Shown: positions 1 to 64,000 of the stretch, piece after piece
Numbering within the stretch: position 1 is the first letter of the stretch
How the letters are laid out: the number at the start of each line of letters is the position of its first letter
Assembly (NCBI RefSeq): GCF_000092045.1
Contig: NC_004041.2
Span: 124,001-188,000, forward strand
Origin: Rhizobium etli CFN 42
Lineage (GTDB): Bacteria; Pseudomonadota; Alphaproteobacteria; Rhizobiales; Rhizobiaceae
Direction of reading: 5' to 3'
DNA length: 64,000 nt
Translations under genes and position numbers: made by a program
Notes under the pieces: model-generated
The model's database searches: none
What the model was told of the DNA's origin: nothing
What the model saw: only the letters and a program-made list of their open reading frames with translations

Positions 1-978
1 GACCTGTCCGCAATCAATGGGGACAGACCGCGTCCGCTTCCAGTCGCTCTAGGCCATGAGGCATCTGGCGTCGTCGCAGCAATCGGACCGAGTGTCGAGA
101 AGGTTGAGGTTGGTGACCATGTAGTCATGTCATTTCTGCCGGTTTGTGGCCATTGCTCATATTGCGCTGAAGGCCGCGCCAGCCTCTGCGAACCGGGCTA
201 CCAGGCCAATGCTGCAGGAACGCTTCTATCCGGCGGCAAGCACATCCGTTTGAGAGGATACGAAATTAACCACCATAGCGGCGTTTCTGCGTTTTCCGAA
301 TATGCTGTCGTGTCGGCGAGCTCGGTAGTCAAAGTGACCAAAGATATCGATTTGGCGACAGCTGCTCTCTTCGGCTGTGCCGTTATGACCGGCGTTGGAG
401 CTGTGATGAACACGTGTGGGGTCCGCCCAGGCCGTAGTGTGGCGGTAATCGGGCTCGGCGGCGTAGGCCTTTCGGCGATACTTGGCGCTGTTGCGAGCGG
501 TGCAAGCGATATCGTGGCGATCGACCTAATCCAAGCGAAGCTGGATCTTGCCAAGGAGCTGGGAGCGACGAAGACTTTTTTGGCCACCTCGCCGAATATT
601 GTTGCCCAAGTAAAAGGCGCGACAAGCGGCGGGGTAGACTACGCGATAGAGATGGCTGGATCCAAAAAGGCATTCGAGCTTGCATATGAGATTACCCGGC
701 GCGGAGGGATGACCGCTACGGCCGGACTGGCCAGCGCAAATTCCCGTTTCGAGGTTTCGCCCTTGCCGTTGGTCGGAGAGGAGAGAACGATCAAGGGCAG
801 CTATATGGGTTCCTGCGTGCCATCGCGCGACATACCCCGCTATATCGACCTTTACCTCAAAGGTAAGCTGCCAGTGGACAAATTGCTGTCGAGCACTGGC
901 CCCCTTGATGAGATCAATGAGGTTTTCGACCGTCTTGACAGGGCCGAGATCAATCGACACCTAGTCTTGATGGACTGA
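1..978 (+). CDS. Zinc-dependent alcohol dehydrogenase (MDR family), 5' end outside window
   Basis: The reading frame is open from base 1, so the true start lies upstream. The first residues contain GHEASGVV, the motif around the catalytic zinc glutamate of medium-chain zinc alcohol dehydrogenases. It is followed by a structural-zinc lobe (CGHCSYCAEGRASLC, four cysteines) and a Rossmann motif (GLGGVGLSA, about bases 450-480). These show NAD(P)-linked oxidation of an alcohol or reduction of an aldehyde, in the cytoplasm. The stop codon overlaps the start of the next gene (TGATG), so the two are translationally coupled. It is one of three such dehydrogenases in this island and differs from the pair at 17375 and 24421, which have a different structural-zinc lobe. 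The substrate is unknown. Confidence 0.9.
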   Translation, partial: DLSAINGDRPRPLPVALGHEASGVVAAIGPSVEKVEVGDHVVMSFLPVCGHCSYCAEGRASLCEPGYQANAAGTLLSGGKHIRLRGYEINHHSGVSAFSEYAVVSASSVVKVTKDIDLATAALFGCAVMTGVGAVMNTCGVRPGRSVAVIGLGGVGLSAILGAVASGASDIVAIDLIQAKLDLAKELGATKTFLATSPNIVAQVKGATSGGVDYAIEMAGSKKAFELAYEITRRGGMTATAGLASANSRFEVSPLPLVGEERTIKGSYMGSCVPSRDIPRYIDLYLKGKLPVDKLLSSTGPLDEINEVFDRLDRAEINRHLVLMD

Positions 979-1772
979 TGGCGGGGAGAATTCTCTTGAA
1001 CGAGTGGACAGTGCTCGCCATCCATTACGGCACCGCGCAAAGACCAGTAAGTGACCTGATACTAGAGACGAATGACATTCATGATCGTCCATCACAAATC
1101 GACTACTTCGTGTGGCTGATCCGTCTCGAGGACCGATTAATTCTTGTTGACACTGGTTTCGAAGCCGGAGAGGGCGCGGCCAGAGGGCGGACCCTCTTGA
1201 TCCATCCGGTGGCAGCACTGTGATGAACGTACAGTAGTTCATCAGAAATTACTGATGTCGTTGTGACACACCTGCACTACGATCACGCCGGAAACCTCCC
1301 GGCCTTTCCTAACGCCACTTTTCACATTCAGGATCGGGAGATGGCGTATGGAACGGGGCGGTGTATGTGCCATGAGCGAATGCGTCGGCCTTTTGCTACA
1401 GAAGGTGTCGTCGACGCGGTCCGGCTCGTTTTTCAGTCACGGGTACGGTTCCATGATGGGGATGGGGAAATTGTTCCTGGATGCAGGGTGCATCTGGTTG
1501 GCGGTCACTCGAAAGGTTTGCAAGTTGTTACGGTGGCAACAGGCGGCGCTTTGCTGGTTATCGCTTCCGACGCGCTTCATTTCCAGCACTATCTTGAAAA
1601 TGACGGCGCGTTTCCCCTGTTTGCAGATTACCTAGAGGTCATCGAGGGTTACAACAAGCTCCGCGTCCTTGCCGGAGCAAACGGACTCATCATTCCGGGT
1701 CATGACCCTGAGGTGCTACAGAAATTTTCTCCCCTTGCGCCAGACCTCCAGTTCGCTAGAGTTCTCCTGTGA
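978..1772 (+). pseudogene. MBL-fold lactonase/hydrolase interrupted by two in-frame TGA codons
   Basis: The N-terminal part (978-1223) and C-terminal part (1263-1772) are in the same frame, separated by TGA TGA at 1221-1226. The residues between remain compatible with the family (an ITDVVVTHLHYDHAG stretch). The metal motif HLHYDH is intact, as are a downstream GGHSKG histidine and a PGHD near the end, as in AttM/AiiA-like lactonases. An intact protein of about 264 residues would hydrolyse a lactone or similar ester with two metal ions. A restart at GTG 1263 is possible but would lack the N-terminal strands and has no clear ribosome site. The gene overlaps the upstream dehydrogenase stop, so it belonged to the same operon. 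I read it as a recent nonsense pseudogene; a sequencing error cannot be excluded. Confidence 0.7.
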
Positions 1773-1806
1773 CCCACAATAAACCGATTGAAATTTTTTG
1801 CTGTTT

Positions 1807-1822
1807 GCAGACAATCGGGTTG
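1807..1822 (-). promoter_or_regulatory. Partial copy of the island operator before the GntR gene
   Basis: GCAGACAATC (1807-1816) matches ten of ten bases of one end of the operator seen at 6467. The remaining six bases fit poorly (about 11 of 16 overall). It also contains ACAA-TCGGG-TTGT, a short inverted repeat. Its place 70 bases before the regulator start suggests autoregulation. This is inference. Confidence 0.4.
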
Positions 1823-1892
1823 TCCTACGAAACGCTCCGGCAGTATATTGATTCTGTGCGTCACTAGAAATTTCATCGAAGGTTTGTTGTGA

Positions 1893-2582
1893 ATGGGAAC
1901 GATCGACCTCCAGATTAGACGTCAAAACGCCTCTCTTCGAATCCTTGTTGAGGATAAGCTCCGGCAGGCTATTTCAAGTGGCCGTTTCAAGCCCGGGCAG
2001 CGGCTGGTGGAGCGCGAGTTGTGCGAACTTATCGGGGTTGGCCGAACTTCAGTTCGCGAGGCGCTACGCCAGTTAGAAGCTGAAGGGCTTATTACTAGCT
2101 ATCCGCATCGGGGGCCGGTTGTCAGCACTATCAGCTACGAGGAGGCTAGGCAGCTTTATAGTGTACGCGCGCTGCTTGAAAGCTTTGCCGGCCAGGAGTT
2201 CGCCGAGAACGGTTCGAATGAAGAGATCGTTGCTCTCCTCGAGACCGTGGAAGCGTTCGAAGCCGCAGCCAAGAGCGGTTCCGGAACGCGGATCATCGAA
2301 GCCAAGACCGCTTTTTACGATTGTTTGATGACCGGCAGCAAGAACGTGTTTGTGAAGCAAATGCTCACGTCGTTGCACAACCGGGTCACATTGTTGCGGA
2401 TGACATCGATGACCCAGCCAGGGCGGCTGCAGAACAGCGTTTTCGAAATAAGAGAGATTGCGGCCGCTATTGCGTTGCGTGATGGCGACAGGGCAGCCGC
2501 GCTTTGCAAGCGCCATATCGAAATCGCGGCTAAGGTGGCGTTGGACTACTTGAGCAAGAACCCCGTCGAAACCTCCGAGTAG
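1893..2582 (+). CDS. GntR-family transcriptional regulator, FadR/FCD subfamily
   Basis: The 229-residue protein has an N-terminal winged helix-turn-helix (about residues 15-80: LRQAISSGRFKPGQRL, then RTSVREALRQLEAEGLI, the GntR recognition region). It is followed by a helical FCD-type effector domain (about 90-215) with conserved acidic and histidine positions (LCKRHIE near the end). FCD regulators bind small carboxylic acids or sugar acids and usually repress catabolic operons. The ATG at 1893 has only a weak AAGG upstream. It lies between the dehydrogenase/lactonase pair and the hydrolase operon, and operator-like repeats lie on both sides, so it is the best candidate regulator for the 16-base elements across the island. 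Confidence 0.9.
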   Translation: MGTIDLQIRRQNASLRILVEDKLRQAISSGRFKPGQRLVERELCELIGVGRTSVREALRQLEAEGLITSYPHRGPVVSTISYEEARQLYSVRALLESFAGQEFAENGSNEEIVALLETVEAFEAAAKSGSGTRIIEAKTAFYDCLMTGSKNVFVKQMLTSLHNRVTLLRMTSMTQPGRLQNSVFEIREIAAAIALRDGDRAAALCKRHIEIAAKVALDYLSKNPVETSE

Positions 2583-2615
2583 TTCCACAAAACGAAGTTC
2601 AGGCGACGGCTAAGG

Positions 2616-2631
2616 TTGACAGATTGTCTGA
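2616..2631 (+). promoter_or_regulatory. Operator-like element TTGACAGATTGTCTGA with overlapping promoter
   Basis: The element contains overlapping short inverted repeats (GACA-GAT-TGTC and CAGA-TTG-TCTG). Its first six bases, TTGACA, form a perfect -35 box with TTACCT 18 bases downstream (2640-2645) as a possible -10 box. It is 80 bases before the alpha/beta hydrolase start. The same sequence recurs at 6497 and 19602, and in reverse at 6467, 18533 and 19522. Confidence 0.7.
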
Positions 2632-2711
2632 AAATCTGCTTACCTCTCTTATGGGAGGTGAGACACAGGAAGTGCGGCTTCCCAACAACATCATTTTGTT
2701 AGGGAGGACGT

Positions 2712-3941
2712 ATGGGCGCCCATGCCGAGCTGATTAAACGCGTAACCCTGGCGATCGAAGATCCGGAGCTACCGCGACTGACCCCAGGTCTTACAACACG
2801 GATCTCGTTGCAAGTTGGACCAGAAAAGTCATCACTTGCTGTGGGAGGCGGGATAGTCGCACTGGACGGCGCGGACGAAAATGCTGACGTCATACTGAGT
2901 GCCCCAGAAGGAGCTTGGGAAAAGGTTATGCAGGTGCCGCCGCCGGCAACCTACCATTCGTTCACCGCCTTTCAACTCGCTAACCCTGAGTTCACGTTAT
3001 CTGGTTCGCCCGTAGCAATCGCTCAAGCGCGTCCCGCTCTGGAGCGACTGTTCGAAATCGTCGTAGCGTCTCCGCCCCTAGTTGCGCCGAAGGTCGATCG
3101 AAATATTGAACAGGTCACCGGACGCTATAAGCGGGTAGAGGTCGGCGGCGTAGAACACGATATCTTTTACGAGGAAGCCGGTGCAGGAACTCCTATCCTT
3201 TTCCTCCATACGGCTGGCGCAGACGGCCGTCAGTTTCTACCGCAACTCTCCGACACTGGGTTTGCGCGTACGAACCGATTGATCTCAGTTGATCTGCCGT
3301 TTCACGGACGTTCGATGCCTCCTTTAACTTGGGACGGCTCGCCCTATCAACTCACAACGGATCTCTACCTGACCTGGTGCACGGCGATACTCGACCAGCT
3401 CGTCGGAGACAGAGCTATCGTCGTTGGAGGATCTATGGGCGCGGCGATGTGCATGGTGCTGGCGGCGGAGCGACCGGAACGTCTAATGGGTGTAATTGCG
3501 GTCGAGCCGCCGTTGAAGTCAAAGGGCCGTCGCAACCCCTTTCAACACAACGTCAACGTTCATGGGTCGCTTCATAACTCAGCCTATGTCCGCGGAATCA
3601 TGAGCCCGCTCAGCCCGCAAGAAGAGCGACGCCGCGCCAGTTGGATCTACTCGCAGGGTGCTCCTGGAGTTTATCCCGGCGATCTTTCGTTCTACAGCGA
3701 CGAGTTCGACGGTGCCGTCGTCGGTCCGAAGATTGATGCCAAGCGAACACCGACCGTTCTTCTCTCCGGGACCTATGACTACTCTGCGACGCCTGCAGAC
3801 GGAGCAGCGCTAGCGGCCCTCATTCCTGGCAGCCGTCATGTCGTTATGGAGGGGCTTGGGCACTTTCCGATGTGCGAAAATCCTGACTATTTCCGGAGCT
3901 TCTTGCAAGACGCTATTCGGTTCGTCGAAGATAACGGCTGA
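2712..3941 (+). CDS. Alpha/beta hydrolase with N-terminal extension
   Basis: The 409-residue protein has an alpha/beta-hydrolase fold from about residue 145. There is an oxyanion-loop region (LFLHTAGADGRQF), the nucleophile elbow GGSMGA with Ser241, a likely acid at Asp356 (GTYDYSAT) and the catalytic His384 (GLGHFPM). The first 140 residues are not part of the fold and vaguely resemble an SCP2-type lipid-binding module; this is a guess. It is likely a cytoplasmic esterase, lactonase or C-C hydrolase. ATG 2712 follows GGGAGG at 2701-2706. An operator and promoter sit directly upstream (2616). The IS256 remnant begins 29 bases downstream and may have cut off later genes of the operon. Confidence 0.88.
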   Translation: MGAHAELIKRVTLAIEDPELPRLTPGLTTRISLQVGPEKSSLAVGGGIVALDGADENADVILSAPEGAWEKVMQVPPPATYHSFTAFQLANPEFTLSGSPVAIAQARPALERLFEIVVASPPLVAPKVDRNIEQVTGRYKRVEVGGVEHDIFYEEAGAGTPILFLHTAGADGRQFLPQLSDTGFARTNRLISVDLPFHGRSMPPLTWDGSPYQLTTDLYLTWCTAILDQLVGDRAIVVGGSMGAAMCMVLAAERPERLMGVIAVEPPLKSKGRRNPFQHNVNVHGSLHNSAYVRGIMSPLSPQEERRRASWIYSQGAPGVYPGDLSFYSDEFDGAVVGPKIDAKRTPTVLLSGTYDYSATPADGAALAALIPGSRHVVMEGLGHFPMCENPDYFRSFLQDAIRFVEDNG

Positions 3942-3969
3942 TCACAAAGCAACCGCGTTGGCCATTTAC

Positions 3970-5282
3970 CGATCGTGTCCCAGCACCTGGTGTAGCTGAC
4001 GGTAGGGAGTAAAGCCGAGCGCCCGCGCGCTTCTCGTTGCGCTGTAGCGGGTGATCGGCTTTGCGGGCGGCCATCAGTGTTTTCCGCTAGGGTCGGGTTG
4101 TTCAAGACCAACCTGACGGAAAGATCACCGATGACCAATGACATGATGAACGTGCGTTCGCTTGTTGAGAAGAGTGCCGATGCAGATTTGTTGCGTGAGA
4201 TGATTGGCTTTGCCGCCGAGCGGCTGATGGAGTTGGAGGTCGGCTCGGCTACGGGTGCTGACTTCGGTGTGAAGAACCCCATGCGGCTCACTCAACGCAA
4301 TGGCTACCGTGACCGCGATTGGGAGACGCGGGCTGGCACCGTCGAGCTTCGCATTCCGAAGCTGCGCAAAGGCAGCTACTTTCCGAGCTTCCTTGAACCG
4401 CGCCGCATGGCAGAGAAAGCTCTGACGGCCGTTATCCAGGAAGCGTATATCCAGGGAATCTCGACTCGTTCTGTCGACGACCTGTGGTGGATGCGACCTA
4501 TCTCAAGGTCCGGCGTGGCGGCCGCATCGTCTCAGTCGCCGTCATTATCGCGGTCGGCGTCAATAACGACGGTCGGCGCGAGGTCCTGGGTATGGAAGTT
4601 GGCACCTCGGAGGCCGAACCGATCTGGACGGAATTCCTGCGCAGGCTAACGCGCCGCGGTCTACGCGGGGTGAAGTTGGTTGTCTCTGATGCACATGAGG
4701 GCATCAAGGCTGCCGTTTCCAAGGTTCTCAATGCCACTTGGCAAAGGTGCCGGGTTCACTTCATGAGGAACGTGCTCGCGCATGCTGGAAAGAGCGGCAG
4801 GCGGGTCGTATCCGCCTTCATCGCGACGGCCTTTGCCCAGGAGACCCCGGAGGCAGCAAGCCGCACAATGGCGCAGTGTCGCCGATCAAATCAGGCCGAA
4901 AGTGCCGAAGCTTGCCACCATCATGGACGACGCTGAAGAGGACGTGCTCGCCTACATGACCTTCCCGAAAGAGCACCGGGCAAAGCTGCACTCGACGAAT
5001 CCAATTGAGCGTCTCAACGGCGAAATCAAGCGACGCACCGAGGTCGTCGGCATCTTTCCGAACGACGAAGCCATCGTCCGTCTCGTCGGCGCACTGCTGC
5101 TCGAACAGAATGACGAATGGGCCGTTCAACGCGCCAAGTATATGACGCTTGAGACCATGGCCCAAATGAGATGAGCCCCAAATCAGCCTGCCCCGCTGTG
5201 GCACGCTGATATCCCCTTCCGACCCATGTCGGGAAAGCACGGCCATCAGCCGCGACCTACACCACCTCCCGGGACACGATCG
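3970..5282 (+). mobile_element. Decayed IS256-family insertion sequence
   Basis: Imperfect terminal inverted repeats of about 30 bases face each other: CGATCGTGTCCC at 3970-3981 and its reverse complement at 5271-5282, with similarity running inward through TGGTGTAG. Between them is a mutator-type transposase broken in at least two places. I found no clear target-site duplication outside the ends, which fits an old insertion or later rearrangement. It separates the hydrolase gene from the SDR/flavin-reductase block. Confidence 0.82.
4131..5174 (+). pseudogene. IS256-family transposase, frameshifted and internally deleted
   Basis: The N-terminal part (4131 to about 4484) reads [20 protein letters not shown] and on to STRSVDDL. 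It then jumps frame directly to [10 protein letters not shown], so roughly 45 residues normally between these motifs are missing. The catalytic aspartates ([18 protein letters not shown]) and the glutamate region (STNPIERLNGEIKRRT) remain. A second single-base shift near 4860 moves the frame again, so the C-terminal part (to 5174) is out of phase. No functional transposase can be made from this copy. Confidence 0.88.
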
Positions 5283-5657
5283 TATCACCTTGTATTCCGG
5301 ACTAAACTTATGCCGACAGCGTTGCGATAGAGGGCATTCGGAACCAGCATGCGGCTATTCCGGAAGGTCGGCACTCGCATGACGTCATCTGACCGACATC
5401 GTGGGGTTATTCGACAAAAATTGCGAAATGTCCTTGATCCAGTTTCCGCTGTTAGATCTCGTTGTCGCCGGCAGTCCTTCTCCTTCTCTATCATATTTGC
5501 TGGAGCGTGCCGCAAGTCCGACAAGAGCTGCGCCTAGGCCAACAGCTCTGTGCTGTCATTGACGGGTTAGGAACACGTCAATGATCAACGAGGCTGGAGC
5601 CTTATACCCGGTGTTCCTGCCTCAAATGTAAGGGCATGACGAGTGCCGCCCTTTCCT
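5283..5657. other. Intergenic stretch without a supportable gene
   Basis: Between the IS256 right end and the SDR stop I see no convincing coding region. A minus-strand frame (5285-5524) contains a phrase (RVPTFRNSRMLV) that could be a leftover of a periplasmic binding protein, but it is too short to call. Confidence 0.5.
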
Positions 5658-6425
5658 TCACTTGACCAGGTGGTTTCCGATCGAGGAGCCGCCATCGACC
5701 GTCAGAATGCTACCGGTCGCGAACCTCGAACGATCGGACGCAAGAAAAAGCATTGCTTCAGCAATCTCTTCAGCTGTCCCCATCCGATCCATGACGGCAC
5801 GGGCGTTGAAATCGCTGCGAAGCTTCGCGGGGTCCTTCGCTTCGGCGAAGATTTTCGTGAAGTAAGGAGAGTCGATTGTCCCTGGAGCGACCGCGTTGAC
5901 ACGAATTCCCTCTTTCGCATGATCCATGGCCATCGCGCGCGTCAGCGAAGATATTGCTCCTTTCGATGCTACGTAGGCAGTCCTGTCCGCGATTGCTGAG
6001 GTTGCGGTGTAGGAAGTCGTATTGATGATCGAACCTCCGCCGTTCCGTCGCATAACAGGAATGACGTACTTTGAGCAAAGGAAGATCCCTTTGACGTTTA
6101 CGGACATAATCCGGTCCCAAGTTTCTTCAGGAATGGTCACCACATTCCCCGTCGTTCCGAACCCGGCATTATTGACGAGCACGTCGACCCGGCCCCACTT
6201 TGCGGTCGTCTTCTCAACCATGCTTTCCGCGTCCTTGGCGGACGAGACGTCGACGCGAACACCGAAAGCCTTCGAGCCGATCTCGTTCGCCACACGAACC
6301 GCGGCGTCTTCATTGACATCAGCAACAACCACATAGGCGCCGTTCTTTGCGAAAAGCTCGGCTGTCGCACGACCAATGCCGCTGCCGCCCCCTGTGACGA
6401 TACAAACTCTTTGATTCAAATCCAT
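5658..6425 (-). CDS. SDR-family NAD(P)-dependent oxidoreductase
   Basis: The 255-residue protein is a classical short-chain dehydrogenase/reductase: TGGGSGIG cofactor motif near the N-terminus, NNAGFG, active-site Ser in the TTSYTATS stretch and YVASKGA (Tyr-x-x-x-Lys). The C-terminal LTVDGGSSIG is typical of the family. It oxidises or reduces a hydroxyl/carbonyl group in the cytoplasm. The start at 6425 is chosen because GAGGAG lies just upstream on the minus strand; a longer frame reaching 6482 would cover the operator. It is divergent from the flavin reductase, and two mirror-image operators lie in the shared promoter region. Confidence 0.92.
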   Translation of the reverse strand: MDLNQRVCIVTGGGSGIGRATAELFAKNGAYVVVADVNEDAAVRVANEIGSKAFGVRVDVSSAKDAESMVEKTTAKWGRVDVLVNNAGFGTTGNVVTIPEETWDRIMSVNVKGIFLCSKYVIPVMRRNGGGSIINTTSYTATSAIADRTAYVASKGAISSLTRAMAMDHAKEGIRVNAVAPGTIDSPYFTKIFAEAKDPAKLRSDFNARAVMDRMGTAEEIAEAMLFLASDRSRFATGSILTVDGGSSIGNHLVK

Positions 6426-6466
6426 CGACCATCTCCTCATTTTTGGGTGCCTTAGAAGACATTTTA

Positions 6467-6482
6467 GCAGACAATCTGTCAA
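6467..6482 (-). promoter_or_regulatory. Operator-like element facing the SDR gene
   Basis: On the minus strand this reads TTGACAGATTGTCTGC, identical over all 16 bases to the plus-strand copy at 6497-6512. The two are mirror images 14 bases apart. The TTGACA part could serve as the -35 box for the SDR gene; the matching -10 is weak. Confidence 0.68.
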
Positions 6483-6496
6483 TTGTGAAAATCCAG

Positions 6497-6512
6497 TTGA
6501 CAGATTGTCTGC
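6497..6512 (+). promoter_or_regulatory. Operator-like element with overlapping promoter for the flavin reductase operon
   Basis: TTGACAGATTGTCTGC, with TTATCT 18 bases after TTGACA (6521-6526) as a plausible -10. The arrangement matches that at 2616-2645. A repressor bound here would cover the -35 box. Confidence 0.7.
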
Positions 6513-6559
6513 TGATCTGTTTATCTAGGCTCGATCGAATTTGGCCGTGGGAGGACAAT

Positions 6560-7069
6560 ATGGCCGATACCAGCACTGAGGCGCAGTTGGCTTTTAAGGC
6601 AGCTATGCGTCGGTTCACATCAACCATCTGCTTGATCACGACCGAACTCAACGGGGTCCGTCATGGCATGGCCGCCACCGCGGTCCAGTCGGTTACCGCG
6701 GACCCACCAACTGTTCTTGTCTGCATCAACCAATCGGCTTCGGTGAATCAGCCTTTGAAGATCTCCGGGAAGTTCGCCGTGAACATGCTGCATCTTTCAC
6801 ATGCCGATCTTGTGCCGCTGTTCAGTGGGCAATTGAAGGGTGAAGAGCGCTTTCATTACGGCGAGTGGCTGTCTCTCGACGGCATGCCGGTCCTGTCCGA
6901 TGCGCAGGCGGCGTTTGTCTGCAAGCTAAAAGATGTCGTTCACGTTGGAACGCATGATGTTGTGCTCGGAGAAGTGCTCGAAGCACGGTTCATCGAGTCA
7001 ATCGCGCCGCTTCTCTACGAAAACGGTCAACTCGTCAGGTCGTCGTCCATCAGTGGATCGGCCGCATAG
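6560..7069 (+). CDS. Flavin reductase domain protein (RutF/HpaC type)
   Basis: The 169-residue protein begins FKAAMRRFTSTICLITTELNGVRHGMAATAVQSVTADPP, with the Thr-Ala-(x)-Ser-Val-(x)-Pro flavin-binding region and a FAVNMLH strand. These are hallmarks of the flavin reductase split-barrel family that supplies reduced FMN or FAD to two-component monooxygenases using NAD(P)H. ATG 6560 follows GGGAGG at 6549-6554. It heads a tight plus-strand series with the CMD-like protein and the LLM monooxygenase, so its likely partner is the oxygenase at 7610. Confidence 0.9.
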   Translation: MADTSTEAQLAFKAAMRRFTSTICLITTELNGVRHGMAATAVQSVTADPPTVLVCINQSASVNQPLKISGKFAVNMLHLSHADLVPLFSGQLKGEERFHYGEWLSLDGMPVLSDAQAAFVCKLKDVVHVGTHDVVLGEVLEARFIESIAPLLYENGQLVRSSSISGSAA

Positions 7070-7132
7070 TAGGTGGCTTTAACCACCAATCACATCACTC
7101 ATCGAAAGCCCAAGGGCGGCAAGGAGAAAAGC

Positions 7133-7549
7133 GTGAGCAATATGGCACCCGCAAGAGAAATTCATGGACGTGAAGTCACAGAGCGCTTTGAGCGCGGACT
7201 AAAGACCCGGCGCGAAGTCTTGGGGGGGGGCTATGTTGATGCGTCGGTCAGCAAAGCCACCGACTTCAATTGGCCGATGCAAACCCTCGTCACAGAATAC
7301 TGCTGGGACGCGATTTGGAATCGGCCGGGCCTGGAGCGCAAGCAGCGCAGCATCCTCAATCTCGGGATGATTTCGGCCCTCAATCGTCCGCATGAGCTGA
7401 AACTGCATGTTCGCGGAGCAATCAACAACGGTCTTACCAAAGAGGAAATTCGGGAGGTTTTCCTCCAGGTTTCGATTTACTGCGGTGTTCCTGCGGCCAT
7501 CGACAGCTTCCGCGTGGCAGCGGAAGTTTTCGACGAGATGGGCATCTAG
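7133..7549 (+). CDS. Carboxymuconolactone decarboxylase-like (AhpD-fold) protein
   Basis: The roughly 138-residue protein matches the CMD family: LNLGMISALNRPHELKLHVRGAINNGLTKEEIREVFLQ, then YCGVPAAIDSFR. The histidine and glutamate positions of PcaC-type decarboxylases are present, and the paired-cysteine motif of AhpD peroxidases is absent, so decarboxylase or lactone/tautomer chemistry fits better than a redox role. The GTG at 7133 is chosen for the AAGGAG at 7121-7126; ATG 7142 is the alternative. Its place between the flavin reductase and the monooxygenase suggests it acts on the oxygenation product. A run of eight G residues near 7225 lies inside the gene without breaking it. Confidence 0.85.
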   Translation: MSNMAPAREIHGREVTERFERGLKTRREVLGGGYVDASVSKATDFNWPMQTLVTEYCWDAIWNRPGLERKQRSILNLGMISALNRPHELKLHVRGAINNGLTKEEIREVFLQVSIYCGVPAAIDSFRVAAEVFDEMGI

Positions 7550-7609
7550 TTATTCAACGCATTTGAGTGGGCTGAGCATCATCCGTTGCCAGCCCGAGGA
7601 GGGACTACA

Positions 7610-8731
7610 GTGACCGCACAAGACGATTTCCGCGCTGCCGGAAACCCAATGTTCAATGATAACAAGCTCAAGCTCGGCGTATTTGGCACGAATTGCTCGA
7701 ATGCATGCGCGATTACGCTCGCTGAGACAACGTTCGAACCTACCTTCGACCACAACGTCGAGATTGCAAAGAAGCTTGAGGCAGCCGGTTGGGAATGCAT
7801 GGTGCCGATTGCACGCTGGCGTGGTTTTGGCGGTCCTTCAAACTTCAATGGCGTGAACATGGATACGTTCACCTGGGCGGCCGCTCTCGCGGCGGTCACC
7901 ACGAAGCTCCAGTTCTTCTCAACGACTCACATTCCGACGCTAAACCCGATTGTTGCAACCAAGATGGCGACAACAATCGATCACATCTCGAAGGGTCGAT
8001 ACGGCCTCAATCTCGTTACCGGCTGGTTCACTCCCGAAATGGAAATGTTCGGAGTTCCTATGATGGAGCACGACACCCGCTATGAATACGCCACTGAATG
8101 GATGGATATCGTCGAGACGCTCTGGAAACGCAATGGCGTTACCTTCGAAGGCGAGTTCCTCAAAGTCAAAGACGCCTTCAGTGAACCCAAACCCTACAAC
8201 AAGGCGGGTCGCCCGCTCCTGATCTGCGCCGGCGCCTCGGGCAAGGGACTGCATTTCACCGCCAAGTTCTGCGACTTCAACTTCGGCTTCATGCAAGACA
8301 TGGAATCCGGCGCTGCCTGGGTCAAAAAGGTGAAGGACCTGGCGCGTACTGAATATAACCGTGATCTTGGCACATTCACAGCTTGCCCCGTTATCGTTCG
8401 CGAAACGGAGAAGGAAGCAAAGGAATACTACGACTACTACGTCAACCAGAAGGGTGACTGGGAGGCATGCGAGAACATCTGTGAAGTTCTGCAGGTGCAA
8501 TCTCAAAACCATTCTGCCGAAATGTATCAAAAATTCAAGGAACGCTTCGTCGCTGGCTGGGGTGGATACCCGATCGTCGGCAATCCAGAACAAGTCGCCG
8601 ACAAGCTCGTGGATCTCAGCAATACAGGCGTCAACGGCGCCTTGCTGACAATGGTCGATTACAACGAGGAACTTCCCTTCTTTAACGACCGTGTCATGCC
8701 GCTGCTCAAGCAAGCCGGTCTGCGCAACTGA
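7610..8731 (+). CDS. LLM-class flavin-dependent monooxygenase (RutA-like)
   Basis: The 373-residue protein is a luciferase-like TIM-barrel oxygenase. The N-terminal LGVFGTNCSNA strand, the ARWRGFGGPSNF segment, TFTWAAALAAVTTKLQFFSTTHIPTLNP and ATTIDHISKGRYGLNLVTGW are close in layout to pyrimidine monooxygenase RutA and related enzymes. Such enzymes use reduced FMN from a separate reductase to insert oxygen. GTG 7610 is preferred because GAGGAGGG lies 7-8 bases upstream. It follows the flavin reductase and CMD-like genes. No rutB or rutC partner is present, so uracil is unlikely to be the substrate. A strong hairpin follows the stop (8740-8763). Confidence 0.9.
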   Translation: MTAQDDFRAAGNPMFNDNKLKLGVFGTNCSNACAITLAETTFEPTFDHNVEIAKKLEAAGWECMVPIARWRGFGGPSNFNGVNMDTFTWAAALAAVTTKLQFFSTTHIPTLNPIVATKMATTIDHISKGRYGLNLVTGWFTPEMEMFGVPMMEHDTRYEYATEWMDIVETLWKRNGVTFEGEFLKVKDAFSEPKPYNKAGRPLLICAGASGKGLHFTAKFCDFNFGFMQDMESGAAWVKKVKDLARTEYNRDLGTFTACPVIVRETEKEAKEYYDYYVNQKGDWEACENICEVLQVQSQNHSAEMYQKFKERFVAGWGGYPIVGNPEQVADKLVDLSNTGVNGALLTMVDYNEELPFFNDRVMPLLKQAGLRN

Positions 8732-8739
8732 ACCAGTCC

Positions 8740-8763
8740 TCGGGACGGCGATTGCCGTCCCGA
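8740..8763 (+). terminator. Intercistronic hairpin after the monooxygenase gene
   Basis: TCGGGACGGC - GATT - GCCGTCCCGA forms a perfect 10-bp stem with a 4-base loop, nine bases after the stop codon. There is no T tract, so it may act as a partial terminator or an mRNA 3'-end stabiliser rather than a full intrinsic terminator. Confidence 0.55.
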
Positions 8764-8772
8764 CACGAACTC

Positions 8773-8787
8773 TGCCAGATTCTGGCA
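8773..8787. promoter_or_regulatory. Palindrome TGCCAGA-T-TCTGGCA before the binding-protein gene
   Basis: A perfect 7-base inverted repeat around a single T. With so short a spacer it suits a dimeric regulator better than an RNA hairpin. It differs from the TTGAC element, so a second regulator may act here. Confidence 0.45.
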
Positions 8788-8854
8788 GGATTTTCGCGGC
8801 TGGCGGCCAAAGGGGCCGGCGGTTGAGCGGAACCACAAGGGGAGGAGGCCCTGA

Positions 8855-10024
8855 ATGCTGAAGAAAATCGTTGCAGCGCTTTTTACGCTGTCGAGCCTTT
8901 ATCACATGAACGGCGTGGCGAAGGCTGACGGCCTCGATTCGTTGCCGCCGGACCAAAAGGCGCTTTACGAGAATATCGATCCCGCCATTCCGCTCGGGGG
9001 GACGGTGTACAAAGATTTTGTTCCAAAACGTCCACCGCCGTGGAAAATTGGTTATGCATCCACATATGCCGGTAATACCTGGCGCGCGAACATCCTGGAC
9101 GAATTCACCAACGTATTGCTTCCGAGATATAAGGAAGCAGGCCTAGTCTCCGATCTAATCGTCACGCAGTCTGACCTCAAAGACGCTGTCCAAATCCAGC
9201 AGATGCGGCAGATGGTTGACGACGGTGTTGATGCGATCGTCATTTGCTGCTCGAACATTACCGCACTTAACAAGACCATAGAGTATGCTCATTCGAAAGG
9301 CGTGCCAGTCTTCTCAGTCTCGGGCTATGTCACATCACCCTACGCAATCAATGCCACAGAGAATAACACCGACGGTGGCTACAAGGCTGCTGAATGGCTT
9401 GCCAAGGAAATCGGTGAAAAAGGCAACGTCCTGATGGTATCGGGCATCCCCGGTTTCGCATCATCGGACAGCTTCGACATCGGCGCGAAGAACGCGTTCG
9501 ATAAATTCCCCGGTATCAAAATTGTAGGCACGATAGCTGGCAAATGGACCGACCAGGTCGCCCAGGTTGAGGTTCAGAAGTTTCTTGCCACCAATCTTGC
9601 TGAGGTTAATGGCATTCTCGTTCAGTCCGCTTCAGAAAACGGTGTCGTGAACGCAGTACAGCAATCCGGCCGCGACATGATGCCTATCGTGCTCGGGGGT
9701 GAGGCTTCGGCAGCCTGCTACTGGCGTAAGAACCCTGATTTCATAAGCAAGAGCTTCCATTTCTGGCCGCCGCGGTCTGATGCCCGCCTTGTGTGGGACG
9801 TCATGATGCGAACGCTTGAAGGCCAGGGACCAAAGATCCAGTCGATTCTTCGTCCTGCGCTTCCTTACACCATTGATGACGTGAAGGAAGTGCTGAAGGA
9901 AGATTGCGATCCCAATTCCACGGATTGGATCGAGCCGAAGAACAACGGCTGGTGGCCTGCAGACGTCGCTGCAAACTACTTCGAACGTCCTGAAGATCCG
10001 TTAGCTTGGCGGCCGAAGAAGTAA
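8855..10024 (+). CDS. Periplasmic sugar-type ABC transporter substrate-binding protein
   Basis: The 389-residue protein has a Sec signal peptide (MLKKIVAALFTLSSLYHMNG...AKADG) and a periplasmic-binding-protein type I fold, as in ribose/xylose binders: PPWKIGYAST, DLKDAVQIQQMRQMVDDGVDAIVICC, GVPVFSVSGYV, and a C-terminal lobe. ATG 8855 follows GGGGAGGAGG. No permease or ATPase lies beside it; the nearest is the cassette at 20875-24362, which has its own binding protein. Its stop overlaps the next start (TAATG), coupling it to the aminotransferase. The ligand is unknown. Confidence 0.9.
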   Translation: MLKKIVAALFTLSSLYHMNGVAKADGLDSLPPDQKALYENIDPAIPLGGTVYKDFVPKRPPPWKIGYASTYAGNTWRANILDEFTNVLLPRYKEAGLVSDLIVTQSDLKDAVQIQQMRQMVDDGVDAIVICCSNITALNKTIEYAHSKGVPVFSVSGYVTSPYAINATENNTDGGYKAAEWLAKEIGEKGNVLMVSGIPGFASSDSFDIGAKNAFDKFPGIKIVGTIAGKWTDQVAQVEVQKFLATNLAEVNGILVQSASENGVVNAVQQSGRDMMPIVLGGEASAACYWRKNPDFISKSFHFWPPRSDARLVWDVMMRTLEGQGPKIQSILRPALPYTIDDVKEVLKEDCDPNSTDWIEPKNNGWWPADVAANYFERPEDPLAWRPKK

Positions 10025-11319
10025 TGAATGTTCTCCGGAAGGAGACCTCCCAGCCTCCCGCGTCGGTTTCTATAATCGGCGCGGGAGGTATCTGCGATTT
10101 GATTGGAAATAGTGTGCTGGACTTTCACAGAATTCAACGTTTGCCGCCTTATGTTTTCGAACAGGTCAACCGTTTGAAAGCAAGCGCGCGAGCGGGCGGC
10201 GCCGATATCATTGATCTCGGCATGGGAAACCCCGACCTTCCCACTCCTCAGTCGATCGTCGACAAGCTGTGCGAGGTCGTGCAGGATCCGCGCACCCACC
10301 GCTATTCCTCCTCCAAGGGCATTCCGGGGCTGCGCCGTGCCCAGGCCGCCTATTATGCCCGCCGTTTCGGTGTCAAGCTCAACCCGGATACCCAGGTGGT
10401 CGCCACCTTGGGCTCCAAGGAAGGCTTCGCCAACATGGCGCAGGCGATCACCGCGCCCGGCGACGTGATCCTCTGCCCGAACCCGACCTATCCGATCCAC
10501 GCCTTCGGCTTCCTGATGGCCGGCGGCGTGATCCGCTCGATGTCGGTTGAGCCGGATGAGAGCTTTTTCCCGCCGCTGGAGCGGGCGGTCCGGCATTCGA
10601 TCCCGAAGCCGTTGGCGCTGATCCTCAACTATCCGTCGAACCCGACGGCCCTCGTCGCGACGCTCGATTTCTATAAGGACGTCGTCGCCTTCGCCAAGAA
10701 GCATGACATCATCGTGCTTTCCGACCTTGCCTATTCCGAGATCTACTTCGACGGCGCTCCGCCGCCATCGGTTCTCGAAGTGCCGGGTGCAATGGATGTG
10801 ACCGTCGAATTCACCTCGATGTCGAAGACCTTTTCCATGCCCGGCTGGCGCATGGGCTTTGCCGTCGGCAACGAGCGGCTGATCGCGGCGCTCACCCGCG
10901 TCAAGTCCTATCTCGACTACGGCGCCTTCACGCCGATCCAGGTGGCCGCGACCCATGCGCTGAACGGCGACGGTTCCGACATTGCGGAGGTTCGCAACGT
11001 CTACAAGCGTCGCCGCGACGTCATGGTCGAAAGCTTCGGGAAGGCCGGCTTCGACGTGCCGCCGCCGGCTGCCACCATGTTCGCCTGGGCAAAGATCCCG
11101 GAAAAGTTCCGTCATCTCGGTTCGCTGGAGTTTTCCAAGCTGCTGGTCGAGAAGGCCGACGTCGCCGTTGCACCGGGTATCGGCTTCGGCGAAATGGGCG
11201 ACGACTACGTCCGTCTGGCGCTCGTCGAGAACGAACACCGCATCCGCCAGGCTGCGCGCAACATCAAACGCTGGCTTAGCGGCGACGAGAAATTTGAAAT
11301 CAACGTAATGAATCAGTGA
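10024..11319 (+). CDS. PLP-dependent class I/II aminotransferase (AlaC / LL-DAP aminotransferase-like)
   Basis: The protein is about 431 residues. After roughly 32 unusual N-terminal residues it becomes a standard rhizobial aminotransferase (FHRIQRLPPYVFEQVNRLKA... ), with NYPSNPTA, DLAYSEIYFDG and the PLP lysine in SMSKTFSMPGWRMGF. Such enzymes exchange amino groups between 2-oxo acids and alanine/glutamate. From about 10200 to 11290 base composition rises sharply in G+C and codon use looks chromosomal, unlike its neighbours, so it seems a recruited housekeeping paralogue. The start is set by the TAATG overlap; an internal start near 10117 would give the usual family length. Confidence 0.88.
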   Translation: MNVLRKETSQPPASVSIIGAGGICDLIGNSVLDFHRIQRLPPYVFEQVNRLKASARAGGADIIDLGMGNPDLPTPQSIVDKLCEVVQDPRTHRYSSSKGIPGLRRAQAAYYARRFGVKLNPDTQVVATLGSKEGFANMAQAITAPGDVILCPNPTYPIHAFGFLMAGGVIRSMSVEPDESFFPPLERAVRHSIPKPLALILNYPSNPTALVATLDFYKDVVAFAKKHDIIVLSDLAYSEIYFDGAPPPSVLEVPGAMDVTVEFTSMSKTFSMPGWRMGFAVGNERLIAALTRVKSYLDYGAFTPIQVAATHALNGDGSDIAEVRNVYKRRRDVMVESFGKAGFDVPPPAATMFAWAKIPEKFRHLGSLEFSKLLVEKADVAVAPGIGFGEMGDDYVRLALVENEHRIRQAARNIKRWLSGDEKFEINVMNQ

Positions 11320-11330
11320 AAGGATACCCG

Positions 11331-11729
11331 ATGCCAATCTTCGGATCATGCCAATGCAAAGCGGTAACGTACCAGGTTCAGGAAATTGATGGACCCATGT
11401 GGAATTGCTTCTGTCAAACATGCCGGAAGTCACACGCCGCTGATCACAATACCGCTGCGAAGGTGAAAAGCGAGCACTTCAAGATCCTTACAGGCCAAGA
11501 TACGCTTCATAGCTTCGAATCGACGCCTGGAAAGCTGCGGTGGTTTTGTTCGGTATGTGGCTCGCACGTTTATGCGGAGCGGCCGGCCAGCCCGGAGCTC
11601 AAAGTCGTTAGAGCCGGCACGTTCGATACCGATCCTGGAAGTGTGCCGATGTCAAACGTATGGGTATCGCATGCGGAACCTTGGCTCGCCCATGATCCAT
11701 CGAAGGCAAGCTCACCAGAGTTCCCGTAA
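11331..11729 (+). CDS. GFA-family (glutathione-dependent formaldehyde-activating-like) zinc protein
   Basis: The 132-residue protein shows the GFA/CENP-V fold cysteines: GSCQCKAVTY, NCFCQTCRKSHAA and WFCSVCGSHVYAE, which would bind two zinc ions. Family members are linked to glutathione adducts of aldehydes, though most have no proven reaction. ATG 11331 follows AAAGGA by six bases, 12 bases after the aminotransferase stop. In this island it may handle an aldehyde intermediate; that is inference. Confidence 0.85.
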   Translation: MPIFGSCQCKAVTYQVQEIDGPMWNCFCQTCRKSHAADHNTAAKVKSEHFKILTGQDTLHSFESTPGKLRWFCSVCGSHVYAERPASPELKVVRAGTFDTDPGSVPMSNVWVSHAEPWLAHDPSKASSPEFP

Positions 11730-12089
11730 GTGACCGGGATACTACCTGTCGTAACTGAGGTGGAGCCACGGCGACCGTATATCAAGCGGCAACGCCTCAT
11801 TCCGTGTCCAGGAGGTTCTAACGCAAACGTGCTGGGTCGGTAAAAGCGGCAGGGATTGCAGACAGTAGGTGCGCTTGCACGGCGAGCCCACCCATTGAGA
11901 GAATAAAGTCGTACGAGACAGAAGACTTCTGCGAAGCAATCCAGCCTTCGAGGTTGGGAAATTACGGGTTGTGAGGGCTCAGGACACCGCAGGACTATTT
12001 TTGCCCCCACGGGTCCTCAACGACCTCCATTGCGGTGTGAGTGAAAATTGTAAGATTGTCTTATGCGAGAATGTTGGGAGTCCTGTGAC
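11730..12089. other. Intergenic stretch with no gene; operator variant at its end
   Basis: No supportable coding region. The only signal noted is the operator-like element at 12048-12063. Confidence 0.55.
12048..12063 (+). promoter_or_regulatory. Variant of the island operator before the FMN reductase/ribBA pair
   Basis: TTGTAAGATTGTCTTA matches the consensus at 13 of 16 positions and keeps the GATTGTCT core. It ends 27 bases before the FMN reductase start. Confidence 0.5.
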
Positions 12090-12608
12090 ATGAAAGTTGT
12101 TGTAATAACGGGGAATTTATCGCGCCCCTCGAAAACCCGGGCCGTAGCAGACTTCATGGTGGATCGGGTGCGCGCGTCCGGCAACGAAGCAAGCTGCTGG
12201 GACCTTGTCGACCTTCATCCGCACCTTGGGGCAACAGTGTTGCCCTCCAGCGCCGCTGAGATTGTTAAAGCGGCACTCAACGATATTTTGGCTAGTGACG
12301 TGCTAGTTGTTGGTAGTCCGGTCTACAAAGCATCTTACACTGGGTTGCTGAAGCATTTATTCGACCTTGTCGACATGAAAGCGCTTAAGGGCCGCTATGT
12401 GATCCCTTTTGCAACCGGTAAAGCATCGAGTCACAAGCCGCTCGTCGAAGCCTCGATGGAAGCCTTATTCGACTTTTTCGAAGCGCAAATACATAGCCGT
12501 TTCATTTTCGCTCTCGATGAAGATTTTCAGAACGATGCTCTTTCTGAGAACCTGCGCGCGCTTGTCGACAGAGAGCTCGATGCCGCGCGTCGCGCCGTCA
12601 GCCCATAA
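12090..12608 (+). CDS. NAD(P)H-dependent FMN reductase (SsuE/MsuE-like)
   Basis: The 172-residue protein has a flavodoxin-like fold: VVVITGNLSRPSKT at the N-terminus and VGSPVYKASYTGLLKHLFDLVD, which closely follows the FMN-binding segment of SsuE-type reductases. It reduces FMN with NAD(P)H and passes it to a monooxygenase. ATG 12090 is chosen over 12063 because GGGAG precedes it and the longer start overlaps the operator variant. It is followed 16 bases later by ribBA, so the pair forms a flavin supply unit in addition to the flavin reductase at 6560. Confidence 0.88.
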   Translation: MKVVVITGNLSRPSKTRAVADFMVDRVRASGNEASCWDLVDLHPHLGATVLPSSAAEIVKAALNDILASDVLVVGSPVYKASYTGLLKHLFDLVDMKALKGRYVIPFATGKASSHKPLVEASMEALFDFFEAQIHSRFIFALDEDFQNDALSENLRALVDRELDAARRAVSP

Positions 12609-12624
12609 TAAGGAGGAGGATTCC

Positions 12625-13905
12625 ATGTCTTTTTCGAGCATAGATGAGGCGATCGAGGCGATCGAAGCGGGCGAGATGGTTATCGTGGTCGACGACGAAA
12701 ACCGGGAGAATGAAGGCGACCTAGTCGTTGCTGCCGAAAAAATAACAGCTGAGCACATCGCTTTCATGATGAAATATGCGAGAGGCCTTATCTGCGTGCC
12801 ACTTCCAGCCGAACGTCTCGACAAACTCGAGATCCCCCTGATGGTCACACGTAATTCGGACTCACTGCAGACGGCATTTACCGTTTCCGTCGATTGCAAA
12901 CACGGCACAACGACAGGGATTTCAGCCGAAGATCGAGCAGCAACCGTCAAGTCGCTCATCGATCCGCAGACGCGGCCGGAAGACCTATCGCGACCGGGTC
13001 ACATTTTTCCTTTGCGTGCAAATCGTCTCGGTGTCCTGGGCCGTCCTGGCCACACCGAAGCTGCCGTGGATCTTGCACGACTTGCCGGCCTGGCGCCGGC
13101 TGGCGTAATCTGCGAGATCGCCAATGACGACGGAACCATGTCTCGACTGCCAGATCTCGAGAAGTTCGCAATCGAACATGGCCTGCACATAGTAACGATC
13201 GACGCTTTGATTGAGTACTGCAGGAGTCGTGATACGAGGGTAAAGCGTTACGCGCAGTCCTTTATGCCAACGCGGTTTGGGGATTTCAAGGCAATTGCTT
13301 ATCGCGATAGTTTGACGGGAACGGAACACTTAGCTTTGACACTTGGCGAGTTGTGCGAGAAGGAAGACGTTCTGGTACGGGTGCATTCTGAATGTCTGAC
13401 AGGTGAGGCGTTCCGGTCCATGCGATGCGACTGCGGTCAACAGCTCGAAATGGCTCTTCGGGCGGTCCAGTTAGCGGGCGCTGGTTGCGTGATCTACATG
13501 CGTGGGCAAGAGGGGCGTGGCATTGGCTTAGGAAACAAAATTGCGGCTTACAGCCTGCAGGATCATGGTCGTGATACTCTTGAGGCAAATCGGGAACTCG
13601 GCTTCGCATCTGATTCCCGCGAATATAACGCAGCGGCGGATATCATCCGCGACCTCGGTATCGGCAGCGTTCGGCTTCTGACCAACAATCCTACAAAAAT
13701 AGAGGCGCTGCGAACGTCAGGCGTCATCGTGTCGTCTCGCCAGAGTCTGATCGCCGCATCTAGCGCGTCCAACATCACTTATTTTAAGACAAAGCGCGAT
13801 CGGTTTGGCCACCTGTTGGACCAGGACACGTCAGCTGAACACGTCGGCCGGAGCAACGTCTTTTCAGTGTTTGGCGCGCAGGTGTTCTCTGGACCCCTTG
13901 GATAA
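12625..13905 (+). CDS. ribBA: Bifunctional DHBP synthase / GTP cyclohydrolase II
   Basis: The 426-residue fusion contains a RibB domain (about 1-200; DDENRENEGDLV acidic metal-binding loop) and a RibA domain (about 205-400; ECLTGEAFRSMRCDCGQQL zinc cysteines and MRGQEGRGIGL). Together they make both precursors of riboflavin: 3,4-dihydroxy-2-butanone 4-phosphate from ribulose 5-phosphate, and the pyrimidine precursor from GTP. ATG 12625 follows a strong AAGGAGGAGGA site. As an extra plasmid-borne copy after an FMN reductase, it probably raises flavin supply for the monooxygenase. The C-terminal 30 residues beyond the RibA domain are not conserved-looking. Confidence 0.93.
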   Translation: MSFSSIDEAIEAIEAGEMVIVVDDENRENEGDLVVAAEKITAEHIAFMMKYARGLICVPLPAERLDKLEIPLMVTRNSDSLQTAFTVSVDCKHGTTTGISAEDRAATVKSLIDPQTRPEDLSRPGHIFPLRANRLGVLGRPGHTEAAVDLARLAGLAPAGVICEIANDDGTMSRLPDLEKFAIEHGLHIVTIDALIEYCRSRDTRVKRYAQSFMPTRFGDFKAIAYRDSLTGTEHLALTLGELCEKEDVLVRVHSECLTGEAFRSMRCDCGQQLEMALRAVQLAGAGCVIYMRGQEGRGIGLGNKIAAYSLQDHGRDTLEANRELGFASDSREYNAAADIIRDLGIGSVRLLTNNPTKIEALRTSGVIVSSRQSLIAASSASNITYFKTKRDRFGHLLDQDTSAEHVGRSNVFSVFGAQVFSGPLG

Positions 13906-14181
13906 CGGAGCCGCCCCGCCACTTACCTGCCGGTGATTGTAGGGGGCCGCCTTTGACCGGCAGAGTCCTAGAGCTTTTGCGTGGGCCCTGCCAGCACATC
14001 ATTCGTGCAGGCCTATCGGAGTGATGTGGCCCGCGATTGCATCGAAAGCAGCGTTCGACCATATCTCGTCTTGAGCACGGCTGTTCCGACGGATCGCAGT
14101 AACCGGTGCTCCGCTCCCACGTTGTCTTTCCTGCCATGATCTGTGATCGCCTTTCCATGGACGAGCAACGGGAGTTTCTCC

Positions 14182-14568
14182 ATGGAGACTACATTGGAGG
14201 TTCTCACAACCAGGAAGTCTGGACGTGAGGTTCACCGGCATTGGCCGGATGACGTGAAGGCGCAGATCGTTTCGGAGAGCCTTCGGCCCGGCGCGATGGT
14301 AAGTGAGGTCGCAGAGCGGCATGGGTTGAAGCCGAACCACCTCTCCACTTGGAGAACGATGGCGCGGCAGGGTAAGTTGCTTCTGCCCGCACCCGAAGAC
14401 CCGATGGAGTTTGCAGCGGTAATCGTTGATCCGCCCGTTTCGGAGCCGCCGATCAAGAAAGCCAGTCGCGCCGAGATCATCGTCGGTTCCGTCACCATTC
14501 GTCTGGAAGAAGGTGCGTCTGCCGCTCGGATCGCCGCTGTCGCGCGTGCCTGTGCGGCTCCCGCATGA
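14182..14568 (+). CDS. tnpA: IS66 accessory protein TnpA (Orf1)
   Basis: The 128-residue protein has an N-terminal helix-turn-helix (HWPDDVKAQIVSESLRPGAMVSEVAERHGLKPNHLSTWR) typical of IS66 Orf1, then a linker. ATG 14182 follows GGGAG. Its stop overlaps the tnpB start by four bases. Confidence 0.88.
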   Translation: METTLEVLTTRKSGREVHRHWPDDVKAQIVSESLRPGAMVSEVAERHGLKPNHLSTWRTMARQGKLLLPAPEDPMEFAAVIVDPPVSEPPIKKASRAEIIVGSVTIRLEEGASAARIAAVARACAAPA

Positions 14569-14918
14569 TCTTTCCATCCAACCGCGTGCGGATCATGGTG
14601 GCGACCAAGCCAGTCGACTTTCGCAAAGGCCATGATGGCTTGGCGGCACTGGTCAAGAACGAGCTACACAAAGACCCATTCACTGGAACTGTCTTCGTAT
14701 TCCGGTCGCGCAAAGCAGATCGGTTAAAGCTGATCTACTGGGACGGCAGCGGTCTGGTGATGGCATACAAGCGGCTGGAGGAACACACGTTCACTTGGCC
14801 GGGCATCAAGGATGGCCTGATGACACTGGGCCATGCTCAGTTCGAGGCGCTGTTTGCAGGGCTCGACTGGCGTCGGGTCCGTGCGGTAGAAGCGAGAGCA
14901 CCGGACGCCATCGAATAG
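14565..14918 (+). CDS. tnpB: IS66 Orf2-like protein TnpB
   Basis: The 117-residue protein matches the short IS66 Orf2 family throughout: VRIMVATKPVDFRKGHDGLAALV, then FVFRSRKADRLKLIYWDGSGLVM and YKRLEEHTFTWP. It is needed for transposition in this family, with an unclear biochemical role. It overlaps tnpA and appears intact. Confidence 0.92.
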   Translation: MIFPSNRVRIMVATKPVDFRKGHDGLAALVKNELHKDPFTGTVFVFRSRKADRLKLIYWDGSGLVMAYKRLEEHTFTWPGIKDGLMTLGHAQFEALFAGLDWRRVRAVEARAPDAIE

Positions 14919-14986
14919 ATGCGGCACGATGACTCGGTCGGCAAATTCCGACGGCGAAGCGCCGCTGGTTTTGATAGGCTTCCACC

Positions 14987-16519
14987 ATGTTGGACACCGC
15001 CGATTTCCCTGACGATATCGATGCCCTGAAGACGATGCTGATCGCGGCGCAAGCGCGTGAAGTTCGTAAGGATGAGCGGATCGAGCGACTGGAGAAGCTT
15101 GTCGCCGCATTCAAGCAGGCTGCCTTCGGTCGCAAATCCGAGAAGGCTGATCCTGAGCAGTTCGATCTCGCGCTGGAAGACCTGGAAACGACCATCGCTG
15201 CCATCCATGCCGAAGACGAGGCCGATACATCCTCGGGCAAGCAGCGATCCAAATCCCGCGCCGTCAATCGCGGCTCTCTTCTCGCCCATCTTCCTCGTAT
15301 CGAAGAGATAATTGAACCGGAAAGCCTGATCTGCGCTTGCGGCGGTTGCCTGCATCGCATCGGAGAGGACGTGTCTGAGCGGCTGGATGTTATCCCGGCG
15401 CAGTTCCGCGTCATCGTCACTCGCCGACCCAAATATGCCTGCCGTGCCTGTACTGATGGCGTTGCCCAGGCTCCAGCGCCCGCACGACTGATCCAAGCCG
15501 GATTGCCGACAGAGGCAACCATCGCGCATGTGCTGGTGTCCAAATACGCCGACCATCTGCCGCTTTATCGACAGGCCCAGATTATGAGCCGCCAAGGCAT
15601 CGATCTCGACCGTTCCACTCTGGCCGATTGGGTTGGTCGGGCGGCATTCGAGTTGCGCCCGGTCTTCGACGCTTTGATCGCCGATCTAAAGCGCTCGACA
15701 AAACTGTTCATGGACGAAACCCGTGCGCCGGTCCTCGATCCAGGCTCTCGCAAAACCAAGACCGGATACTTCTGGGCGCTGGCCCGCGACGACCGACCAT
15801 GGAGCGGCGGGGCTCCACCCGGAGTGGCTTTCACCTACGCTCCCGGTCGTGGCGGCCAACATGCCGAACGGATATTGCGGGGGTTCACGGGCGTTCTCCA
15901 AGTGGACGGCTACGCCGGATATAATCGGCTGATCGCACCGGACCGTGTCGGCCCGGACATCCGGCTTGCCTATTGTTGGGCACATGCACGGCGCAAGCTG
16001 GTCGAGATCACTCGTACCGGCACAGCGCCGATTGCCGAGGAAGGCGTGGAGCGGATTGGTGAACTCTATCGGGTCGAGTCCGAGCTACGCGGGCTTCCCG
16101 CAGAAGCTCGCCTCGCCGGGCGACAGGAACGATCAGCGCCATTGATTGCGGACATGCGAACTTGGCTCACGCAGCATCGTGCCCGCGTCGCTGGCAAGTC
16201 GTCGCTTGGCGAGGCGCTCGCCTACATCGCCAAATATTGGGATGGCCTCTGCGTCTTCTTGACCGACGGTCGGATCGAGATCGACAACAATAGTATCGAG
16301 AGAACTATCCGGCCGATAGCGCTCAATCGGAAGAACGCTCTCTTCGCCGGGCACGACATGGGAGCACGGAATTGGGCAACCATCGCCTCGCTCATCGAGA
16401 CGTGCAAGCTCAATGCCGTTGATCCACAAGCCTACCTCACCAGCACGCTCACCGCTATCGTAAACGGCCATAAGCAAAACCGGATCGATGAACTCCTGCC
16501 GTGGAATCATCCGGTTTAG
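14987..16519 (+). CDS. tnpC: IS66 transposase TnpC
   Basis: The 510-residue protein has an N-terminal coiled-coil leucine-rich part, a zinc-binding region (CACGGCLHRIGEDVSERLDVIP... YACRAC) and a DDE catalytic core (FMDETRAPVLDPGSRKTKTGYFWA; VDGYAGYNRL; DGRIEIDNNSIERTIRPIALNRKNALFAG). All segments are in one frame at full family length, so this copy may still be active. Confidence 0.93.
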   Translation: MLDTADFPDDIDALKTMLIAAQAREVRKDERIERLEKLVAAFKQAAFGRKSEKADPEQFDLALEDLETTIAAIHAEDEADTSSGKQRSKSRAVNRGSLLAHLPRIEEIIEPESLICACGGCLHRIGEDVSERLDVIPAQFRVIVTRRPKYACRACTDGVAQAPAPARLIQAGLPTEATIAHVLVSKYADHLPLYRQAQIMSRQGIDLDRSTLADWVGRAAFELRPVFDALIADLKRSTKLFMDETRAPVLDPGSRKTKTGYFWALARDDRPWSGGAPPGVAFTYAPGRGGQHAERILRGFTGVLQVDGYAGYNRLIAPDRVGPDIRLAYCWAHARRKLVEITRTGTAPIAEEGVERIGELYRVESELRGLPAEARLAGRQERSAPLIADMRTWLTQHRARVAGKSSLGEALAYIAKYWDGLCVFLTDGRIEIDNNSIERTIRPIALNRKNALFAGHDMGARNWATIASLIETCKLNAVDPQAYLTSTLTAIVNGHKQNRIDELLPWNHPV

Positions 16520-16600
16520 TATGGTCAATCGCAAAATGACTGCAGCAATCAGACGCGAAGAGACATAGGAACCTTATCGTTCCGTCGGCTACGATTAACG

Positions 16601-17185
16601 CTATCTACGGGTTGATCTGATGTAAGCGGGAAGCCTAAATGCAAGTACGAATGCGGCTAGGTAAAATCCAAAGATGTGGATCATACTCTTCCAGATGTTC
16701 ACCTCTATCGGCGACTCGAAGCTCATTCGATAACGCGAATAATGCTCAGTTGGACCGATATACGCCGACGCCAAGCTGGCAGCTAATATAATGATGAACG
16801 CTGTCATCATTCCCTGGACGTGGTAGCTGTCGGATGCAAACAGTTGCTTTACAAGAAACACGACGACGGCAGGAAGCATGACCACGCTGGCAAGGGATCG
16901 CATTGCGATCAACAGGCATTGATCAGACTGCGAATAACGACTTGTTTTTAAAGCAGATAGTATCGCGGTATTTGGGGGCCAAAACCGCAGCATAACCTGG
17001 TTATTGACAAACTCGCAGGATATTGACGGGTGGGCTCGAAAAATGAGAAACGCAAAGAATATCACGGCACCATAGGCTGCGATGGTGGCGCAAATGATGC
17101 CTAACTGTCGGCTTGCAATATTTTGATCTGCCTTAATCTTCTTGGCTACGTGATCGAAAATATCTTCGTTGACCTCGTCCTTCAT
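16601..17185 (-). CDS. Hypothetical membrane protein
   Basis: I do not recognise this family. The roughly 194-residue protein has a charged N-terminus (MKDEVNEDIFDHVAKKIKADQNIASRQ) and four likely membrane segments (around IICATIAAYGAVIFFAFLIF, LASVVMLPAVVVFLVKQLF, MTAFIIILAASLASAYI and MIHIFGFYLAAFVLAF). The start is uncertain: ATG 17185 has GGAAG upstream, and a GTG at 17227 would add 14 residues. Its lower G+C and isolation between IS66 and the dehydrogenase suggest unrelated cargo. Confidence 0.6.
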   Translation of the reverse strand: MKDEVNEDIFDHVAKKIKADQNIASRQLGIICATIAAYGAVIFFAFLIFRAHPSISCEFVNNQVMLRFWPPNTAILSALKTSRYSQSDQCLLIAMRSLASVVMLPAVVVFLVKQLFASDSYHVQGMMTAFIIILAASLASAYIGPTEHYSRYRMSFESPIEVNIWKSMIHIFGFYLAAFVLAFRLPAYIRSTRR

Positions 17186-17374
17186 CCAATAACCACTTCC
17201 GAAGTAACACTCGAGGTTGAGTAACACCGCAAATGTTGGAAGACAATGACATGGCTGTTGCGACCCCGCTCCAAGCCATCAAAAAACTGCTTCTTTGTCG
17301 AGGTGTGAGCGGCACATCGCTTACGGATCGCATTTAATCGCGGTCCGTCTTGTCTTTCGAAAAGTCTCGCAAAA

Positions 17375-18481
17375 CTAATGCTTCATGCGAAGGATCGGCT
17401 TAATGACTTTGCCGCTCTCGGAATCAGCCATCGCCTCGTTGATCTGGTCGAGGTCATAGAACTGAACCAGTTTGTCGAACGGGAAAAGTCCCTGCTGCCA
17501 ATACTCGATCAACTGCGGGACGAACTCGGACGGAACGCTTTGTCCTTCGACAACGCCGATCAATGTGCGGCCGAAAAGGAAGTTCCCGATATCGATCGTG
17601 CCTTCAGTGCCGAGAGCGGACGAGCCAACGAGACCGCATGTTCCCGGCGTACCAAGGCAGTCGACTGCCTGACGGAAAACTCGCGGCGAACTCGTGCATT
17701 CCAAGCTGAAATCAACGCCTGCGGGGACGATCTTCCTGATCGCGGCAACGCTGTCCAATTTGCGGGCATTTATCGTGTGCGTCGCCCCGAGTTCGCGCGA
17801 AAGTTCCAGCCGTTCATCGTTCAAGTCGATCACGATGATGGTCGCGCATCCGGCGATTTTCGCGGCCATCGTAGCCGCCATTCCAACCGCACCAGCACCG
17901 AACACTGCTATTGACGAGCCGGGCTTCGGCTTGAGGCAATTCAGTACCGCGCCAGCACCGGTCTGAAGCCCGCACCCGAGCGGTCCGATCAACTCGAGTG
18001 GAACATCCTTTGCAACCTTCACGGCGTTTCGTTCGCTGGCGATGGCGTAGGTTGCAAAAGACGACTGCTCGAAGAAGCAGCCACTAATCTGTTTCCCGTG
18101 AGAATCATGGATCGGGCAGGTGCCATCCGGACGAGTGCCGCGGAAATTGCGACCGAAGAAGTCCTCGCAGTAGAAAGGTGTACCGGAAAGGCACTTTTCG
18201 CACTTGCCGCAATAGGCGTAGCTCAAAGCAACGTGATCACCGGGCACAAGATCTTTAACTGCGCTCCCGACGGCCTCGACGACGCCAGAGCCTTCGTGTC
18301 CCAACACAACAGGTTGAGGTACGTCATATCCCTGGTCCCTGACCACCAGGTCGGTATGACATACCCCCGATGCGACGATGCGGACCAAAATCTCGTCTGC
18401 ACGAGGTTCCTCAATCCCTATGCACTCCAAGATCAAGGGCTTCGCCTTTTCGCGCGAGACCGCCGCATATGCCTGCTTCAT
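17375..18481 (-). CDS. Zinc-dependent aryl-alcohol-type dehydrogenase
   Basis: The 368-residue protein is a medium-chain zinc alcohol dehydrogenase of the benzyl/aryl-alcohol branch. It has the catalytic zinc site (SGVCHTDL; GHEGSGVV), the structural-zinc lobe (CGKCEKCLSGTPFYC), LGCGLQTGAGAVLN and the NAD motif VFGAGAVGMAA with an acidic IDLN next to it, favouring NAD. It likely oxidises an alcohol to the aldehyde. The start at 18481 is set by GGAGGAA just upstream. An operator lies at 18533-18548. It is clearly paralogous to the gene at 24421. Confidence 0.93.
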   Translation of the reverse strand: MKQAYAAVSREKAKPLILECIGIEEPRADEILVRIVASGVCHTDLVVRDQGYDVPQPVVLGHEGSGVVEAVGSAVKDLVPGDHVALSYAYCGKCEKCLSGTPFYCEDFFGRNFRGTRPDGTCPIHDSHGKQISGCFFEQSSFATYAIASERNAVKVAKDVPLELIGPLGCGLQTGAGAVLNCLKPKPGSSIAVFGAGAVGMAATMAAKIAGCATIIVIDLNDERLELSRELGATHTINARKLDSVAAIRKIVPAGVDFSLECTSSPRVFRQAVDCLGTPGTCGLVGSSALGTEGTIDIGNFLFGRTLIGVVEGQSVPSEFVPQLIEYWQQGLFPFDKLVQFYDLDQINEAMADSESGKVIKPILRMKH

Positions 18482-18532
18482 GTAACTGTTCCTCCAAGGC
18501 TCACAACGCAATTCGCGCGAACGTACTCATCG

Positions 18533-18548
18533 TCAGACAATCAGTCAA
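18533..18548 (-). promoter_or_regulatory. Operator-like element before the dehydrogenase
   Basis: On the minus strand it reads TTGACTGATTGTCTGA, one base from the copy at 2616. TACGTT (minus strand, 18525-18520) lies 17 bases from TTGACT and could be the -10 box of the 18481 gene. Confidence 0.65.
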
Positions 18549-18845
18549 TAATTACTCTATTAAATTAGATCAGTTCAACCGGAGCAGGGCTGCATTTTTG
18601 CAAAGTCACGAGTGAACGCTGATTTGAAGTGATCAAAGGGTTCCGATGCATGTTCGAAAGGGAGCATGCGTTTTGTCCCGCTTTGGGCTGAAAGATCGGC
18701 AGACGAAAATTTAGTAGCAACGTGTGAGGCGAGCCGGATGGCGTCGCTTGCCGACGTCGAGCCGGTTCTGAAGGCTATCGACAGCTTCGAGACACCGGTA
18801 TTGCCAAGTTCAACCGACTACAAACGATGCTACTGCCAGCCAGGC
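18549..18845. other. Intergenic stretch between divergent-side genes
   Basis: It starts A+T-rich (18541-18600). A plus-strand frame from 18666 runs into the antisense of the mutase-like gene, and I do not accept it as a gene. Confidence 0.45.
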
Positions 18846-19475
18846 TTAACAGACAGTACCAACCAGGACGTTAGTCTTCTCGATGATCGAGAGGTCCGAC
18901 GCAATCCGGTATACAGTTGGCGCGGCGGTCGGTGACTCAATAGCGAGCGTATCCTGGATCGTGAGGCGTTCGATGCCCTGCTTTAGTGACCTGATCGTAT
19001 TCCCGTGGGCCACCACAAGAACCGATTTCCCTCTCAACAAGGGGGGGAACACTTCGCTTATCAAAAAGGGCAGAACCCTCGCGCTTATGTCCCGTATGCT
19101 TTCTCCCCCAGGTGGTGGAGTGCTGTACGAGCGGCGCCAAACCTGGACAACATCCTGGCCCCACCGCTCACGTGCCACGTTCTTGTTGATGCCGGTGAGC
19201 TGTCCGTAGTCGCGTTCGTTCAACTCGGTTCTCCTGATTGGCTCCAGCAGATCGCCGTTGGTTTCGTTCAAAATCGCTCTGCAAGTGTCGACTGTGCGCA
19301 AGAGGGCAGAACTAAACGCAATATCGAACGAGATGCCGAGGTTCGCGAGCAGTGAGCCGGCTCGCCTGCTCTCAGACCAGCCCTCCTGTGTGAGCGGCAC
19401 GTCGCTCGTACCCGTGAACTCCCCGCGCGCGTTCCCTTCGCTTTGGCCATGCCGGACAATCACCAGAGTGGACAT
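18846..19475 (-). CDS. Phosphoglycerate mutase-like histidine phosphatase
   Basis: The 209-residue protein starts STLVIVRHGQSEGNARGEFTG, the RHG phosphohistidine motif. It continues with the mutase-like segments ELNERDYGQLTG, PPGGESIRD and VVAHGNTIRSL (second catalytic histidine). It matches 2,3-bisphosphoglycerate-dependent mutases in layout but is a little short. It could be a true mutase or a phosphatase for another phosphoester. It has its own operator (19522-19537), which argues for a role in this catabolic regulon rather than glycolysis. Confidence 0.85.
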   Translation of the reverse strand: MSTLVIVRHGQSEGNARGEFTGTSDVPLTQEGWSESRRAGSLLANLGISFDIAFSSALLRTVDTCRAILNETNGDLLEPIRRTELNERDYGQLTGINKNVARERWGQDVVQVWRRSYSTPPPGGESIRDISARVLPFLISEVFPPLLRGKSVLVVAHGNTIRSLKQGIERLTIQDTLAIESPTAAPTVYRIASDLSIIEKTNVLVGTVC

Positions 19476-19521
19476 TCATAACCCTCCCATCGATTTAGCG
19501 AACACGAATATTGTCGCACTA

Positions 19522-19537
19522 TCGGACAATCCGTCAA
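19522..19537 (-). promoter_or_regulatory. Operator-like element before the mutase-like gene
   Basis: Minus strand: TTGACGGATTGTCCGA. Compared with the other copies it carries changes at two positions (A to G, T to C) that keep the inner pairing CGGA/TCCG, as expected for a dimer-binding site. Confidence 0.62.
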
Positions 19538-19601
19538 GTGCGACTATGTGCAAGTGAAAACAAAACGATGTCGAAAAAACAAACGTCGAAGTTTATATTT
19601 A

Positions 19602-19617
19602 TTGACAGATTGTCTGA
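19602..19617 (+). promoter_or_regulatory. Operator-like element before the ABC transporter operon
   Basis: TTGACAGATTGTCTGA, identical to the copy at 2616. TACCAA lies 17 bases after TTGACA (19625-19630). With 19522-19537 it forms a divergent pair in the mutase/transporter intergenic region. Confidence 0.7.
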
Positions 19618-19730
19618 TAGCTCATACCAATGCACTCCGCCGTATTGAGGAGAGTCCGGCACGGCTTGGGAAGGCAAGGCTCTCGCCTTAACAGACAATG
19701 CCGCCCAGAGCGGCCGGAGGAGGAATTTTC

Positions 19731-20819
19731 ATGAAGAGACGTACATTTCTACAAGCGAGCGGGGCAATTGCTGTAGCCGGCACGTTCGGAATGCCGGGGA
19801 TTCTTCGCGCCGACGACGCGATCAGTCTCCTACCTGACACTTGGCCCTCCGAAGGCGCCAACCCAATTGTCGACGCGGGTAAGTTCAAGAAGTCAGGCCC
19901 GTGGAAGATCGGACACAGCCACTACGGCCTCGCTGGTTCAACGCATACCTACCAGACGGCGTTTGAAGCCGAATATGAAATAAAAAAGAACAAGGATCGG
20001 ATCGCTGATTACCAGTTCCGGAGCGCTGATCTCAATGCCTCCAAACAAGTTGCCGATATCGAGGATCTGATCGCCCAGAAGGTCGATGCGATCATCATCG
20101 CACCGCTAACCACCGGTTCCGCCGTCGAGGGCATCAAGAAGGCAAAGGCTGCTGGCATTCCAACCGTAGTCTATCTCGGACGCGTCGACACCGAGGAGTT
20201 TACGGTTCAGGTCCAGGGCGACGACTTCTATTTCGGGCGCGTGATGGCTCAGTTCCTCGTCGACAAGCTTGGCAACAAGGGCAAGGTATGGGTTCTGCGT
20301 GGCGTCGCCGGGCATCCCATCGATGCAGATCGTTATGCAGGCGCCATGGAAGTCTTCAGCAAGTCTGGACTTCAGATCACGTCGACCCAGCACGGAAGCT
20401 GGTCTTATGAGGACTCAAAGAAGATCGCCGAAAGCTTGTATCTCTCCGACCCAGATGTCGCGGGCATCTGGACCGATGGAGCCAACATGTCTCTTGGCGT
20501 TTTGGATGCCTTGCAGGAGGCTGGCGCCTCAACGATCCCGCCAATCACGGGCGAAGCACTTAACGGCTGGATGCGTCGTTGGAATGACGAAAAACTTTCC
20601 TCGATCGGTCCGATTTGCCCACCCGCTCTGTCTACTGCCGCGCTACGGGCCGCCTTCGCCTTGCTGGATGGGAAGCCGATTCAGCGTAACTGGACGAACC
20701 GCCCCAAGCCGATCACCGACGAGACGCTCTCCCAGTTCTATCGCGCAGATCTCACTGATGCGTACTGGGCGCCGACCGAAATGCCGAACGAAAAGCTCCT
20801 TGATTATTTCAAGGCTTGA
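19731..20819 (+). CDS. Sugar-type ABC transporter substrate-binding protein with Tat signal
   Basis: The 362-residue protein begins MKRRTFLQASGAIAVAG, a twin-arginine signal, then a mature part with periplasmic-binding-protein type I features (GPWKIGHSHYGLAGSTHTYQ, DLNASKQVADIEDLIAQKVDAIIIAP, GIPTVVYLGRV, GVAGHPIDADRYAGAMEVF). It would be exported folded and deliver its ligand to the permeases at 22417 and 23364. ATG 19731 follows GGAGGAGGAA. A hairpin separates it from the ATPase gene. It shares a PWKIG start of the mature region with the binder at 8855 but is otherwise divergent. Confidence 0.92.
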   Translation: MKRRTFLQASGAIAVAGTFGMPGILRADDAISLLPDTWPSEGANPIVDAGKFKKSGPWKIGHSHYGLAGSTHTYQTAFEAEYEIKKNKDRIADYQFRSADLNASKQVADIEDLIAQKVDAIIIAPLTTGSAVEGIKKAKAAGIPTVVYLGRVDTEEFTVQVQGDDFYFGRVMAQFLVDKLGNKGKVWVLRGVAGHPIDADRYAGAMEVFSKSGLQITSTQHGSWSYEDSKKIAESLYLSDPDVAGIWTDGANMSLGVLDALQEAGASTIPPITGEALNGWMRRWNDEKLSSIGPICPPALSTAALRAAFALLDGKPIQRNWTNRPKPITDETLSQFYRADLTDAYWAPTEMPNEKLLDYFKA

Positions 20820-20825
20820 TGAACT

Positions 20826-20849
20826 ACGGGCACGATCACTCGTGCCCGT
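20826..20849 (+). terminator. Hairpin between binding protein and ATPase genes
   Basis: ACGGGCACGA - TCAC - TCGTGCCCGT: a perfect 10-bp stem with a 4-base loop, no T tract, six bases after the stop. Such hairpins in ABC operons usually protect the binding-protein mRNA and lower expression of the downstream genes. Confidence 0.65.
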
Positions 20850-20874
20850 ATCCCTGTCGAAGATGGAAATTCCC

Positions 20875-22404
20875 ATGAGCACGCTTGTCGAGATGGTCGG
20901 CATCAACAAATCGTTTGGTTTCACGAAAGTCCTTTCGGACGTTCGCTTTTCCCTGGAACGTGGCTCCGTGCACGCTCTGATGGGGGAAAACGGCGCGGGG
21001 AAGTCCACCCTGATGCGTATTCTGGCGGGGGTATATCAGCCGGGCGCAGGAAGTGTTCGGCTCCGCGGGGAGGAAGTCAATTTCCGTTCCCCTAAGGAGG
21101 CACGGTTGGCGGGAGTGTCGACGGTGTTTCAGGAGTTTACCCTGATCCCCAATCTCACCGTTGCTGAGAACATGTTCCTGGGCCACGAACCTCGTCGCAT
21201 TGACGGTTCGATCGATAGCGTCGAGGTAGTGAAACGCGCTCGCGCTTTGCTGGCTGACGTATTTCCACAGCTCGACGCAACCGCGATCGTCGAGACACTG
21301 ACTGTCGCGCAGCAGCAGGCAGTAGAGATCGCGAAGGGACTTACGTCGAACGCGGACGTATTCATCTTCGACGAGCCAACGGCGGCGTTGAACTCGACCG
21401 ATGTCGCGCATCTTTTCAAGGTTATCCGCGACCTTAAGGCTCAACATAAGGCTGTCGTCTACATCTCTCATCGCATGAATGAAGTCTTCGAACTATGCGA
21501 CACCATCACCGTCATGAAAGATGGCGCTTGGGTAAGGACTGCAAGAGCGCAGGACTTCAACTTGCAAACGCTGGTAGCGACAATGGTTGGTCGCGAACTT
21601 CAGAACTTCTTTCCGCCGCGCTCGCAGGCCACCGGAGCGGCAATGCTGGAGGTTTCGGACTTGCGCCTCGACGACAGCAGCTCGACAGTCACTTTCGTTG
21701 TCAGAAAAGGTGAAATCATCGGGCTGGCAGGGCTCGAAGGACAGGGCCAGCGAGAGATAATGCGTGCCATTGTGGGCGTTGAATCGCCAAAGGCCATCGC
21801 CGTGTGGCGTGCCGGCCCCGACAACAGCATGCACGTGGTGAATGTAGGGTCAGGGTTCGCTCGCGCGGTCGCATCAGGAATCGGTTTTATCCCTGAGGAC
21901 AGGAAGCAGGAAGGGCTGTTCCTGCGCCTGCCTATCTACGACAACATCGCGCTGGGAAAACAGCTCAATCGGAATATGGCAAGCGTTGCGTGGCGATCGG
22001 TGTCGAGGGTCCGCGAGGTGATCAAGTCGTTACGAGTTGCGGCCGCCGATCCCAATGCGCCCGTAGGTAAACTCTCGGGCGGGAATCAGCAGAAGGTGCT
22101 GCTGGGCCGCTGGTTGCTCTCCGGAGTGGACATCCTCGTTATTGAGGAGCCCACGCGCGGCGTCGACGTCGGTGCAAAGGCAGAGATTTACAGATTGCTG
22201 CGGGACTTCAGTGATCGTGGCGGTGCGGTCGTGGTTTCGTCGCGCGAGCACGCTGAGCTTATAGGGCTCTGCGACAGCATTTTGGTCGTTCATGACAGGA
22301 AGATCGTCGGGCAGATGTCCGCAGAGGGGGCGACCGAGGAAAGAATCCTCGAGACTGCGCTGGGGGCGAGTGCGTCACCGGATCCCCGTGCTGCGGTGCA
22401 TTGA
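20875..22404 (+). CDS. Sugar ABC transporter ATPase with two nucleotide-binding domains (RbsA/MglA type)
   Basis: The 509-residue protein has an N-terminal ATPase domain with Walker A GENGAGKST (residues 37-45), a degenerate signature LTVAQQQAVEIAKGL and Walker B VFIFDEPTAAL. The second domain has a substituted Walker A (GLEGQGQRE) but an intact signature LSGGNQQKVLLGRWL, as in RbsA. Start ATG 20875 is chosen because the RbsA-like sequence begins there; the frame is open far upstream but overlaps the binding protein. It powers import through the two permeases that follow. Confidence 0.93.
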   Translation: MSTLVEMVGINKSFGFTKVLSDVRFSLERGSVHALMGENGAGKSTLMRILAGVYQPGAGSVRLRGEEVNFRSPKEARLAGVSTVFQEFTLIPNLTVAENMFLGHEPRRIDGSIDSVEVVKRARALLADVFPQLDATAIVETLTVAQQQAVEIAKGLTSNADVFIFDEPTAALNSTDVAHLFKVIRDLKAQHKAVVYISHRMNEVFELCDTITVMKDGAWVRTARAQDFNLQTLVATMVGRELQNFFPPRSQATGAAMLEVSDLRLDDSSSTVTFVVRKGEIIGLAGLEGQGQREIMRAIVGVESPKAIAVWRAGPDNSMHVVNVGSGFARAVASGIGFIPEDRKQEGLFLRLPIYDNIALGKQLNRNMASVAWRSVSRVREVIKSLRVAAADPNAPVGKLSGGNQQKVLLGRWLLSGVDILVIEEPTRGVDVGAKAEIYRLLRDFSDRGGAVVVSSREHAELIGLCDSILVVHDRKIVGQMSAEGATEERILETALGASASPDPRAAVH

Positions 22405-22416
22405 GGAGGATAACTT

Positions 22417-23358
22417 ATGAATTCATTTGCCAGTCGCCTGAAGCTCCCTTATCGCGCGGGAGCGATCGGGCTTTCCATTGGAACGCTCCTGGTGATGGTT
22501 GTCGCCTCGGTAATATTATTGCCGGACTTCATGGATCCGGAGAATTTGTCTAATCTCCTGGCGCAATCGACGGTGCTCGTCATCTCGGCTCTCGGTCAGA
22601 CGTTCGTCATTCTCACTGGCGGCCTCGACGTGTCGGTTGGGTCCGTCATCAGTCTAACGACGACGATCATGACGCTTGATCTTCCTGAGATAACCCGCGT
22701 GCTTATCTGCATCGCGGTGGCGATGGGGTTCGGAGTAGCGAACGGTTACGGTGTCGCGCGCCTCAATGTACATCCAATCATCATGACGCTGACAACAATG
22801 GGCATCGGCCAAGGTATCGCGTTGATCATTTTGCCAATCCCAGGCGGGCGCGTGCCGGAGTGGCTTTCCGGCTCGGTAGCCGGATCCATCGGCCCCGTAC
22901 CTAACTCATTGTTTTGGTTGATCACGGCATCGCTCTTCGCATCCTGGATTCTCTATCGTCGTCCCTTCGGCCTCTACCTCTTCGCTTCCGGCGGCAATGA
23001 CTTCAACGCACGGATGAACGGTGTTCCCGTCGAGCGCACCATCATCAAAGCGTATGTTCTTTCCGCTCTATTCGCATGCGCTGCGGGGATGTTTCTTGCA
23101 GGTCGCCTTGCATCGGGTGATCCTAAGGGCGGCGCTTCATTCGGGATTGAGTCTGTAACGGCTGCAGCATTGGGTGGGGTCCACCTCGCCGGGGGCATCG
23201 GAAGCATTGTGGGAACCGTCGTTGGCGCGGCGATCCTCGGGACAGTGAATAATGTGATGAATCTGGCCAACGTCTCTGCATTTCTTCAGTCGGTCGTCAA
23301 GGGTGTGTTGCTTCTCGTACTCGTCGTTTCGCAGCGACGCAAAACAATCGGACTTTGA
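22417..23358 (+). CDS. Sugar ABC transporter permease (RbsC family), first copy
   Basis: The 313-residue inner-membrane protein has about eight to ten membrane helices and the family signature QTFVILTGGLDVSVGSVISL near residue 65, plus GNDFNARMNGVPVERTIIKAYVLSA and a C-terminal GAAILGTVNNVMNLANV. It forms half of a heterodimeric channel with the next protein. ATG 22417 follows GAGGA. Its end overlaps the region of possible starts of the second permease. Confidence 0.92.
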   Translation: MNSFASRLKLPYRAGAIGLSIGTLLVMVVASVILLPDFMDPENLSNLLAQSTVLVISALGQTFVILTGGLDVSVGSVISLTTTIMTLDLPEITRVLICIAVAMGFGVANGYGVARLNVHPIIMTLTTMGIGQGIALIILPIPGGRVPEWLSGSVAGSIGPVPNSLFWLITASLFASWILYRRPFGLYLFASGGNDFNARMNGVPVERTIIKAYVLSALFACAAGMFLAGRLASGDPKGGASFGIESVTAAALGGVHLAGGIGSIVGTVVGAAILGTVNNVMNLANVSAFLQSVVKGVLLLVLVVSQRRKTIGL

Positions 23359-23363
23359 AAGAA

Positions 23364-24362
23364 ATGGACTTCTCGATGACCACATCAGACTCGAAAACTG
23401 AAGCACCATCTCGCTCATTGAGGGGTAAGAGCGCCATTTCGTGGATACTCGGGCTACCGCCCGCATACTATGTGCTCGCAATCCTGGTTGCGGTTGCTCC
23501 AGCAGTGAGCGCCACGCTCATAAATCCCAACTACTGGTTTGTAATCCTCAAGCAGTCAGCGCCGCTCGGGATCGCGGTGCTCGCCCAGTCGCTTGTCATG
23601 CGGGTGCGATCCATCGATCTCTCTGTCAGCGGTATTTTCGCGTTCGCGATTTATCTGGCCAGCTCGGGCCAGCTCAACAACTATCCACCGCTAATGACCG
23701 TCCTCATGCCTGTTGTGATTGGGCTAGCTGTGGGGGGTGTAAACGGAATACTCGTAGCATACGTGCGCGCTTCTGCCGTTATCTCCACACTAAGTGTTTC
23801 GGCCATTCTGATTGGGATCGTCCAATACATGAGCGCCGGCCGCGCGCCCGGTTCAACGCCAAGCTGGCTTCGAATACTTACGAGCGGCAATATCCACGGC
23901 CTTTCCTATTCCGTGGTCCTGTGGATCGTCATCGCCGCCCTGATTTCTATCGCATTTCGCTTTCTCATCGTCGGGCGTTACTTCAGGGCCGTCGGCGACA
24001 ATCCGAGGGCGGCGGAAACTACAGGAATTCCGTTGGCACGTACGATTTTTGTCTCGCACACGCTCGCGGGCGCCCTGACAGGCATCGCGGCCCTGGTCCA
24101 GGTATCCGCGTTGGCGGTCGGCACCATCAAGCCAGGCTTCGACACCTTCATGAATGCTCTCGCCGCCACGATCCTCGGCGGTGTGACGTTCGGCGTCGAC
24201 CGGGGCGGCGTCGCCGGGCCGTTCGTTGCCGTCGTTGCCTTCAGCTTCCTGTTCGCGATGCTGACCGTCTTCGGCATCCAGGAGCCGGGCAAGCTTATCG
24301 TCCAGGGCGTGATCATTGCATTTGCCGCAATCATCTACGGTGCGCGCGCGGGTCGCGTCTAG
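23364..24362 (+). CDS. Sugar ABC transporter permease (RbsC family), second copy
   Basis: The roughly 332-residue membrane protein has the same family layout (LAQSLVMRVRSIDLSVSGIFAFA; VGDNPRAAETTGIPLARTIFVSHTLAG; ATILGGVTFGVDRGG). The usual GGxDLSVG signature is altered to RSIDLSVSG. Start choices are ATG 23364 or 23376; the first is taken. Two different permeases with one double ATPase are typical of hetero-oligomeric sugar-type importers. Confidence 0.9.
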   Translation: MDFSMTTSDSKTEAPSRSLRGKSAISWILGLPPAYYVLAILVAVAPAVSATLINPNYWFVILKQSAPLGIAVLAQSLVMRVRSIDLSVSGIFAFAIYLASSGQLNNYPPLMTVLMPVVIGLAVGGVNGILVAYVRASAVISTLSVSAILIGIVQYMSAGRAPGSTPSWLRILTSGNIHGLSYSVVLWIVIAALISIAFRFLIVGRYFRAVGDNPRAAETTGIPLARTIFVSHTLAGALTGIAALVQVSALAVGTIKPGFDTFMNALAATILGGVTFGVDRGGVAGPFVAVVAFSFLFAMLTVFGIQEPGKLIVQGVIIAFAAIIYGARAGRV

Positions 24363-24420
24363 TCCGTCGGGCCGATCAAGTCATTCCCGTAGCAATTGCG
24401 GGAGAACGCAGGAGAATATA

Positions 24421-25524
24421 ATGGTGAAAATCACTGCGGCTGTCGCCGTGAAGCCAAAGAGCCCGCTGGAATTCCGTGAACTCGAACTGGCTGACCCCGA
24501 AGGCAACGAGATCCTGGTTCGCACGGTTGCGAGCGGGATCTGCCACACGGACTTGCTGCTTCGCGACGGTATTTTTGGCCCGCCGGCACCGGTGATCCCG
24601 GGGCACGAAGGCGTCGGCGTCGTCGAGGCGGTCGGACCAGAAGTTCAGAGCCTCAAAGTGGGTGATCACGTCGCACTGAGCCAGAGCTCATGCGGATTCT
24701 GCGCCGACTGCCGCCGTTCTCACCCAATGAACTGCCAAAACTATACCCAGTACAATCTTACGGGGCTTCGTCCGAATGGTAAGAAGGCATTGCTCTGCGA
24801 TGAAGTTGGCATTGGCAGCAATTTCGTGGGCCAGTCGTCCTTTGCGACGCATATCCTTGCGACTGAAAACAATGCAGCGCTTTTGCCGAAAACAGACCTC
24901 GACCTTACCGACGCTGCGCCACTCGGGTGCGGCATGGCAACGGGTGCAGGAACAGTGATAAACGCGATGAAGCCGGAAATAGGGTCGACGATAGCCGTTT
25001 TCGGCGCAGGTGCTGTCGGCATGGCCGCCGTGATGGCCGCCAAAGTTCGTCGGTGCAGCAAGATTATCATCATAGATCTGAATCAGCAGAGGCTAGACAT
25101 GGCCATGGGGCTTGGTGCCACACATGCGATCAACGGCAAAGATCCCGACGTAGTCAACCAGATCCATGCGCTGACGGGCGGCGGTGCCGACTTCGCGATC
25201 GACGCAGTTGGCATCATTCCGGTTATTCTGAACTCGATCAAGTGCACCCGTGCCGGCGGGCACGTTGTCTTGCTCGGCCTCGACGCGCTCGGGAACGACA
25301 TTCCCATCCCCCTCGATCTAATGGTGTTCAATCGCAAGATCCAGGGTGCGATCCTTGGTGATCAGATTCCACAGCTGTTCATTCCGCAGATGATGGATCT
25401 TAATCAGGCTGGGCTTTTCCCCTTCCAAAAATTGATCACCAAGTATCCCTTCGAGAAGATCAACGAAGCGATCGCGGACGCCGAAGCCGGGCGAGTGATC
25501 AAGCCGGTCGTCGTTTTCAATTAG
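24421..25524 (+). CDS. Zinc-dependent aryl-alcohol-type dehydrogenase
   Basis: The 367-residue medium-chain dehydrogenase has ASGICHTDL and GHEGVGVVEAVG (catalytic zinc), structural cysteines CGFCADCRRSHPMNC, LGCGMATGAGTVIN and VFGAGAVGMAAVMAAKV followed by IDLN, favouring NAD. It is a paralogue of 17375, with the same middle segment around the FFEQSSFAT/FVGQSSFAT loop. ATG 24421 follows GCAGGAG. It lies 58 bases after the permease, so it is probably in the transporter operon and acts on the imported compound or its first product. Confidence 0.93.
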   Translation: MVKITAAVAVKPKSPLEFRELELADPEGNEILVRTVASGICHTDLLLRDGIFGPPAPVIPGHEGVGVVEAVGPEVQSLKVGDHVALSQSSCGFCADCRRSHPMNCQNYTQYNLTGLRPNGKKALLCDEVGIGSNFVGQSSFATHILATENNAALLPKTDLDLTDAAPLGCGMATGAGTVINAMKPEIGSTIAVFGAGAVGMAAVMAAKVRRCSKIIIIDLNQQRLDMAMGLGATHAINGKDPDVVNQIHALTGGGADFAIDAVGIIPVILNSIKCTRAGGHVVLLGLDALGNDIPIPLDLMVFNRKIQGAILGDQIPQLFIPQMMDLNQAGLFPFQKLITKYPFEKINEAIADAEAGRVIKPVVVFN

Positions 25525-25536
25525 GAGCCAGCGCAA

Positions 25537-25848
25537 ATGACATCGAAGAAGTCAGAGGAACAGCACCTTGTCGTTGAATTCAAAACCACGTCCCAAAATC
25601 GAAATCGCGTAAAAGAACTCCTTCAGGAATTCATTGGACCCGCCCGCGAAGAGTCTGGTTGTCTCTACTACGACCTCTACCAGCGGTCGGACGATCCGAA
25701 CACTTTCATCATCTTAGACGGCTGGCAGAATGAGGCGGCTGTCGTTGGCCATGGCGAACATCCTAATGTCAAGCGGGTGCTGGAGCCTCTTCTTCCACTG
25801 TTGGTGAGTCCACCGTCGATTAATGTAAATACCCGTATCAGCGACTGA
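25537..25848 (+). CDS. ABM-domain monooxygenase-like protein (YgiN type)
   Basis: The 103-residue protein fits the antibiotic-biosynthesis-monooxygenase fold: LVVEFKTTSQNRNRVKELLQEFIGPAREESGCLYYDLYQRSDDPNTFIILDGWQNEAAVVGH. Small ABM proteins oxidise phenols or quinols without cofactor, or act as accessory proteins. It starts 12 bases after the dehydrogenase and is followed by an NADH dehydrogenase, which suggests a quinol-related or redox task. Confidence 0.82.
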   Translation: MTSKKSEEQHLVVEFKTTSQNRNRVKELLQEFIGPAREESGCLYYDLYQRSDDPNTFIILDGWQNEAAVVGHGEHPNVKRVLEPLLPLLVSPPSINVNTRISD

Positions 25849-25911
25849 TCGGGCGCAATGGCCATTTCTACGAGGCGCGCGCCCCGAGCGCGCAGGTTTG
25901 AGGGAGACGAA

Positions 25912-27177
25912 ATGGATACGCATCGAGTTGTCGTAGTCGGCGGTGGCTTTGCCGGACTCCAGTTAGCGAAGGACCTCAAGTGTCCCGACACTTCCATAAC
26001 GATCGTCGACAGGCGCAACCATCACCTCTTTCAACCGCTCCTCTACCAAGTTGCCACGACTGTATTGGCAACCTCGGAGATAGCCTGGCCCATCAGAGCA
26101 TTGTTCAGAGGACGAAAGGATGTATCGACGCTGCTGGGCGAGGTTGTTGGCGTTGATACCGAGGCACGCGTAGTATCGCTCAAGGATGGGAATGCTATTC
26201 CCTATGACACGCTCGTTCTCGCGACAGGTGCAAGGCACGCCTATTTTGGCCGGGACGAGTGGGAGCCGTTTGCGCCCGGGCTAAAGGCACTCGAAGACGC
26301 GACGACCATCCGGCGGCGGCTTCTTCTCGCGTTTGAGAAGGCCGAATTGGAGGCTGATCCCGAACGGCGGAAGGCAATGCTCACGTTCAGCATAATCGGA
26401 GCAGGCCCGACAGGCGTGGAGATGGCTGGGATTATAGCGCAACTGGCCCAACGAACCCTTGTTGAGGAGTTCCGTAGCATCGACACCAGATCGGCGCGCA
26501 TCCTTCTCATCGAGGCAGGTCCACGTGTCCTACCCGTGTTCCCGGAAGCACTTTCGAGATATGCCGAGCAGTCGCTAATCAAGATGGGCGTCGAAGTGAG
26601 AACAGGCATTCCCGTGACGGCATGCAACGAGAACGGCATCGCGATCGGAGATGAGTTCGTTTCAAGCCGGACCGTCATCTGGGCTGCGGGGGTGCAAGCG
26701 TCGAACGCCGCCGCCTGGGTCGGTGCTGAAAAGGACAGGGCGGGTAGGGCGGTCGTGCAGCCAGATCTGACTGTTGGCGGTAAGCCCGAGATTTTTATTA
26801 TTGGAGATACTGCCTCCGTGAAGGCCGCTGATGGAACACCCGTCCCCGGAGTGGCTCCCGCCGCCAAACAGCAAGGCAAATATGTCGCTTCGGTAATTGA
26901 AGCACGACGTCTGGGTACACCCACTCCAAGTGCGTTCAGATATAGGCATCTGGGAAACCTGGCTACCATCGGGCCGAATTCGGCTGTTATCGACTTTGGG
27001 AAGATCCGGCTCAAGGGCGGAATTGCATGGTGGATTTGGGGGCTTGCCCATATCTACTTCCTGATAGGTACGAGGAGCAGATTGGCAGTGGGACTAAGCT
27101 GGCTATGGATCTTTGTTTCCGGCCATCACTCCGCACGTTTGATCACGCAAAAAGAAACCTTAAAGGATGAGGTTTAG
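25912..27177 (+). CDS. Type II NADH dehydrogenase (NDH-2)
   Basis: The 421-residue flavoprotein has two dinucleotide-binding motifs: VVVVGGGFAGLQLA near the N-terminus for FAD and SIIGAGPTGVEMAG near residue 160 for NADH. It also has the C-terminal IFIIGDTAS and a hydrophobic membrane-anchoring end (WWIWGLAHIYFLIGTRSRLAVGLSWLWIFVSGHHSARLI). It passes electrons from NADH to quinone without pumping protons. ATG 25912 follows GAGGGAGACG. It may dispose of NADH made by the three dehydrogenases. Confidence 0.9.
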   Translation: MDTHRVVVVGGGFAGLQLAKDLKCPDTSITIVDRRNHHLFQPLLYQVATTVLATSEIAWPIRALFRGRKDVSTLLGEVVGVDTEARVVSLKDGNAIPYDTLVLATGARHAYFGRDEWEPFAPGLKALEDATTIRRRLLLAFEKAELEADPERRKAMLTFSIIGAGPTGVEMAGIIAQLAQRTLVEEFRSIDTRSARILLIEAGPRVLPVFPEALSRYAEQSLIKMGVEVRTGIPVTACNENGIAIGDEFVSSRTVIWAAGVQASNAAAWVGAEKDRAGRAVVQPDLTVGGKPEIFIIGDTASVKAADGTPVPGVAPAAKQQGKYVASVIEARRLGTPTPSAFRYRHLGNLATIGPNSAVIDFGKIRLKGGIAWWIWGLAHIYFLIGTRSRLAVGLSWLWIFVSGHHSARLITQKETLKDEV

Positions 27178-27473
27178 TCGCTAGCGCGAGCACGCCCGAG
27201 TCTGCTGGGCCGTGAATGGAGACCATCAAAGGCCAGACATTTGGGAATCGGTTGCGAAGCGATGGTTGGCAGCAGGTAACAATTCTGTCGGAGTTCCATA
27301 TATAACAATGATTGATCTTCGCACTATCAACTTAGGCGACTTCGACTGCGTCGAATTCACGGCGAGGACTGGCCGCGACAAGTCAATTGCCCTGTCCGCC
27401 TGTCGTTAGCGATAGGCGGGCCTCATGCTTGAATACCGTTTCGGGAAGGAAGTGATGATGTGGAGAGTTGAGA
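27178..27473. other. Intergenic region between NDH-2 and the AraC gene
   Basis: No gene seen. The main signal is the hairpin at 27396-27419. Confidence 0.5.
27396..27419 (+). terminator. Hairpin before the AraC gene
   Basis: CCGCCTGTCG - TTAG - CGATAGGCGG: a 10-bp stem with one G-T pair and a 4-base loop, no T tract. It could end transcription from the 19731-27177 operon or fold in the AraC-gene leader. Confidence 0.4.
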
Positions 27474-28439
27474 GTGTCCCCCTCTAAGATTGACCATTTC
27501 TCGCTCAAAGGTACCTGCAGCGAGGAACTCGCGGCAGCGCTTTCGAGGCTTTCCCCGCAATCTGAAGCGCATGTACATGGCGATAAGACGATCGCCTACG
27601 ATGTACATGCGATTACCAATGGTCCGATTGCAGTTATTGCCGCGCACTACGAGGGCGACCTAACCGTCCAGCACCGGGGACCGGCGGAGGCAAACATCAT
27701 CATGCTTCCACTACATGGGCGATCGGTCGTTACCGTTGACGGCAGACAAATCCCGTCAGAGGGAACGCGGGGCGTTTTCGTGAACAGTATGTCGGCGAGT
27801 ACGACCCAATTCATTGGGCCCAGGAAACATTTGGGGCTTAGGATCGCCCATGATGAGCTGACGCGCCGTTTGGGATGTCGGCTCAATACGCCAATAAGAG
27901 GCAGCCTCGATTTTTCGCCAGAAATCGACCTATCGGTCGGGTTCGGCTCCCTTTTGGTTCAACTGGTACCAGTGCTGTATGCTGGATTACGAGACGGAAC
28001 CCTCCTTCAATCACCGATAGCACTTCATCACCTCACTGAAACGACGATGGAGCTTTTGATCGAAGCTGCGCAGCATCGCTACTCATCTGAGTTATGCCGC
28101 GTTGCTGAATCACCCTTACCCAAGGCCGTTAAGCGGGCGGTCGACTATATGCGTGCCAATATTACTCGGCCGCTATCTCTTGAGGAAATCGCAACGGCTT
28201 GTGGCGTAAGCCGACGCACTCTTCAAAGCGGTTTTCGCAACTTTCGGAATACGACCCCTCTGGCATTCCTGCAGCACCTACGGTTGGAATTAGTGCATCA
28301 GGAACTGATGACAGGCGAACCTGGCCTCTCGGTCACGCAGGTCGCTCTGAAATGGGGCTTCGTGCATAGAGGCAGATTTTCTGCGGACTATCGCAAGCGC
28401 TATGGGGTACTTCCCTCGGAAACATTGCGTATATCATAA
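27474..28439 (+). CDS. AraC-family transcriptional regulator
   Basis: The roughly 321-residue protein has an N-terminal AraC-binding-like cupin part (IMLPLHGRSVVTVDGR; GPRKHLGLRIAHDELTRRL) and a C-terminal double helix-turn-helix (about residues 220-320: AVDYMRANITRPLSLEEIATACGVSRRTLQSGFR; LSVTQVALKWGFVHRGRFSADYRKRYG). It is usually an activator responding to a small molecule. The GTG at 27474 is preferred for GGAGAG six bases upstream; TTG 27468 is also possible. It may control the transporter operon or the chemoreceptor. Confidence 0.88.
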   Translation: MSPSKIDHFSLKGTCSEELAAALSRLSPQSEAHVHGDKTIAYDVHAITNGPIAVIAAHYEGDLTVQHRGPAEANIIMLPLHGRSVVTVDGRQIPSEGTRGVFVNSMSASTTQFIGPRKHLGLRIAHDELTRRLGCRLNTPIRGSLDFSPEIDLSVGFGSLLVQLVPVLYAGLRDGTLLQSPIALHHLTETTMELLIEAAQHRYSSELCRVAESPLPKAVKRAVDYMRANITRPLSLEEIATACGVSRRTLQSGFRNFRNTTPLAFLQHLRLELVHQELMTGEPGLSVTQVALKWGFVHRGRFSADYRKRYGVLPSETLRIS

Positions 28440-28731
28440 GCAGATTGCGCCGACCGAGCTACGATCAGCCGGCACGCTCGACCGTCCTCAAGGCTTGCAG
28501 CAACAGCACTCTCCAGAAAAGCCGACTGCCTCGGCCCAAGATCTGTCTTGCAGATGATCCCCTGAACGCGACGATGTTCCGATCTGCGCAACGCAGTTCA
28601 AGACCACTACAGGGGTTAATCTTATAGTAATTATGCCGAGGTCATCTCACACATAGCGGTCAATGTCGCAATGTTCTGGACCGCGTCGCTAATGGAAGCC
28701 GGTGTAATTTATAGTCGTCTATGAGGAACAT

Positions 28732-30993
28732 ATGTCGAGACTGCCGCTATCTCTACTTTTAATGATTTTGGCAATTATCCCGTTGACGGCGTTCGTAATC
28801 ATCGGAGTATCAACATCACTGGGATATTACCGAGAATACTCTACCTTCCGCAGCGCACAAACAACGCAGCGACTTGGGCGGGAAGGCGGATTCCTCGCCC
28901 AAGCTATAGCGGCGGAAGCGTTTGCAGGCGCCGACGTGCGTCGGGCAAAGCAAGCTGCATCGGACAGGGCTTTTACAGCGGTCTTTTCCGCTTACGACTC
29001 TTGGAAAAAGGCATTCGACGATCCGGCCATAGAACGGGCGGTACAGATCATTCGTGAAAGGCGGGACAATATCGATAGCTTCCGCCGGCGCGTCGATGAC
29101 GGAACGGCTAGCGAGGCGGAGGGAGCTGTTGCTTTGCGCCCAGCTGCCCTTGCGGGCTTGGAGCTCGTCCGTCGCACTGGGGCGACTGTCAATGATTTGG
29201 ATTTAGCACGCCAAATTACCGGTTTTCACGCGCTCATGCAGATCACGGAAGCTAGTTTGCTGGAGATCAGGCCCGGCCGAGCCTACGTCAAAAATTCAGC
29301 CATGTCCGTCGATCTATTTTCGTCCCTCTTACAGTCAAAAAATCTAAAGCAGCTTTATGTGCCTGCGATGCAGGAATTTCTCCCCGCCGATCTCGTCAAA
29401 TCTTATGACGACTTCGAGGCCAGCGCCGCAGGCAAGTTCATCGCGGGCGTTCGCGATCAGATGTATGCAAACCAGCCGGGCGTTTCCTTCCCCCCCGAGA
29501 CGTTGGATCGATGGAATGAAATCACCCAACAGCGGGCTGCTTTGTTGACCGCACTCATTATGCGCACCGGCGACGAGTTGGACGAGATGGCATTTCAGCG
29601 TTACGCCGATCTTCGCAATGCCTTTATCGGCTACTCCGGCGCCACGCTTCTGATCATGTCTACGGTACTCATTTTGTGCATTTCGGTCGTTCGGAGAATT
29701 TCAAGCTCCATTCGGACTCTGACAAGCCGAATGAAGGCACTCGCAGAAGGCGATACGTCGGCGCCGGTGCCCTTGACGATCCGACGCGACGAGATCGGGG
29801 ACATGGCGCGTTGCCTTGAGTTTTTCCGCGGCGCGGCCATACAGAAAAGTAACCTGGAGACATCCGCGGAAGCTGAGCGCATTCGTTCTGACCAAGAGAA
29901 GCTGGATATTCAGGTAAGGGCGGAAAAAGAAGCAGAAGAGCGCCTCATCCGAGCGACGACGGCATTGGCAACCGGGTTGAAGCGGATGGCGGATGGAGAC
30001 TTGATTTATGAAATTGAGGAGCCGTTAGCGCCACAGTTTGAAAGTTTGCGCAGGGATTTCAACGCTTCCATTCGTCAGCTCCGGGACGTGCTTGTTACCG
30101 TCGGCCATTCAGTCGAAACGGTCACGAATGGCAGCTCGGGCGTCTCGGCCGCATCTGAAAATCTTTCAAGACGCACGGAGCAGCAGGCGGCTTCGCTCGA
30201 GGAAACTGCAGCGGCGTTGGAGGAGATAACCGTCAACGTTGCATCGACCACGAAGAGGACGGCTGAGGCGCGCGGAGCCGTCCAACAGATGCGAGATCAT
30301 GCGGAAATGTCCGGTCGGGTTGTACGCGATGCTATCGGCGCCATGAATCGCATTGAAAACTCCTCCAAGCAGATTTCCCAGATCATCAGCGTCATCGACG
30401 CGATCGCCTTCCAAACGAACCTCCTGGCGCTGAACGCCGGCGTCGAAGCAGCGCGTGCTGGCGACGCGGGAAAAGGCTTTGCGGTTGTTGCCCAGGAGGT
30501 CAGGGAGCTTGCACAGCGCTCAGCGACAGCGGCAAAAGAAATCAAGGATCTCATCGGCAATTCAGCTCTTGCCGTCGACGAAGGCGTAAGGCTCGTGAGT
30601 GAAACCGGATCGGGCCTGAGAACGATTGAAGAGCTTGTGCAGGATGTAAATCTTCATATGGACGCAATCGCAACGGCCTCCCAGGAACAATCGTCGGGCC
30701 TGCGCGAGATCAACGGCGCGGTTAACCATATGGACCATGCCACTCAAGAAAATGCGAGCATGGTCGCGGAGATGAATACTGCAGGATCGCACCTCGCTCA
30801 AGAGAGCCAAAGCCTAGCCGCACTGTTGAAACATTTCCACTTCAAAGACGAGAGCGGGAAGCCACAGAAGGTCACGGGCGAACTTGGGAAGAGCTTCCCG
30901 CCCGGTCAGACAATGGTTGACCGCGGAGACTATCCGATGCGCCGTGGTAACCTGGTGCTCGCGCCTTCGAATGATGATTGGCAAGCGTTCTAA
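28732..30993 (+). CDS. Methyl-accepting chemotaxis protein with putative NIT-like sensor
   Basis: The 753-residue receptor has a membrane helix at about 7-27 and a 270-residue, mostly helical periplasmic part. That part resembles a NIT domain ([50 protein letters not shown]). A second membrane helix lies at about 297-322, then HAMP segments ([26 protein letters not shown] and a second near 400-450) and a signalling domain with the conserved tip ([43 protein letters not shown]). The NIT assignment rests on pattern only. Confidence 0.92.
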
Positions 30994-31168
30994 ATGATAT
31001 GGGCGGCGTCGCCGACCACATGCAAATACACGTCTTTGATGATTCTGAATGAGAGCGATATCCCGGTGGGGTAGCGGCATGGTACTCCGCCAAATGACTT
31101 GTGCGGTCCTAACAAAATGCTGGCTTGACGCATGATTGCTCAGCCACGTGACAAAGCAGGACAGGCAC

Positions 31169-33967
31169 ATGAAACACGTACGTCAATCGGAACGCACATC
31201 CCGCCCCGAACAGCCTGTGGAAGTGCAGATGCCGACTGATGCTCAAATCGACCAGGGGCGTGGAGCCTTCCGCAACGCGGTCAATGCCAGCCCTCCGCTT
31301 GCCACGGGCACGGCCCCGCCATTTTCGGAAGCCTCCGTTGTCCGGCCATCGCACGGTCACGACGCAGATGTCGCAAGTCTGAAGCAACCGTTTGAGAAGG
31401 CTTTCCGGGCGAATCCGCGGCATCCTGCGACAAACATCGACTTGCCATTCAACGCCGAAGAGATGTCCAGTGCCGTCGTACTCGACGCGATCCCGTTACC
31501 CGTCTTCTTCAAAAACAGAGATGGGATACACCTTGGTTGCAACAGGGCCTTCGAAAGCTTCTCCGGCCGCTCAAAGGGAGATATTATCGGAAAAACCGTT
31601 TTCGATTTGGTGCCCGCACCCATAGCCGAGACGTATGCCGCGTTGGACGAGGCGCTTTTTGCAAATGGCGGTGTTCAGCAATATGAAGCAAAGGCCACCA
31701 CCGAGAATGGTGGTGTCGTTGATCTTTTACTCAGCAAGACCGCAATCACTGATATCGCTGGTAACAGGATCGGCTTGGTTGGCGCGATGTTGGACATCAC
31801 AGAGCGAAAACGTGCGGAGCATGATCTCAAAGAGGCTCTTGAATTCGCAGAGGGAATTATTGCCGCCATTCCTGACGTTCTGTTCGAGGTAAATGCCGAC
31901 GGTCGCTACCTGCAGGTCTGGGCAAGGAATCAGGAGATCCTGGCGCAGCGAAAAGAAGTGCTGCTCGGCAAGCTTGTCCGCGATGTGCTCCCTCCAGATC
32001 AGGCCGACATCGCTATGCTGGCTCTTGAAGAAGCCGATGAAACCGGCGCCTCCTACGGTCGTTGTGTCCGTATAGCCCTACCAAACGGCGAATCCCGTTG
32101 GTTTGAACTGTCGGTCGCAAGGCGACCAAGCAGCAATCACTCAACCGTCACTTTTCTGGTGTTATCTCGCGATATTACCGAACGAAAGCACGCCGAGGGC
32201 ACGACTATTGAAGCTCGGGCTCGCCTCCTAAGTGTCCTGCAGACCATTCCGGATATGGTATGGCTGAAAGACGTAACAGGCAAATATCTGTTGTGCAATC
32301 ATGCCTTCGAAGAATTGGTCGGCAAGGCAGAAGCGGAAATCGTCGGGAAAACGGATTATGACCTGTTTACTCCCGAACTCGCCCAGTTTTTTCGTGACAA
32401 GGATGAGGAGGCCATGCAAGCCGGCCGTATTCTCATCAATGAGGAACGGTTTACCGCTCACGAGGACGGTCGATCAACGCTTTTGGAGACTCGTAAGGTT
32501 CCGGTATTCACGGGGGGAAAGCTGATGGGGATCCTCGGCGTCGCCCGCGATATCACCGAACTGGACACGTCCCGTAAGAAAATCCATCAGATGGCATTCT
32601 ACGATTCTCTGACCGGCCTGCCTAACCGGACACTTTTCAATGAACGGCTACGCGAGATGATCGGGGACGCGGCTTCGGCGGGCCAGCGAGCCGGGGTGAT
32701 GCTGATCGATATGGACCATTTCAAAGCGATCAATGACACTATGGGACATCCCGTCGGTGACGAGTTGCTGCGGCAGGTGGCGACACGCATGAAAAAAGGC
32801 GTCCGTGCCAGCGACACCGTGGCGAGACTCGGTGGAGATGAATTTGCAGTCTTGCTGCCCAATGTTCAGGACAATGACGATTTGGCTCAAATTGCCAGCA
32901 GAATGCTTGCCGCATTCGGCGAACGCTTCATGCTTTCCGACAGGGAGATCTTTGTATCCTGCAGCATCGGGATATCGGTATTTCCAAATGACGGCGACGC
33001 TCCCGACGATTTGGTGAAATATGCGGATTCTGCGATGTATTTGGCGAAGCGCTCGGGGCGTAGCAACTTCCGCTTCTACTCAAAGGATCTCACGATTGGG
33101 GCTGAAAAGCGCCTAGCGCTAGAATCAGACCTACGCCTAGCTTTGAAACATGAGCAACTTGAACTCCATTATCAGCCAAAGGTCCTATTGGACAACGGAA
33201 AGGTGATCGGTTCAGAAGCACTGCTACGATGGCATCATCCGAAGATGGGAATGATCCCTCCGGGAGAATTCATAGGTGTCGCCGAGGAAACGGGATTGAT
33301 CATCGATCTTGGACGATGGGTGCTGCATGAGGCGTGTTGCACGGCTGCCGTCATGAATGCAGATGGACTGCCCCCGCACAAGATTGCGATAAATTTGTCT
33401 CCTAAGCAGTTTCAATGCCCGCGTTTGTCGCAAACGGTGGCGGACGTATTGCAGGAAACCGGTTGTCGTGCGGAGTGGATCGAGGTTGAAATAACTGAGA
33501 GTCTCCTGCTCCATAACTGCGAGGGCGTTTCGACGACACTCTCTCAATTGCATGCGAGCGGAATTTCCATAGCGATCGATGATTTCGGCACCGGCTACTC
33601 ATCTCTGAGCTATTTGGCTAACTTTCCCATTGATACCCTCAAAATTGACCGGTCATTCATCAATCGATCCGACAAGCGAAGTAGAGAACTGGTCAAGGCA
33701 ATTCTCTCAATTGCGCGCTGCCTAGGGCAAAATGTAGTCGCTGAGGGCGTGGAGACGGTCGATCAAGAAAAATTCTTGGCTGAAAGCGGCTGCGCTGTGG
33801 CACAGGGGTTCTACTATAGCAAGCCCATCCCGAAGTCCGAACTTCTCGCTGCAAACGCAGTGCCCGAGTTCTCTCGCGGTGATTCCCATCTTACGCCGAT
33901 GCCCGCAGAGGAAGGGGTGGCACTCATGCGCTTGCCTCCCGCATCTGTTGGGACCCGAACCGCGTGA
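31169..33967 (+). CDS. PAS-GGDEF-EAL cyclic-di-GMP enzyme
   Basis: The roughly 932-residue protein has three PAS domains (about 105-230, 230-350 and 350-465). A diguanylate cyclase domain follows with intact GGDEF (555-559) and an inhibitory RASD site just before it. A phosphodiesterase domain comes last, with EALLRWHH (EAL 683-685) and DDFGTGYSSLSYL. Both active sites look functional, so it may make or degrade cyclic di-GMP. ATG 31169 is preferred (AGGA upstream); a start at 31136 is possible. It follows the chemoreceptor by 175 bases. Confidence 0.93.
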   Translation: MKHVRQSERTSRPEQPVEVQMPTDAQIDQGRGAFRNAVNASPPLATGTAPPFSEASVVRPSHGHDADVASLKQPFEKAFRANPRHPATNIDLPFNAEEMSSAVVLDAIPLPVFFKNRDGIHLGCNRAFESFSGRSKGDIIGKTVFDLVPAPIAETYAALDEALFANGGVQQYEAKATTENGGVVDLLLSKTAITDIAGNRIGLVGAMLDITERKRAEHDLKEALEFAEGIIAAIPDVLFEVNADGRYLQVWARNQEILAQRKEVLLGKLVRDVLPPDQADIAMLALEEADETGASYGRCVRIALPNGESRWFELSVARRPSSNHSTVTFLVLSRDITERKHAEGTTIEARARLLSVLQTIPDMVWLKDVTGKYLLCNHAFEELVGKAEAEIVGKTDYDLFTPELAQFFRDKDEEAMQAGRILINEERFTAHEDGRSTLLETRKVPVFTGGKLMGILGVARDITELDTSRKKIHQMAFYDSLTGLPNRTLFNERLREMIGDAASAGQRAGVMLIDMDHFKAINDTMGHPVGDELLRQVATRMKKGVRASDTVARLGGDEFAVLLPNVQDNDDLAQIASRMLAAFGERFMLSDREIFVSCSIGISVFPNDGDAPDDLVKYADSAMYLAKRSGRSNFRFYSKDLTIGAEKRLALESDLRLALKHEQLELHYQPKVLLDNGKVIGSEALLRWHHPKMGMIPPGEFIGVAEETGLIIDLGRWVLHEACCTAAVMNADGLPPHKIAINLSPKQFQCPRLSQTVADVLQETGCRAEWIEVEITESLLLHNCEGVSTTLSQLHASGISIAIDDFGTGYSSLSYLANFPIDTLKIDRSFINRSDKRSRELVKAILSIARCLGQNVVAEGVETVDQEKFLAESGCAVAQGFYYSKPIPKSELLAANAVPEFSRGDSHLTPMPAEEGVALMRLPPASVGTRTA

Positions 33968-34708
33968 AGCCTACGGCTAACAGCGCGCAGGATCCACGCC
34001 ACCTGCGGCGCTGTTTATACCGCACTCATCCAACGGAAGCCCAAACTACTCTGGGCGATTGGATAAAACGCGGACCAACAGGAACTACTGAAAACTTCAG
34101 GTGCTTTGATGTTCCGAAATATGCAGGCCCTGTACCGAATTGCGCGACGAAACATACGTTGACGTGTTTTCGCTTTCGATTGCCATTGCAAAGACTTGCC
34201 CAGTACAATCTACTATTCTGAGTCAATATCGTCAAAAGCATAACCGTGCAAAAGCTCATCCCATTTCCCCATCCGAATAGAAATTCTGCGGATTTGAAAA
34301 GTTCAACTGCGAATTCGAATGGCTCCGGACATTTCGACATCATCCAATCGCTGAAATCGGAACTTCACGATTTGGCTAGTGCCGTAAATCAGTTGGAGGC
34401 GCTATGTGAGTCATACCGATCCCAAGCTGATACGTGCTCGCAACCTGACTGAACGACTGAGCGTCCGCGCTTGTCATCGTATTCCCTATGACCCTCTCTG
34501 GGCGTGGCGGCCAGTGGTTCGTTGAATCTTGCCAAACGTTCCCGGATCCCACCACTTCCCGAACACGGGAGCTTCAATTCGATCAACTCGAAACTTTCGG
34601 CCATTTGAACGGGTGGCGGAAAAAAACGCCAGCGATTGCGCCGTGATTTCGTAATGGTTCTGCCTATTTGCTGAAGGCGGTCGGCCGATTGGAATGCTCC
34701 ATCAGACC
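33968..34708. other. Long stretch with at most one small gene
   Basis: No conserved gene is visible. A 68-codon frame starting with GTG at 34246 (to 34452) would encode MQKLIPFPHPNRNSADLKS... with a helical C-terminal half (IQSLKSELHDLASAVNQLEALCES). It could be a real small protein, but there is no independent support. Confidence 0.4.
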
Positions 34709-34985
34709 TCAACTTACCGGCAGCAAGGACTGCAGGTTCGATAGCTTCTTTTCGTGGATGAGGATATACGGATCCTCGAACTCTACCCGCATCTTGTCCT
34801 GGTTGGCGACGAAGTAGGGGCTGAGGTACGGGTCGAATTGCATGCGCGCGAAGACTACGAGTTTGGTCTCGGCGGTCTTGGCTTCCTCGACGAAATGGCA
34901 CTCTCGTAGCTAACCTTCTCCATTGCGTCGACGAGGAACGGCCGCGCAAGGTCGATGCCACGCTTCGGGTCCATCGATTCATCCC
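34709..34985 (-). pseudogene. groEL (chaperonin) remnant
   Basis: On the minus strand one frame gives MDPKRGIDLARPFLVDAMEKV. After a frameshift the next gives [13 protein letters not shown], then [19 protein letters not shown] and [23 protein letters not shown], ending at a stop. These are unmistakable internal pieces of 60-kDa chaperonin (apical and hinge region), with sequence missing between them. Rhizobia often carry several groEL copies; this is a dead fragment of one. Confidence 0.8.
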
Positions 34986-35232
34986 GGACGCTCCCGCCTT
35001 GCGTAATAGACTGGATTTTTCATTTCTGCCTGGGTTTCAAACCAGTCTCGCCGTGGTGTTGCTGCATCCCGTCCTGCCCCGGCTTTTGGTCCTGCCAGGC
35101 TCGCGCCGCCCACAACGGCTTTGCCGTCCTCCACTTCGTTGCGGCCCTGCGGGTGCGGGCCGCGCTTGCAGCCCGGCTTTTGGACCGCCGTAGCAGGTCG
35201 CGATGGCCGCGACCTCGAACGGAGGTTCAGAC

Positions 35233-36148
35233 ATGAACAGGCAGCAATCCAATCAACGATCCGATATCTACAGCCGCATCACCACCAAGATCATCGCCGA
35301 TCTCGAACAGGGCGTCCGTCCATGGACCAAGCCGTGGACGGCGGGAGGCGGGACGGCCGAGGTCAGCCGGCCACTGCGCCACAATGGCCAACCATACACC
35401 GGCATCAATGTTCTGCTCCTCTGGTCTGAAGCCATCGCCCGCGGCTTCGCATCACCAAGGTGGATGACGTTTCGTCAGGCAATCGAGCTTGGCGGCGCCG
35501 TTCGCAGGGGCGAAACCGGCACGACCGTCGTCTTTGCCAGCTCTTTCATTCGCGCCGAGACGACGGAGACAGGCGCCGAAATCGAACGGGATATCCCCTT
35601 TCTCAAAACCTACACCGTGTTCAACACCGATCAGATCACCGGGCTCAATGGCCTTGCCCATTCCATCGCGCCTGACCAGGATTGGATGAGCCGCATCGGT
35701 GCTGCCGGCCGCTTCTTTGCCAATACCGGCGCCCTGATCCGCCACGGTGGATCGGCGGCCTATTATGCTCCTGCTCGGGACTACATCCAGATGCCATGCG
35801 TCGACGCCTTCCGGCACGATGCCTCCTACGTCGCCGTCCTCAGTCACGAGATGACGCACTGGACCGCTGCACCGCGAAGGCTCGATCGGGATCTGAGCCG
35901 CTACGCGAAAGACAGGAGCGAACGCGCCCGCGAAGAGCTCATTGCCGAACTTGGCAGCTGCTTTCTCTGCGCCGGGTGTCGTTCCAGAGCTCGAACCGCG
36001 CCCCGACCACGCGAGCTATCTCGACAGCTGGCTCAAGGTTCTCGGCAACGACAAGCGCGCCATCTTTTCAGCGGCAGCTCATGCGCAACGGGCCGTCGAC
36101 TACCTGCATGACCTGCAGCCGGATCTCAACAAGGAGGAGGCGGCTTGA
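35233..36148 (+). pseudogene. ArdC-like antirestriction/zincin protein, frameshifted near the C-terminus
   Basis: The protein begins MNRQQSNQRSDIYSRITTKIIADLEQGVRPW, the ssDNA-binding ArdC N-terminal domain (about 1-125), then a zincin-like metallopeptidase domain with LSHEMTHWT (HExxH). Near 35975 the frame shifts by one base. The original frame runs on into unrelated residues to 36111, while the proper C-terminus (PGVVPELEPRPDHASYLDSWLKVL...) continues in another frame to 36148. The HExxH site lies before the break, so a shortened product might keep some activity. ATG 35233 follows GGAGG. ArdC-type proteins protect incoming plasmid DNA from restriction. Confidence 0.8.
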
Positions 36149-36258
36149 GCCGCCTCCTTATCAGCCACCCGGACGCCGCCCACTGCCGCGACCCGACGGC
36201 CGCAAGCTCCTATCCCGCGAACCGGCGTCTAAAATCGTCACGCATTGACCTCGCGCAG

Positions 36259-36515
36259 CTAGTGGGGCGTATTTCCGACGGCGTCGTCATGCGGCCCCGT
36301 GGTGAGAACCAGCGCATCCCCTCGACCGTCGATGCTGAAAATCACGCGACTGTCCAGGCTTGCAACCTCCTCCGGCAGATCCTCCCTTAGCATCGCGATG
36401 GCGGAAGCCATCGTCCGCCGAGGGCGAACGAGAACGATGTCCCGCGCGAAGGAGTCGTCGTGCGTAGCATCGAGAGAAGCGTTGATGACAGCGGGTCGTC
36501 GGATGATTTATTTGG
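36259..36515 (-). pseudogene. Fragment of an unidentified protein gene
   Basis: An open minus-strand stretch ends with a stop at 36261-36259 and reads like conserved protein (DIVLVRPRRTMASAIAML, REDLPEEVASLDSRVIFSID, GRGDALVLTTGPHDD). It has no start codon and a stop just upstream, so it is likely the surviving C-terminal part of a gene. Function not recognised. Confidence 0.4.
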
Positions 36516-36782
36516 AACTAGCAAAAAATATTGCTTTGGCGCCCTCACCGGTAGGTCATGTTCCAGCCGAGTTCGCCGGTGCGCAACGCGCTCCATATGC
36601 TGAGCGGCGACGGAGATAGGGAACGCACGGGCGGGGGCAGTCGGTCCCGCCTCCCTTGACGGCCGCTATGCTGAGGCTCCTGCGGCTGCCCTTGTTCCGC
36701 CCTTAGCGGGGCGAGAATTCCCGAAATCCGCCTCACGGCGCCGCTATGCTGATTTCTCCGATACTCTTCATTGTTTGATTGA

Positions 36783-36802
36783 AACCCGCCTGCGGACGGG
36801 TT
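36783..36802 (-). terminator. Possible terminator after the RctA-like gene
   Basis: On the minus strand AACCCG-TCCGCAGG-CGGGTT is followed by TCAATC. A six-bp stem with an eight-base loop about 90 bases after the stop; weak. Confidence 0.3.
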
Positions 36803-36890
36803 GCCTGATCGTCCCTGATGACTACCGGCAGCCATGCGATCGGGCTGGCGGATGATTCGCTATCTCGCCTCACTAAAGGCCGAAAATCAG

Positions 36891-37262
36891 TCAGTTTAAC
36901 CCCGCCTCCTGGCTGGCGCGGAAAGAGCTCAGCTTGCTCAGGAGGTCCTGAGAGATCTCGAATTGCCGCGCCGTCCCCCGGCCCATGGCGTTCTTCCCCA
37001 TCGTCTCCAAAAGCATTCCTCGCTTTACCAAAAGGTCGACCGTCTCCTTCACACCGCTGCGTGTTAGCTCGGTAATCTCAATGATATTAGAGAGTGTTAG
37101 CTTCTGGTGGGCCTGAGTCATCGTGTAGAGGATCGTCATCATGCCGATCTGCTTCAGCCTCGCCTGGGGGGTCTCGTCCTCCAACGGATGGTCGAGGATC
37201 TCATGGAGAATGAGTCCGGAGAAGGCAAGGTTGTGCCATTGCGTTTTAATCGCGCTTGTCAT
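36891..37262 (-). CDS. rctA: RctA-like winged-helix repressor of conjugation
   Basis: The 123-residue protein has a MarR/GntR-like winged helix: LTLSNIIEITELTRSGVKETVDLLVKRGMLLETMGKNAMGRGTARQFEIS. It is divergent from the trbM-like/virB operon, with 98 bases between starts, which is where RctA lies in rhizobial plasmids such as p42d-type symbiotic plasmids. There it represses virB transcription. The start at 37262 is chosen because the conserved part begins there; a frame open to 37340 would overlap the virB promoter. The name is based on fold, length and position. Confidence 0.65.
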   Translation of the reverse strand: MTSAIKTQWHNLAFSGLILHEILDHPLEDETPQARLKQIGMMTILYTMTQAHQKLTLSNIIEITELTRSGVKETVDLLVKRGMLLETMGKNAMGRGTARQFEISQDLLSKLSSFRASQEAGLN

Positions 37263-37360
37263 GTCATTTAACTGTGTTATATACGGCAGTATGAATGCGG
37301 GCAGGCAGATTGGGTCTCCCGAAACGCAATAGGGCGCCATCGTCTCGAAGGATCCTGTTC
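37263..37360. promoter_or_regulatory. Divergent promoter region of rctA-like gene and virB operon
   Basis: It contains the A+T-rich core TGTGTTATATAC flanked by ACTG (37269 region) and CAGT (37288 region), an inverted repeat that could bind a dimeric winged-helix protein and overlaps a likely -10 box. This is inferred from position. Confidence 0.4.
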
Positions 37361-37897
37361 ATGAAAAGCCTTCTCCTGAATTCACTGCTTACGATCTGCT
37401 TCGTTGCGCCACCCTATCTTATTTTCGGCAGCAAAGCGCGGGCCGAGGACTGGGGATGCCAGGTTATCCTATGCCTTTCCAATCCCGGCGGGCCGACGCA
37501 ATATGCAGAATGCCGGCCGCCGATCCAGAAGCTGTGGCGGGAGCTTGCCGAGGGGCACTCATTCCCGACCTGTAGCGGCGTCGGTTTTCAGAGTTCGCGG
37601 CCGGGCTATGAACCCTATTATTGCGATGCGGGGTACAAGCTCACGACTGATAGCGGTCGCGGCGGTCGGCAAGCAACCTGTGTGTCGACATCGCCGCAGC
37701 CGGTGAGCAACAGCCTCTGCTGGGATGGGAACGACTATACTTCCCGCGACAATTCGGTCCTGTCGCCACATTGGCAGCGCGTGGACGGGCACCGCCAGTG
37801 CATGGGCTATCCGATAAGTCGTCCGAATGTGCGATCGCAGCCGCACTATGTCGATGTCACCATCGACGGCGCCGGTAAACAGCGCGTTTGGTACTGA
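37361..37897 (+). CDS. TrbM-like conjugal transfer protein
   Basis: The 178-residue exported protein has a signal peptide (MKSLLLNSLLTICFVAPPYLIFGSKARA) and then the TrbM/KikA signature CQVILCLSNPGGPTQYAECRPPIQKLWRELAEG with conserved cysteines. A cysteine-rich C-terminal part (SGVGFQSSRPGYEPYYC, SLCWDGNDYTSRDN) follows. It acts in the periplasm with the type IV secretion system. It is the first gene of the virB operon, three bases before virB1. Confidence 0.8.
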   Translation: MKSLLLNSLLTICFVAPPYLIFGSKARAEDWGCQVILCLSNPGGPTQYAECRPPIQKLWRELAEGHSFPTCSGVGFQSSRPGYEPYYCDAGYKLTTDSGRGGRQATCVSTSPQPVSNSLCWDGNDYTSRDNSVLSPHWQRVDGHRQCMGYPISRPNVRSQPHYVDVTIDGAGKQRVWY

Positions 37898-37900
37898 CCG

Positions 37901-38569
37901 ATGGGTGCTGCCTTCGTCGAAATCGCGCAAACCTGTGCGCCGATGGTTCAGGTGCAGACGCTGGCCGGCGTTGTTAGCCTCGAGAGCCGGTTTCAGCCCT
38001 TCGCCATCCGCATCAACAGCGGCCCACCACTCGCTGCTCAACCCGCATCGAAGGCGGAGGCGATCGAGGTTGCCACGTCCCTGATTGCCGATCGCCAGGA
38101 TATCCAGATCGGCCTTGGCGGCCTTGGCATCGAGCACCTTCAGAAACTGAATCTATCCGTCGCCGACGCCTTCGATCCCTGCCGGAACCTCAAGGCCACG
38201 GCCACGCTTCTCGACGGATACTACCGCGCCGCATTACGCGCGGGGGATCCGGCTCAGGCCGAAAGGGTGATGCTCCAGTCCTATTATGGCCGCGATGATC
38301 CATCCCTCGGCGCCATGGTCAAATATGACGAGCAGGTACTCCAGGAAGCAAAGCAGTTATCGCCGACGCTTGCCTCGCTCACCATTGGCGAACGCGGTGA
38401 CCAGGCCGGGTCTGGCGGGCAGCCACAGGATGAGGTGGTACCAGCACTTCCCGAACCGCCTTTACAACCCTCCCAAACCGTCGAGGCCCCATCCTGGGAC
38501 GTGTTCAGCTCAGGGCGGCAATCCTCGGTTCTCGTTTTCCAGAATGATCGATCGGAGCAAAGTGAATGA
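37901..38569 (+). CDS. virB1: VirB1-like lytic transglycosylase
   Basis: The 222-residue protein has an SLT-type transglycosylase domain: VVSLESRFQPFAIRINSG (catalytic Glu) and LGIEHLQKLNLSVADAFDPCRNLKATATLL. It opens peptidoglycan for assembly of the secretion channel. Unusually, the conserved domain begins almost at the start and there is no obvious signal peptide. The C-terminal 60 residues are proline-rich and variable. Its stop overlaps virB2 (ATGA). Confidence 0.85.
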   Translation: MGAAFVEIAQTCAPMVQVQTLAGVVSLESRFQPFAIRINSGPPLAAQPASKAEAIEVATSLIADRQDIQIGLGGLGIEHLQKLNLSVADAFDPCRNLKATATLLDGYYRAALRAGDPAQAERVMLQSYYGRDDPSLGAMVKYDEQVLQEAKQLSPTLASLTIGERGDQAGSGGQPQDEVVPALPEPPLQPSQTVEAPSWDVFSSGRQSSVLVFQNDRSEQSE

Positions 38570-38865
38570 TCTCCAAAGCCCCTCTTCGCCCCCTTGCCGC
38601 ATCCACGCTGATGGCGGCCGCCATTGTCATCTGCCTGGTCGAGCCAGCCTTCGCCCAGGCCGCCGGTATCGAAACCGTTTTGCAGAACATCGTCGACATG
38701 CTGACTGGCAATATCGCCCGCCTACTGGCCGTCATCGCCGTCATCATTATCTCCATCGCCTGGATGTTTGGCTACATGGATTTGAGGCGGGCCGGCTTCT
38801 GGATCATCGGGATCGGCGGCATTTTCGGCGCCACCGAGCTGGTCAATACCATCGTCGGGAATTGA
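38566..38865 (+). CDS. virB2: VirB2-like pilin
   Basis: The 99-residue protein has a long signal sequence ending in AFAQ and two membrane segments (IARLLAVIAVIIISIAWMFGYM and AGFWIIGIGGIFGATELVNTIVG). It is the major T-pilus subunit. It overlaps virB1 by four bases. Confidence 0.88.
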   Translation: MISKAPLRPLAASTLMAAAIVICLVEPAFAQAAGIETVLQNIVDMLTGNIARLLAVIAVIIISIAWMFGYMDLRRAGFWIIGIGGIFGATELVNTIVGN

Positions 38866-38870
38866 GCGCT

Positions 38871-39209
38871 ATGGCGAGCATTCCGAGTCTCGAAGACGAC
38901 ACGTTGTTTCTCGCCTGCACGCGCCCGGCAATGATCGCTGGCGTGACGATGGAGGCGATGGGCGTCAACATCATGCTGACGACCATCCTTTATATCACTG
39001 CGGGATCAATCGCCTACGCGCTGGTCGGTATCGTTTTCCATGTCCTGTTTCGCGCGCTCGTCAAGCACGACCACAATATGTTTCGGATCCTGATTGCGTG
39101 GATCGAAACCCGTGGCCGCTCCCGCAATACCGCGTATTGGGGCGGCGCCACGCTCTCGCCTCTGACGCTCACCCGGCGTTATGACGAAAGGGATCTCAGC
39201 TTTGTCTAA
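38871..39209 (+). CDS. virB3: VirB3-like inner-membrane protein
   Basis: The 112-residue protein has one or two N-terminal membrane helices (PAMIAGVTMEAMGVNIMLTTILYITAGS). It follows virB2 and overlaps virB4 by 29 bases. It is a small component near the VirB4 ATPase. Confidence 0.85.
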   Translation: MASIPSLEDDTLFLACTRPAMIAGVTMEAMGVNIMLTTILYITAGSIAYALVGIVFHVLFRALVKHDHNMFRILIAWIETRGRSRNTAYWGGATLSPLTLTRRYDERDLSFV

Positions 39210-41568
39210 CATTGCGACGCTCCGGTCGCGCGAGCTAGGGCCGGAGACCTTCATTCCCTATGTCAGGCATGTCGACGAGACGACGATTGCGCTCGAATCC
39301 CGAGCGTTGATGACAATGATCGCTCTCGACGGCGTTTCCTTCGAGACATCAGACGTCAGGGATCTCAACGGCCTGCACCGCAGCCTGAACACGCTCTATC
39401 GCAATATCGCCGACGAGCGACTGGCGCTCTGGACGCATGTGGTGCGCCGCCGCGACAATGCCTATCCCGAGGGACGCTTCGCCAATCCCTTTTCCGACGG
39501 TCTGAACGCGCGATATCGGGAGCGGATGGTGAATGAAAACCTGTTTCGCAACGATCTCTACCTCACCCTTGTCTGGCATCCCGGCCGGGATCCTGCCGAA
39601 AAGGCGGCCAAGCTTCTCTCTCGACTCAGCAAGGCGCGCCGATCCGATACCGAACTTGACGGGCAGGCTCTGAAGCATCTGCGTGACCACGTGGCGGATG
39701 TCGCCGCCGGCCTGCAGCGCTTTGGCCCGCGGCAGCTTACCCTCCACGAACATGACGGCATCCTGTTCTCCGAGCCGAGCGAAGTTCTCCACCAGATCGT
39801 CGGTGGACGGCGGGAGCCGATCCCATTGACGGAGGGACGAATTTCCTCGGCGATCTATTCCGATAGGGTCATTTTCGGGCGCGAGACCATTGAAATCCGT
39901 CACGAGGCCGACAGCCGCTATGCCGGCATGTTCGGCTTCAAGGAATATCCGGCGACGACGCGCAGCGGCATGCTCGACGCTATCCTGACCGCACCTTTCG
40001 AGCTCATCCTGACGCAGTCCTTCGCCTTCACCTCAAAGGCCGATGCCCGCACGATCATGGGTCGCAAGCAGAACCAGATGGTCAGTGCCGGCGACAAGGC
40101 AGCCTCGCAGATCGAAGAACTCGGTGAGGCGATGGACGATCTCGAATCCAATCGCTTCGTTCTTGGGGAACATCATCTTACGCTTGCCGTCTTCGCTCCC
40201 TCGGTCAAGGAACTGACCGATCACATGGCGAAGGCGCGCGCCTATCTCACCAGCGGCGGCGCGGTCGTCGCCCGCGAGGATCTTGGGCTCGAGGCTGCCT
40301 GGTGGGCACAACTGCCGGGCAATTTCCGCTATCGCGCGCGCTCGGGAGCGATCACCTCCCGCAACTTCGCAGCCCTTGCTCCCTATCATTCCTATCCGGC
40401 GGGCAAGAAGGACGGCAACGAGTGGGGACCGGCGGTCGCCATGCTCAAGACCGCGTCCGGCTCGCCCTTCTATTTCAACTTTCATCACGGCGATCTCGGC
40501 AACAGTTTCGTCTGCGGCCCGTCGGGCACGGGCAAGACGGTGCTGTTGAACTTCATGCTGTCCCAGCTCGAAAAGCATGGTCCGCATATGGTCTTCTTCG
40601 ACAAGGACCGTGGCGCCGATCTCTTCGTGCGAGCGGCTGGCGGCACCTATCTGCCGCTGAAGAATGGTGTCGCCACCGGCTGCGCGCCGTTGAAAGCATT
40701 GGAATTCACTGCGGAAAACAAAGTATTCCTCACCGGTTGGATCGCCAAGCTGGTCCGATCCGGACCTGGCGAATTATCGATTACCGAGTTGCGCGACATC
40801 GCCTTGGCGGTCGACGGGGTGGCGGACCTGCCGGTGGAGCGTCGCTCCATCGGCGCCCTGCGCACCTTCCTCAACAACACCGATCCCGAGGGCATTGCCG
40901 CACGTCTCCGACGATGGGAAAAGGGCGGCCCGCTCGGCTGGGTATTCGACAACGAGGCTGACGATATCGGCATCGGCGCCAGGTTCATCGGCTACGACAT
41001 GACCGATTTCCTCGACAATGAGGAGATCCGCACGCCGTTGATGGCCTACCTGTTCTATCGGATCGAGCAGCTGATCGACGGGCGTCGCATCATCATTGTC
41101 ATCGACGAGTTCTGGAAGGCGCTGCAGGACGAAGGCTTTCGTGATCTCGCCCAGAACAAACTCAAGACGATCCGCAAGCAGAACGGTCTCATGCTGTTTG
41201 CGACCCAGAGCCCGCGCGATGCCATCGTCTCGCCGATCGCCCACACGATCATCGAGCAGTGCCCGACACAGATCTTTCTTCCGAACCCGCGCGGCGACCG
41301 CGCCGACTATGTCGACGGCTTCAAGCTGACGGAGCGCGAATTCGAGCTCGTCTCGCGCGAACTCTCCGTCGAGAGCCGCCGGTTCATCGTCAAGCAGGGG
41401 CACAACAGCGTTGTCGCCGAGCTGAACCTCAACGGCTTCGACGACGAACTTGCCATCCTCTCCGGCCGGACCGCCAATGTCGAGCTTGCCGATGCTATCC
41501 GTTTGGAGATCGGCGAGGGACGGGAGGACTGGCTTGCCGTGTTTCATCAGAGGAGGAAGACAGCATGA
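39181..41568 (+). CDS. virB4: VirB4-like ATPase of the type IV secretion system
   Basis: The 795-residue ATPase has a CagE/TrbE/VirB N-terminal domain (VDETTIALESRALMTMIALDG) and a RecA-like core with Walker A GPSGTGKT (446-453), Walker B IIIVIDEFWKAL and FATQSPRDAI. It energises pilus assembly and DNA transfer at the inner membrane. It overlaps virB3 at its start and virB5 (ATGA) at its end, so it is translationally coupled. Confidence 0.93.
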   Translation: MTKGISALSNIATLRSRELGPETFIPYVRHVDETTIALESRALMTMIALDGVSFETSDVRDLNGLHRSLNTLYRNIADERLALWTHVVRRRDNAYPEGRFANPFSDGLNARYRERMVNENLFRNDLYLTLVWHPGRDPAEKAAKLLSRLSKARRSDTELDGQALKHLRDHVADVAAGLQRFGPRQLTLHEHDGILFSEPSEVLHQIVGGRREPIPLTEGRISSAIYSDRVIFGRETIEIRHEADSRYAGMFGFKEYPATTRSGMLDAILTAPFELILTQSFAFTSKADARTIMGRKQNQMVSAGDKAASQIEELGEAMDDLESNRFVLGEHHLTLAVFAPSVKELTDHMAKARAYLTSGGAVVAREDLGLEAAWWAQLPGNFRYRARSGAITSRNFAALAPYHSYPAGKKDGNEWGPAVAMLKTASGSPFYFNFHHGDLGNSFVCGPSGTGKTVLLNFMLSQLEKHGPHMVFFDKDRGADLFVRAAGGTYLPLKNGVATGCAPLKALEFTAENKVFLTGWIAKLVRSGPGELSITELRDIALAVDGVADLPVERRSIGALRTFLNNTDPEGIAARLRRWEKGGPLGWVFDNEADDIGIGARFIGYDMTDFLDNEEIRTPLMAYLFYRIEQLIDGRRIIIVIDEFWKALQDEGFRDLAQNKLKTIRKQNGLMLFATQSPRDAIVSPIAHTIIEQCPTQIFLPNPRGDRADYVDGFKLTEREFELVSRELSVESRRFIVKQGHNSVVAELNLNGFDDELAILSGRTANVELADAIRLEIGEGREDWLAVFHQRRKTA

Positions 41569-42266
41569 TCCGAACAGGAACGATGCGGCCATTGTTTGTA
41601 TCGGCCGCTCTTTTGGCGTCGGCGATGCTAGCATCGGCGCAGGGCATCCCCGTCATCGATCAGACATCGATCGCCAAGCAAATCGAGAGCATCGCGCAGC
41701 TGAAGTCCCAGCTCGACGCCTTGAACCAGCAGCTCCAACAAGCCCAGCAGCTCTACGGCTCGCTGAACAAGATCACCAACATGGCCGACGTCGCCAACCT
41801 GCTGAACGATCCGTCGATCCGCAAGGCGCTTCCGCAGGACTTCAACGCGATCGAGGGGCTGTTCAAAGGTTCCGGCAGCGGCGTCTTCGGTAGTTCCGCT
41901 TCCAAATTCCTTCAAGACAATTCCACCTACCGCACCGATGCCGACGATTTCTATGCGCAGGAACTGTCGCGCATCCAGAACCAGAACGCCGGGCAGATGA
42001 GCCTCGGCCGGCAGATCTACGATGCGGCGACCAAGCGCATCGGCGGCATCGATGAGCTTCGCCAGAAAATCTCCGGTGCTGCCGACGCCAAGGACATCGC
42101 CGATCTGCAGGCCCGCCTCCAGGCCGAAACCGCCTTCTTGCAAACCGACGTCTTGCGCATGCAGGGCCTGCAGATGGTCCAGCAGGCCCAGGTGCAGGTC
42201 GATGACCAACGCAAGGCCGAGGACTGGCGCAAGCGCATGGACACGATGGGAGCGGCGCTCAAATGA
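41565..42266 (+). CDS. virB5: VirB5-like minor pilin
   Basis: The 233-residue protein has a signal peptide (MIRTGTMRPLFVSAALLASAMLASAQG) and a helical, glutamine-rich body (SIAQLKSQLDALNQQLQQAQQLYGSLNKITN). It localises to the pilus tip and probably helps recipient contact. The start is chosen for the ATGA overlap with virB4 and GAGGAGGA upstream. Confidence 0.88.
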   Translation: MIRTGTMRPLFVSAALLASAMLASAQGIPVIDQTSIAKQIESIAQLKSQLDALNQQLQQAQQLYGSLNKITNMADVANLLNDPSIRKALPQDFNAIEGLFKGSGSGVFGSSASKFLQDNSTYRTDADDFYAQELSRIQNQNAGQMSLGRQIYDAATKRIGGIDELRQKISGAADAKDIADLQARLQAETAFLQTDVLRMQGLQMVQQAQVQVDDQRKAEDWRKRMDTMGAALK

Positions 42267-42496
42267 AGTGGCTTCTTTTTAGCGCGGCAATGCTTTTTCT
42301 GGCGGCCTGCTCCCCGCAGGCGGAGAAGATTTACACGGTCGATGAGTTCATGGCGGACGATGCTCTGCTCGCGAAAATCATCGGCGAATGCCGTAACAAT
42401 CCCGGAGAACTCCGTGATACGCCCAATTGCCGCAACGCCGAGGCAGCCGACGGCAAGCTGCGGCTGGAGCGGATGGGTAAATCGTTGGGAGGCTGA
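42263..42496 (+). CDS. eexN: EexN-type entry-exclusion lipoprotein
   Basis: The 77-residue protein begins MKWLLFSAAMLFLAACSPQ, a lipobox with Cys at position 16. The rest matches the EexN layout (YTVDEFMADDALLAKIIGECRNNPGELRDTPNCRNAEAAD). Such lipoproteins block entry of related plasmids. It lies between virB5 and virB6, the usual place. Confidence 0.82.
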   Translation: MKWLLFSAAMLFLAACSPQAEKIYTVDEFMADDALLAKIIGECRNNPGELRDTPNCRNAEAADGKLRLERMGKSLGG

Positions 42497-42498
42497 CG

Positions 42499-43431
42499 AT
42501 GTATCAGGTCTTCAGCTTCGTCGACGGGCAGTTCAAGGCACCGCTCGAGAACTTCATTTCGTCGGGCACCTCCAATATCGCCAGCTGGGTCAGCGGCCCG
42601 CTGACGGCCGCACTTACACTTTATGTCGTGCTCTACGGTTATCTCGTTCTGCGCGGCTCCGTGCAGGAACCGATCCTCGAATTCGCTTTCCGAGCGATGA
42701 AGCTCGCCATCATCGTCATGCTGGTGAGGAATGCCGGCGAGTATCAAACCTACGTCACCAATATCTTTTTCGATGCGCTGCCGCACGAAATCTCGCAGGC
42801 GCTGAACTCCGGCGCGGCGCCGAGCGCCTCCACATTCGACAGCCTGCTGGATAAGGGCCAGAGGTGCGCCAAAGAGATATGGTCGCGGGGTTCGTGGCCT
42901 ATCGATATCGTCACCGGCGTGGGCGGCCTGCTGGTTATCGGCGCAAGTTTTCTTGTCGCGGCGATCGGTTATATAGTTTCGCTCTATGCCCGGCTGGCGC
43001 TTGCCATCGTGCTGGCAATAGGTCCGATCTTCATCGCGCTCGCCATGTTCCAGTCGACCCGCCGATTCACGGAATCCTGGATCGGCCAACTCGCCAACTT
43101 CGTCATCCTGCAGGTGCTGGTGGTGGCGATCGGCTCGCTGCTGATCACCTGCATCGACACGACGTTTACGGCGATCGAAAGCTATAGTGACGTGCTTATG
43201 CGGCCGATCGCGCTCTGCGCCATTTGCGTTGCCGCACTCTACGTCTTCTACCAACTGCCCGGCATCGCTTCAGCTCTCGCGGCGGGCGGGGCGTCGCTCA
43301 CCTACGGCTACGGCGCCGCCCGCGATGCGCATGAAAGCACGCTCGCCTGGGCGACATCCCACACAGTCAGAGCGGTCGGCCGAGGCGCGCGTTCCGTTGG
43401 CCGCCGCCTGACTCCAGGCCGGACCGAATGA
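42499..43431 (+). CDS. virB6: VirB6-like polytopic membrane protein
   Basis: The 310-residue TrbL/VirB6 protein has about six membrane helices (LTAALTLYVVLYGYLVLRG; VGGLLVIGASFLVAAIGYIVSLYARLALAIVLAIGPIFIALAMF). The central RLALAIVLAIGPIFI region is typical of the family. It forms part of the DNA path across the inner membrane. Confidence 0.9.
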   Translation: MYQVFSFVDGQFKAPLENFISSGTSNIASWVSGPLTAALTLYVVLYGYLVLRGSVQEPILEFAFRAMKLAIIVMLVRNAGEYQTYVTNIFFDALPHEISQALNSGAAPSASTFDSLLDKGQRCAKEIWSRGSWPIDIVTGVGGLLVIGASFLVAAIGYIVSLYARLALAIVLAIGPIFIALAMFQSTRRFTESWIGQLANFVILQVLVVAIGSLLITCIDTTFTAIESYSDVLMRPIALCAICVAALYVFYQLPGIASALAAGGASLTYGYGAARDAHESTLAWATSHTVRAVGRGARSVGRRLTPGRTE

Positions 43432-43472
43432 CGGCCACCAACGCTTCAGACAATTGAACAGGTTTTTTTGGG

Positions 43473-43754
43473 ATGCTCCGTATCGTTTTATCGTTTTTGC
43501 TGACCGCCGGTCTCGTAGGCTGCGGTTCGATTTCCCACTCGTTGCCCAAATGTGATGGTTATTCCCGCCGGCCGCTGAACCGCGCCATGTGGCAATGGCA
43601 GGGCAGTGGAGGCGAGCAGCCGGCGACCGGGGCTGTTCCCGCAGAGCCGACCACTCACGCTGCCTCCTATGTGGCGGAACCATCTTCAGCCAGACCAGCC
43701 GCTTTCGCGCATTTCCATGTCGCGGGCTCCTACCGTCCATGCGAGGGCGAGTGA
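43473..43754 (+). CDS. virB7: VirB7-like lipoprotein
   Basis: The 93-residue protein has a lipobox (FLLTAGLVGCGS) and a proline/alanine-rich remainder with little conservation, as expected for VirB7 proteins that stabilise VirB9. The assignment rests on position between virB6 and virB8 and on the lipid signal. Confidence 0.65.
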   Translation: MLRIVLSFLLTAGLVGCGSISHSLPKCDGYSRRPLNRAMWQWQGSGGEQPATGAVPAEPTTHAASYVAEPSSARPAAFAHFHVAGSYRPCEGE

Positions 43755-43755
43755 C

Positions 43756-44427
43756 ATGGTGACCACCGATAACCTCAAAAGTTACTTCGACAAGGCCCGC
43801 CGGTTCGATCAGGATCGGATGATCCAGGTCGAGCGCTCTGCCCGCATCGCCTGGTTCGTCGCTGTTTGCGCCGGCACGCTTGCTGCCGTTTCCGTCTTTG
43901 CCATTGCCGGCCTCACGCCTTTGAAAACCGTCCAGCCCTTCGTCGTGCGGGTCGACAATTCCACAGGCATTGTTGACGTCGTCTCGGCGCTGACATCGAC
44001 CGCCGGCACCTACGACGAGGCCGTCACCAAATATTTCGCGGCCAAATATGTCCGCGCCCGCGAGGGCTACGTCTGGAGCGAGGGCGAGGAGAATTTCCGC
44101 ACCGTCGCGTTGCTATCGACGCAGCCGGAACAGACTCGATTTGCCGCAGTCTACCGCGGCAGCAATCCCGATTCCCCGCAAAACATTTATGGCCGCAGCG
44201 CCACGTCGCGGATCAACATTGTTTCCATCTCGCTGATCAACGCCAATGTGGCATCCGTCCGCTATATGAGGACCGTGACCCGCGGTGACGAGGTGCGCAC
44301 CACGCACTGGGTTGCGACCCTGACCTTCTCCTATGCCAACGCTCCGATGTCCTCGACCGACCGGCTGACCAATCCGCTCGGCTTCGTCGTCAGCGAATAT
44401 CGCGCCGATCCGGAGACCATCAATTGA
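43756..44427 (+). CDS. virB8: VirB8-like assembly factor
   Basis: The 223-residue protein has one membrane helix (about 28-50) and a periplasmic VirB8 domain (LKTVQPFVVRVDNSTGIVDVV; REGYVWSEGEENFRTVALLS). It spans the inner membrane and connects the core complex with the energisers. It starts just after virB7, and its stop overlaps the TTG start of virB9. Confidence 0.9.
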   Translation: MVTTDNLKSYFDKARRFDQDRMIQVERSARIAWFVAVCAGTLAAVSVFAIAGLTPLKTVQPFVVRVDNSTGIVDVVSALTSTAGTYDEAVTKYFAAKYVRAREGYVWSEGEENFRTVALLSTQPEQTRFAAVYRGSNPDSPQNIYGRSATSRINIVSISLINANVASVRYMRTVTRGDEVRTTHWVATLTFSYANAPMSSTDRLTNPLGFVVSEYRADPETIN

Positions 44428-45281
44428 GACCGCACTTTCTCCTTCCGCTCATCCTGGCCACCGGGTTTTCGTCTGCAGCGCTCGCCCTCGAGACGCCGCG
44501 CGGCGCCACGCAGGACAGCCGCATCCGTTTCGTCGACTACCAGCCCTATAACATCACCAAAGTCGTCGGCACGCTGCGGTCTTCGGTGCAAATCGAATTC
44601 GCCGCCGACGAGGAAATCGCTCATGTGGCGCTTGGCAACAGCGTTGCTTGGGAAGTGGCGCCGGCCGGCAACATCCTGTTCCTGAAGCCCAGGGAAAATC
44701 AGCCGGTGACGAATATCTCGGTCGTGACGACACGACGGGACGGCTCGACCCGCAGCTATCAGATGGAACTCACCGTCCGCGACGGCAGCGTCGAAGCCGG
44801 TCAGAACACCTATTTCTATGTGAAATATCGCTATCCCGCTGATGAGGCGGAGCGGCGGCGCCAGGAAGCAGCTGCGCGCGCGCAGGCGGCACAGGCCGGC
44901 GAGGCCGATCGCGTGCTTGCCCTTCACGAAGCTTATGGACCGCGCAACTGGCGTTATTCGGCGCAAGGGTCCCAGGCGCTCGAACCGCAAGCGGTCTATG
45001 ACAACGGCAAGGTCACCACCTTCGCCTTTGCCGGCAACCAGGAAATGCCGGCGATCTATACGGAAAATTCCGACGGCAGCGAAAGCCTGGTTCCGAAGTC
45101 AGTCGACGGCAATCTCGTCCTCGTTCACGCGATCAGCCGCAAGTTCATACTGCGCCGTGGCGGCGACCTGCTTTGCGTCTTCAACGAAGCCTACGATCGC
45201 GTCGGCACCAATCCCGAGACCAACACGACGTCACCATCGGTCGAGCGCGTCGTCAAAGTGCCGCCCGGCGCGGCGCAATAG
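44424..45281 (+). CDS. virB9: VirB9-like outer-membrane core component
   Basis: The 285-residue protein has a signal peptide (RPHFLLPLILATGFSSAALA), a CagX/VirB9 N-terminal domain and a conserved C-terminal domain (NWRYSAQGSQALEPQAVYDNGKVTTFAFAGNQEMPAIY). The start is an unusual TTG inside TTGA, overlapping the virB8 stop; no ATG gives a full signal peptide. It forms the core channel with VirB7 and VirB10. Confidence 0.9.
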   Translation: MRPHFLLPLILATGFSSAALALETPRGATQDSRIRFVDYQPYNITKVVGTLRSSVQIEFAADEEIAHVALGNSVAWEVAPAGNILFLKPRENQPVTNISVVTTRRDGSTRSYQMELTVRDGSVEAGQNTYFYVKYRYPADEAERRRQEAAARAQAAQAGEADRVLALHEAYGPRNWRYSAQGSQALEPQAVYDNGKVTTFAFAGNQEMPAIYTENSDGSESLVPKSVDGNLVLVHAISRKFILRRGGDLLCVFNEAYDRVGTNPETNTTSPSVERVVKVPPGAAQ

Positions 45282-45289
45282 GAGGTGAC

Positions 45290-46465
45290 ATGGCCGAGGA
45301 AGAGATGACCCAGATTCCGGGCGAGCGCGCCGAGACGTCGGCCGGTGGCCGGCTCGACAATAACCCGATCCTCAAACGCGGCGCTGTCGCCTTGGCGATC
45401 GTCGTCTTTGTCGCCTTCGCTCTCTGGTCGATGCGAGGGCAGGACAAACCGTCAGACGGTGCCCAGCCGGAGCGGGTTGTCATCCGGCAGACATTGGATT
45501 TCGAACCGGCGAAGGAGCCGGTCCAACCAGTGGTGCCGCCGCCAGCAGTCCAACTCCCGACGCCTGTCGCCGCCGAGCGGGCGCCGACCGACGATGACAA
45601 GCTGCTCGACGCTGCCCGCCGTGCGCCGGTCATCGCCTATGGCGGCGAGAAATCGCCGGCCACGCGGCGGCAGGATCAGGATGCGGCGGCGGATCAGGCT
45701 TCGAATTATGTGCCGTTCGGCAACAATCAAGCAGGCCTCGGCTCGCAGGGTGAAAACGAAGACCAGCGCTTCGACCGCTTGCTGACGCCGACGCAATTGC
45801 AGGGATCGCGTGCCGGCACGTTGGGCAACCGCGATTTCATTGTCGCAATGGGGACATCCATTCCTTGCGTTCTCGAGACCGCGCTCTCCTCCGATCAGCT
45901 AGGGTTCACGAGCTGCGTCATCAACCGGGACGTTCTCTCAGATAATGGCCGCGTGGTGCTGATGGAAAAAGGCACGCAGATCGTCGGAGAATATCGCGGC
46001 AGTCTTCGCCGTGGCCAAAAGCGCCTGTTCGTTCTCTGGAACCGGGCGAAGACGCCGAAAGGCGTGATCATCACTTTGGCTTCGCCGGCAACCGATGCGC
46101 TTGGCCGGGCCGGCATCGATGGTTATGTGGACACCCATTGGTGGGAGCGGTTCGGCAGCGCAATGCTCCTGTCGATCGTCGGTGATGCCAGTTCCTATGC
46201 CAGCAGCCGGCTGCAGGACAGCGACGTCGAAGCGCAAAATACCACCAGCGCCGGTCAGCAGGCCGCGGCGATCGCCGTCGAGCAATCGATCAACATTCCG
46301 CCGACGCTCATGAAACATCAGGGCGAGCTGGTTTCGATCTTCGTCGCCCGCGACCTCGATTTCTCCAGCGTCTACCGGCTTCGTGTGACCGAGCCCCGCA
46401 ACCGAATCTACGACCGTGCTGCGCTTGGGGATTTCAGCCCCTCCTCGAAGCTCGTGACAAAATAG
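45290..46465 (+). CDS. virB10: VirB10-like energy-sensing core component
   Basis: The 391-residue TrbI/VirB10 protein has one membrane helix (about 29-47), a proline-rich periplasmic stretch (AKEPVQPVVPPPAVQLPTPV) and the conserved C-terminal domain (VLETALSSDQLGFTSCVINRDVLSDNGRVVLMEKGTQIVGEY). It spans both membranes. ATG 45290 follows GGAGG. Confidence 0.92.
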   Translation: MAEEEMTQIPGERAETSAGGRLDNNPILKRGAVALAIVVFVAFALWSMRGQDKPSDGAQPERVVIRQTLDFEPAKEPVQPVVPPPAVQLPTPVAAERAPTDDDKLLDAARRAPVIAYGGEKSPATRRQDQDAAADQASNYVPFGNNQAGLGSQGENEDQRFDRLLTPTQLQGSRAGTLGNRDFIVAMGTSIPCVLETALSSDQLGFTSCVINRDVLSDNGRVVLMEKGTQIVGEYRGSLRRGQKRLFVLWNRAKTPKGVIITLASPATDALGRAGIDGYVDTHWWERFGSAMLLSIVGDASSYASSRLQDSDVEAQNTTSAGQQAAAIAVEQSINIPPTLMKHQGELVSIFVARDLDFSSVYRLRVTEPRNRIYDRAALGDFSPSSKLVTK

Positions 46466-46473
46466 GTTCGGCA

Positions 46474-47502
46474 ATGACTGAAGCTGCCGACGCCGGCGTC
46501 GTGCGCGAACTGCTTTCGCCACTATCACGCTTCCTGCGCGACAAGACGCTCTATGAGGTCATCGTCAACCGGCCGGGACAGGTCGTCACGGAGGGGAGGG
46601 AGGGATGGCAGACCTATGAGATGCCCGAACTCTCTTTCGACAGGTTGATGCGTCTCGCCCGCTCGGTCGCGAGCTTCTCCAATCAGTCGATCGACGAGAC
46701 GCGACCGATCCTGTCGGCGACCTTGCCGGACGATGAGCGGATCCAGATCGTCATCCCGCCGGCAACGACGAAGGGAACCGTGAGCATCACCATCCGCAAG
46801 CCGTCCTCCGTGTCGCTGACCCTCGAGGATCTCGATCATGGGGGATTGTTCGCCGATGTCTTGCCGGCCCAAGATGACGGGAGACGATCAGACCACAGGC
46901 TGTTGGAATACTATCGCATCGGCGCCTACAAGGCGTTTCTCCGGGAGGCGGTGTTTGCAAGAAAGAACATCATCATCTCCGGCGCCACCGGGTCGGGAAA
47001 AACAACTCTATCGAAAGCGCTGATCCGCCACATTCCGCAAAGCGAGCGGATTATTTCGATCGAAGACACTCCCGAGCTGGTGGTCCCGCAACCCAACCAT
47101 GTTCGGCTCTTCTATTCCAAAGGCGGTCAGGGCCTGGCGAAGGTCGGCGCGAAGGACCTGCTCGAATCCTGCCTGCGCATGCGGCCCGACCGCATCCTGC
47201 TGCAGGAATTGCGAGACGGAACCGCCTTCTACTACATCCGCAACGTCAACTCCGGCCATCCTGGCTCCATCACCACGGTCCATGCCGATTCCGCCCGCCT
47301 CGCCTTCGAGCAGCTGACATTGCTGGTCAAGGAGTCGGAGGGCGGCGGGGACCTCGAACGGCACGACATCCGCGAGATGTTGACGATCGCGGTCGACGTC
47401 ATCGTCCAATGCAAGCGGATCGACGGGCGGTTTCGGGTGAGTGAGATCTACTATCGAGATGCCGCGACTGACCTCGGCCGCTCTTCGTCGGATCGAGCTT
47501 AA
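46474..47502 (+). CDS. virB11: VirB11-like hexameric ATPase
   Basis: The 342-residue protein has an N-terminal domain and a RecA-like ATPase with Walker A GATGSGKT (170-177), an Asp box (IISIEDTPEL) and a His box region (NSGHPGSITTVHAD). It switches the machine between pilus building and DNA transfer. It is the last virB gene; the next gene is on the other strand. Confidence 0.93.
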   Translation: MTEAADAGVVRELLSPLSRFLRDKTLYEVIVNRPGQVVTEGREGWQTYEMPELSFDRLMRLARSVASFSNQSIDETRPILSATLPDDERIQIVIPPATTKGTVSITIRKPSSVSLTLEDLDHGGLFADVLPAQDDGRRSDHRLLEYYRIGAYKAFLREAVFARKNIIISGATGSGKTTLSKALIRHIPQSERIISIEDTPELVVPQPNHVRLFYSKGGQGLAKVGAKDLLESCLRMRPDRILLQELRDGTAFYYIRNVNSGHPGSITTVHADSARLAFEQLTLLVKESEGGGDLERHDIREMLTIAVDVIVQCKRIDGRFRVSEIYYRDAATDLGRSSSDRA

Positions 47503-47538
47503 CGGGGTTGCGTCCGGGACTCTAACAATTCTCGACCG

Positions 47539-48115
47539 TCAGTCCAATTGTGCGGCCTTCTCACGCAGGACCACTGAAAACGCGCGGAGCCCTTGGTGGT
47601 CCAGTGCATCAATGAACTCGTGAACCGCCGGTGCTGTCTTGCGCAAATTCAACCGGGCGCGCCTGATGCTGTCGATCAATGCGTTCGAAAAGGTGGAATG
47701 GAGGCCCACGAGAAAATTGTCTGGCGACACGCAGGTCACTCCATGAGGCCGAAGGTCCGCGGCTGGGAAATCCTTGAGATTCCACGTGACAATCACAGAA
47801 GCCTTTCCGGCGATGGCTGCAGCTAAAACATGACGATCATCCGGATCCGGTAGCGAGAGGTCGGGGATGAGAATTCGGTGGTTGCCGACATCGGCATCGG
47901 GCAAAACTTCCTTGATCCGATCACGGGTCGCTTCCAGACGGGAGAAGGGTATCTCGGGTGAGCCGATGGCCAGATTGCGAATCCACTCGGCGTGGATGTC
48001 GTCGGTCCAGCGTGCGTCGACGAGACCGTCGAAAGCACACTGGACCAACATTACGCAAATGGAAAGGGTAGAGGACGCAGGCATCATAGACCGCGACAGG
48101 CGGCTTAGAGGCCAT
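47539..48115 (-). pseudogene. PIN-domain toxin, frameshifted
   Basis: The minus-strand start at 48115 gives VAVYDACVLYPFHLRN, the PIN-domain N-terminus with its first acidic residue. A missing base near 48050 throws the frame, and the rest (LVQCAFDGLVDARWTDDIHAEW... ILIPDLSLPDPDDRHVLAAAIAG) continues in another frame to 47539. An intact protein would be a VapC-like RNase. The 5' end overlaps the antitoxin-like gene by 11 bases. It may be inactive in this plasmid, or this may be a read error. Confidence 0.75.
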
Positions 48116-48551
48116 GATTGACGATCAGATCCTCTGTGTCCTCGGCCAGCGCGTCGAGGCTTTTCTGGCGAGCATCGAGCTTGACCTTGAGCGCGAGAAC
48201 ATCCTTCAACTTGGCTCGGCGGTGCTTGCCGACATAGCGGAAGGGCAGATCGCCGCGATCCATGCGCAGCACCACGAGAGGACGTGAGATGCCGAGGATG
48301 GTGGAGGCGTCGGTCGGGCTCAATTCCTGATCTTCCGTGAGCACGGCAACACGCTTGCCGCGCAACAGATGTTCGAGGAGTGCCTCGACAGGCGCGAGAG
48401 CCGAGGCTGGGAGAGAAAGGGTTTGAAGTTGTCCACCTTCACGGCGAATCCGTAGTTCCAGTTGGTCGCCCTCCGCCAGATTTGGCATAGGCGCGACGGC
48501 CTTGCGGTCGCGATCCGACAACTTGGTAAATTGAAGAACATGGCTGGTCAT
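48105..48551 (-). CDS. Excisionase-like DNA-binding antitoxin partner of the PIN toxin
   Basis: The 148-residue protein has a MerR/excisionase-like helix-turn-helix (ELSPTDASTILGISRPLVVLRMDRGDLPFRYVGKHRRAKLKDVLALK), as in antitoxins paired with this PIN family. The start at 48551 follows a GAGGTG site. It overlaps the toxin start, typical of toxin-antitoxin operons, and would bind its own promoter. If the toxin is dead, it may persist as a repressor only. Confidence 0.75.
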   Translation of the reverse strand: MTSHVLQFTKLSDRDRKAVAPMPNLAEGDQLELRIRREGGQLQTLSLPASALAPVEALLEHLLRGKRVAVLTEDQELSPTDASTILGISRPLVVLRMDRGDLPFRYVGKHRRAKLKDVLALKVKLDARQKSLDALAEDTEDLIVNHGL

Positions 48552-48599
48552 GGCGAACACCTCTGACCATGTATATAGGGCAAGTCGCTCATAACTGCA

Positions 48600-48803
48600 A
48601 TAACTGAAATATCTTCCGCTTTCCATCTCCGATTTCTGGGCGCCATAGGAGCGCGCGGCGAACGAGCTCGACCACTTGAAGCGTGGGTTACCGCCAACGG
48701 CAAGCGCTCCGCTTTCGATGTGATCGTGCAATGCAAAGGGGCCGCCTCACCAACTATGCAGAAAAATAGGGCCGCTGGAAAACCAGGGCCCTTTAAGGTG
48801 TGA
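48600..48803 (+). pseudogene. Possible C-terminal fragment of an unidentified gene
   Basis: The plus-strand frame ending in TGA at 48801-48803 reads like protein (FLGAIGARGERARPLEAWVT, ANGKRSAFDVIVQCKGAASP) but has no start codon. It is antisense to the upstream part of the antitoxin gene. Function unknown; low support. Confidence 0.28.
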
Positions 48804-49057
48804 AGGTCAATAACCTCCAGAGGGGAACAGCTGATACGACGGCACTGGGAGGAAAACCATCGATTGCATCAACTGGAGGCAATATGCTCATATTTTGACC
48901 GCTTGGTAAAACATTTTTTGTGCAGTGCAGCTATGCAGAAATGGCAGAGAGTTCTCTGGGCCGATTTGACCGGGTATAGCTTCACGCAGTCGAGATCGCC
49001 CGCGCGATGGCTTCCTTTTAGGGCGTCTACGTCGCTGACCAAGGAGGCTGGTGTGGA

Positions 49058-50248
49058 TCATGGCAGCCGCGGCATTTCGCCGTCGGCCACACGCCAGATC
49101 CACGGCGTCATCTCGGCTCTCGCGGCGATCATCTCATTCAGTGCAACGTCATAGTCTTCGTCGGCCTTCGTCGGAACGATGAACATGGCGATCGGCGGTG
49201 GCTTTGCCTCCGGTAAGGTCACGGAGGCGATCGGCTGGTCGCGCGAAAGATCGAACCGGAGTCCTTTCACGCTTCTTCGCTTCAGGCTTGAGAGCCGCTC
49301 CAGGAGACGCTGTTCATGGATGGTTTCGAACGGGATCCAGTTCTCGTTGACCACCATCAGCGCCACTTCCTCGACCGAAGCTATCCCCGCTCCCGAAATG
49401 CCGAACGTGGCGATGACGATGAGATGAAACCCCTCGTTGGATCGCCACAGTTCCAGTTCGGTTTCATATCGGGCATTCAACCGTTTCCACGCACCCTCAT
49501 CGAGCATGAAGGGGAAAGGCAGGTGGCGCACCAGCATCTTCTGGCCATCGCGCGCTGAGGAAAATTCCTTTACCTCTCCGACGGTCATCATCAGTTTCCG
49601 CGGACCGGGACCGGTTAACTGGGCTCCGGCCAACATCGCTGCGCGCCTGGCGGAGATCCCTTCCTTGTCCTCCTGATGAAACACTTCCGGCACGAACAGG
49701 ATGTCGCTAAGCGGACCGCCGCGGACAATCATCTGTCGCGCTGCGTTCAGCAGGCTGCTGCGGACGCGACCCCAGCCGCGTCTCCCAGCCCACAGCGCCG
49801 TCCATTCAGTCAGTTCCCCTGTCTCCCAGAGATAATGGAGCATGGCCTTGAGCGACAGCTTTTTCGGATCGTTTCGCACCGTTTCCGACGGCTCCGAAGA
49901 TGAGGCCGAAGCCGATCGGTTCCCTCGTTTCGACAGCGAGAAATCGAGTTTCAGCACAGCCGCGCCCGTCGCTGCGTCGATCTGGATGGCATTGCCGATC
50001 AATGGACCAAGACCCGACAGCTCATATGGCGGTTCATAGGATGGGCAGCCGGGATCGTGATCTCGTCCTGAAAGCGGCATCCGTTTGATCAGGAATTGGC
50101 CATCCATCCGGGCGATATACATCGGCACCGGCGGTTGCCGACACGGGCAAAGTGGCCTGAGCTTCTGTTCGTAAGCGCGTTCGAGCTGCGGCAGAAACTC
50201 TGGAGAACTGTCGTCGAACGCCTGGTTGCCGATCAAAAACTGTCGCAC
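49058..50248 (-). CDS. DUF1173-family protein
   Basis: The roughly 396-residue protein matches the plasmid-borne DUF1173 family: RPLCPCRQPPVPMYIARMDGQFLIKRMPLSGRDHDPGCPSYEPP near the N-terminus, with conserved cysteines that may bind metal, then LSLKAMLHYLWETGELTEW and WGRVRSSLLNAARQMIV. The function is unknown; the genes occur next to conjugation loci. The GTG at 50248 is preferred because GGGAGG lies 7-8 bases upstream; ATG 50272 is possible. Confidence 0.8.
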   Translation of the reverse strand: MRQFLIGNQAFDDSSPEFLPQLERAYEQKLRPLCPCRQPPVPMYIARMDGQFLIKRMPLSGRDHDPGCPSYEPPYELSGLGPLIGNAIQIDAATGAAVLKLDFSLSKRGNRSASASSSEPSETVRNDPKKLSLKAMLHYLWETGELTEWTALWAGRRGWGRVRSSLLNAARQMIVRGGPLSDILFVPEVFHQEDKEGISARRAAMLAGAQLTGPGPRKLMMTVGEVKEFSSARDGQKMLVRHLPFPFMLDEGAWKRLNARYETELELWRSNEGFHLIVIATFGISGAGIASVEEVALMVVNENWIPFETIHEQRLLERLSSLKRRSVKGLRFDLSRDQPIASVTLPEAKPPPIAMFIVPTKADEDYDVALNEMIAARAEMTPWIWRVADGEMPRLP

Positions 50249-50441
50249 GTCGTTCCTCCCTTGCCTGGCCAAAGGCTGATCGAGCCGTAAAAGGAAGGCG
50301 TAGCATGAGCTTCGCGGACTTTACTAGCGCAAAATAGTTAGTATGTAAATGTTACGGCCGCTGGGGCCGATTTCAACGCCAAGGCAGGAAAGAAGATACG
50401 TGCATTCCAGCCTCCAAAAATTAAAATTAACGATCATGATA

Positions 50442-50520
50442 ATTAGAAGTCAACGGTGCGTTGATTAGAAGTCAGCCGGTCAAAATGTAGAGGCTGCGCC
50501 AGCATGAAGTGAGTTCTAAT
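50442..50520. repeat. Two direct and one inverted copy of ATTAGAA(GTCA)
   Basis: ATTAGAAGTCA occurs at 50442-50452 and 50464-50474, exactly 22 bases apart (two helical turns), and TTCTAAT (inverse) at 50514-50520. It could be a regulatory site for the DUF1173 gene or the end of a lost insertion element. Confidence 0.45.
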
Positions 50521-50584
50521 CGCGTGCTACCCAGCCCTTCGAGCCGGCCGGCACTGAACCGCCGATCACCTTGCCGCCTTCCGA

Positions 50585-50889
50585 CTGCCCGATGGCTGCC
50601 GGCGTCTCTACATCGCAGCTGACGCCGATGCGGCCGGCCGGCACGTATCGAGGGATTGAGCTACCGCGCCCAGGCGCTGGGGATCCTGCCGCTAGTGCTT
50701 GCCCCGGAGTTCGGCGACTTCAACGAGGATCTGCGCCGGCTCAGTCCGGAACGGCTCATCGCTAATCTCAGGGCGCAGCTCGTTCTGAAACGCTCTGGCC
50801 TTTCTGCCCGCATGATCGAGCCGGACGGGGAAGGTGGGGGCGTGAGGGCCTACAGGATGGCAGGTCTCTGCCGGTCGCCGCACGGGTAG
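50585..50889 (+). pseudogene. Toprim-domain protein remnant
   Basis: One frame gives LPDGCRRLYIAADADAAGRHV, with the DxD of a toprim domain. A frameshift near 50650 leads to YRAQALGILPLVLAPEFGDFNEDLR, the usual C-terminal part of plasmid toprim/CHC2 primase-like proteins. The N-terminal two thirds are missing. Dead remnant. Confidence 0.7.
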
Positions 50890-51217
50890 GCGCCCGCCCG
50901 CGGGCCTGCCGAGAGGCGACCCTTACCATGCGGCGGGCGGGCCTTCAGCGGGTCGCTCAGGTTTCTTCCCCTGGCTTGGGCCGCGTGCGGCCCGCCATTC
51001 CTGGCACAGCAAGAAACCTCCCTTCCGCCGCCCGGCGCTTCGCCGCGGCGTCAGGCGCCGCGGTTCCGGCCCGTCTGCCGCGTGGACAGGGATCGCCGTC
51101 AGGCCGCGAGAGGCGCGGCCCAAATCCGACGGAGACCATCTGAACCTAAGTCTTCCCATCGACGACGCCTTCGAGCCCCGCCCCGCCTCGTCCCCAACCG
51201 ACCGTTTCATCTACGAG
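50890..51217 (+). promoter_or_regulatory. G+C-rich structured leader before the DUF2493 gene
   Basis: It contains AGGTTTCTT (50959-50967) pairing perfectly with AAGAAACCT (51011-51019). A small hairpin CGGCG-CTT-CGCCG (51033-51045) follows, then CCGCGGCG/CGCCGCGG. The order resembles the two leaders at 53936 and 55003 (long A/U-containing stem, then a 5-bp stem with a 3-base loop), though their outer stem is not evident here. Confidence 0.45.
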
Positions 51218-52080
51218 ATGCAGATCTACGGCCATCGCCCCTTCCAGGATGAACCGGACCCGCGTCCGCTGCCGGAGGAGCCGGTCGTCCAGTCGGCGCT
51301 GACCGCCATGTTCGATGCTCTATTCGAAATGCTCGGCGATACCCGCCTGGAGCCCGATCTCGAAGACCTCCTGTGGTCGACGGTCAATCTCTTCCACCGC
51401 GCCGGCGAGCGCATCCAGCGGGAGCTTCAGCGTAATGAGGATAGCCAACGCAACGGTCAGCGCGAGCAGGACGGCTCGGAGGTCAAGAGTGTCGAGTTGG
51501 AGCGCCTCGTTGCCGAAGGCATCACGCTGCTTGAGCGCCGCAATGCCTTCGAGTTCATGCGCGCCTATGCGGGCGACCACTTCGAAGCCAATGCGGCTCG
51601 GCATGGCGGCCGCGGACTGGCTCCAAGGTCAGCCACGCCAACATGACCGCGGCGATGATCGACTCCAGAGACTTTCCATCCGCCCGCCGGCGCGCCGAGA
51701 CCGAAGTGCTGATCCCGGCAGGCACCAAGATCGCCTTCGGCGGCGGCATCGACTACAATGATCACGAACGAATCTGGGCGAAACTCGATCAAGCCCTCGC
51801 CAAATATCCCGACATGGTGCTGCTGCACGGCGGCTCGCCGAAGGGCGCCGAACGTATCGCTGCCTGCTGGGCAGAAGCGCGCAAGGTGATACAGATCGCC
51901 TTCAAGCCGAATGGACGAAGCACGCCAAGGCCGCACCGTTCCGCCGCAATGACGACATGCTCTCGGTCATGCCGGCTGGCGTCGTCATCTTCCCCGGCTC
52001 CGGCATTACCGGCAATCTTGCCGACAAGGCCCGCCGACTTGGCATCTCCGTTTTGGCAAGCGGCGGGAGATGGCGCGTAA
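51218..52080 (+). pseudogene. DUF2493 (cpYpsA-like) protein gene with several frameshifts
   Basis: The first frame gives MQIYGHRPFQDEPDPRPLPEEP ... FEFMRAYAGDHFEA. Near 51595 it shifts to SAWRPRTGSKVSHANMTAAM and GGIDYNDHERIWAKLDQALAKYPDMVLLHGGSPKGAE (DUF2493, a nucleotide-binding Rossmann-like fold). Near 51905 it shifts again (APFRRNDDMLSVMPAGVVIFPGSGITGNLADKARRLG) and near 52045 returns. Upstream residues without a start (LSLPIDDAFEPRP from about 51140) suggest the true start is also lost. Function unknown. Confidence 0.75.
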
Positions 52081-52129
52081 GCGCCATCTGTCCATACGGC
52101 TGAAGGAGATGCTTGCATTTCGCAAAAAT

Positions 52130-52139
52130 TGTGTACACA
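52130..52139. promoter_or_regulatory. Palindrome TGTGTACACA before the vapBC pair
   Basis: A perfect 10-base palindrome 25 bases before the antitoxin start. Such sites are common binding targets of Phd/VapB-type antitoxins that repress their own operon. Confidence 0.5.
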
Positions 52140-52164
52140 TTTGCCGCTGAAACGGAGCTTCGCC

Positions 52165-52431
52165 ATGACCCAATCTCGGCAGCAGATACCATCTCCCCGC
52201 CGTGTCGGCGTGCGGGAATTTCGCGGCAACCTGACGTCTTTCCTCAAGCAGGTCGAAGACGGCCAGCGGTTCGTCCTGACGTCGCATCACAAGGTTGTCG
52301 CCGAAATCGGCCCGCCGTCAGCCGGCGTCGTCATGCGGAAACCAGGCGCGTTGCGCGGAAAGATCAAAGTTGCCGATGACTTCGATGGTCTGCCGGCGGA
52401 TGTTCTGAAGTCCATGGAAGACGGGACGTGA
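52165..52431 (+). CDS. vapB: Phd/YefM-type antitoxin
   Basis: The 88-residue protein has the Phd/YefM N-terminal fold: VGVREFRGNLTSFLKQVEDGQRFVLTSHHKVVAEIGPPS. A C-terminal toxin-binding tail (DDFDGLPADVLKSMEDGT) follows. ATG 52165 is taken as start. Its TGA overlaps the GTG start of the PIN toxin, so the two are coupled. Confidence 0.85.
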   Translation: MTQSRQQIPSPRRVGVREFRGNLTSFLKQVEDGQRFVLTSHHKVVAEIGPPSAGVVMRKPGALRGKIKVADDFDGLPADVLKSMEDGT

Positions 52432-52826
52432 GGCTGCTGCTCGATACACATGCCTTGCTGTGGTGGCTGAACGACGACGAGAAGCTAGGGAACCATGCGC
52501 GTCGCCTTATTGGCGATCCCGAGAATGATGTCCTCGTCAGTGCTGTCTCCCTTTGGGAAATCACTGTGAAGCTGCGCATCGGCAAACTTGATGCCGATAT
52601 CGAAGAGATTGTTGCGATTTTGCCGGATCAAGGTTTCGACCGGCTGGATATCTCGGACGCGCATCTTATCGCTCTCGCTGCTCTTCCACTTCATCACCGC
52701 GATCCTTTCGATCATCTGCTCATGGCGCAAGCCGTGGCGGAGGGAGCGTATTTGGTTTCGGACGATCAAAATGTCGCGCTTTATGGCATTCCGTTTGTGA
52801 CTTGCTCCGATCCTGTTGCCTTGTGA
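52428..52826 (+). CDS. vapC: VapC-family PIN-domain toxin
   Basis: The 132-residue protein begins RLLLDTHALLWWLNDDEKLG, with the first acidic residue of a PIN ribonuclease, then VSLWEITVKLRIGKL and HRDPFDHLLMAQAVAEGAYLVSDD with the other acids. It would cleave RNA when free of its antitoxin. All motifs are intact, so this appears to be a working addiction module. Confidence 0.88.
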   Translation: MRLLLDTHALLWWLNDDEKLGNHARRLIGDPENDVLVSAVSLWEITVKLRIGKLDADIEEIVAILPDQGFDRLDISDAHLIALAALPLHHRDPFDHLLMAQAVAEGAYLVSDDQNVALYGIPFVTCSDPVAL

Positions 52827-53101
52827 TCTCACCGAGCTTGGCTCCGCGGATGAAGCCGGCTCAGATCGTTCCGGTTGCGTGTTTGCCAATGGCGACGTAC
52901 CTGGCGACCTATCGGCGGCTCAGGTGCTTGGGAGCGGGCACGTTTGGGGAAGATCACTCATTCGACGCCCGCGTGAACAGCTTCACCCGGGATTGGAGCA
53001 CGGTCTGCAGACGGCAATGCGGTGCCGCGGCGACCTCGCCGATCAGCAGAAATGTTATCGAGGTGCTCACAGCCTGCCGCAGCCGGGAGCGGGCGAGGGT
53101 A

Positions 53102-53179
53102 TTATGTTGATCGACATGCGGGCGAAGCGTCCGTGGAGTGTGCGGCCAATATCCCCCAGTGCTTGGACCGGGAGGCCAT
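53102..53179 (-). pseudogene. Remnant start of a gene mirrored to DUF736
   Basis: The minus-strand ATG at 53179 lies behind GAAGGAGACAACAAACC, nearly identical to the DUF736 ribosome site. The frame stops after 25 codons (MASRSKHWGILAAHS...), and only the first two codons resemble DUF736. A second gene with the same leader once started here, or this is a leader without its gene. Confidence 0.45.
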
Positions 53180-53286
53180 GGTTTGTTGTCTCCTTCGATT
53201 GCCCCGAACCATTCCCGTTTTATATCGCTCGTATAGACGACCGCCTGCTTTGGCGGCCAACCCCTGAAGGGGTAAGACTCGCCCGA

Positions 53287-53348
53287 AATTTTTGCAAAAT
53301 TCGATTTCGGTTCGTTTATCCTGGTGGAAAATAGAATTTTGCAAAATT
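53287..53348. promoter_or_regulatory. Paired A+T palindromes between the mirrored leaders
   Basis: AATTTTTGCAAAATT (53287-53301) and AATTTTGCAAAATT (53335-53348; the latter a perfect 14-base palindrome) lie 34 bases apart at the centre of the mirror. They could be operator sites for divergent promoters. Confidence 0.5.
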
Positions 53349-53432
53349 TTCAGGCGAGCTGACCGCAGCAGGTCGGCCGTCTCTTCGTGCGCCATCGGGA
53401 ATGGTCCCGAGCAACCGAAGGAGACAACAACC

Positions 53433-53756
53433 ATGGCCACCACGATCGCAACGCTCACGCAGAAGACCGACGGCATCCTCGAAGGCGTCTTCGCCACGAT
53501 CCGGGTCAACGCCCCGATCGCCATCGTCCCAAATGCCAGCAAGGCAAGCGAAGAAGCGCCCGACTACCGCGTCATTCACCGCAAGACGGGCTTCGAGATC
53601 GGCGCCGCCTGGAACCGCATCGCGCGGCAGACCGGCGAGGAATACCTCTCAGTGAAGCTTGAGGCTCCCGAGATCGGTGTGATCTTCGGCAATCTCGCAC
53701 CGGCACCCGGCGGCGATCCTAGCAAGAAGGTGATCCTCTGGAACAGCCCGAACTGA
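53433..53756 (+). CDS. DUF736-family protein
   Basis: The 107-residue protein matches the DUF736 family found on alphaproteobacterial plasmids: ATIATLTQKTDGILEGVFATIRVNAPIAIVPN, DYRVIHRKTGFEIGAAWNRIA and YLSVKLEAPEIGVIFGNLAP. Its function is unknown; it is usually near conjugation genes. ATG 53433 follows AAGGAG. A stable hairpin follows the stop. Confidence 0.88.
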   Translation: MATTIATLTQKTDGILEGVFATIRVNAPIAIVPNASKASEEAPDYRVIHRKTGFEIGAAWNRIARQTGEEYLSVKLEAPEIGVIFGNLAPAPGGDPSKKVILWNSPN

Positions 53757-53769
53757 AGAACAAAGCGAG

Positions 53770-53791
53770 CGGCCCCGAGCAATCGGGGCCG
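53770..53791 (+). terminator. Hairpin after DUF736
   Basis: CGGCCCCGA - GCAA - TCGGGGCCG: a perfect 9-bp stem with a 4-base loop 13 bases after the stop, without a T tract. Confidence 0.55.
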
Positions 53792-53935
53792 GCTTCGCCG
53801 TATCTCAGGTTTTGCGCGCAATAGCGGGATTGAAAGCGGGCATCGAGCCCGCCTTCAATCCTCCTGTCGTGCCACACGAGACCAAGGACCCTGTCTGCTC
53901 AGATACTTGAAGTCTGCCGTGAGGCTCGTGCCGCC

Positions 53936-54043
53936 TCAAGGACTTCGCGGCCCCTCCAATTTTCAGCCGGCGCCCTGAAGGGCACCGTCAGAAAATCGGT
54001 TCCTCCGCTCGCCGGCTCCGCCGGTCGCTGACGCGATCCTTGA
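53936..54043 (+). ncRNA. Structured leader, copy 1 (candidate cis-regulatory RNA)
   Basis: The outer stem is TCAAGGAC (53936-53943) with ATCCTTGA (54036-54043; seven of eight pairs). The inner stem is CCAATTTTC (53956-53964) with GAAAATCGG (53991-53999; one mismatch), containing hairpin GCCC-TGAA-GGGC. A second small hairpin CCGGC-TCC-GCCGG (54012-54024) follows. It ends 58 bases before a small gene. Copy 2 at 55003-55103 shares order, spacing and the sequence AATCGGTTCC. Confidence 0.6.
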
Positions 54044-54101
54044 CCCGGCCCGATCCTCACGACCCCGGGCATCATCTTTCACATTTCAGGAGACGACGAC
54101 G

Positions 54102-54269
54102 ATGACGATTGCACTCGAAATTCAGGTTGAGGAACTGCGGGCCGAGCTCAGAAACGCCGATCCGGCTGAGCGCCGCCAGATCGAAGCGGAGCTGGAGATC
54201 GCTCGGGCCGAACTGAGGGTAGCGATCGCCGAGCAGGAGGGCGCCATCGACGCCGCGCCACCCTTCTGA
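54102..54269 (+). CDS. Small helical hypothetical protein (55 residues)
   Basis: ATG 54102 follows AGGAGACG. The product MTIALEIQVEELRAELRN... runs through DPAERRQIEAELEIARAELRVAIAEQEGA and ends in PPF. It is strongly amphipathic with heptad spacing, likely a two-helix coiled coil. It lies behind structured leader copy 1. Codon use is like that of the neighbouring plasmid genes. I know of no function. Confidence 0.65.
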   Translation: MTIALEIQVEELRAELRNADPAERRQIEAELEIARAELRVAIAEQEGAIDAAPPF

Positions 54270-54349
54270 GGCGGCGTTTGCCTCCTCGCCTGGGCCGGCA
54301 CGCCGGATCGACCGGCGCGTCGACCCGAAGCTGCGCTTCACGCCGATAA

Positions 54350-54655
54350 TTACCGGCAAGGACCAGGAAGACTTCCGCGGACAGCCCGGACCATGGGTTC
54401 CCGTCCGACATTTGTGTTCGGCCTATAGCCGCGCGCCCGTTTTGATCGGAGAAGTTCGAGGAACATACGGACTGCATCCTCCTCTCTGTCGAAGTGATGC
54501 ACCATGGCTTGTCCGATCGTTCCGATGCGTCCCCATCGCCGCGTCAGGCATGGTGTGCCGAACAACGTCGGTTCGATTGCGAGCGCGTAGAAGCGCGCCA
54601 TGTTTTTCGTCGCGTCCCTGCGTTCGATGTAGAGCTGATAGGGTTGAGTGAGCAT
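54350..54655 (-). CDS. WGR-domain protein
   Basis: The 101-residue protein is a single WGR domain: YQLYIERRDATKNMARFYALAIEPTLFGTPCLTRRWGRIGTIGQAMVHHFDREEDAVRMFLELLRSK. WGR domains bind nucleic acids in PARPs and MolR-type proteins; stand-alone copies are common on rhizobial plasmids. The start at 54655 is chosen because the domain begins there. Confidence 0.82.
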   Translation of the reverse strand: MLTQPYQLYIERRDATKNMARFYALAIEPTLFGTPCLTRRWGRIGTIGQAMVHHFDREEDAVRMFLELLRSKRARGYRPNTNVGREPMVRAVRGSLPGPCR

Positions 54656-55157
54656 GACGGAGAGTCGCCTCTTCCAGCTTTTGCGTCTAACGACACTTAT
54701 GAATCGGTCGGCCCACACCGATTCATTTTTGTGATGATCGTTGAAGCCGAAGATCATGGATTTGGGCGAGCCGGCCAATCGGCGGCCGGGTGCTATTCGC
54801 TCCGCTCACGGAGCCCGAACACCGTCTCCGCCTCCGGTCACGCCCCCTCTCGCGGAATGACGTGAGCGAATTGCCCAGCCGCAGGGCGGCGGTTCTATCC
54901 TCGACACCTCCTGCCGGCTCACGCCGGAAACGGTCGCGTCCCCTTCGGGTCCGCGGGTCTCTTCTCTCTCTGACGTCCAATTTTACTCCAGCAAATCCGG
55001 CGTCAAGGACGGCGCGTCTCCCCCAATTTTTCCGCTGCTGCGTTTCACTGCGCTCTGGAAAAATCGGTTCCCCCGCTTGCGAGCCGCGTTCCGCGGTCCT
55101 TGACCCCTCTTTGCAACAGAGTGGCCGATCTCCGTCATCAACGAAGGAGATCACATT
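54656..55157. other. Intergenic region before the gene at 55158
   Basis: Apart from the leader RNA (55003-55103) it holds a further long-range inverted repeat, ATTCGCTC near 54794 and GAGCGAAT near 54863. No gene is supported. Confidence 0.5.
55003..55103 (+). ncRNA. Structured leader, copy 2 (candidate cis-regulatory RNA)
   Basis: The outer stem TCAAGGAC (55003-55010) pairs perfectly with GTCCTTGA (55096-55103). The inner stem CCAATTTTTCC (55023-55033) pairs with GGAAAAATCGG (55057-55067; ten pairs, one mismatch). The second hairpin is CCGCG-TTC-CGCGG (55084-55096). It ends 54 bases before the gene at 55158. Stem sequences differ from copy 1 while pairing is kept. Confidence 0.62.
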
Positions 55158-55640
55158 ATGACAACCGATCAGAACCTCATACTCTACACCAAGTTTGCCG
55201 GCTTCCGGCTCGTCGTCCTGGCAAACCGCTTCGGCTGCGACAGCGATTTTTCGCGAGAGCTTCACGATCGCCTGGTTGAGGGGCTCGACGCGGCAATCGA
55301 TCGGATCAGCGTCATCATGGAATTGGAACGAAGTGTTCTCATCGGGGAGGATGAATTGCCGAATATCAGCTGGAGGGCGAGATCGAGATTTTCGGGCGCT
55401 TCACTATCAATCTGCTGGACGAACTCGAAATTGATTACGACACGCATGAATTCCGCGTCAACGGCGGCGATTGGATGAGCGCTTGGGCTGCCGACGACAC
55501 TGGCGTCGATATCAACTATCCTGAGCTCGTTGCGCTGATTGCGGACGAACTCGCTGGCGCCGATCATCAAGGATATCACGTTGGCAACTCGCATCCCGGT
55601 CTATGCGGGGCGCGTCGTTTGGTCATGGTGGTAGCAGCAC
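55158..55640 (+). pseudogene. Hypothetical plasmid gene with one frameshift
   Basis: It starts MTTDQNLILYTKFAGFRLVVLANRFGCDSDF and ELHDRLVEGLDAAIDRISVIM, then at about 55357 loses a base. The natural continuation (AEYQLEGEIEIFGRFTINLLDELEIDYDTHEFRVNGGDWMSAW, GVDINYPELVALIADEL) is in another frame. The true end is unclear, so the stop is approximate. The acidic C-terminal half looks like a small soluble domain. I do not recognise the family. It has structured leader copy 2. Confidence 0.5.
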
Positions 55641-55788
55641 CATCTCACATACTGAGAGGCGACAGACGAGGTTGCCTCTCAGTTGCCGATGGCCCTCAAG
55701 TGAGCCGAGGAAGGACGGCTGCGAAGTTTCACAACAATCGCAGTAATGTTGTAAATGCTGTAAATTCCAGCGATAGCAAGGAAGCCCA

Positions 55789-56058
55789 ATGCCGAAGCCA
55801 AGCGAGACGTATTCAACCAGTGACCTCTCACGTAAATCCGGCGACATCATCGCCGAGGCGCTGCGTCATCCGGTGACGATCACCCAGCGGAACAAACCCC
55901 GGCTGGTTCTCCTCAATATCGAAGATTATCAGCAACTGATCAGGCAGGCAGACCGACGCACCGTCGGCACTATCGAAACGATGCCCGATGAGCTTTTTGC
56001 CGAACTCGAAAACGCCGTCGACGCCTATGCCGGCGAGGACGAGGTGGGCCGCTCATAA
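55789..56058 (+). CDS. Orphan Phd/YefM-type antitoxin
   Basis: The 89-residue protein shows the Phd/YefM fold: ETYSTSDLSRKSGDIIAEALRHPVTITQRNKPRLVLLNIEDYQQLIRQ, with an acidic tail. No toxin gene follows; the next gene is traG on the other strand. Upstream, GTTGTAAATGCTGTAAAT gives two direct TGTAAAT copies that may be its binding site. Confidence 0.82.
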   Translation: MPKPSETYSTSDLSRKSGDIIAEALRHPVTITQRNKPRLVLLNIEDYQQLIRQADRRTVGTIETMPDELFAELENAVDAYAGEDEVGRS

Positions 56059-56066
56059 AACCACGA

Positions 56067-57986
56067 TCATAGCACCGGTTTGACGAAACGATTGACCTTC
56101 GCTGCCTGATCCATCTCCTTTCGCCGGAAGTAGATCGCCCGGCCGCAGCGGATCGGACTATGCCCCTGGACGATGATGATCTGCTCGTCCTTCCTCATCG
56201 ACTGGGTGATCTCGTGCGGCATGATCAGCGGCCGGCGCTGGAAGTTGACGTTCTCGGATCTCCTGGATGCATTGTTCTTCGTGTCCCAGCCGATGTTGCG
56301 GGAACTGCCCTTCACCTCCACCGTCATCTCGCCACATTGCGCAGAGAGGTTGCGCGCCGTGTCGAGCGCCTTGATCGCTGCGTAAGAGGCGAAAGCGCAG
56401 CCATCGATCCATGACGTCGCGCCATCCTTCCCGAAATGCCGCTCCAACTGCCCGACCGACTGGTACATCAACATCATCGAGATGCCGTACTTGCGGCCGC
56501 GGTCGCGCGCCTCCTCGAGCACCCTCATGTAGCCGAGCAGATCGACCTCATCGAGCATGAACAGCGCCCGGCGCTGGAAGGCGCCGTCGGCCTGCACCAT
56601 GGCGTTGATGAGCGAGCCGATGATCACACGAGCGATGCCCGGATAGGAGCGCAAGATCGATGCGGAGATGTTGAGGAAGACGTCCTTCTTGCCCGAAACG
56701 ATATCACTCGATTTGAAGGCATTGCCGCAGACGAGCGCGGCATAGCTGTCGAGCGACAGCCACTGGGTATCCTTCGATGCTGTGGAATAGACGCCCGAAA
56801 ACGTCTGCTCGGTCATGTTGGTGAAGACGCCGAGCGTTTCGCGGATGAAGGCCGAACCGGAATGCTCCTGAATGTCGCGCAGCATAGCGAGCACCGAGGG
56901 CTCCGGTTCGGAAACGATCTGGCGGAGACTGCGCAAGCTTCGCCGGCCCTCATATTCGGGCGAGAGCATCACATGGGCGAGCAGACCGGTCAGGAGGTTG
57001 TGCGCCTGGTTCTGGAAGTAGGATCCCGTCGAGCTTTCGAAGCGAAGGCTTTCCGACAGCAGCATATGGGCAATGCCGACGATGTCCTCTTCCTTTTGCT
57101 TGGATGCTTCGATCCCGTCGAGCACGTTGAAGCCCATGATCGGGTTCGTCGGATCGAGCACCATGACCTCGCGCCCGAGCGCATTGGTGCGGTGCTCGAC
57201 GACCATGGGCGCGACCTCAGTGGAAGGATCGAGGCAGATCATGGGTCCGGTATATATGAGCGCCGTCGGCACGACGTTGCTGGTCGTTTTGTATCCGCCC
57301 GATCCCGCGAAAAACAGCATATGGGTGGAATCGAAGTCCTGTCTGTAGGTGAGCAATGGCGCCTTCCCGCCCTGTCCCCATGTGCTGCGATCGTTTACAT
57401 CGAAGGGAAGCGCATGGATGATTTCCTTGTCGACCCGATAACGCTCGCCGACCACGATTTCCCCATCCGGCGGGAACAGCTTTCCTGCTGCCGCCATCGG
57501 CAGCCAATCGGCATCTCCAAATATTCCACGCCGGGCACGCTTGATTTCATCTGGCACGACGACGGAGATGCGGGCTGACACCGCCACTGACATGAAGCCG
57601 GCGACGGCAGCAATGACTGCGACCATATCAAGATAGGACAGCGCTCGATCCCACGGAACGACCCGGGCCTGCACAGTCGGTGCAAGCCGGCCGAATTCGC
57701 GTAGCGCATAGTAGGCGGCAATGCCGAGAAAACACAAAAGACTTGCCATGGCGACCGGCCTTCGCCGATGCAGCGGCAGGGCCCAAACTGTCAGAAGTCC
57801 GGCAAGAGGTCCGAACATTAGAGGCAGTACAGGTGCTGCCCGCAGGAACCAATATTCCATCCTTCCCGACATGCCGACGGCGAGCCCTGGCCACCGCCAG
57901 CCAACAATGTAGATTGTGATCGTGGTGACGGCGATCGGCGCCAAAACGAGCAGCAGGCTCGGATGCGGTTTCCCTCTTAGGCCCAT
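56067..57986 (-). CDS. traG: TraG/VirD4-type coupling protein
   Basis: The 639-residue coupling protein has N-terminal membrane helices (LLLVLAPIAVTTITIYIVGW; VLPLMFGPLAGLLTVWALPL; ALSYLDMVAVIAAVAGFMSVAV), then a RecA-like ATPase with Walker A GSGGYKT (about 228-234), ICLDPSTE and FMLDEVDLLG (Walker B). It links the relaxosome to the VirB channel. It overlaps traD by ten bases on the same strand. Confidence 0.92.
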   Translation of the reverse strand: MGLRGKPHPSLLLVLAPIAVTTITIYIVGWRWPGLAVGMSGRMEYWFLRAAPVLPLMFGPLAGLLTVWALPLHRRRPVAMASLLCFLGIAAYYALREFGRLAPTVQARVVPWDRALSYLDMVAVIAAVAGFMSVAVSARISVVVPDEIKRARRGIFGDADWLPMAAAGKLFPPDGEIVVGERYRVDKEIIHALPFDVNDRSTWGQGGKAPLLTYRQDFDSTHMLFFAGSGGYKTTSNVVPTALIYTGPMICLDPSTEVAPMVVEHRTNALGREVMVLDPTNPIMGFNVLDGIEASKQKEEDIVGIAHMLLSESLRFESSTGSYFQNQAHNLLTGLLAHVMLSPEYEGRRSLRSLRQIVSEPEPSVLAMLRDIQEHSGSAFIRETLGVFTNMTEQTFSGVYSTASKDTQWLSLDSYAALVCGNAFKSSDIVSGKKDVFLNISASILRSYPGIARVIIGSLINAMVQADGAFQRRALFMLDEVDLLGYMRVLEEARDRGRKYGISMMLMYQSVGQLERHFGKDGATSWIDGCAFASYAAIKALDTARNLSAQCGEMTVEVKGSSRNIGWDTKNNASRRSENVNFQRRPLIMPHEITQSMRKDEQIIIVQGHSPIRCGRAIYFRRKEMDQAAKVNRFVKPVL

Positions 57987-58216
57987 TCCGCCGTCTCCTT
58001 GAGATGCGATGAAACGTCGGCCAGCGACGGAGCCTTGAAAGCCTCTTCGCCGATATCGCGCAGCCGCCGATGCTCAATGGAGCCTGGGGCGAGCTTTGCC
58101 AGTTCTATGAGGCCGCCGAGCAGGAATGCCCGATCGGCTTTCGACAGCCCGGCTCTGACGACGATTCCGCCGAGCAGGAACTTCTCGCGCGCGTCGCGCT
58201 TCCGCTCAGCCGTCAT
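57977..58216 (-). CDS. traD: TraD-like conjugal transfer protein
   Basis: The 79-residue protein MTAERKRDAREKFLLGGIVVRAGLSKADRAFLLGGLIELAKLAPGS... is the short TraD found between traC and traG in rhizobial transfer regions (unrelated to the F-plasmid TraD). It overlaps traC by 11 bases and traG by ten. The start at 58216 is chosen because TraD-like sequence begins there. Confidence 0.82.
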   Translation of the reverse strand: MTAERKRDAREKFLLGGIVVRAGLSKADRAFLLGGLIELAKLAPGSIEHRRLRDIGEEAFKAPSLADVSSHLKETAEWA

Positions 58217-58493
58217 TTGGAGCCTGCCCCTGCGCTCCAGCGCCGCTATCTCCTGATCGACGCGTTTGAGGAGTGGGGCCAGCGGCGCCTTTCCTTTCCC
58301 CCTTCCGAAATCGCGCGGCGATTTCCTCGATGATCCGATCGACCTCCTCGTCGGCGATCTCCATCTCCGCCAGCCCGGTTCTGGTCGCGGCGCGGGCAAA
58401 CCGCTCGGCCGATTTAACTATCAACAATCGTTTGCGTTCGCGCAGCTTTTCGATCTGGGCGTCGAGATCGGAAATCGATGATTTTGCAGCCAT
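58206..58493 (-). CDS. traC: TraC-like conjugal transfer protein
   Basis: The 95-residue protein has a coiled-coil N-terminus (ISDLDAQIEKLRERKRLLIVKSAERFARAATRTGLAEMEIADEEVDRIIEEIAARFR) typical of rhizobial TraC, a relaxosome accessory protein. It starts just beside the oriT region and heads the traC-traD-traG operon, divergent from traA. Confidence 0.85.
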   Translation of the reverse strand: MAAKSSISDLDAQIEKLRERKRLLIVKSAERFARAATRTGLAEMEIADEEVDRIIEEIAARFRKGERKGAAGPTPQTRRSGDSGAGAQGQAPNDG

Positions 58494-58666
58494 TCCTGGT
58501 TCCTTTTCTGCTTTGATGTCGAAGGTGCGATTATACTAACTAGAATAAAACAGTAAAATGCGCTACCGTGCAACCAGAAAAGCGGCATCGGCCCTTCGGT
58601 CCGATCTGTTTGAGGGCGCAATATACGTCGCTGTCGCGACGTGCTTGGGCCAGTCTGGAGACGCCA
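58494..58666. other. oriT: Origin of transfer (oriT) region
   Basis: It lies between divergent traC and traA, the standard place. The minus strand carries TATATTGCGCCCTCA (58625-58611), close to the nic region of RSF1010/Q-type origins (GTGCGCCCTC). Beside it is a perfect hairpin ACGTCGC-TGTC-GCGACGT (58625-58642), a likely relaxase recognition repeat. Confidence 0.72.
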
Positions 58667-61600
58667 GTGGCGATCATGTTCGTCAGAGCGCAGGTGATCA
58701 GCAGGGGATCGGGACGCAGCATCGTCTCGGCTGCCGCCTATCGCCACCGCGCCCGGATGATGGACGAGCAGGCGGGAACGTCGTTCAGCTATCGCGGTGG
58801 GGCGGGCGAACTGATGTATGAGGAACTGGCGCTGCCGGATGAGATCCCGGATTGGCTGCGGTCGGCGATATCAGGTCAGTCCGTCAGCAAGGCCAGCGAA
58901 GTGTTTTGGAATGCCGTTGACGCCTTCGAGACGCGGGCAGATGCGCAGCTCGCCCGCGAACTGATCATCGCGCTGCCGGAGGAGCTGACGCGGGCCGAGA
59001 ATATCACGCTGGTGCGCGAATTCGTCCGCGACAATCTCACCTCGAAAGGAATGATCGCCGACTGGGTCTATCACGACAAGGACGGCAACCCGCACATCCA
59101 CCTGATGACGACGCTCCGGCCGCTGACGGAGGAGGGGTTCGGGGCAAAGAAGGTTCCAGTGCTTGGTGAGGGTGGCAAGCCGCTGCGTGTCGTCACGCCG
59201 GACCGCCCGAACGGCAAGATCGTCTACAAAGTCTGGGCGGGCGACAAGGAAACGATGAAGGCGTGGAAGATCGCCTGGGCGGAAACGGCCAACCGGCATC
59301 TGGCGCTGGCCGGACATGACATCCGCCTCGACGGTCGCTCCTATGCCGAACAGGGCCTCGACGGGATCGCGCAAAAACATCTCGGGCCGGAGAAGGCGGC
59401 GCTGGCGAGGAAGGGCAGGGAGCTCCACTTCGCGCCGGCCGATCTCGCCCGCCGCCAGGAGATGGCCGATCGGCTGCTTTCAGAGCCGGAGCTTTTGCTG
59501 AAGCAGCTCGGCAATGAACGCTCTACCTTCGACGAGAGGGATATCGCCAGGGCGCTGCACCGTTATGTCGACGATCCCACCGATTTTGCCAACATCCGCG
59601 CCAGGCTGATGGCGTCGGACCAATTGGTCATACTGAAGCCGCAGGAGATCGAGGCAGAGACAGGAAAGGTGTCGGAGCCCGCGGTGTTTACGACGCGGGA
59701 GATGCTGCGCATCGAATACGACATGGCGCAGTCGGCGCGGGTTTTGTCGGAGCGTCGCGGCTTCGGCGTTTCCGAGCGGAATGTGACGGTGGCGATCGAA
59801 CGCGTGGAGAGCATCGAGAGCGGCGATCCCAAAACTCCGTTCCGGCTCGATGCAGAGCAGGTCGATGCTGTCCGTCATGTCACCGGTGATGGTGGCATTG
59901 CCGCTATTGTAGGCCTTGCCGGCGCCGGCAAATCGACGCTGCTTGCTGCCGCACGTCTTGCCTGGGAGAGCGAGGGACACCGGGTGATCGGTGCAGCCCT
60001 TGCCGGCAAGGCCGCAGAAGGGCTGCAAGACAGTTCCGGCATCAAGTCGCGGACACTTGCCTCCTGGGAACTGGCCTGGGCCAATGGCCGCGATACGCTC
60101 CATCGCGGTGATGTGCTGGTGATCGACGAGGCCGGCATGGTGGCCTCGCAGCAGATGGCCCGTGTGCTGAAGATTGCCGAGGAGGCTGAGGTAAAGGTCG
60201 TGCTGGTCGGCGATGCGATGCAGCTGCAGCCGATCCAGGCCGGTGCTGCCTTCCGGGCAATTACCGAACGCATCGGCTTTGCCGAGCTTGCCGGCGTGCG
60301 CCGCCAGCGTGAGGCCTGGGCACGTAATGCCTCGCGGCTGTTTGCCCGCGGCGAGGTCGAGAAAGGCCTCGACGCCTATGCCCGGCATGGCCATCTGGTC
60401 GAGGCGGGCACACGCGAGGAAACGATCGATCGCATCGTCTCCGACTGGGCTGCTGCGCGCAGAGAGGCAATAGAGCGATCAACGTCTGAGGGCAGGGATG
60501 GCCGTCTTCGCGGTGATGAACTGCTGGTGCTCGCCCACACCAACGACGATGTCCGCAAGCTCAACGAGGCGCTGCGTGAGGTGATGGCCGGCGATAATGC
60601 CCTCGGCGAAAGCCGCAGCTTCCGGACCGAGCGCGGGGCGCGAAAATTTGCCGCCGGCGACCGCATCATCTTCCTGGAGAACGCCCGCTTCCTCGAGCCG
60701 CGGGCCAAGCACTCCGGGCCGCAATATGTCAAGAACGGCATGCTCGGCACGGTCACCGCGACCGGCGACAAACGCGGCGATCCGCTGCTGTCGGTTCTGC
60801 TCGACAATGGCAATAAAGTCGTCTTCGGCGAGGACAGTTATGACAATGTCGATCACGGCTATGCCGCAACGATCCACAAATCTCAAGGGTCGACCGTCGA
60901 TCGCACCTTCGTGCTCGCCACCGGCATGATGGACCGGCATCTGACCTATGTGTCGATGACCCGGCATCGCGACCGCGTCGATCTTTATGCGGCGAAAGAG
61001 GATTTTGAGCCGAGACCGGAATGGGGACGCAAACCGCGTGTCGATCATGCCGCCGGTGTCACCGGCGAGCTTGTCGAAACCGGCGAAGCCAAATTCCGGC
61101 CCGAGGACGAGGATGCCGACGACAGCCCCTATGCCGATGTCAGGACGGACGACGGAACCGCCCATCGGCTCTGGGGCGTCAGCCTGCCGAAAGCGCTCGA
61201 CGATGCCGGCATCTCCGACGGCGACACCATCACGCTGCGCAAGGATGGTGTCGAGCGGGTCAAGGTCCAGATTGCCATTGTCGACGAGGAGACAGGTCAG
61301 AAGCGTTACGAGGAGAGGGAAGTCGACCGCAATGTCTGGACGGCCAGACAGATCGAAACCGCCGAAGCGCGTCAGGAGCGCATCGAACGGGAAAGTCATC
61401 GGCCGGATGTGTTCAGCCGTCTCGTCGAACGCTTGTCGCGCTCCGGTGCCAAGACGACGACGCTCGATTTTGAGAGCGAGGCGGGCTATCGCGCCCAGGC
61501 GCAAGACTTCGCCCGGCGCCGCGGGCTCGATCATCTCTCGCTTGCTGCCGCCGAGATGGAGGAAAGCCTTTCCCGGCGCTGGACGTGGATTACCGCAAAG

Positions 61601-63325
61601 CGAGAGCAGGTGGAAAAGCTCTGGGAGCGGGCAAGCGTGGCGCTCGGTTTTGCCATCGAGCGGGAACGGCGCTTCGCCTACAACGAGGCGCGAACTGAAT
61701 CCCACACCATCGCGAGCGCAAGCGCTGGCGAACCACAGTATCTGATCCCGCCGAGCACGTCCTTCGTTAGGAGTGTCGAGGCGGATGCGCGGCTGGCGCA
61801 GCGTTCGTCACCGGCCTGGACGGAGCGGGAAACGATGCTGCGACCGCTGCTTACTAAGATCTACCGGGATCCGGATGCAGCACTTGTCGCCCTGAATGCG
61901 CTCGCCTCGGACACCGGCACCGAACCCCGCAGGCTCACTGCTGATCTTGCCGCAGCACCCGACCGGCTCGGCCGGCTGCGTGGCTCCGAGCTGATCGTCG
62001 ACGGAGGCGCGGCGCTTTCCGAGCGCAAGGTCGCAAAGGCAGCCCTGGAGGAACTGCTTCCCCTGGCCCGGGCCCATGCGACCGGGTTCCGCCGGAATGC
62101 CGAACGGTTCGAAATGCGTGAGCAGACGCGGCGCTCCTACATGTCATTATCGATCCCGGCGCTTTCCGAGCGCGCGATGCCGCGCCTTATGGAGATCGAG
62201 GCGGTGCGCAACCGGGACGGGGACGACGCCTATAAGAGCGCCTTTGCGCTTGCCGCCGAGGACCGCTCGGTCGTGCAGGAGATCAAGGCGGTCAGCGAAG
62301 CGTTAACGGCACGCTTCGGCTGGAGCGCATTCACCGCGAAGGCGGATGCGGTTGCTGAACGCAATATGACCGAGCGTTTGCCGGAAGATCTGACGGCCGG
62401 CCGGCGCGAGGAGCTGGCCCGGCTGTTCGAAGCGGTCAAACGTTTTGCCGAGGCGCAGCATCTCGCCGAGCGGCAGGATCGCTCGAAGATCGTCATGGCT
62501 GCCAGTGTTGTTCGGGGCCAAGAGACAGAGAACGGACCGGGGAAGGAGAATGTCGCCGTGCCGCCGATGCTTGCTGCCGTCATCGCGTTCAAGACGTCGG
62601 TCGACGATGAGGCTCGATTGCGGGCGCTCTCCAACCCTTTCTATCGCCAGCAGCGTGGCGCATTGGCCAACGCCGCGACAATGATCTGGCGCGATCCGTC
62701 GGGCGCCGTCGGCAAGATCGAGGAGCTGCTCCGGAAAGGCTTTGCTGCTGATCGCATCGCCGCCGCGGTGACCAATGATCCGGCCGCCTATGGGGCTTTG
62801 CGCGGTTCTAATCGCCTGCTGGACCGGATGCTGGCGTCCGGCCGGGAGCGGAAAGAGGCGATGCGGGCCGTGCCGGAAACCGCGGCTCGCCTGCGCGCGC
62901 TCGGTGCGGCCCACCTCAATGCCCTCGATGCCGAACGCCAGGCTATCACGGACGAACGGCGGCGCATGGCGGTTGCCATTCCAGCTCTTTCGAAAGCTGC
63001 GGAAGAGGCTTTGGCGCACCTGACGGTCGAGGTGAGGAAGGACAGCAGGAAGCTGAGTGTTTCCGCCGCTTCCCTCGAGCAGGGCATTGCCCGGGAGTTT
63101 GCCGCTGTCAGCCGAGCGCTCGACGAGCGCTTCGGTCGCAATGCCCTCGTCCGGGGTGACAAGGATCTTGTCAACCGCGTGCCGCCGGCGCAGCGTCGAG
63201 CTTTCGAGGCGATGCAGGAGCGGCTGAAGGTCCTGCAGCAGACTGTCCGTCTGCAGAGCAGTGAGCAGATCATAGCGGAGCGGCGCCAAAGGGCTGCTAG
63301 CCGCGCTCGCGGCATCAACCTCTGA
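58667..63325 (+). CDS. traA: TraA relaxase-helicase
   Basis: The 1552-residue protein has an N-terminal MobA/MobL-type relaxase domain (VRAQVISRGSGRSIVSAAAYRHRARMMDE; metal motif HIH at 143-145 in DGNPHIHLMTTLRPL). A RecD/TraI-like helicase follows, with Walker A GLAGAGKST (416-424), VLVIDEAGMVASQQM, LVGDAMQLQPIQAG and HKSQGSTVDRTFVL. The long C-terminal part is helical. It nicks oriT, stays bound to the strand and unwinds it. GTG 58667 is chosen (GGAG six bases upstream; VAIMFVRAQ matches the usual MAIMFVRAQ). Full length, no breaks. Confidence 0.94.
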   Translation: MAIMFVRAQVISRGSGRSIVSAAAYRHRARMMDEQAGTSFSYRGGAGELMYEELALPDEIPDWLRSAISGQSVSKASEVFWNAVDAFETRADAQLARELIIALPEELTRAENITLVREFVRDNLTSKGMIADWVYHDKDGNPHIHLMTTLRPLTEEGFGAKKVPVLGEGGKPLRVVTPDRPNGKIVYKVWAGDKETMKAWKIAWAETANRHLALAGHDIRLDGRSYAEQGLDGIAQKHLGPEKAALARKGRELHFAPADLARRQEMADRLLSEPELLLKQLGNERSTFDERDIARALHRYVDDPTDFANIRARLMASDQLVILKPQEIEAETGKVSEPAVFTTREMLRIEYDMAQSARVLSERRGFGVSERNVTVAIERVESIESGDPKTPFRLDAEQVDAVRHVTGDGGIAAIVGLAGAGKSTLLAAARLAWESEGHRVIGAALAGKAAEGLQDSSGIKSRTLASWELAWANGRDTLHRGDVLVIDEAGMVASQQMARVLKIAEEAEVKVVLVGDAMQLQPIQAGAAFRAITERIGFAELAGVRRQREAWARNASRLFARGEVEKGLDAYARHGHLVEAGTREETIDRIVSDWAAARREAIERSTSEGRDGRLRGDELLVLAHTNDDVRKLNEALREVMAGDNALGESRSFRTERGARKFAAGDRIIFLENARFLEPRAKHSGPQYVKNGMLGTVTATGDKRGDPLLSVLLDNGNKVVFGEDSYDNVDHGYAATIHKSQGSTVDRTFVLATGMMDRHLTYVSMTRHRDRVDLYAAKEDFEPRPEWGRKPRVDHAAGVTGELVETGEAKFRPEDEDADDSPYADVRTDDGTAHRLWGVSLPKALDDAGISDGDTITLRKDGVERVKVQIAIVDEETGQKRYEEREVDRNVWTARQIETAEARQERIERESHRPDVFSRLVERLSRSGAKTTTLDFESEAGYRAQAQDFARRRGLDHLSLAAAEMEESLSRRWTWITAKREQVEKLWERASVALGFAIERERRFAYNEARTESHTIASASAGEPQYLIPPSTSFVRSVEADARLAQRSSPAWTERETMLRPLLTKIYRDPDAALVALNALASDTGTEPRRLTADLAAAPDRLGRLRGSELIVDGGAALSERKVAKAALEELLPLARAHATGFRRNAERFEMREQTRRSYMSLSIPALSERAMPRLMEIEAVRNRDGDDAYKSAFALAAEDRSVVQEIKAVSEALTARFGWSAFTAKADAVAERNMTERLPEDLTAGRREELARLFEAVKRFAEAQHLAERQDRSKIVMAASVVRGQETENGPGKENVAVPPMLAAVIAFKTSVDDEARLRALSNPFYRQQRGALANAATMIWRDPSGAVGKIEELLRKGFAADRIAAAVTNDPAAYGALRGSNRLLDRMLASGRERKEAMRAVPETAARLRALGAAHLNALDAERQAITDERRRMAVAIPALSKAAEEALAHLTVEVRKDSRKLSVSAASLEQGIAREFAAVSRALDERFGRNALVRGDKDLVNRVPPAQRRAFEAMQERLKVLQQTVRLQSSEQIIAERRQRAASRARGINL

Positions 63326-63429
63326 GACTCGAAGAAAAGCGGGGGGACGAAATGGTTGGTCGATTGGAAAAGCACTACGACCCGATTGTCCCGAGATCGA
63401 TCTTCCTTTGGGTGGCGGAGCGGTCGAAG

Positions 63430-63900
63430 CTACTGTTCGTCCGTTCCGCAGCGGTCGTTGTAGAGGCGATTGCAGGTTTCACCAGATCGGGTGCCGTCTG
63501 CGTGAAGCCACTCTATAGCCCCCTCGGACACGGACGTGGCCAGAAACAAGCCTGCTTCCAGCAGCGCGCGGATGCCACAGAAAGTGACGAGGTCTCGCGC
63601 TGAGACCGTGAAGAACAGGCTTTCACTGGTCGGCCTTATGATCGCGCCTCCACCTTCGAAAGCTAGAAACCTGTCAGGTCCCACGGAGACGAGGGATTGG
63701 TAGAAGTCCTCGATTTGCGTGCAGATCTTGTCGGCAACGTGCTGCGTGCGCGTGATTGCGACACACGCTTCGGCGACGTGCACGCACTTTGGAACATCTT
63801 CCTCACCCGCGAATGATGGCGCTCGTGGCAGGACCAGATGCGCGTTGCACGGCGGGCTCAGCTCAACGAAGTGACGGACTTCGCCAATCGATTTCTTCAT
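63430..63900 (-). CDS. Hypothetical protein
   Basis: The 156-residue protein starts MKKSIGEVRHFVELSPPCNA with AGGAAC upstream on the minus strand. It contains SLVSVGPDRFLAFEGGGAIIRPTSESLFFTVSARDLVTFCGIRALLEAGLFL. I do not recognise the family, and the pattern gives no catalytic motif. It takes the place where traF and traB follow traA in Ti-type plasmids, but on the opposite strand, so this plasmid lacks those genes here. Confidence 0.6.
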   Translation of the reverse strand: MKKSIGEVRHFVELSPPCNAHLVLPRAPSFAGEEDVPKCVHVAEACVAITRTQHVADKICTQIEDFYQSLVSVGPDRFLAFEGGGAIIRPTSESLFFTVSARDLVTFCGIRALLEAGLFLATSVSEGAIEWLHADGTRSGETCNRLYNDRCGTDEQ

Positions 63901-64000
63901 GCTGTTCCTGCCTATTTGGAGAAAAAAGGCTTTTAGAGGTGGCAAAGCGCTGAGGGCTGCTCAACGTGATGGAGCGCTTTCTGCTGACGCGAACGTTGTT

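Follow-up and report, generated by a model that had tools for sequence, protein, structure and literature searches.

The repeated element in front of the catabolic genes of the Rhizobium etli CFN 42 symbiosis plasmid is most likely (we put the probability at about 0.84) the operator of GntR1 and GntR2, an autoregulated repressor pair that would control one gene island and respond to an inducer from bean exudate. Judged from sequence, the system is in kind an ordinary GntR repressor/operator system. Its interest lies in a proposed regulator and operator for teuBAC1C2, a transporter known since 1998. The window analyzed here is a stretch of 64,000 nucleotides of this plasmid (C1) and contains the following features:

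1808..1829, − strand: operator core in the promoter of gntR1 itself, CAGACAATCGGGTTGTCCTACG on the + strand (22-bp conserved block)
1893..2582, + strand: gntR1, GntR/FCD regulator of 229 aa, proposed repressor (Pfam GntR, FCD; co-occurrence with the motif)
2615..2635, + strand: operator/promoter of the hydrolase gene (exact copy 2616; 21-mer match)
2712..3941, + strand: alpha/beta hydrolase (Pfam Abhydrolase_1; near gntR in many relatives)
5658..6425, − strand: SDR oxidoreductase (NCBIfam NF004791 above cut-off)
6463..6483, − strand: operator/promoter of the SDR gene (exact copy 6467; 21-mer match)
6496..6516, + strand: operator/promoter of the flavin reductase-CMD-monooxygenase genes (exact copy 6497; 21-mer match)
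6560..7069, + strand: flavin reductase (Pfam Flavin_Reduct)
7142..7549, + strand: carboxymuconolactone-decarboxylase-family protein (Pfam CMD)
7610..8731, + strand: luciferase-like flavin monooxygenase (by sequence, RutA is the closest relative with a solved structure)
8855..10024, + strand: periplasmic binding protein (Pfam Peripla_BP_4)
10114..11319, + strand: class I/II aminotransferase (NF006604 above cut-off)
11331..11729, + strand: GFA-family protein
12047..12067, + strand: weak operator of the FMN reductase-ribBA unit (matrix score 21.0; strong equivalent L086:3414)
12090..13905, + strand: FMN reductase and ribBA (Pfam; FMN reductase start shared with CIAT 652)
17375..18481, − strand: Zn-dependent alcohol dehydrogenase
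18529..18549, − strand: operator/promoter of Zn-ADH (exact copy 18533; 21-mer match)
18846..19475, − strand: histidine-phosphatase (mutase-like) protein
19518..19538, − strand: operator/promoter of the mutase-like gene (exact copy 19522; matrix)
19601..19621, + strand: operator/promoter of teuBAC1C2 (exact copy 19602; 21-mer match)
19731..24362, + strand: teuB, teuA, teuC1, teuC2 transporter (identity to CIAT 652 pB genes so named)

The original prediction was of a 16-base operator, TTGACNGATTGTCNGM, and the six copies claimed for the window, at 2616 (+), 6467 (−), 6497 (+), 18533 (−), 19522 (−) and 19602 (+), were all located without a mismatch. The element is thus real but longer than 16 bases: the conserved unit is the 21-bp block ATTGACAGATTGTCTGATAAT, with conservation reaching position 20. 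Outside the block, no flanking position exceeds 0.24 bit except 24 (0.75) and 30 (0.41), which coincide with the -10. The overlapping short inverted repeats that had been described, GACA-GAT-TGTC and CAGA-TTG-TCTG, are both present by inspection. All six window copies sit before a gene start and point at it, as proposed, with 42-114 nt to the same-strand start in the annotation of the closely related R. etli CIAT 652 plasmid. Among the 14 sites of CIAT 652, four have no same-strand start within 150 nt and two overlap a small hypothetical ORF.

Across all 7 contigs of the genome (6.53 Mb), TTGACNGATTGTCNGM has 10 exact copies, every one of them in C1:94391-143617, i. e. in 49 kb of the 371-kb symbiosis plasmid. 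The sequence read backwards, used as the control, does not occur in the CFN 42 genome and occurs once across all 200 genomes searched. With up to one mismatch there are 12 matches genome-wide, 11 of them inside this stretch; with up to two there are 74 versus 27 for the backwards control, and this level is therefore mostly background. The 21-mer with up to three mismatches gave 10 matches, all in C1:94391-143617, and none for the control. Random occurrence, which had been named as evidence against the regulon, was found neither by pattern (whole genome) nor by matrix (164 kb), and this confinement to the island rules out a chance origin of the motif. The regulon had been drawn from the window copies, which are confirmed, but the set also runs about 30 kb to the left of the window. 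Matches with two or three mismatches at 16259, 30101, 30154, 33532, 36879 and 46278 are absent from the matrix scores of 15 or more and were taken as chance.

Two weaker copies had also been listed. By mismatch count the variant at 12048 is not significant (14 window matches at up to three mismatches, 10.3 expected). In its favor, none of 20 Markov resamplings of 164 kb came up to its matrix score of 21.0 (top score 20.4), and in a diverged relative the equivalent position ahead of the FMN reductase is occupied by a strong copy (L086:3414, score 28.5). The half-copy at 1807 does lie inside a conserved block, but it faces away from gntR. Across three lineages (CFN42, G055, G086) all but two positions of the block at 1808-1829 are invariant, and the flanks differ. 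The gntR1 promoter has a -35-like TTGTCC (1820-1825) and a -10-like TATATT (1844-1849) with a spacer of 18 bp.

The distribution of the motif follows that of the regulator. Of the 200 genomes searched, 25 encode a GntR that is 70% identical or more, and all 25 contain 3-17 exact copies; among the other 175, ten have one copy and 165 none, which is roughly the chance expectation. We further compared the best 80 of 556 gntR loci, which include near-duplicates and are therefore not independent. A motif of at least 17/21 stands beside gntR in 39 of the 50 loci with a GntR identity of at least 50% and in 2 of the 30 below 50%; the remainder (11/50 and 28/30) lack a good site up to 600 bp from gntR. 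The backwards control was found at 0/80. Within this sample the adjacency extends to Bradyrhizobium, Bosea and one Pseudomonas.

GntR1 has an N-terminal GntR winged helix-turn-helix (PF00392, 4.7e-20, 71.4 bits, cut-off 27) and a C-terminal FCD domain (PF07729, 8e-27, 94.6 bits, cut-off 24.3), the domain make-up of GntR/FCD (FadR-subfamily) regulators. Its paralogue gntR2 lies outside the window at C1:93689-94369 and is 73% identical to gntR1, the helix-turn-helix region being nearly identical in the two. PdhR, LldR and NanR are FadR/FCD-subfamily GntR repressors of similar domain make-up, and the operator described here is near the subfamily consensus. However, none of the characterized GntR/FCD equivalogs in NCBIfam reaches its cut-off, the PdhR, LldR and NanR types scoring far below, and the residues aligned with D-x3-H and with a later H of the FCD metal site are replaced. 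A PhnR-type phosphonate regulator (TIGR03338) was rejected at 127.3 bits against an equivalog cut-off of 271.5.

Within the 21-bp block, TTGACA resembles a -35 box and ATTGTCnGAYAAT is a palindrome near the GntR/FadR operator form. A -10-like hexamer is commonest at a spacing of 17 bp (14/61 sites, a modest signal). The gntR promoters retain the core in reverse direction without TTGAC; together with the 17-bp peak this moderately supports the proposed overlap with the -35 box. The core CAGACAATC is present in 12 of the 13 gntR promoters examined, so autoregulation of gntR is likely. Passages of PMC2230225 give TNGTNNNACNA as the operator consensus of the FadR subfamily, with one or two mismatches accepted. 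Of the 61 sites, 7 have a core that fits it exactly, 31 deviate at one position and 23 at two or more; allowing 1-2 mismatches, the palindrome is near the operator of GntR/FCD (FadR-subfamily) regulators, the 23 sites counting against the match. Presence and absence over the 200 genomes, adjacency in other genera and the FadR-like core all favor the GntR/FCD protein at 1893, which had been named as the binder. The GntR type of the original prediction stands, its single binder gives way to two paralogues: by sequence, the protein at 1893 together with its 73% paralogue is very probably what binds.

An AraC-family regulator at 27468, the second candidate of the original prediction, could instead bind the element and activate the promoters. 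Its gene belongs to this island, and 20 of the 25 motif-bearing genomes have an orthologue of at least 93% identity. Yet the orthologue is missing from the other five: G012, G066, G086, G102 and G104, each with 3-7 exact sites, gave no match at E 1e-80. Relatives at 50 and 66% identity occur in G057 and G098, genomes without the motif. Moreover, the motif accompanies GntR into other genera, and a palindrome across the -35/-10 spacer fits a repressor. On presence/absence, in a genome-wide test of the AraC at 27468 (a second AraC is at C1:110017), we rejected this protein as the binder, and we give the explanation a very low probability. Just as improbable is a mere promoter type (whether a common -35 plus extended context or the target of a dedicated sigma factor) in place of a repressor operator. 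The usual consensus -35 in the first six bases and the -10-like peak would fit it, but not the reverse-direction core of the gntR promoters, the conservation past the -35 up to position 20, or the limit of one copy in genomes without a close GntR.

Slightly less remote, though still improbable, is that GntR1 and GntR2 bind but mainly activate, or that the bean response is governed by another regulator. Activation by GntR-family proteins from other positions has a precedent in ptsG of Corynebacterium glutamicum, with a site centered at -60 (passages of PMC2230225), whereas the operator discussed here spans the -35/-10 spacer, a blocking position. Least credible of all is that the copies go back to a small mobile repeat or to recently duplicated promoter segments and have no regulatory role. 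Paralogous modules do occur in the regulon, with gntR and the CMD gene each present twice and several ABC systems, but the copies have only about 21 bp in common and their flanks are almost uninformative outside the two -10 positions.

Computation supports the operator together with its restriction to the island, the link with the GntR clade, the -35 overlap and the conserved core of the gntR promoters; we infer physical binding, repression rather than activation, the operon extents and the inducer. GntR1 (1893) and GntR2 (C1:93.7 kb) would be autoregulated GntR/FCD repressors of the element. A GntR dimer would sit on ATTGTCnGAYAAT in the spacer between the TTGACA -35 and the -10 boxes and keep RNA polymerase off roughly ten promoters, all in a single island. 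The inducer, a bean root exudate compound or a product of its breakdown, would bind the FCD domain and release the repressor. This would jointly switch on the teu transporter and the flavin monooxygenase, CMD, hydrolases and dehydrogenases, as well as FMN reductase and ribBA for the supply of flavin, and units including a chemoreceptor.

Rosenblueth et al. 1998 reportedly found the teu genes of Rhizobium tropici to be induced by bean exudate and important for nodulation competitiveness. The window contains the full teuBAC1C2 gene set, with teuB, teuA, teuC1 and teuC2 being 100, 99.8, 100 and 100% identical to the CIAT 652 pB teu genes over the aligned parts, and ATTGACAGATTGTCT is invariant in all seven aligned teuB promoters. 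In R. tropici CIAT 899 the homologues are 85-92% identical, and the operator lies 5' of teuB in both. The passages on the 1998 system name no regulator or operator, whereas both are proposed here, and the proposed regulon reaches far beyond the transporter. Induction of R. tropici teu by bean root exudate is cited in a passage of PMC3557214, and a passage of PMC8581550 reports in general terms an increase of ABC transporter genes in R. phaseoli with bean exudate. We found no report of a teu regulator or inducer in the open-licence literature, where GATTGTCTGA gave no title of apparent relevance among the matches listed. 'GntR' and 'teu' are absent, in a search by term, from the accessible text of the RhizoBindingSites papers PMC7674921 and PMC9611204; a third, PMC11387232, contains a passage that names an R. 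etli GntR gene, RHE_RS20625.

As in C. glutamicum GntR1/GntR2, two GntR-type regulators would share one operator form near TNGTNNNACNA in a catabolic regulon. The C. glutamicum pair is functionally redundant, which we presume here as well, but it belongs to another phylum and another regulon, that of gluconate and glucose (all from passages of PMC2230225). Three Agrobacterium plasmids have a single gntR, yet operator and teuB are present.

Such an operator/repressor system would explain how genes are switched on near bean roots. Other soil bacteria, too, have a comparable set of genes marked by this operator. The proposal brings the teu switch and its inducer within reach of experiment. With a named operator and repressor pair, a simple assay (reporter or thermal shift) could reveal the inducer, the whole regulon would be defined and a bean-rhizosphere-responsive promoter would be on offer. 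The nod box and NodD, a LysR-type activator sensing flavonoids, likewise provide plant-exudate-responsive regulation on a symbiosis plasmid, but the regulator described here is of GntR type and tied to catabolism. It is conceivable, although we rather doubt it, that this is jointly a second plant-signal regulon beside nod in bean symbionts and an undescribed core catabolic system. GntR1/2 would then sense one compound typical of bean-tribe exudates, perhaps a beta-glucoside or its product, and chemotaxis, uptake, GH3 deglucosylation and a flavin-oxygenase pathway would form a private food supply deciding nodulation competitiveness. That core, made up of gntR, hydrolase, CMD and an NAD(P)-dependent dehydrogenase, would be a system of soil proteobacteria which the symbiosis plasmids enlarged.

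As to the enzymes of the island, the Pfam domain of the hydrolase begins at residue 161, and the protein therefore has an extra N-terminal part. The monooxygenase scores under the RutA equivalog cut-off; among the NCBIfam profiles no equivalog cut-off was reached by it or by either binding protein, and for this reason we do not claim a substrate from enzyme names. The Zn-ADH homologue is preceded by a site in all seven loci compared (L070-L075, L083). An invariant operator-like element was also seen in the upstream region of the GH3 beta-glucosidase.

All six exact operator copies that the original prediction had placed in the window are present at the coordinates it gave. The 6.53-Mb genome contains ten exact copies, every one inside C1:94391-143617 on contig NC_004041.2 (C1; 371,254 bases), which we take to be p42d, the symbiosis plasmid of R. 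etli CFN42; the window spans C1:124001-188000. The copies left of the window lie at C1:94391, 94599, 111342 and 114599; weaker copies were found at C1:95606, 122881/122892 and 46941. A matrix trained on the ten exact copies and run over a 164-kb stretch gave 15 hits with a score of at least 21, the training copies included, and none in 20 Markov resamplings of that stretch. Thus the element does not recur at random, an outcome against which the prediction was to be checked; its exact form is confined to the island. The DNA of gntR1 matches 36 plasmid records at 98.6% or more, all from Rhizobium. The GntR/FCD regulon is real and well bounded, and ordinary in kind. With operon extents inferred from gene order, its units and their sites are:

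C1:94391 and C1:94599: dehydrogenase gene after gntR2
C1:95606: second CMD-family (carboxymuconolactone decarboxylase) gene; site before the gene, facing away
C1:114599: SDR gene, then chemoreceptor gene
C1:122881/122892: metallo-hydrolase and ADH
window 2616: hydrolase
window 6467: SDR
window 6497: flavin reductase-CMD-monooxygenase-binding protein-aminotransferase-GFA
window 12048 (weak): FMN reductase-ribBA
window 18533: Zn-ADH
window 19522: mutase-like gene
window 19602: teuBAC1C2, the bean-exudate transporter genes

The copy at C1:111342, assigned to no unit, is perfect; in R. etli CIAT 652 its counterpart precedes a stretch of about 735 bp in which no gene is annotated, up to the next operator. 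In CFN42, IS66-like, transposase-like ORFs (by eye) lie in this gap at about C1:111486-113876. Two sets of transposase-like ORFs with identical starts, likewise assigned by eye, lie beside the island (window 4077-5174 and C1:83010-84217).

The island encodes two GntR/FCD paralogues, GntR1 (window 1893) and GntR2 (C1:93689-94369), which are 73% identical overall and nearly identical in the helix-turn-helix region. In a survey of 200 genomes, CFN42 included, 25 encoded a GntR with 70% identity or more, and all 25 carried 3-17 exact operator copies. Among the remaining 175 genomes, 165 had none and ten had one. These single copies look like background, since equal-base arithmetic predicts about a dozen chance copies in 175 genomes; one of the ten single copies has a GntR relative of 42% identity about 0.8 kb away. 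In another genome, whose GntR is 63% identical, the variant TTGACGGATTGTCGTACAATC lies between divergent gntR and dehydrogenase genes. Sequence comparison supports the proposal that the GntR protein is the likely binder. For the second candidate, the AraC protein (window 27468), 20 of the 25 genomes that carry the motif have an orthologue of at least 93%, but the other five, with 3-7 exact sites each, have no match at E 1e-80, which argues against it. For a further AraC protein (C1:110017), the comparison covered a set of individual loci.

The pairing extends beyond Rhizobium. A search of genome contigs with a profile of seven aligned GntR proteins confirmed 556 loci, of which the best 80 were kept; the close ones include near-duplicates. 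Among these 80, a site matching at least 17 of 21 positions within 600 bp of gntR was present in 24/27 loci at 66-100% GntR identity, 8/13 at 57-65%, 7/10 at 50-56% and 2/30 at 40-49%; the backwards control pattern was found in 0/80. Operator bearers include Bradyrhizobium, Rhodopseudomonas, Bosea, Stappia, Henriciella and one Pseudomonas syringae strain. Frequent common neighbours of gntR are a hydrolase, a CMD and an NAD(P)-dependent dehydrogenase, annotated in CIAT 652 as 6-phosphogluconate dehydrogenase and by eye 3-hydroxyisobutyrate-dehydrogenase-like. No good site within 600 bp was found in 11 of the 50 kept loci with a GntR of at least 50%. One of these, L116, shares its contig with L086; here the gntR2-like gene stands within a gene row, and the closest strong site lies at a greater distance. 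Two genomes with GntR relatives of 45-46% identity share a different element, ATTGTATGA-N-AGAATACGT-N-TTACAAT, located between gntR and a monooxygenase gene (L079:10050-10345, L080:8895-9115); it may be the operator that a sister GntR clade uses.

In an alignment of 61 sites from 13 sources (14 from the CFN42 plasmid), which leans towards the matrix because the sites were found with it, positions 0-20 are conserved (ATTGACAGATTGTCTGATAAT), as are T24 and T30. Hexamers that agree with TATAAT in at least 4 of 6 bases are most frequent 17 bp from TTGACA (14/61 sites), with 0-9 sites at each of 20 other spacings. The inner ATTGTCnGAYAAT is a palindrome; in six of the 61 sites it is extended to 27 bp by an outer arm on the right that matches CTGTCAA in at least 6 of 7 bases. 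Of the 61 sites, 7 fit the FadR-subfamily consensus TNGTNNNACNA (Rigali et al. 2002, as quoted in PMC2230225) exactly, 31 differ from it at one position and 23 at two or more.

The simplest account is that a GntR repressor would sit on the -35/-10 spacer and be released by a ligand presumably derived from exudate. This agrees with teu being induced by bean exudate, as described in passages of PMC3557214 and PMC8581550, and needed for competitiveness, as a passage of PMC4125696 has it. The regulon supplies a likely, testable regulator for the teu system. By tblastn, teuB has matches of 80% or more in 52 plasmid records, and the next matches fall below 60%; 44 of the 52 have Phaseolus in the host-or-source label and four are Agrobacterium. 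Three Agrobacterium plasmids, in a search of plasmid records at E 1e-40, have a single GntR relative and keep the operator before teuB. In the two compared at the locus (L072, L075) this relative is of GntR2 type; the third (L076) has the gene order of L072. Hence GntR2 alone may suffice for teu.

The gntR genes themselves carry a related element: CAGACAATC, the operator core reversed and without TTGAC, occurs in 12 of 13 gntR promoters examined, which separates the proposed repressor core from the -35 box and makes autoregulation likely. The gntR1 block CAGACAATCGGGyTGTCyTACG aligned in three lineages and the gntR2 block, TCAGACAATCy followed by GATTG, in six. The sole exception (L086:10359) is located after the GFA gene. 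In GntR1 (window 1893-2582), the FCD metal-site residues of a solved relative, D-x3-H and a later H, are replaced by K-TAF-Y and I. Seven relatives, with identities as low as 44%, all keep the FY pair, so the pocket for the ligand may be metal-free.

A possible further member, which would hint at a glucoside substrate, is the gene at C1:47294-49738, a GH3 beta-glucosidase gene by the annotation of its homologues in other records. An operator-like site (C1:46941) lies about 340 bp before it and is part of the 27-bp block TTGTCTGTCAACAGATTGTCTGATAAA, which R. etli, R. tropici, R. gallicum, S. fredii GR64 and A. salinitolerans share without a difference; this is weaker evidence because the non-coding DNA around the block is well conserved too. 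The 75%-identical GH3 gene of the teuB bearer S. fredii NXT3 lacks the block, which counts against membership. In the four block bearers other than R. etli, the GH3 gene adjoins genes for a chemoreceptor and a metallo-hydrolase, and the same stretch runs on to gntR1 in two of them, R. tropici and A. salinitolerans. In CFN42 the GH3 gene is about 45 kb from the regulon; in related plasmids it is beside it.

Window 980-1772 holds a remnant of a metallo-beta-lactamase-fold gene (Pfam), its 5' part apparently out of frame by eye. The corresponding position in R. tropici and A. salinitolerans is taken by a longer gene with the annotation N-acyl homoserine lactonase family.
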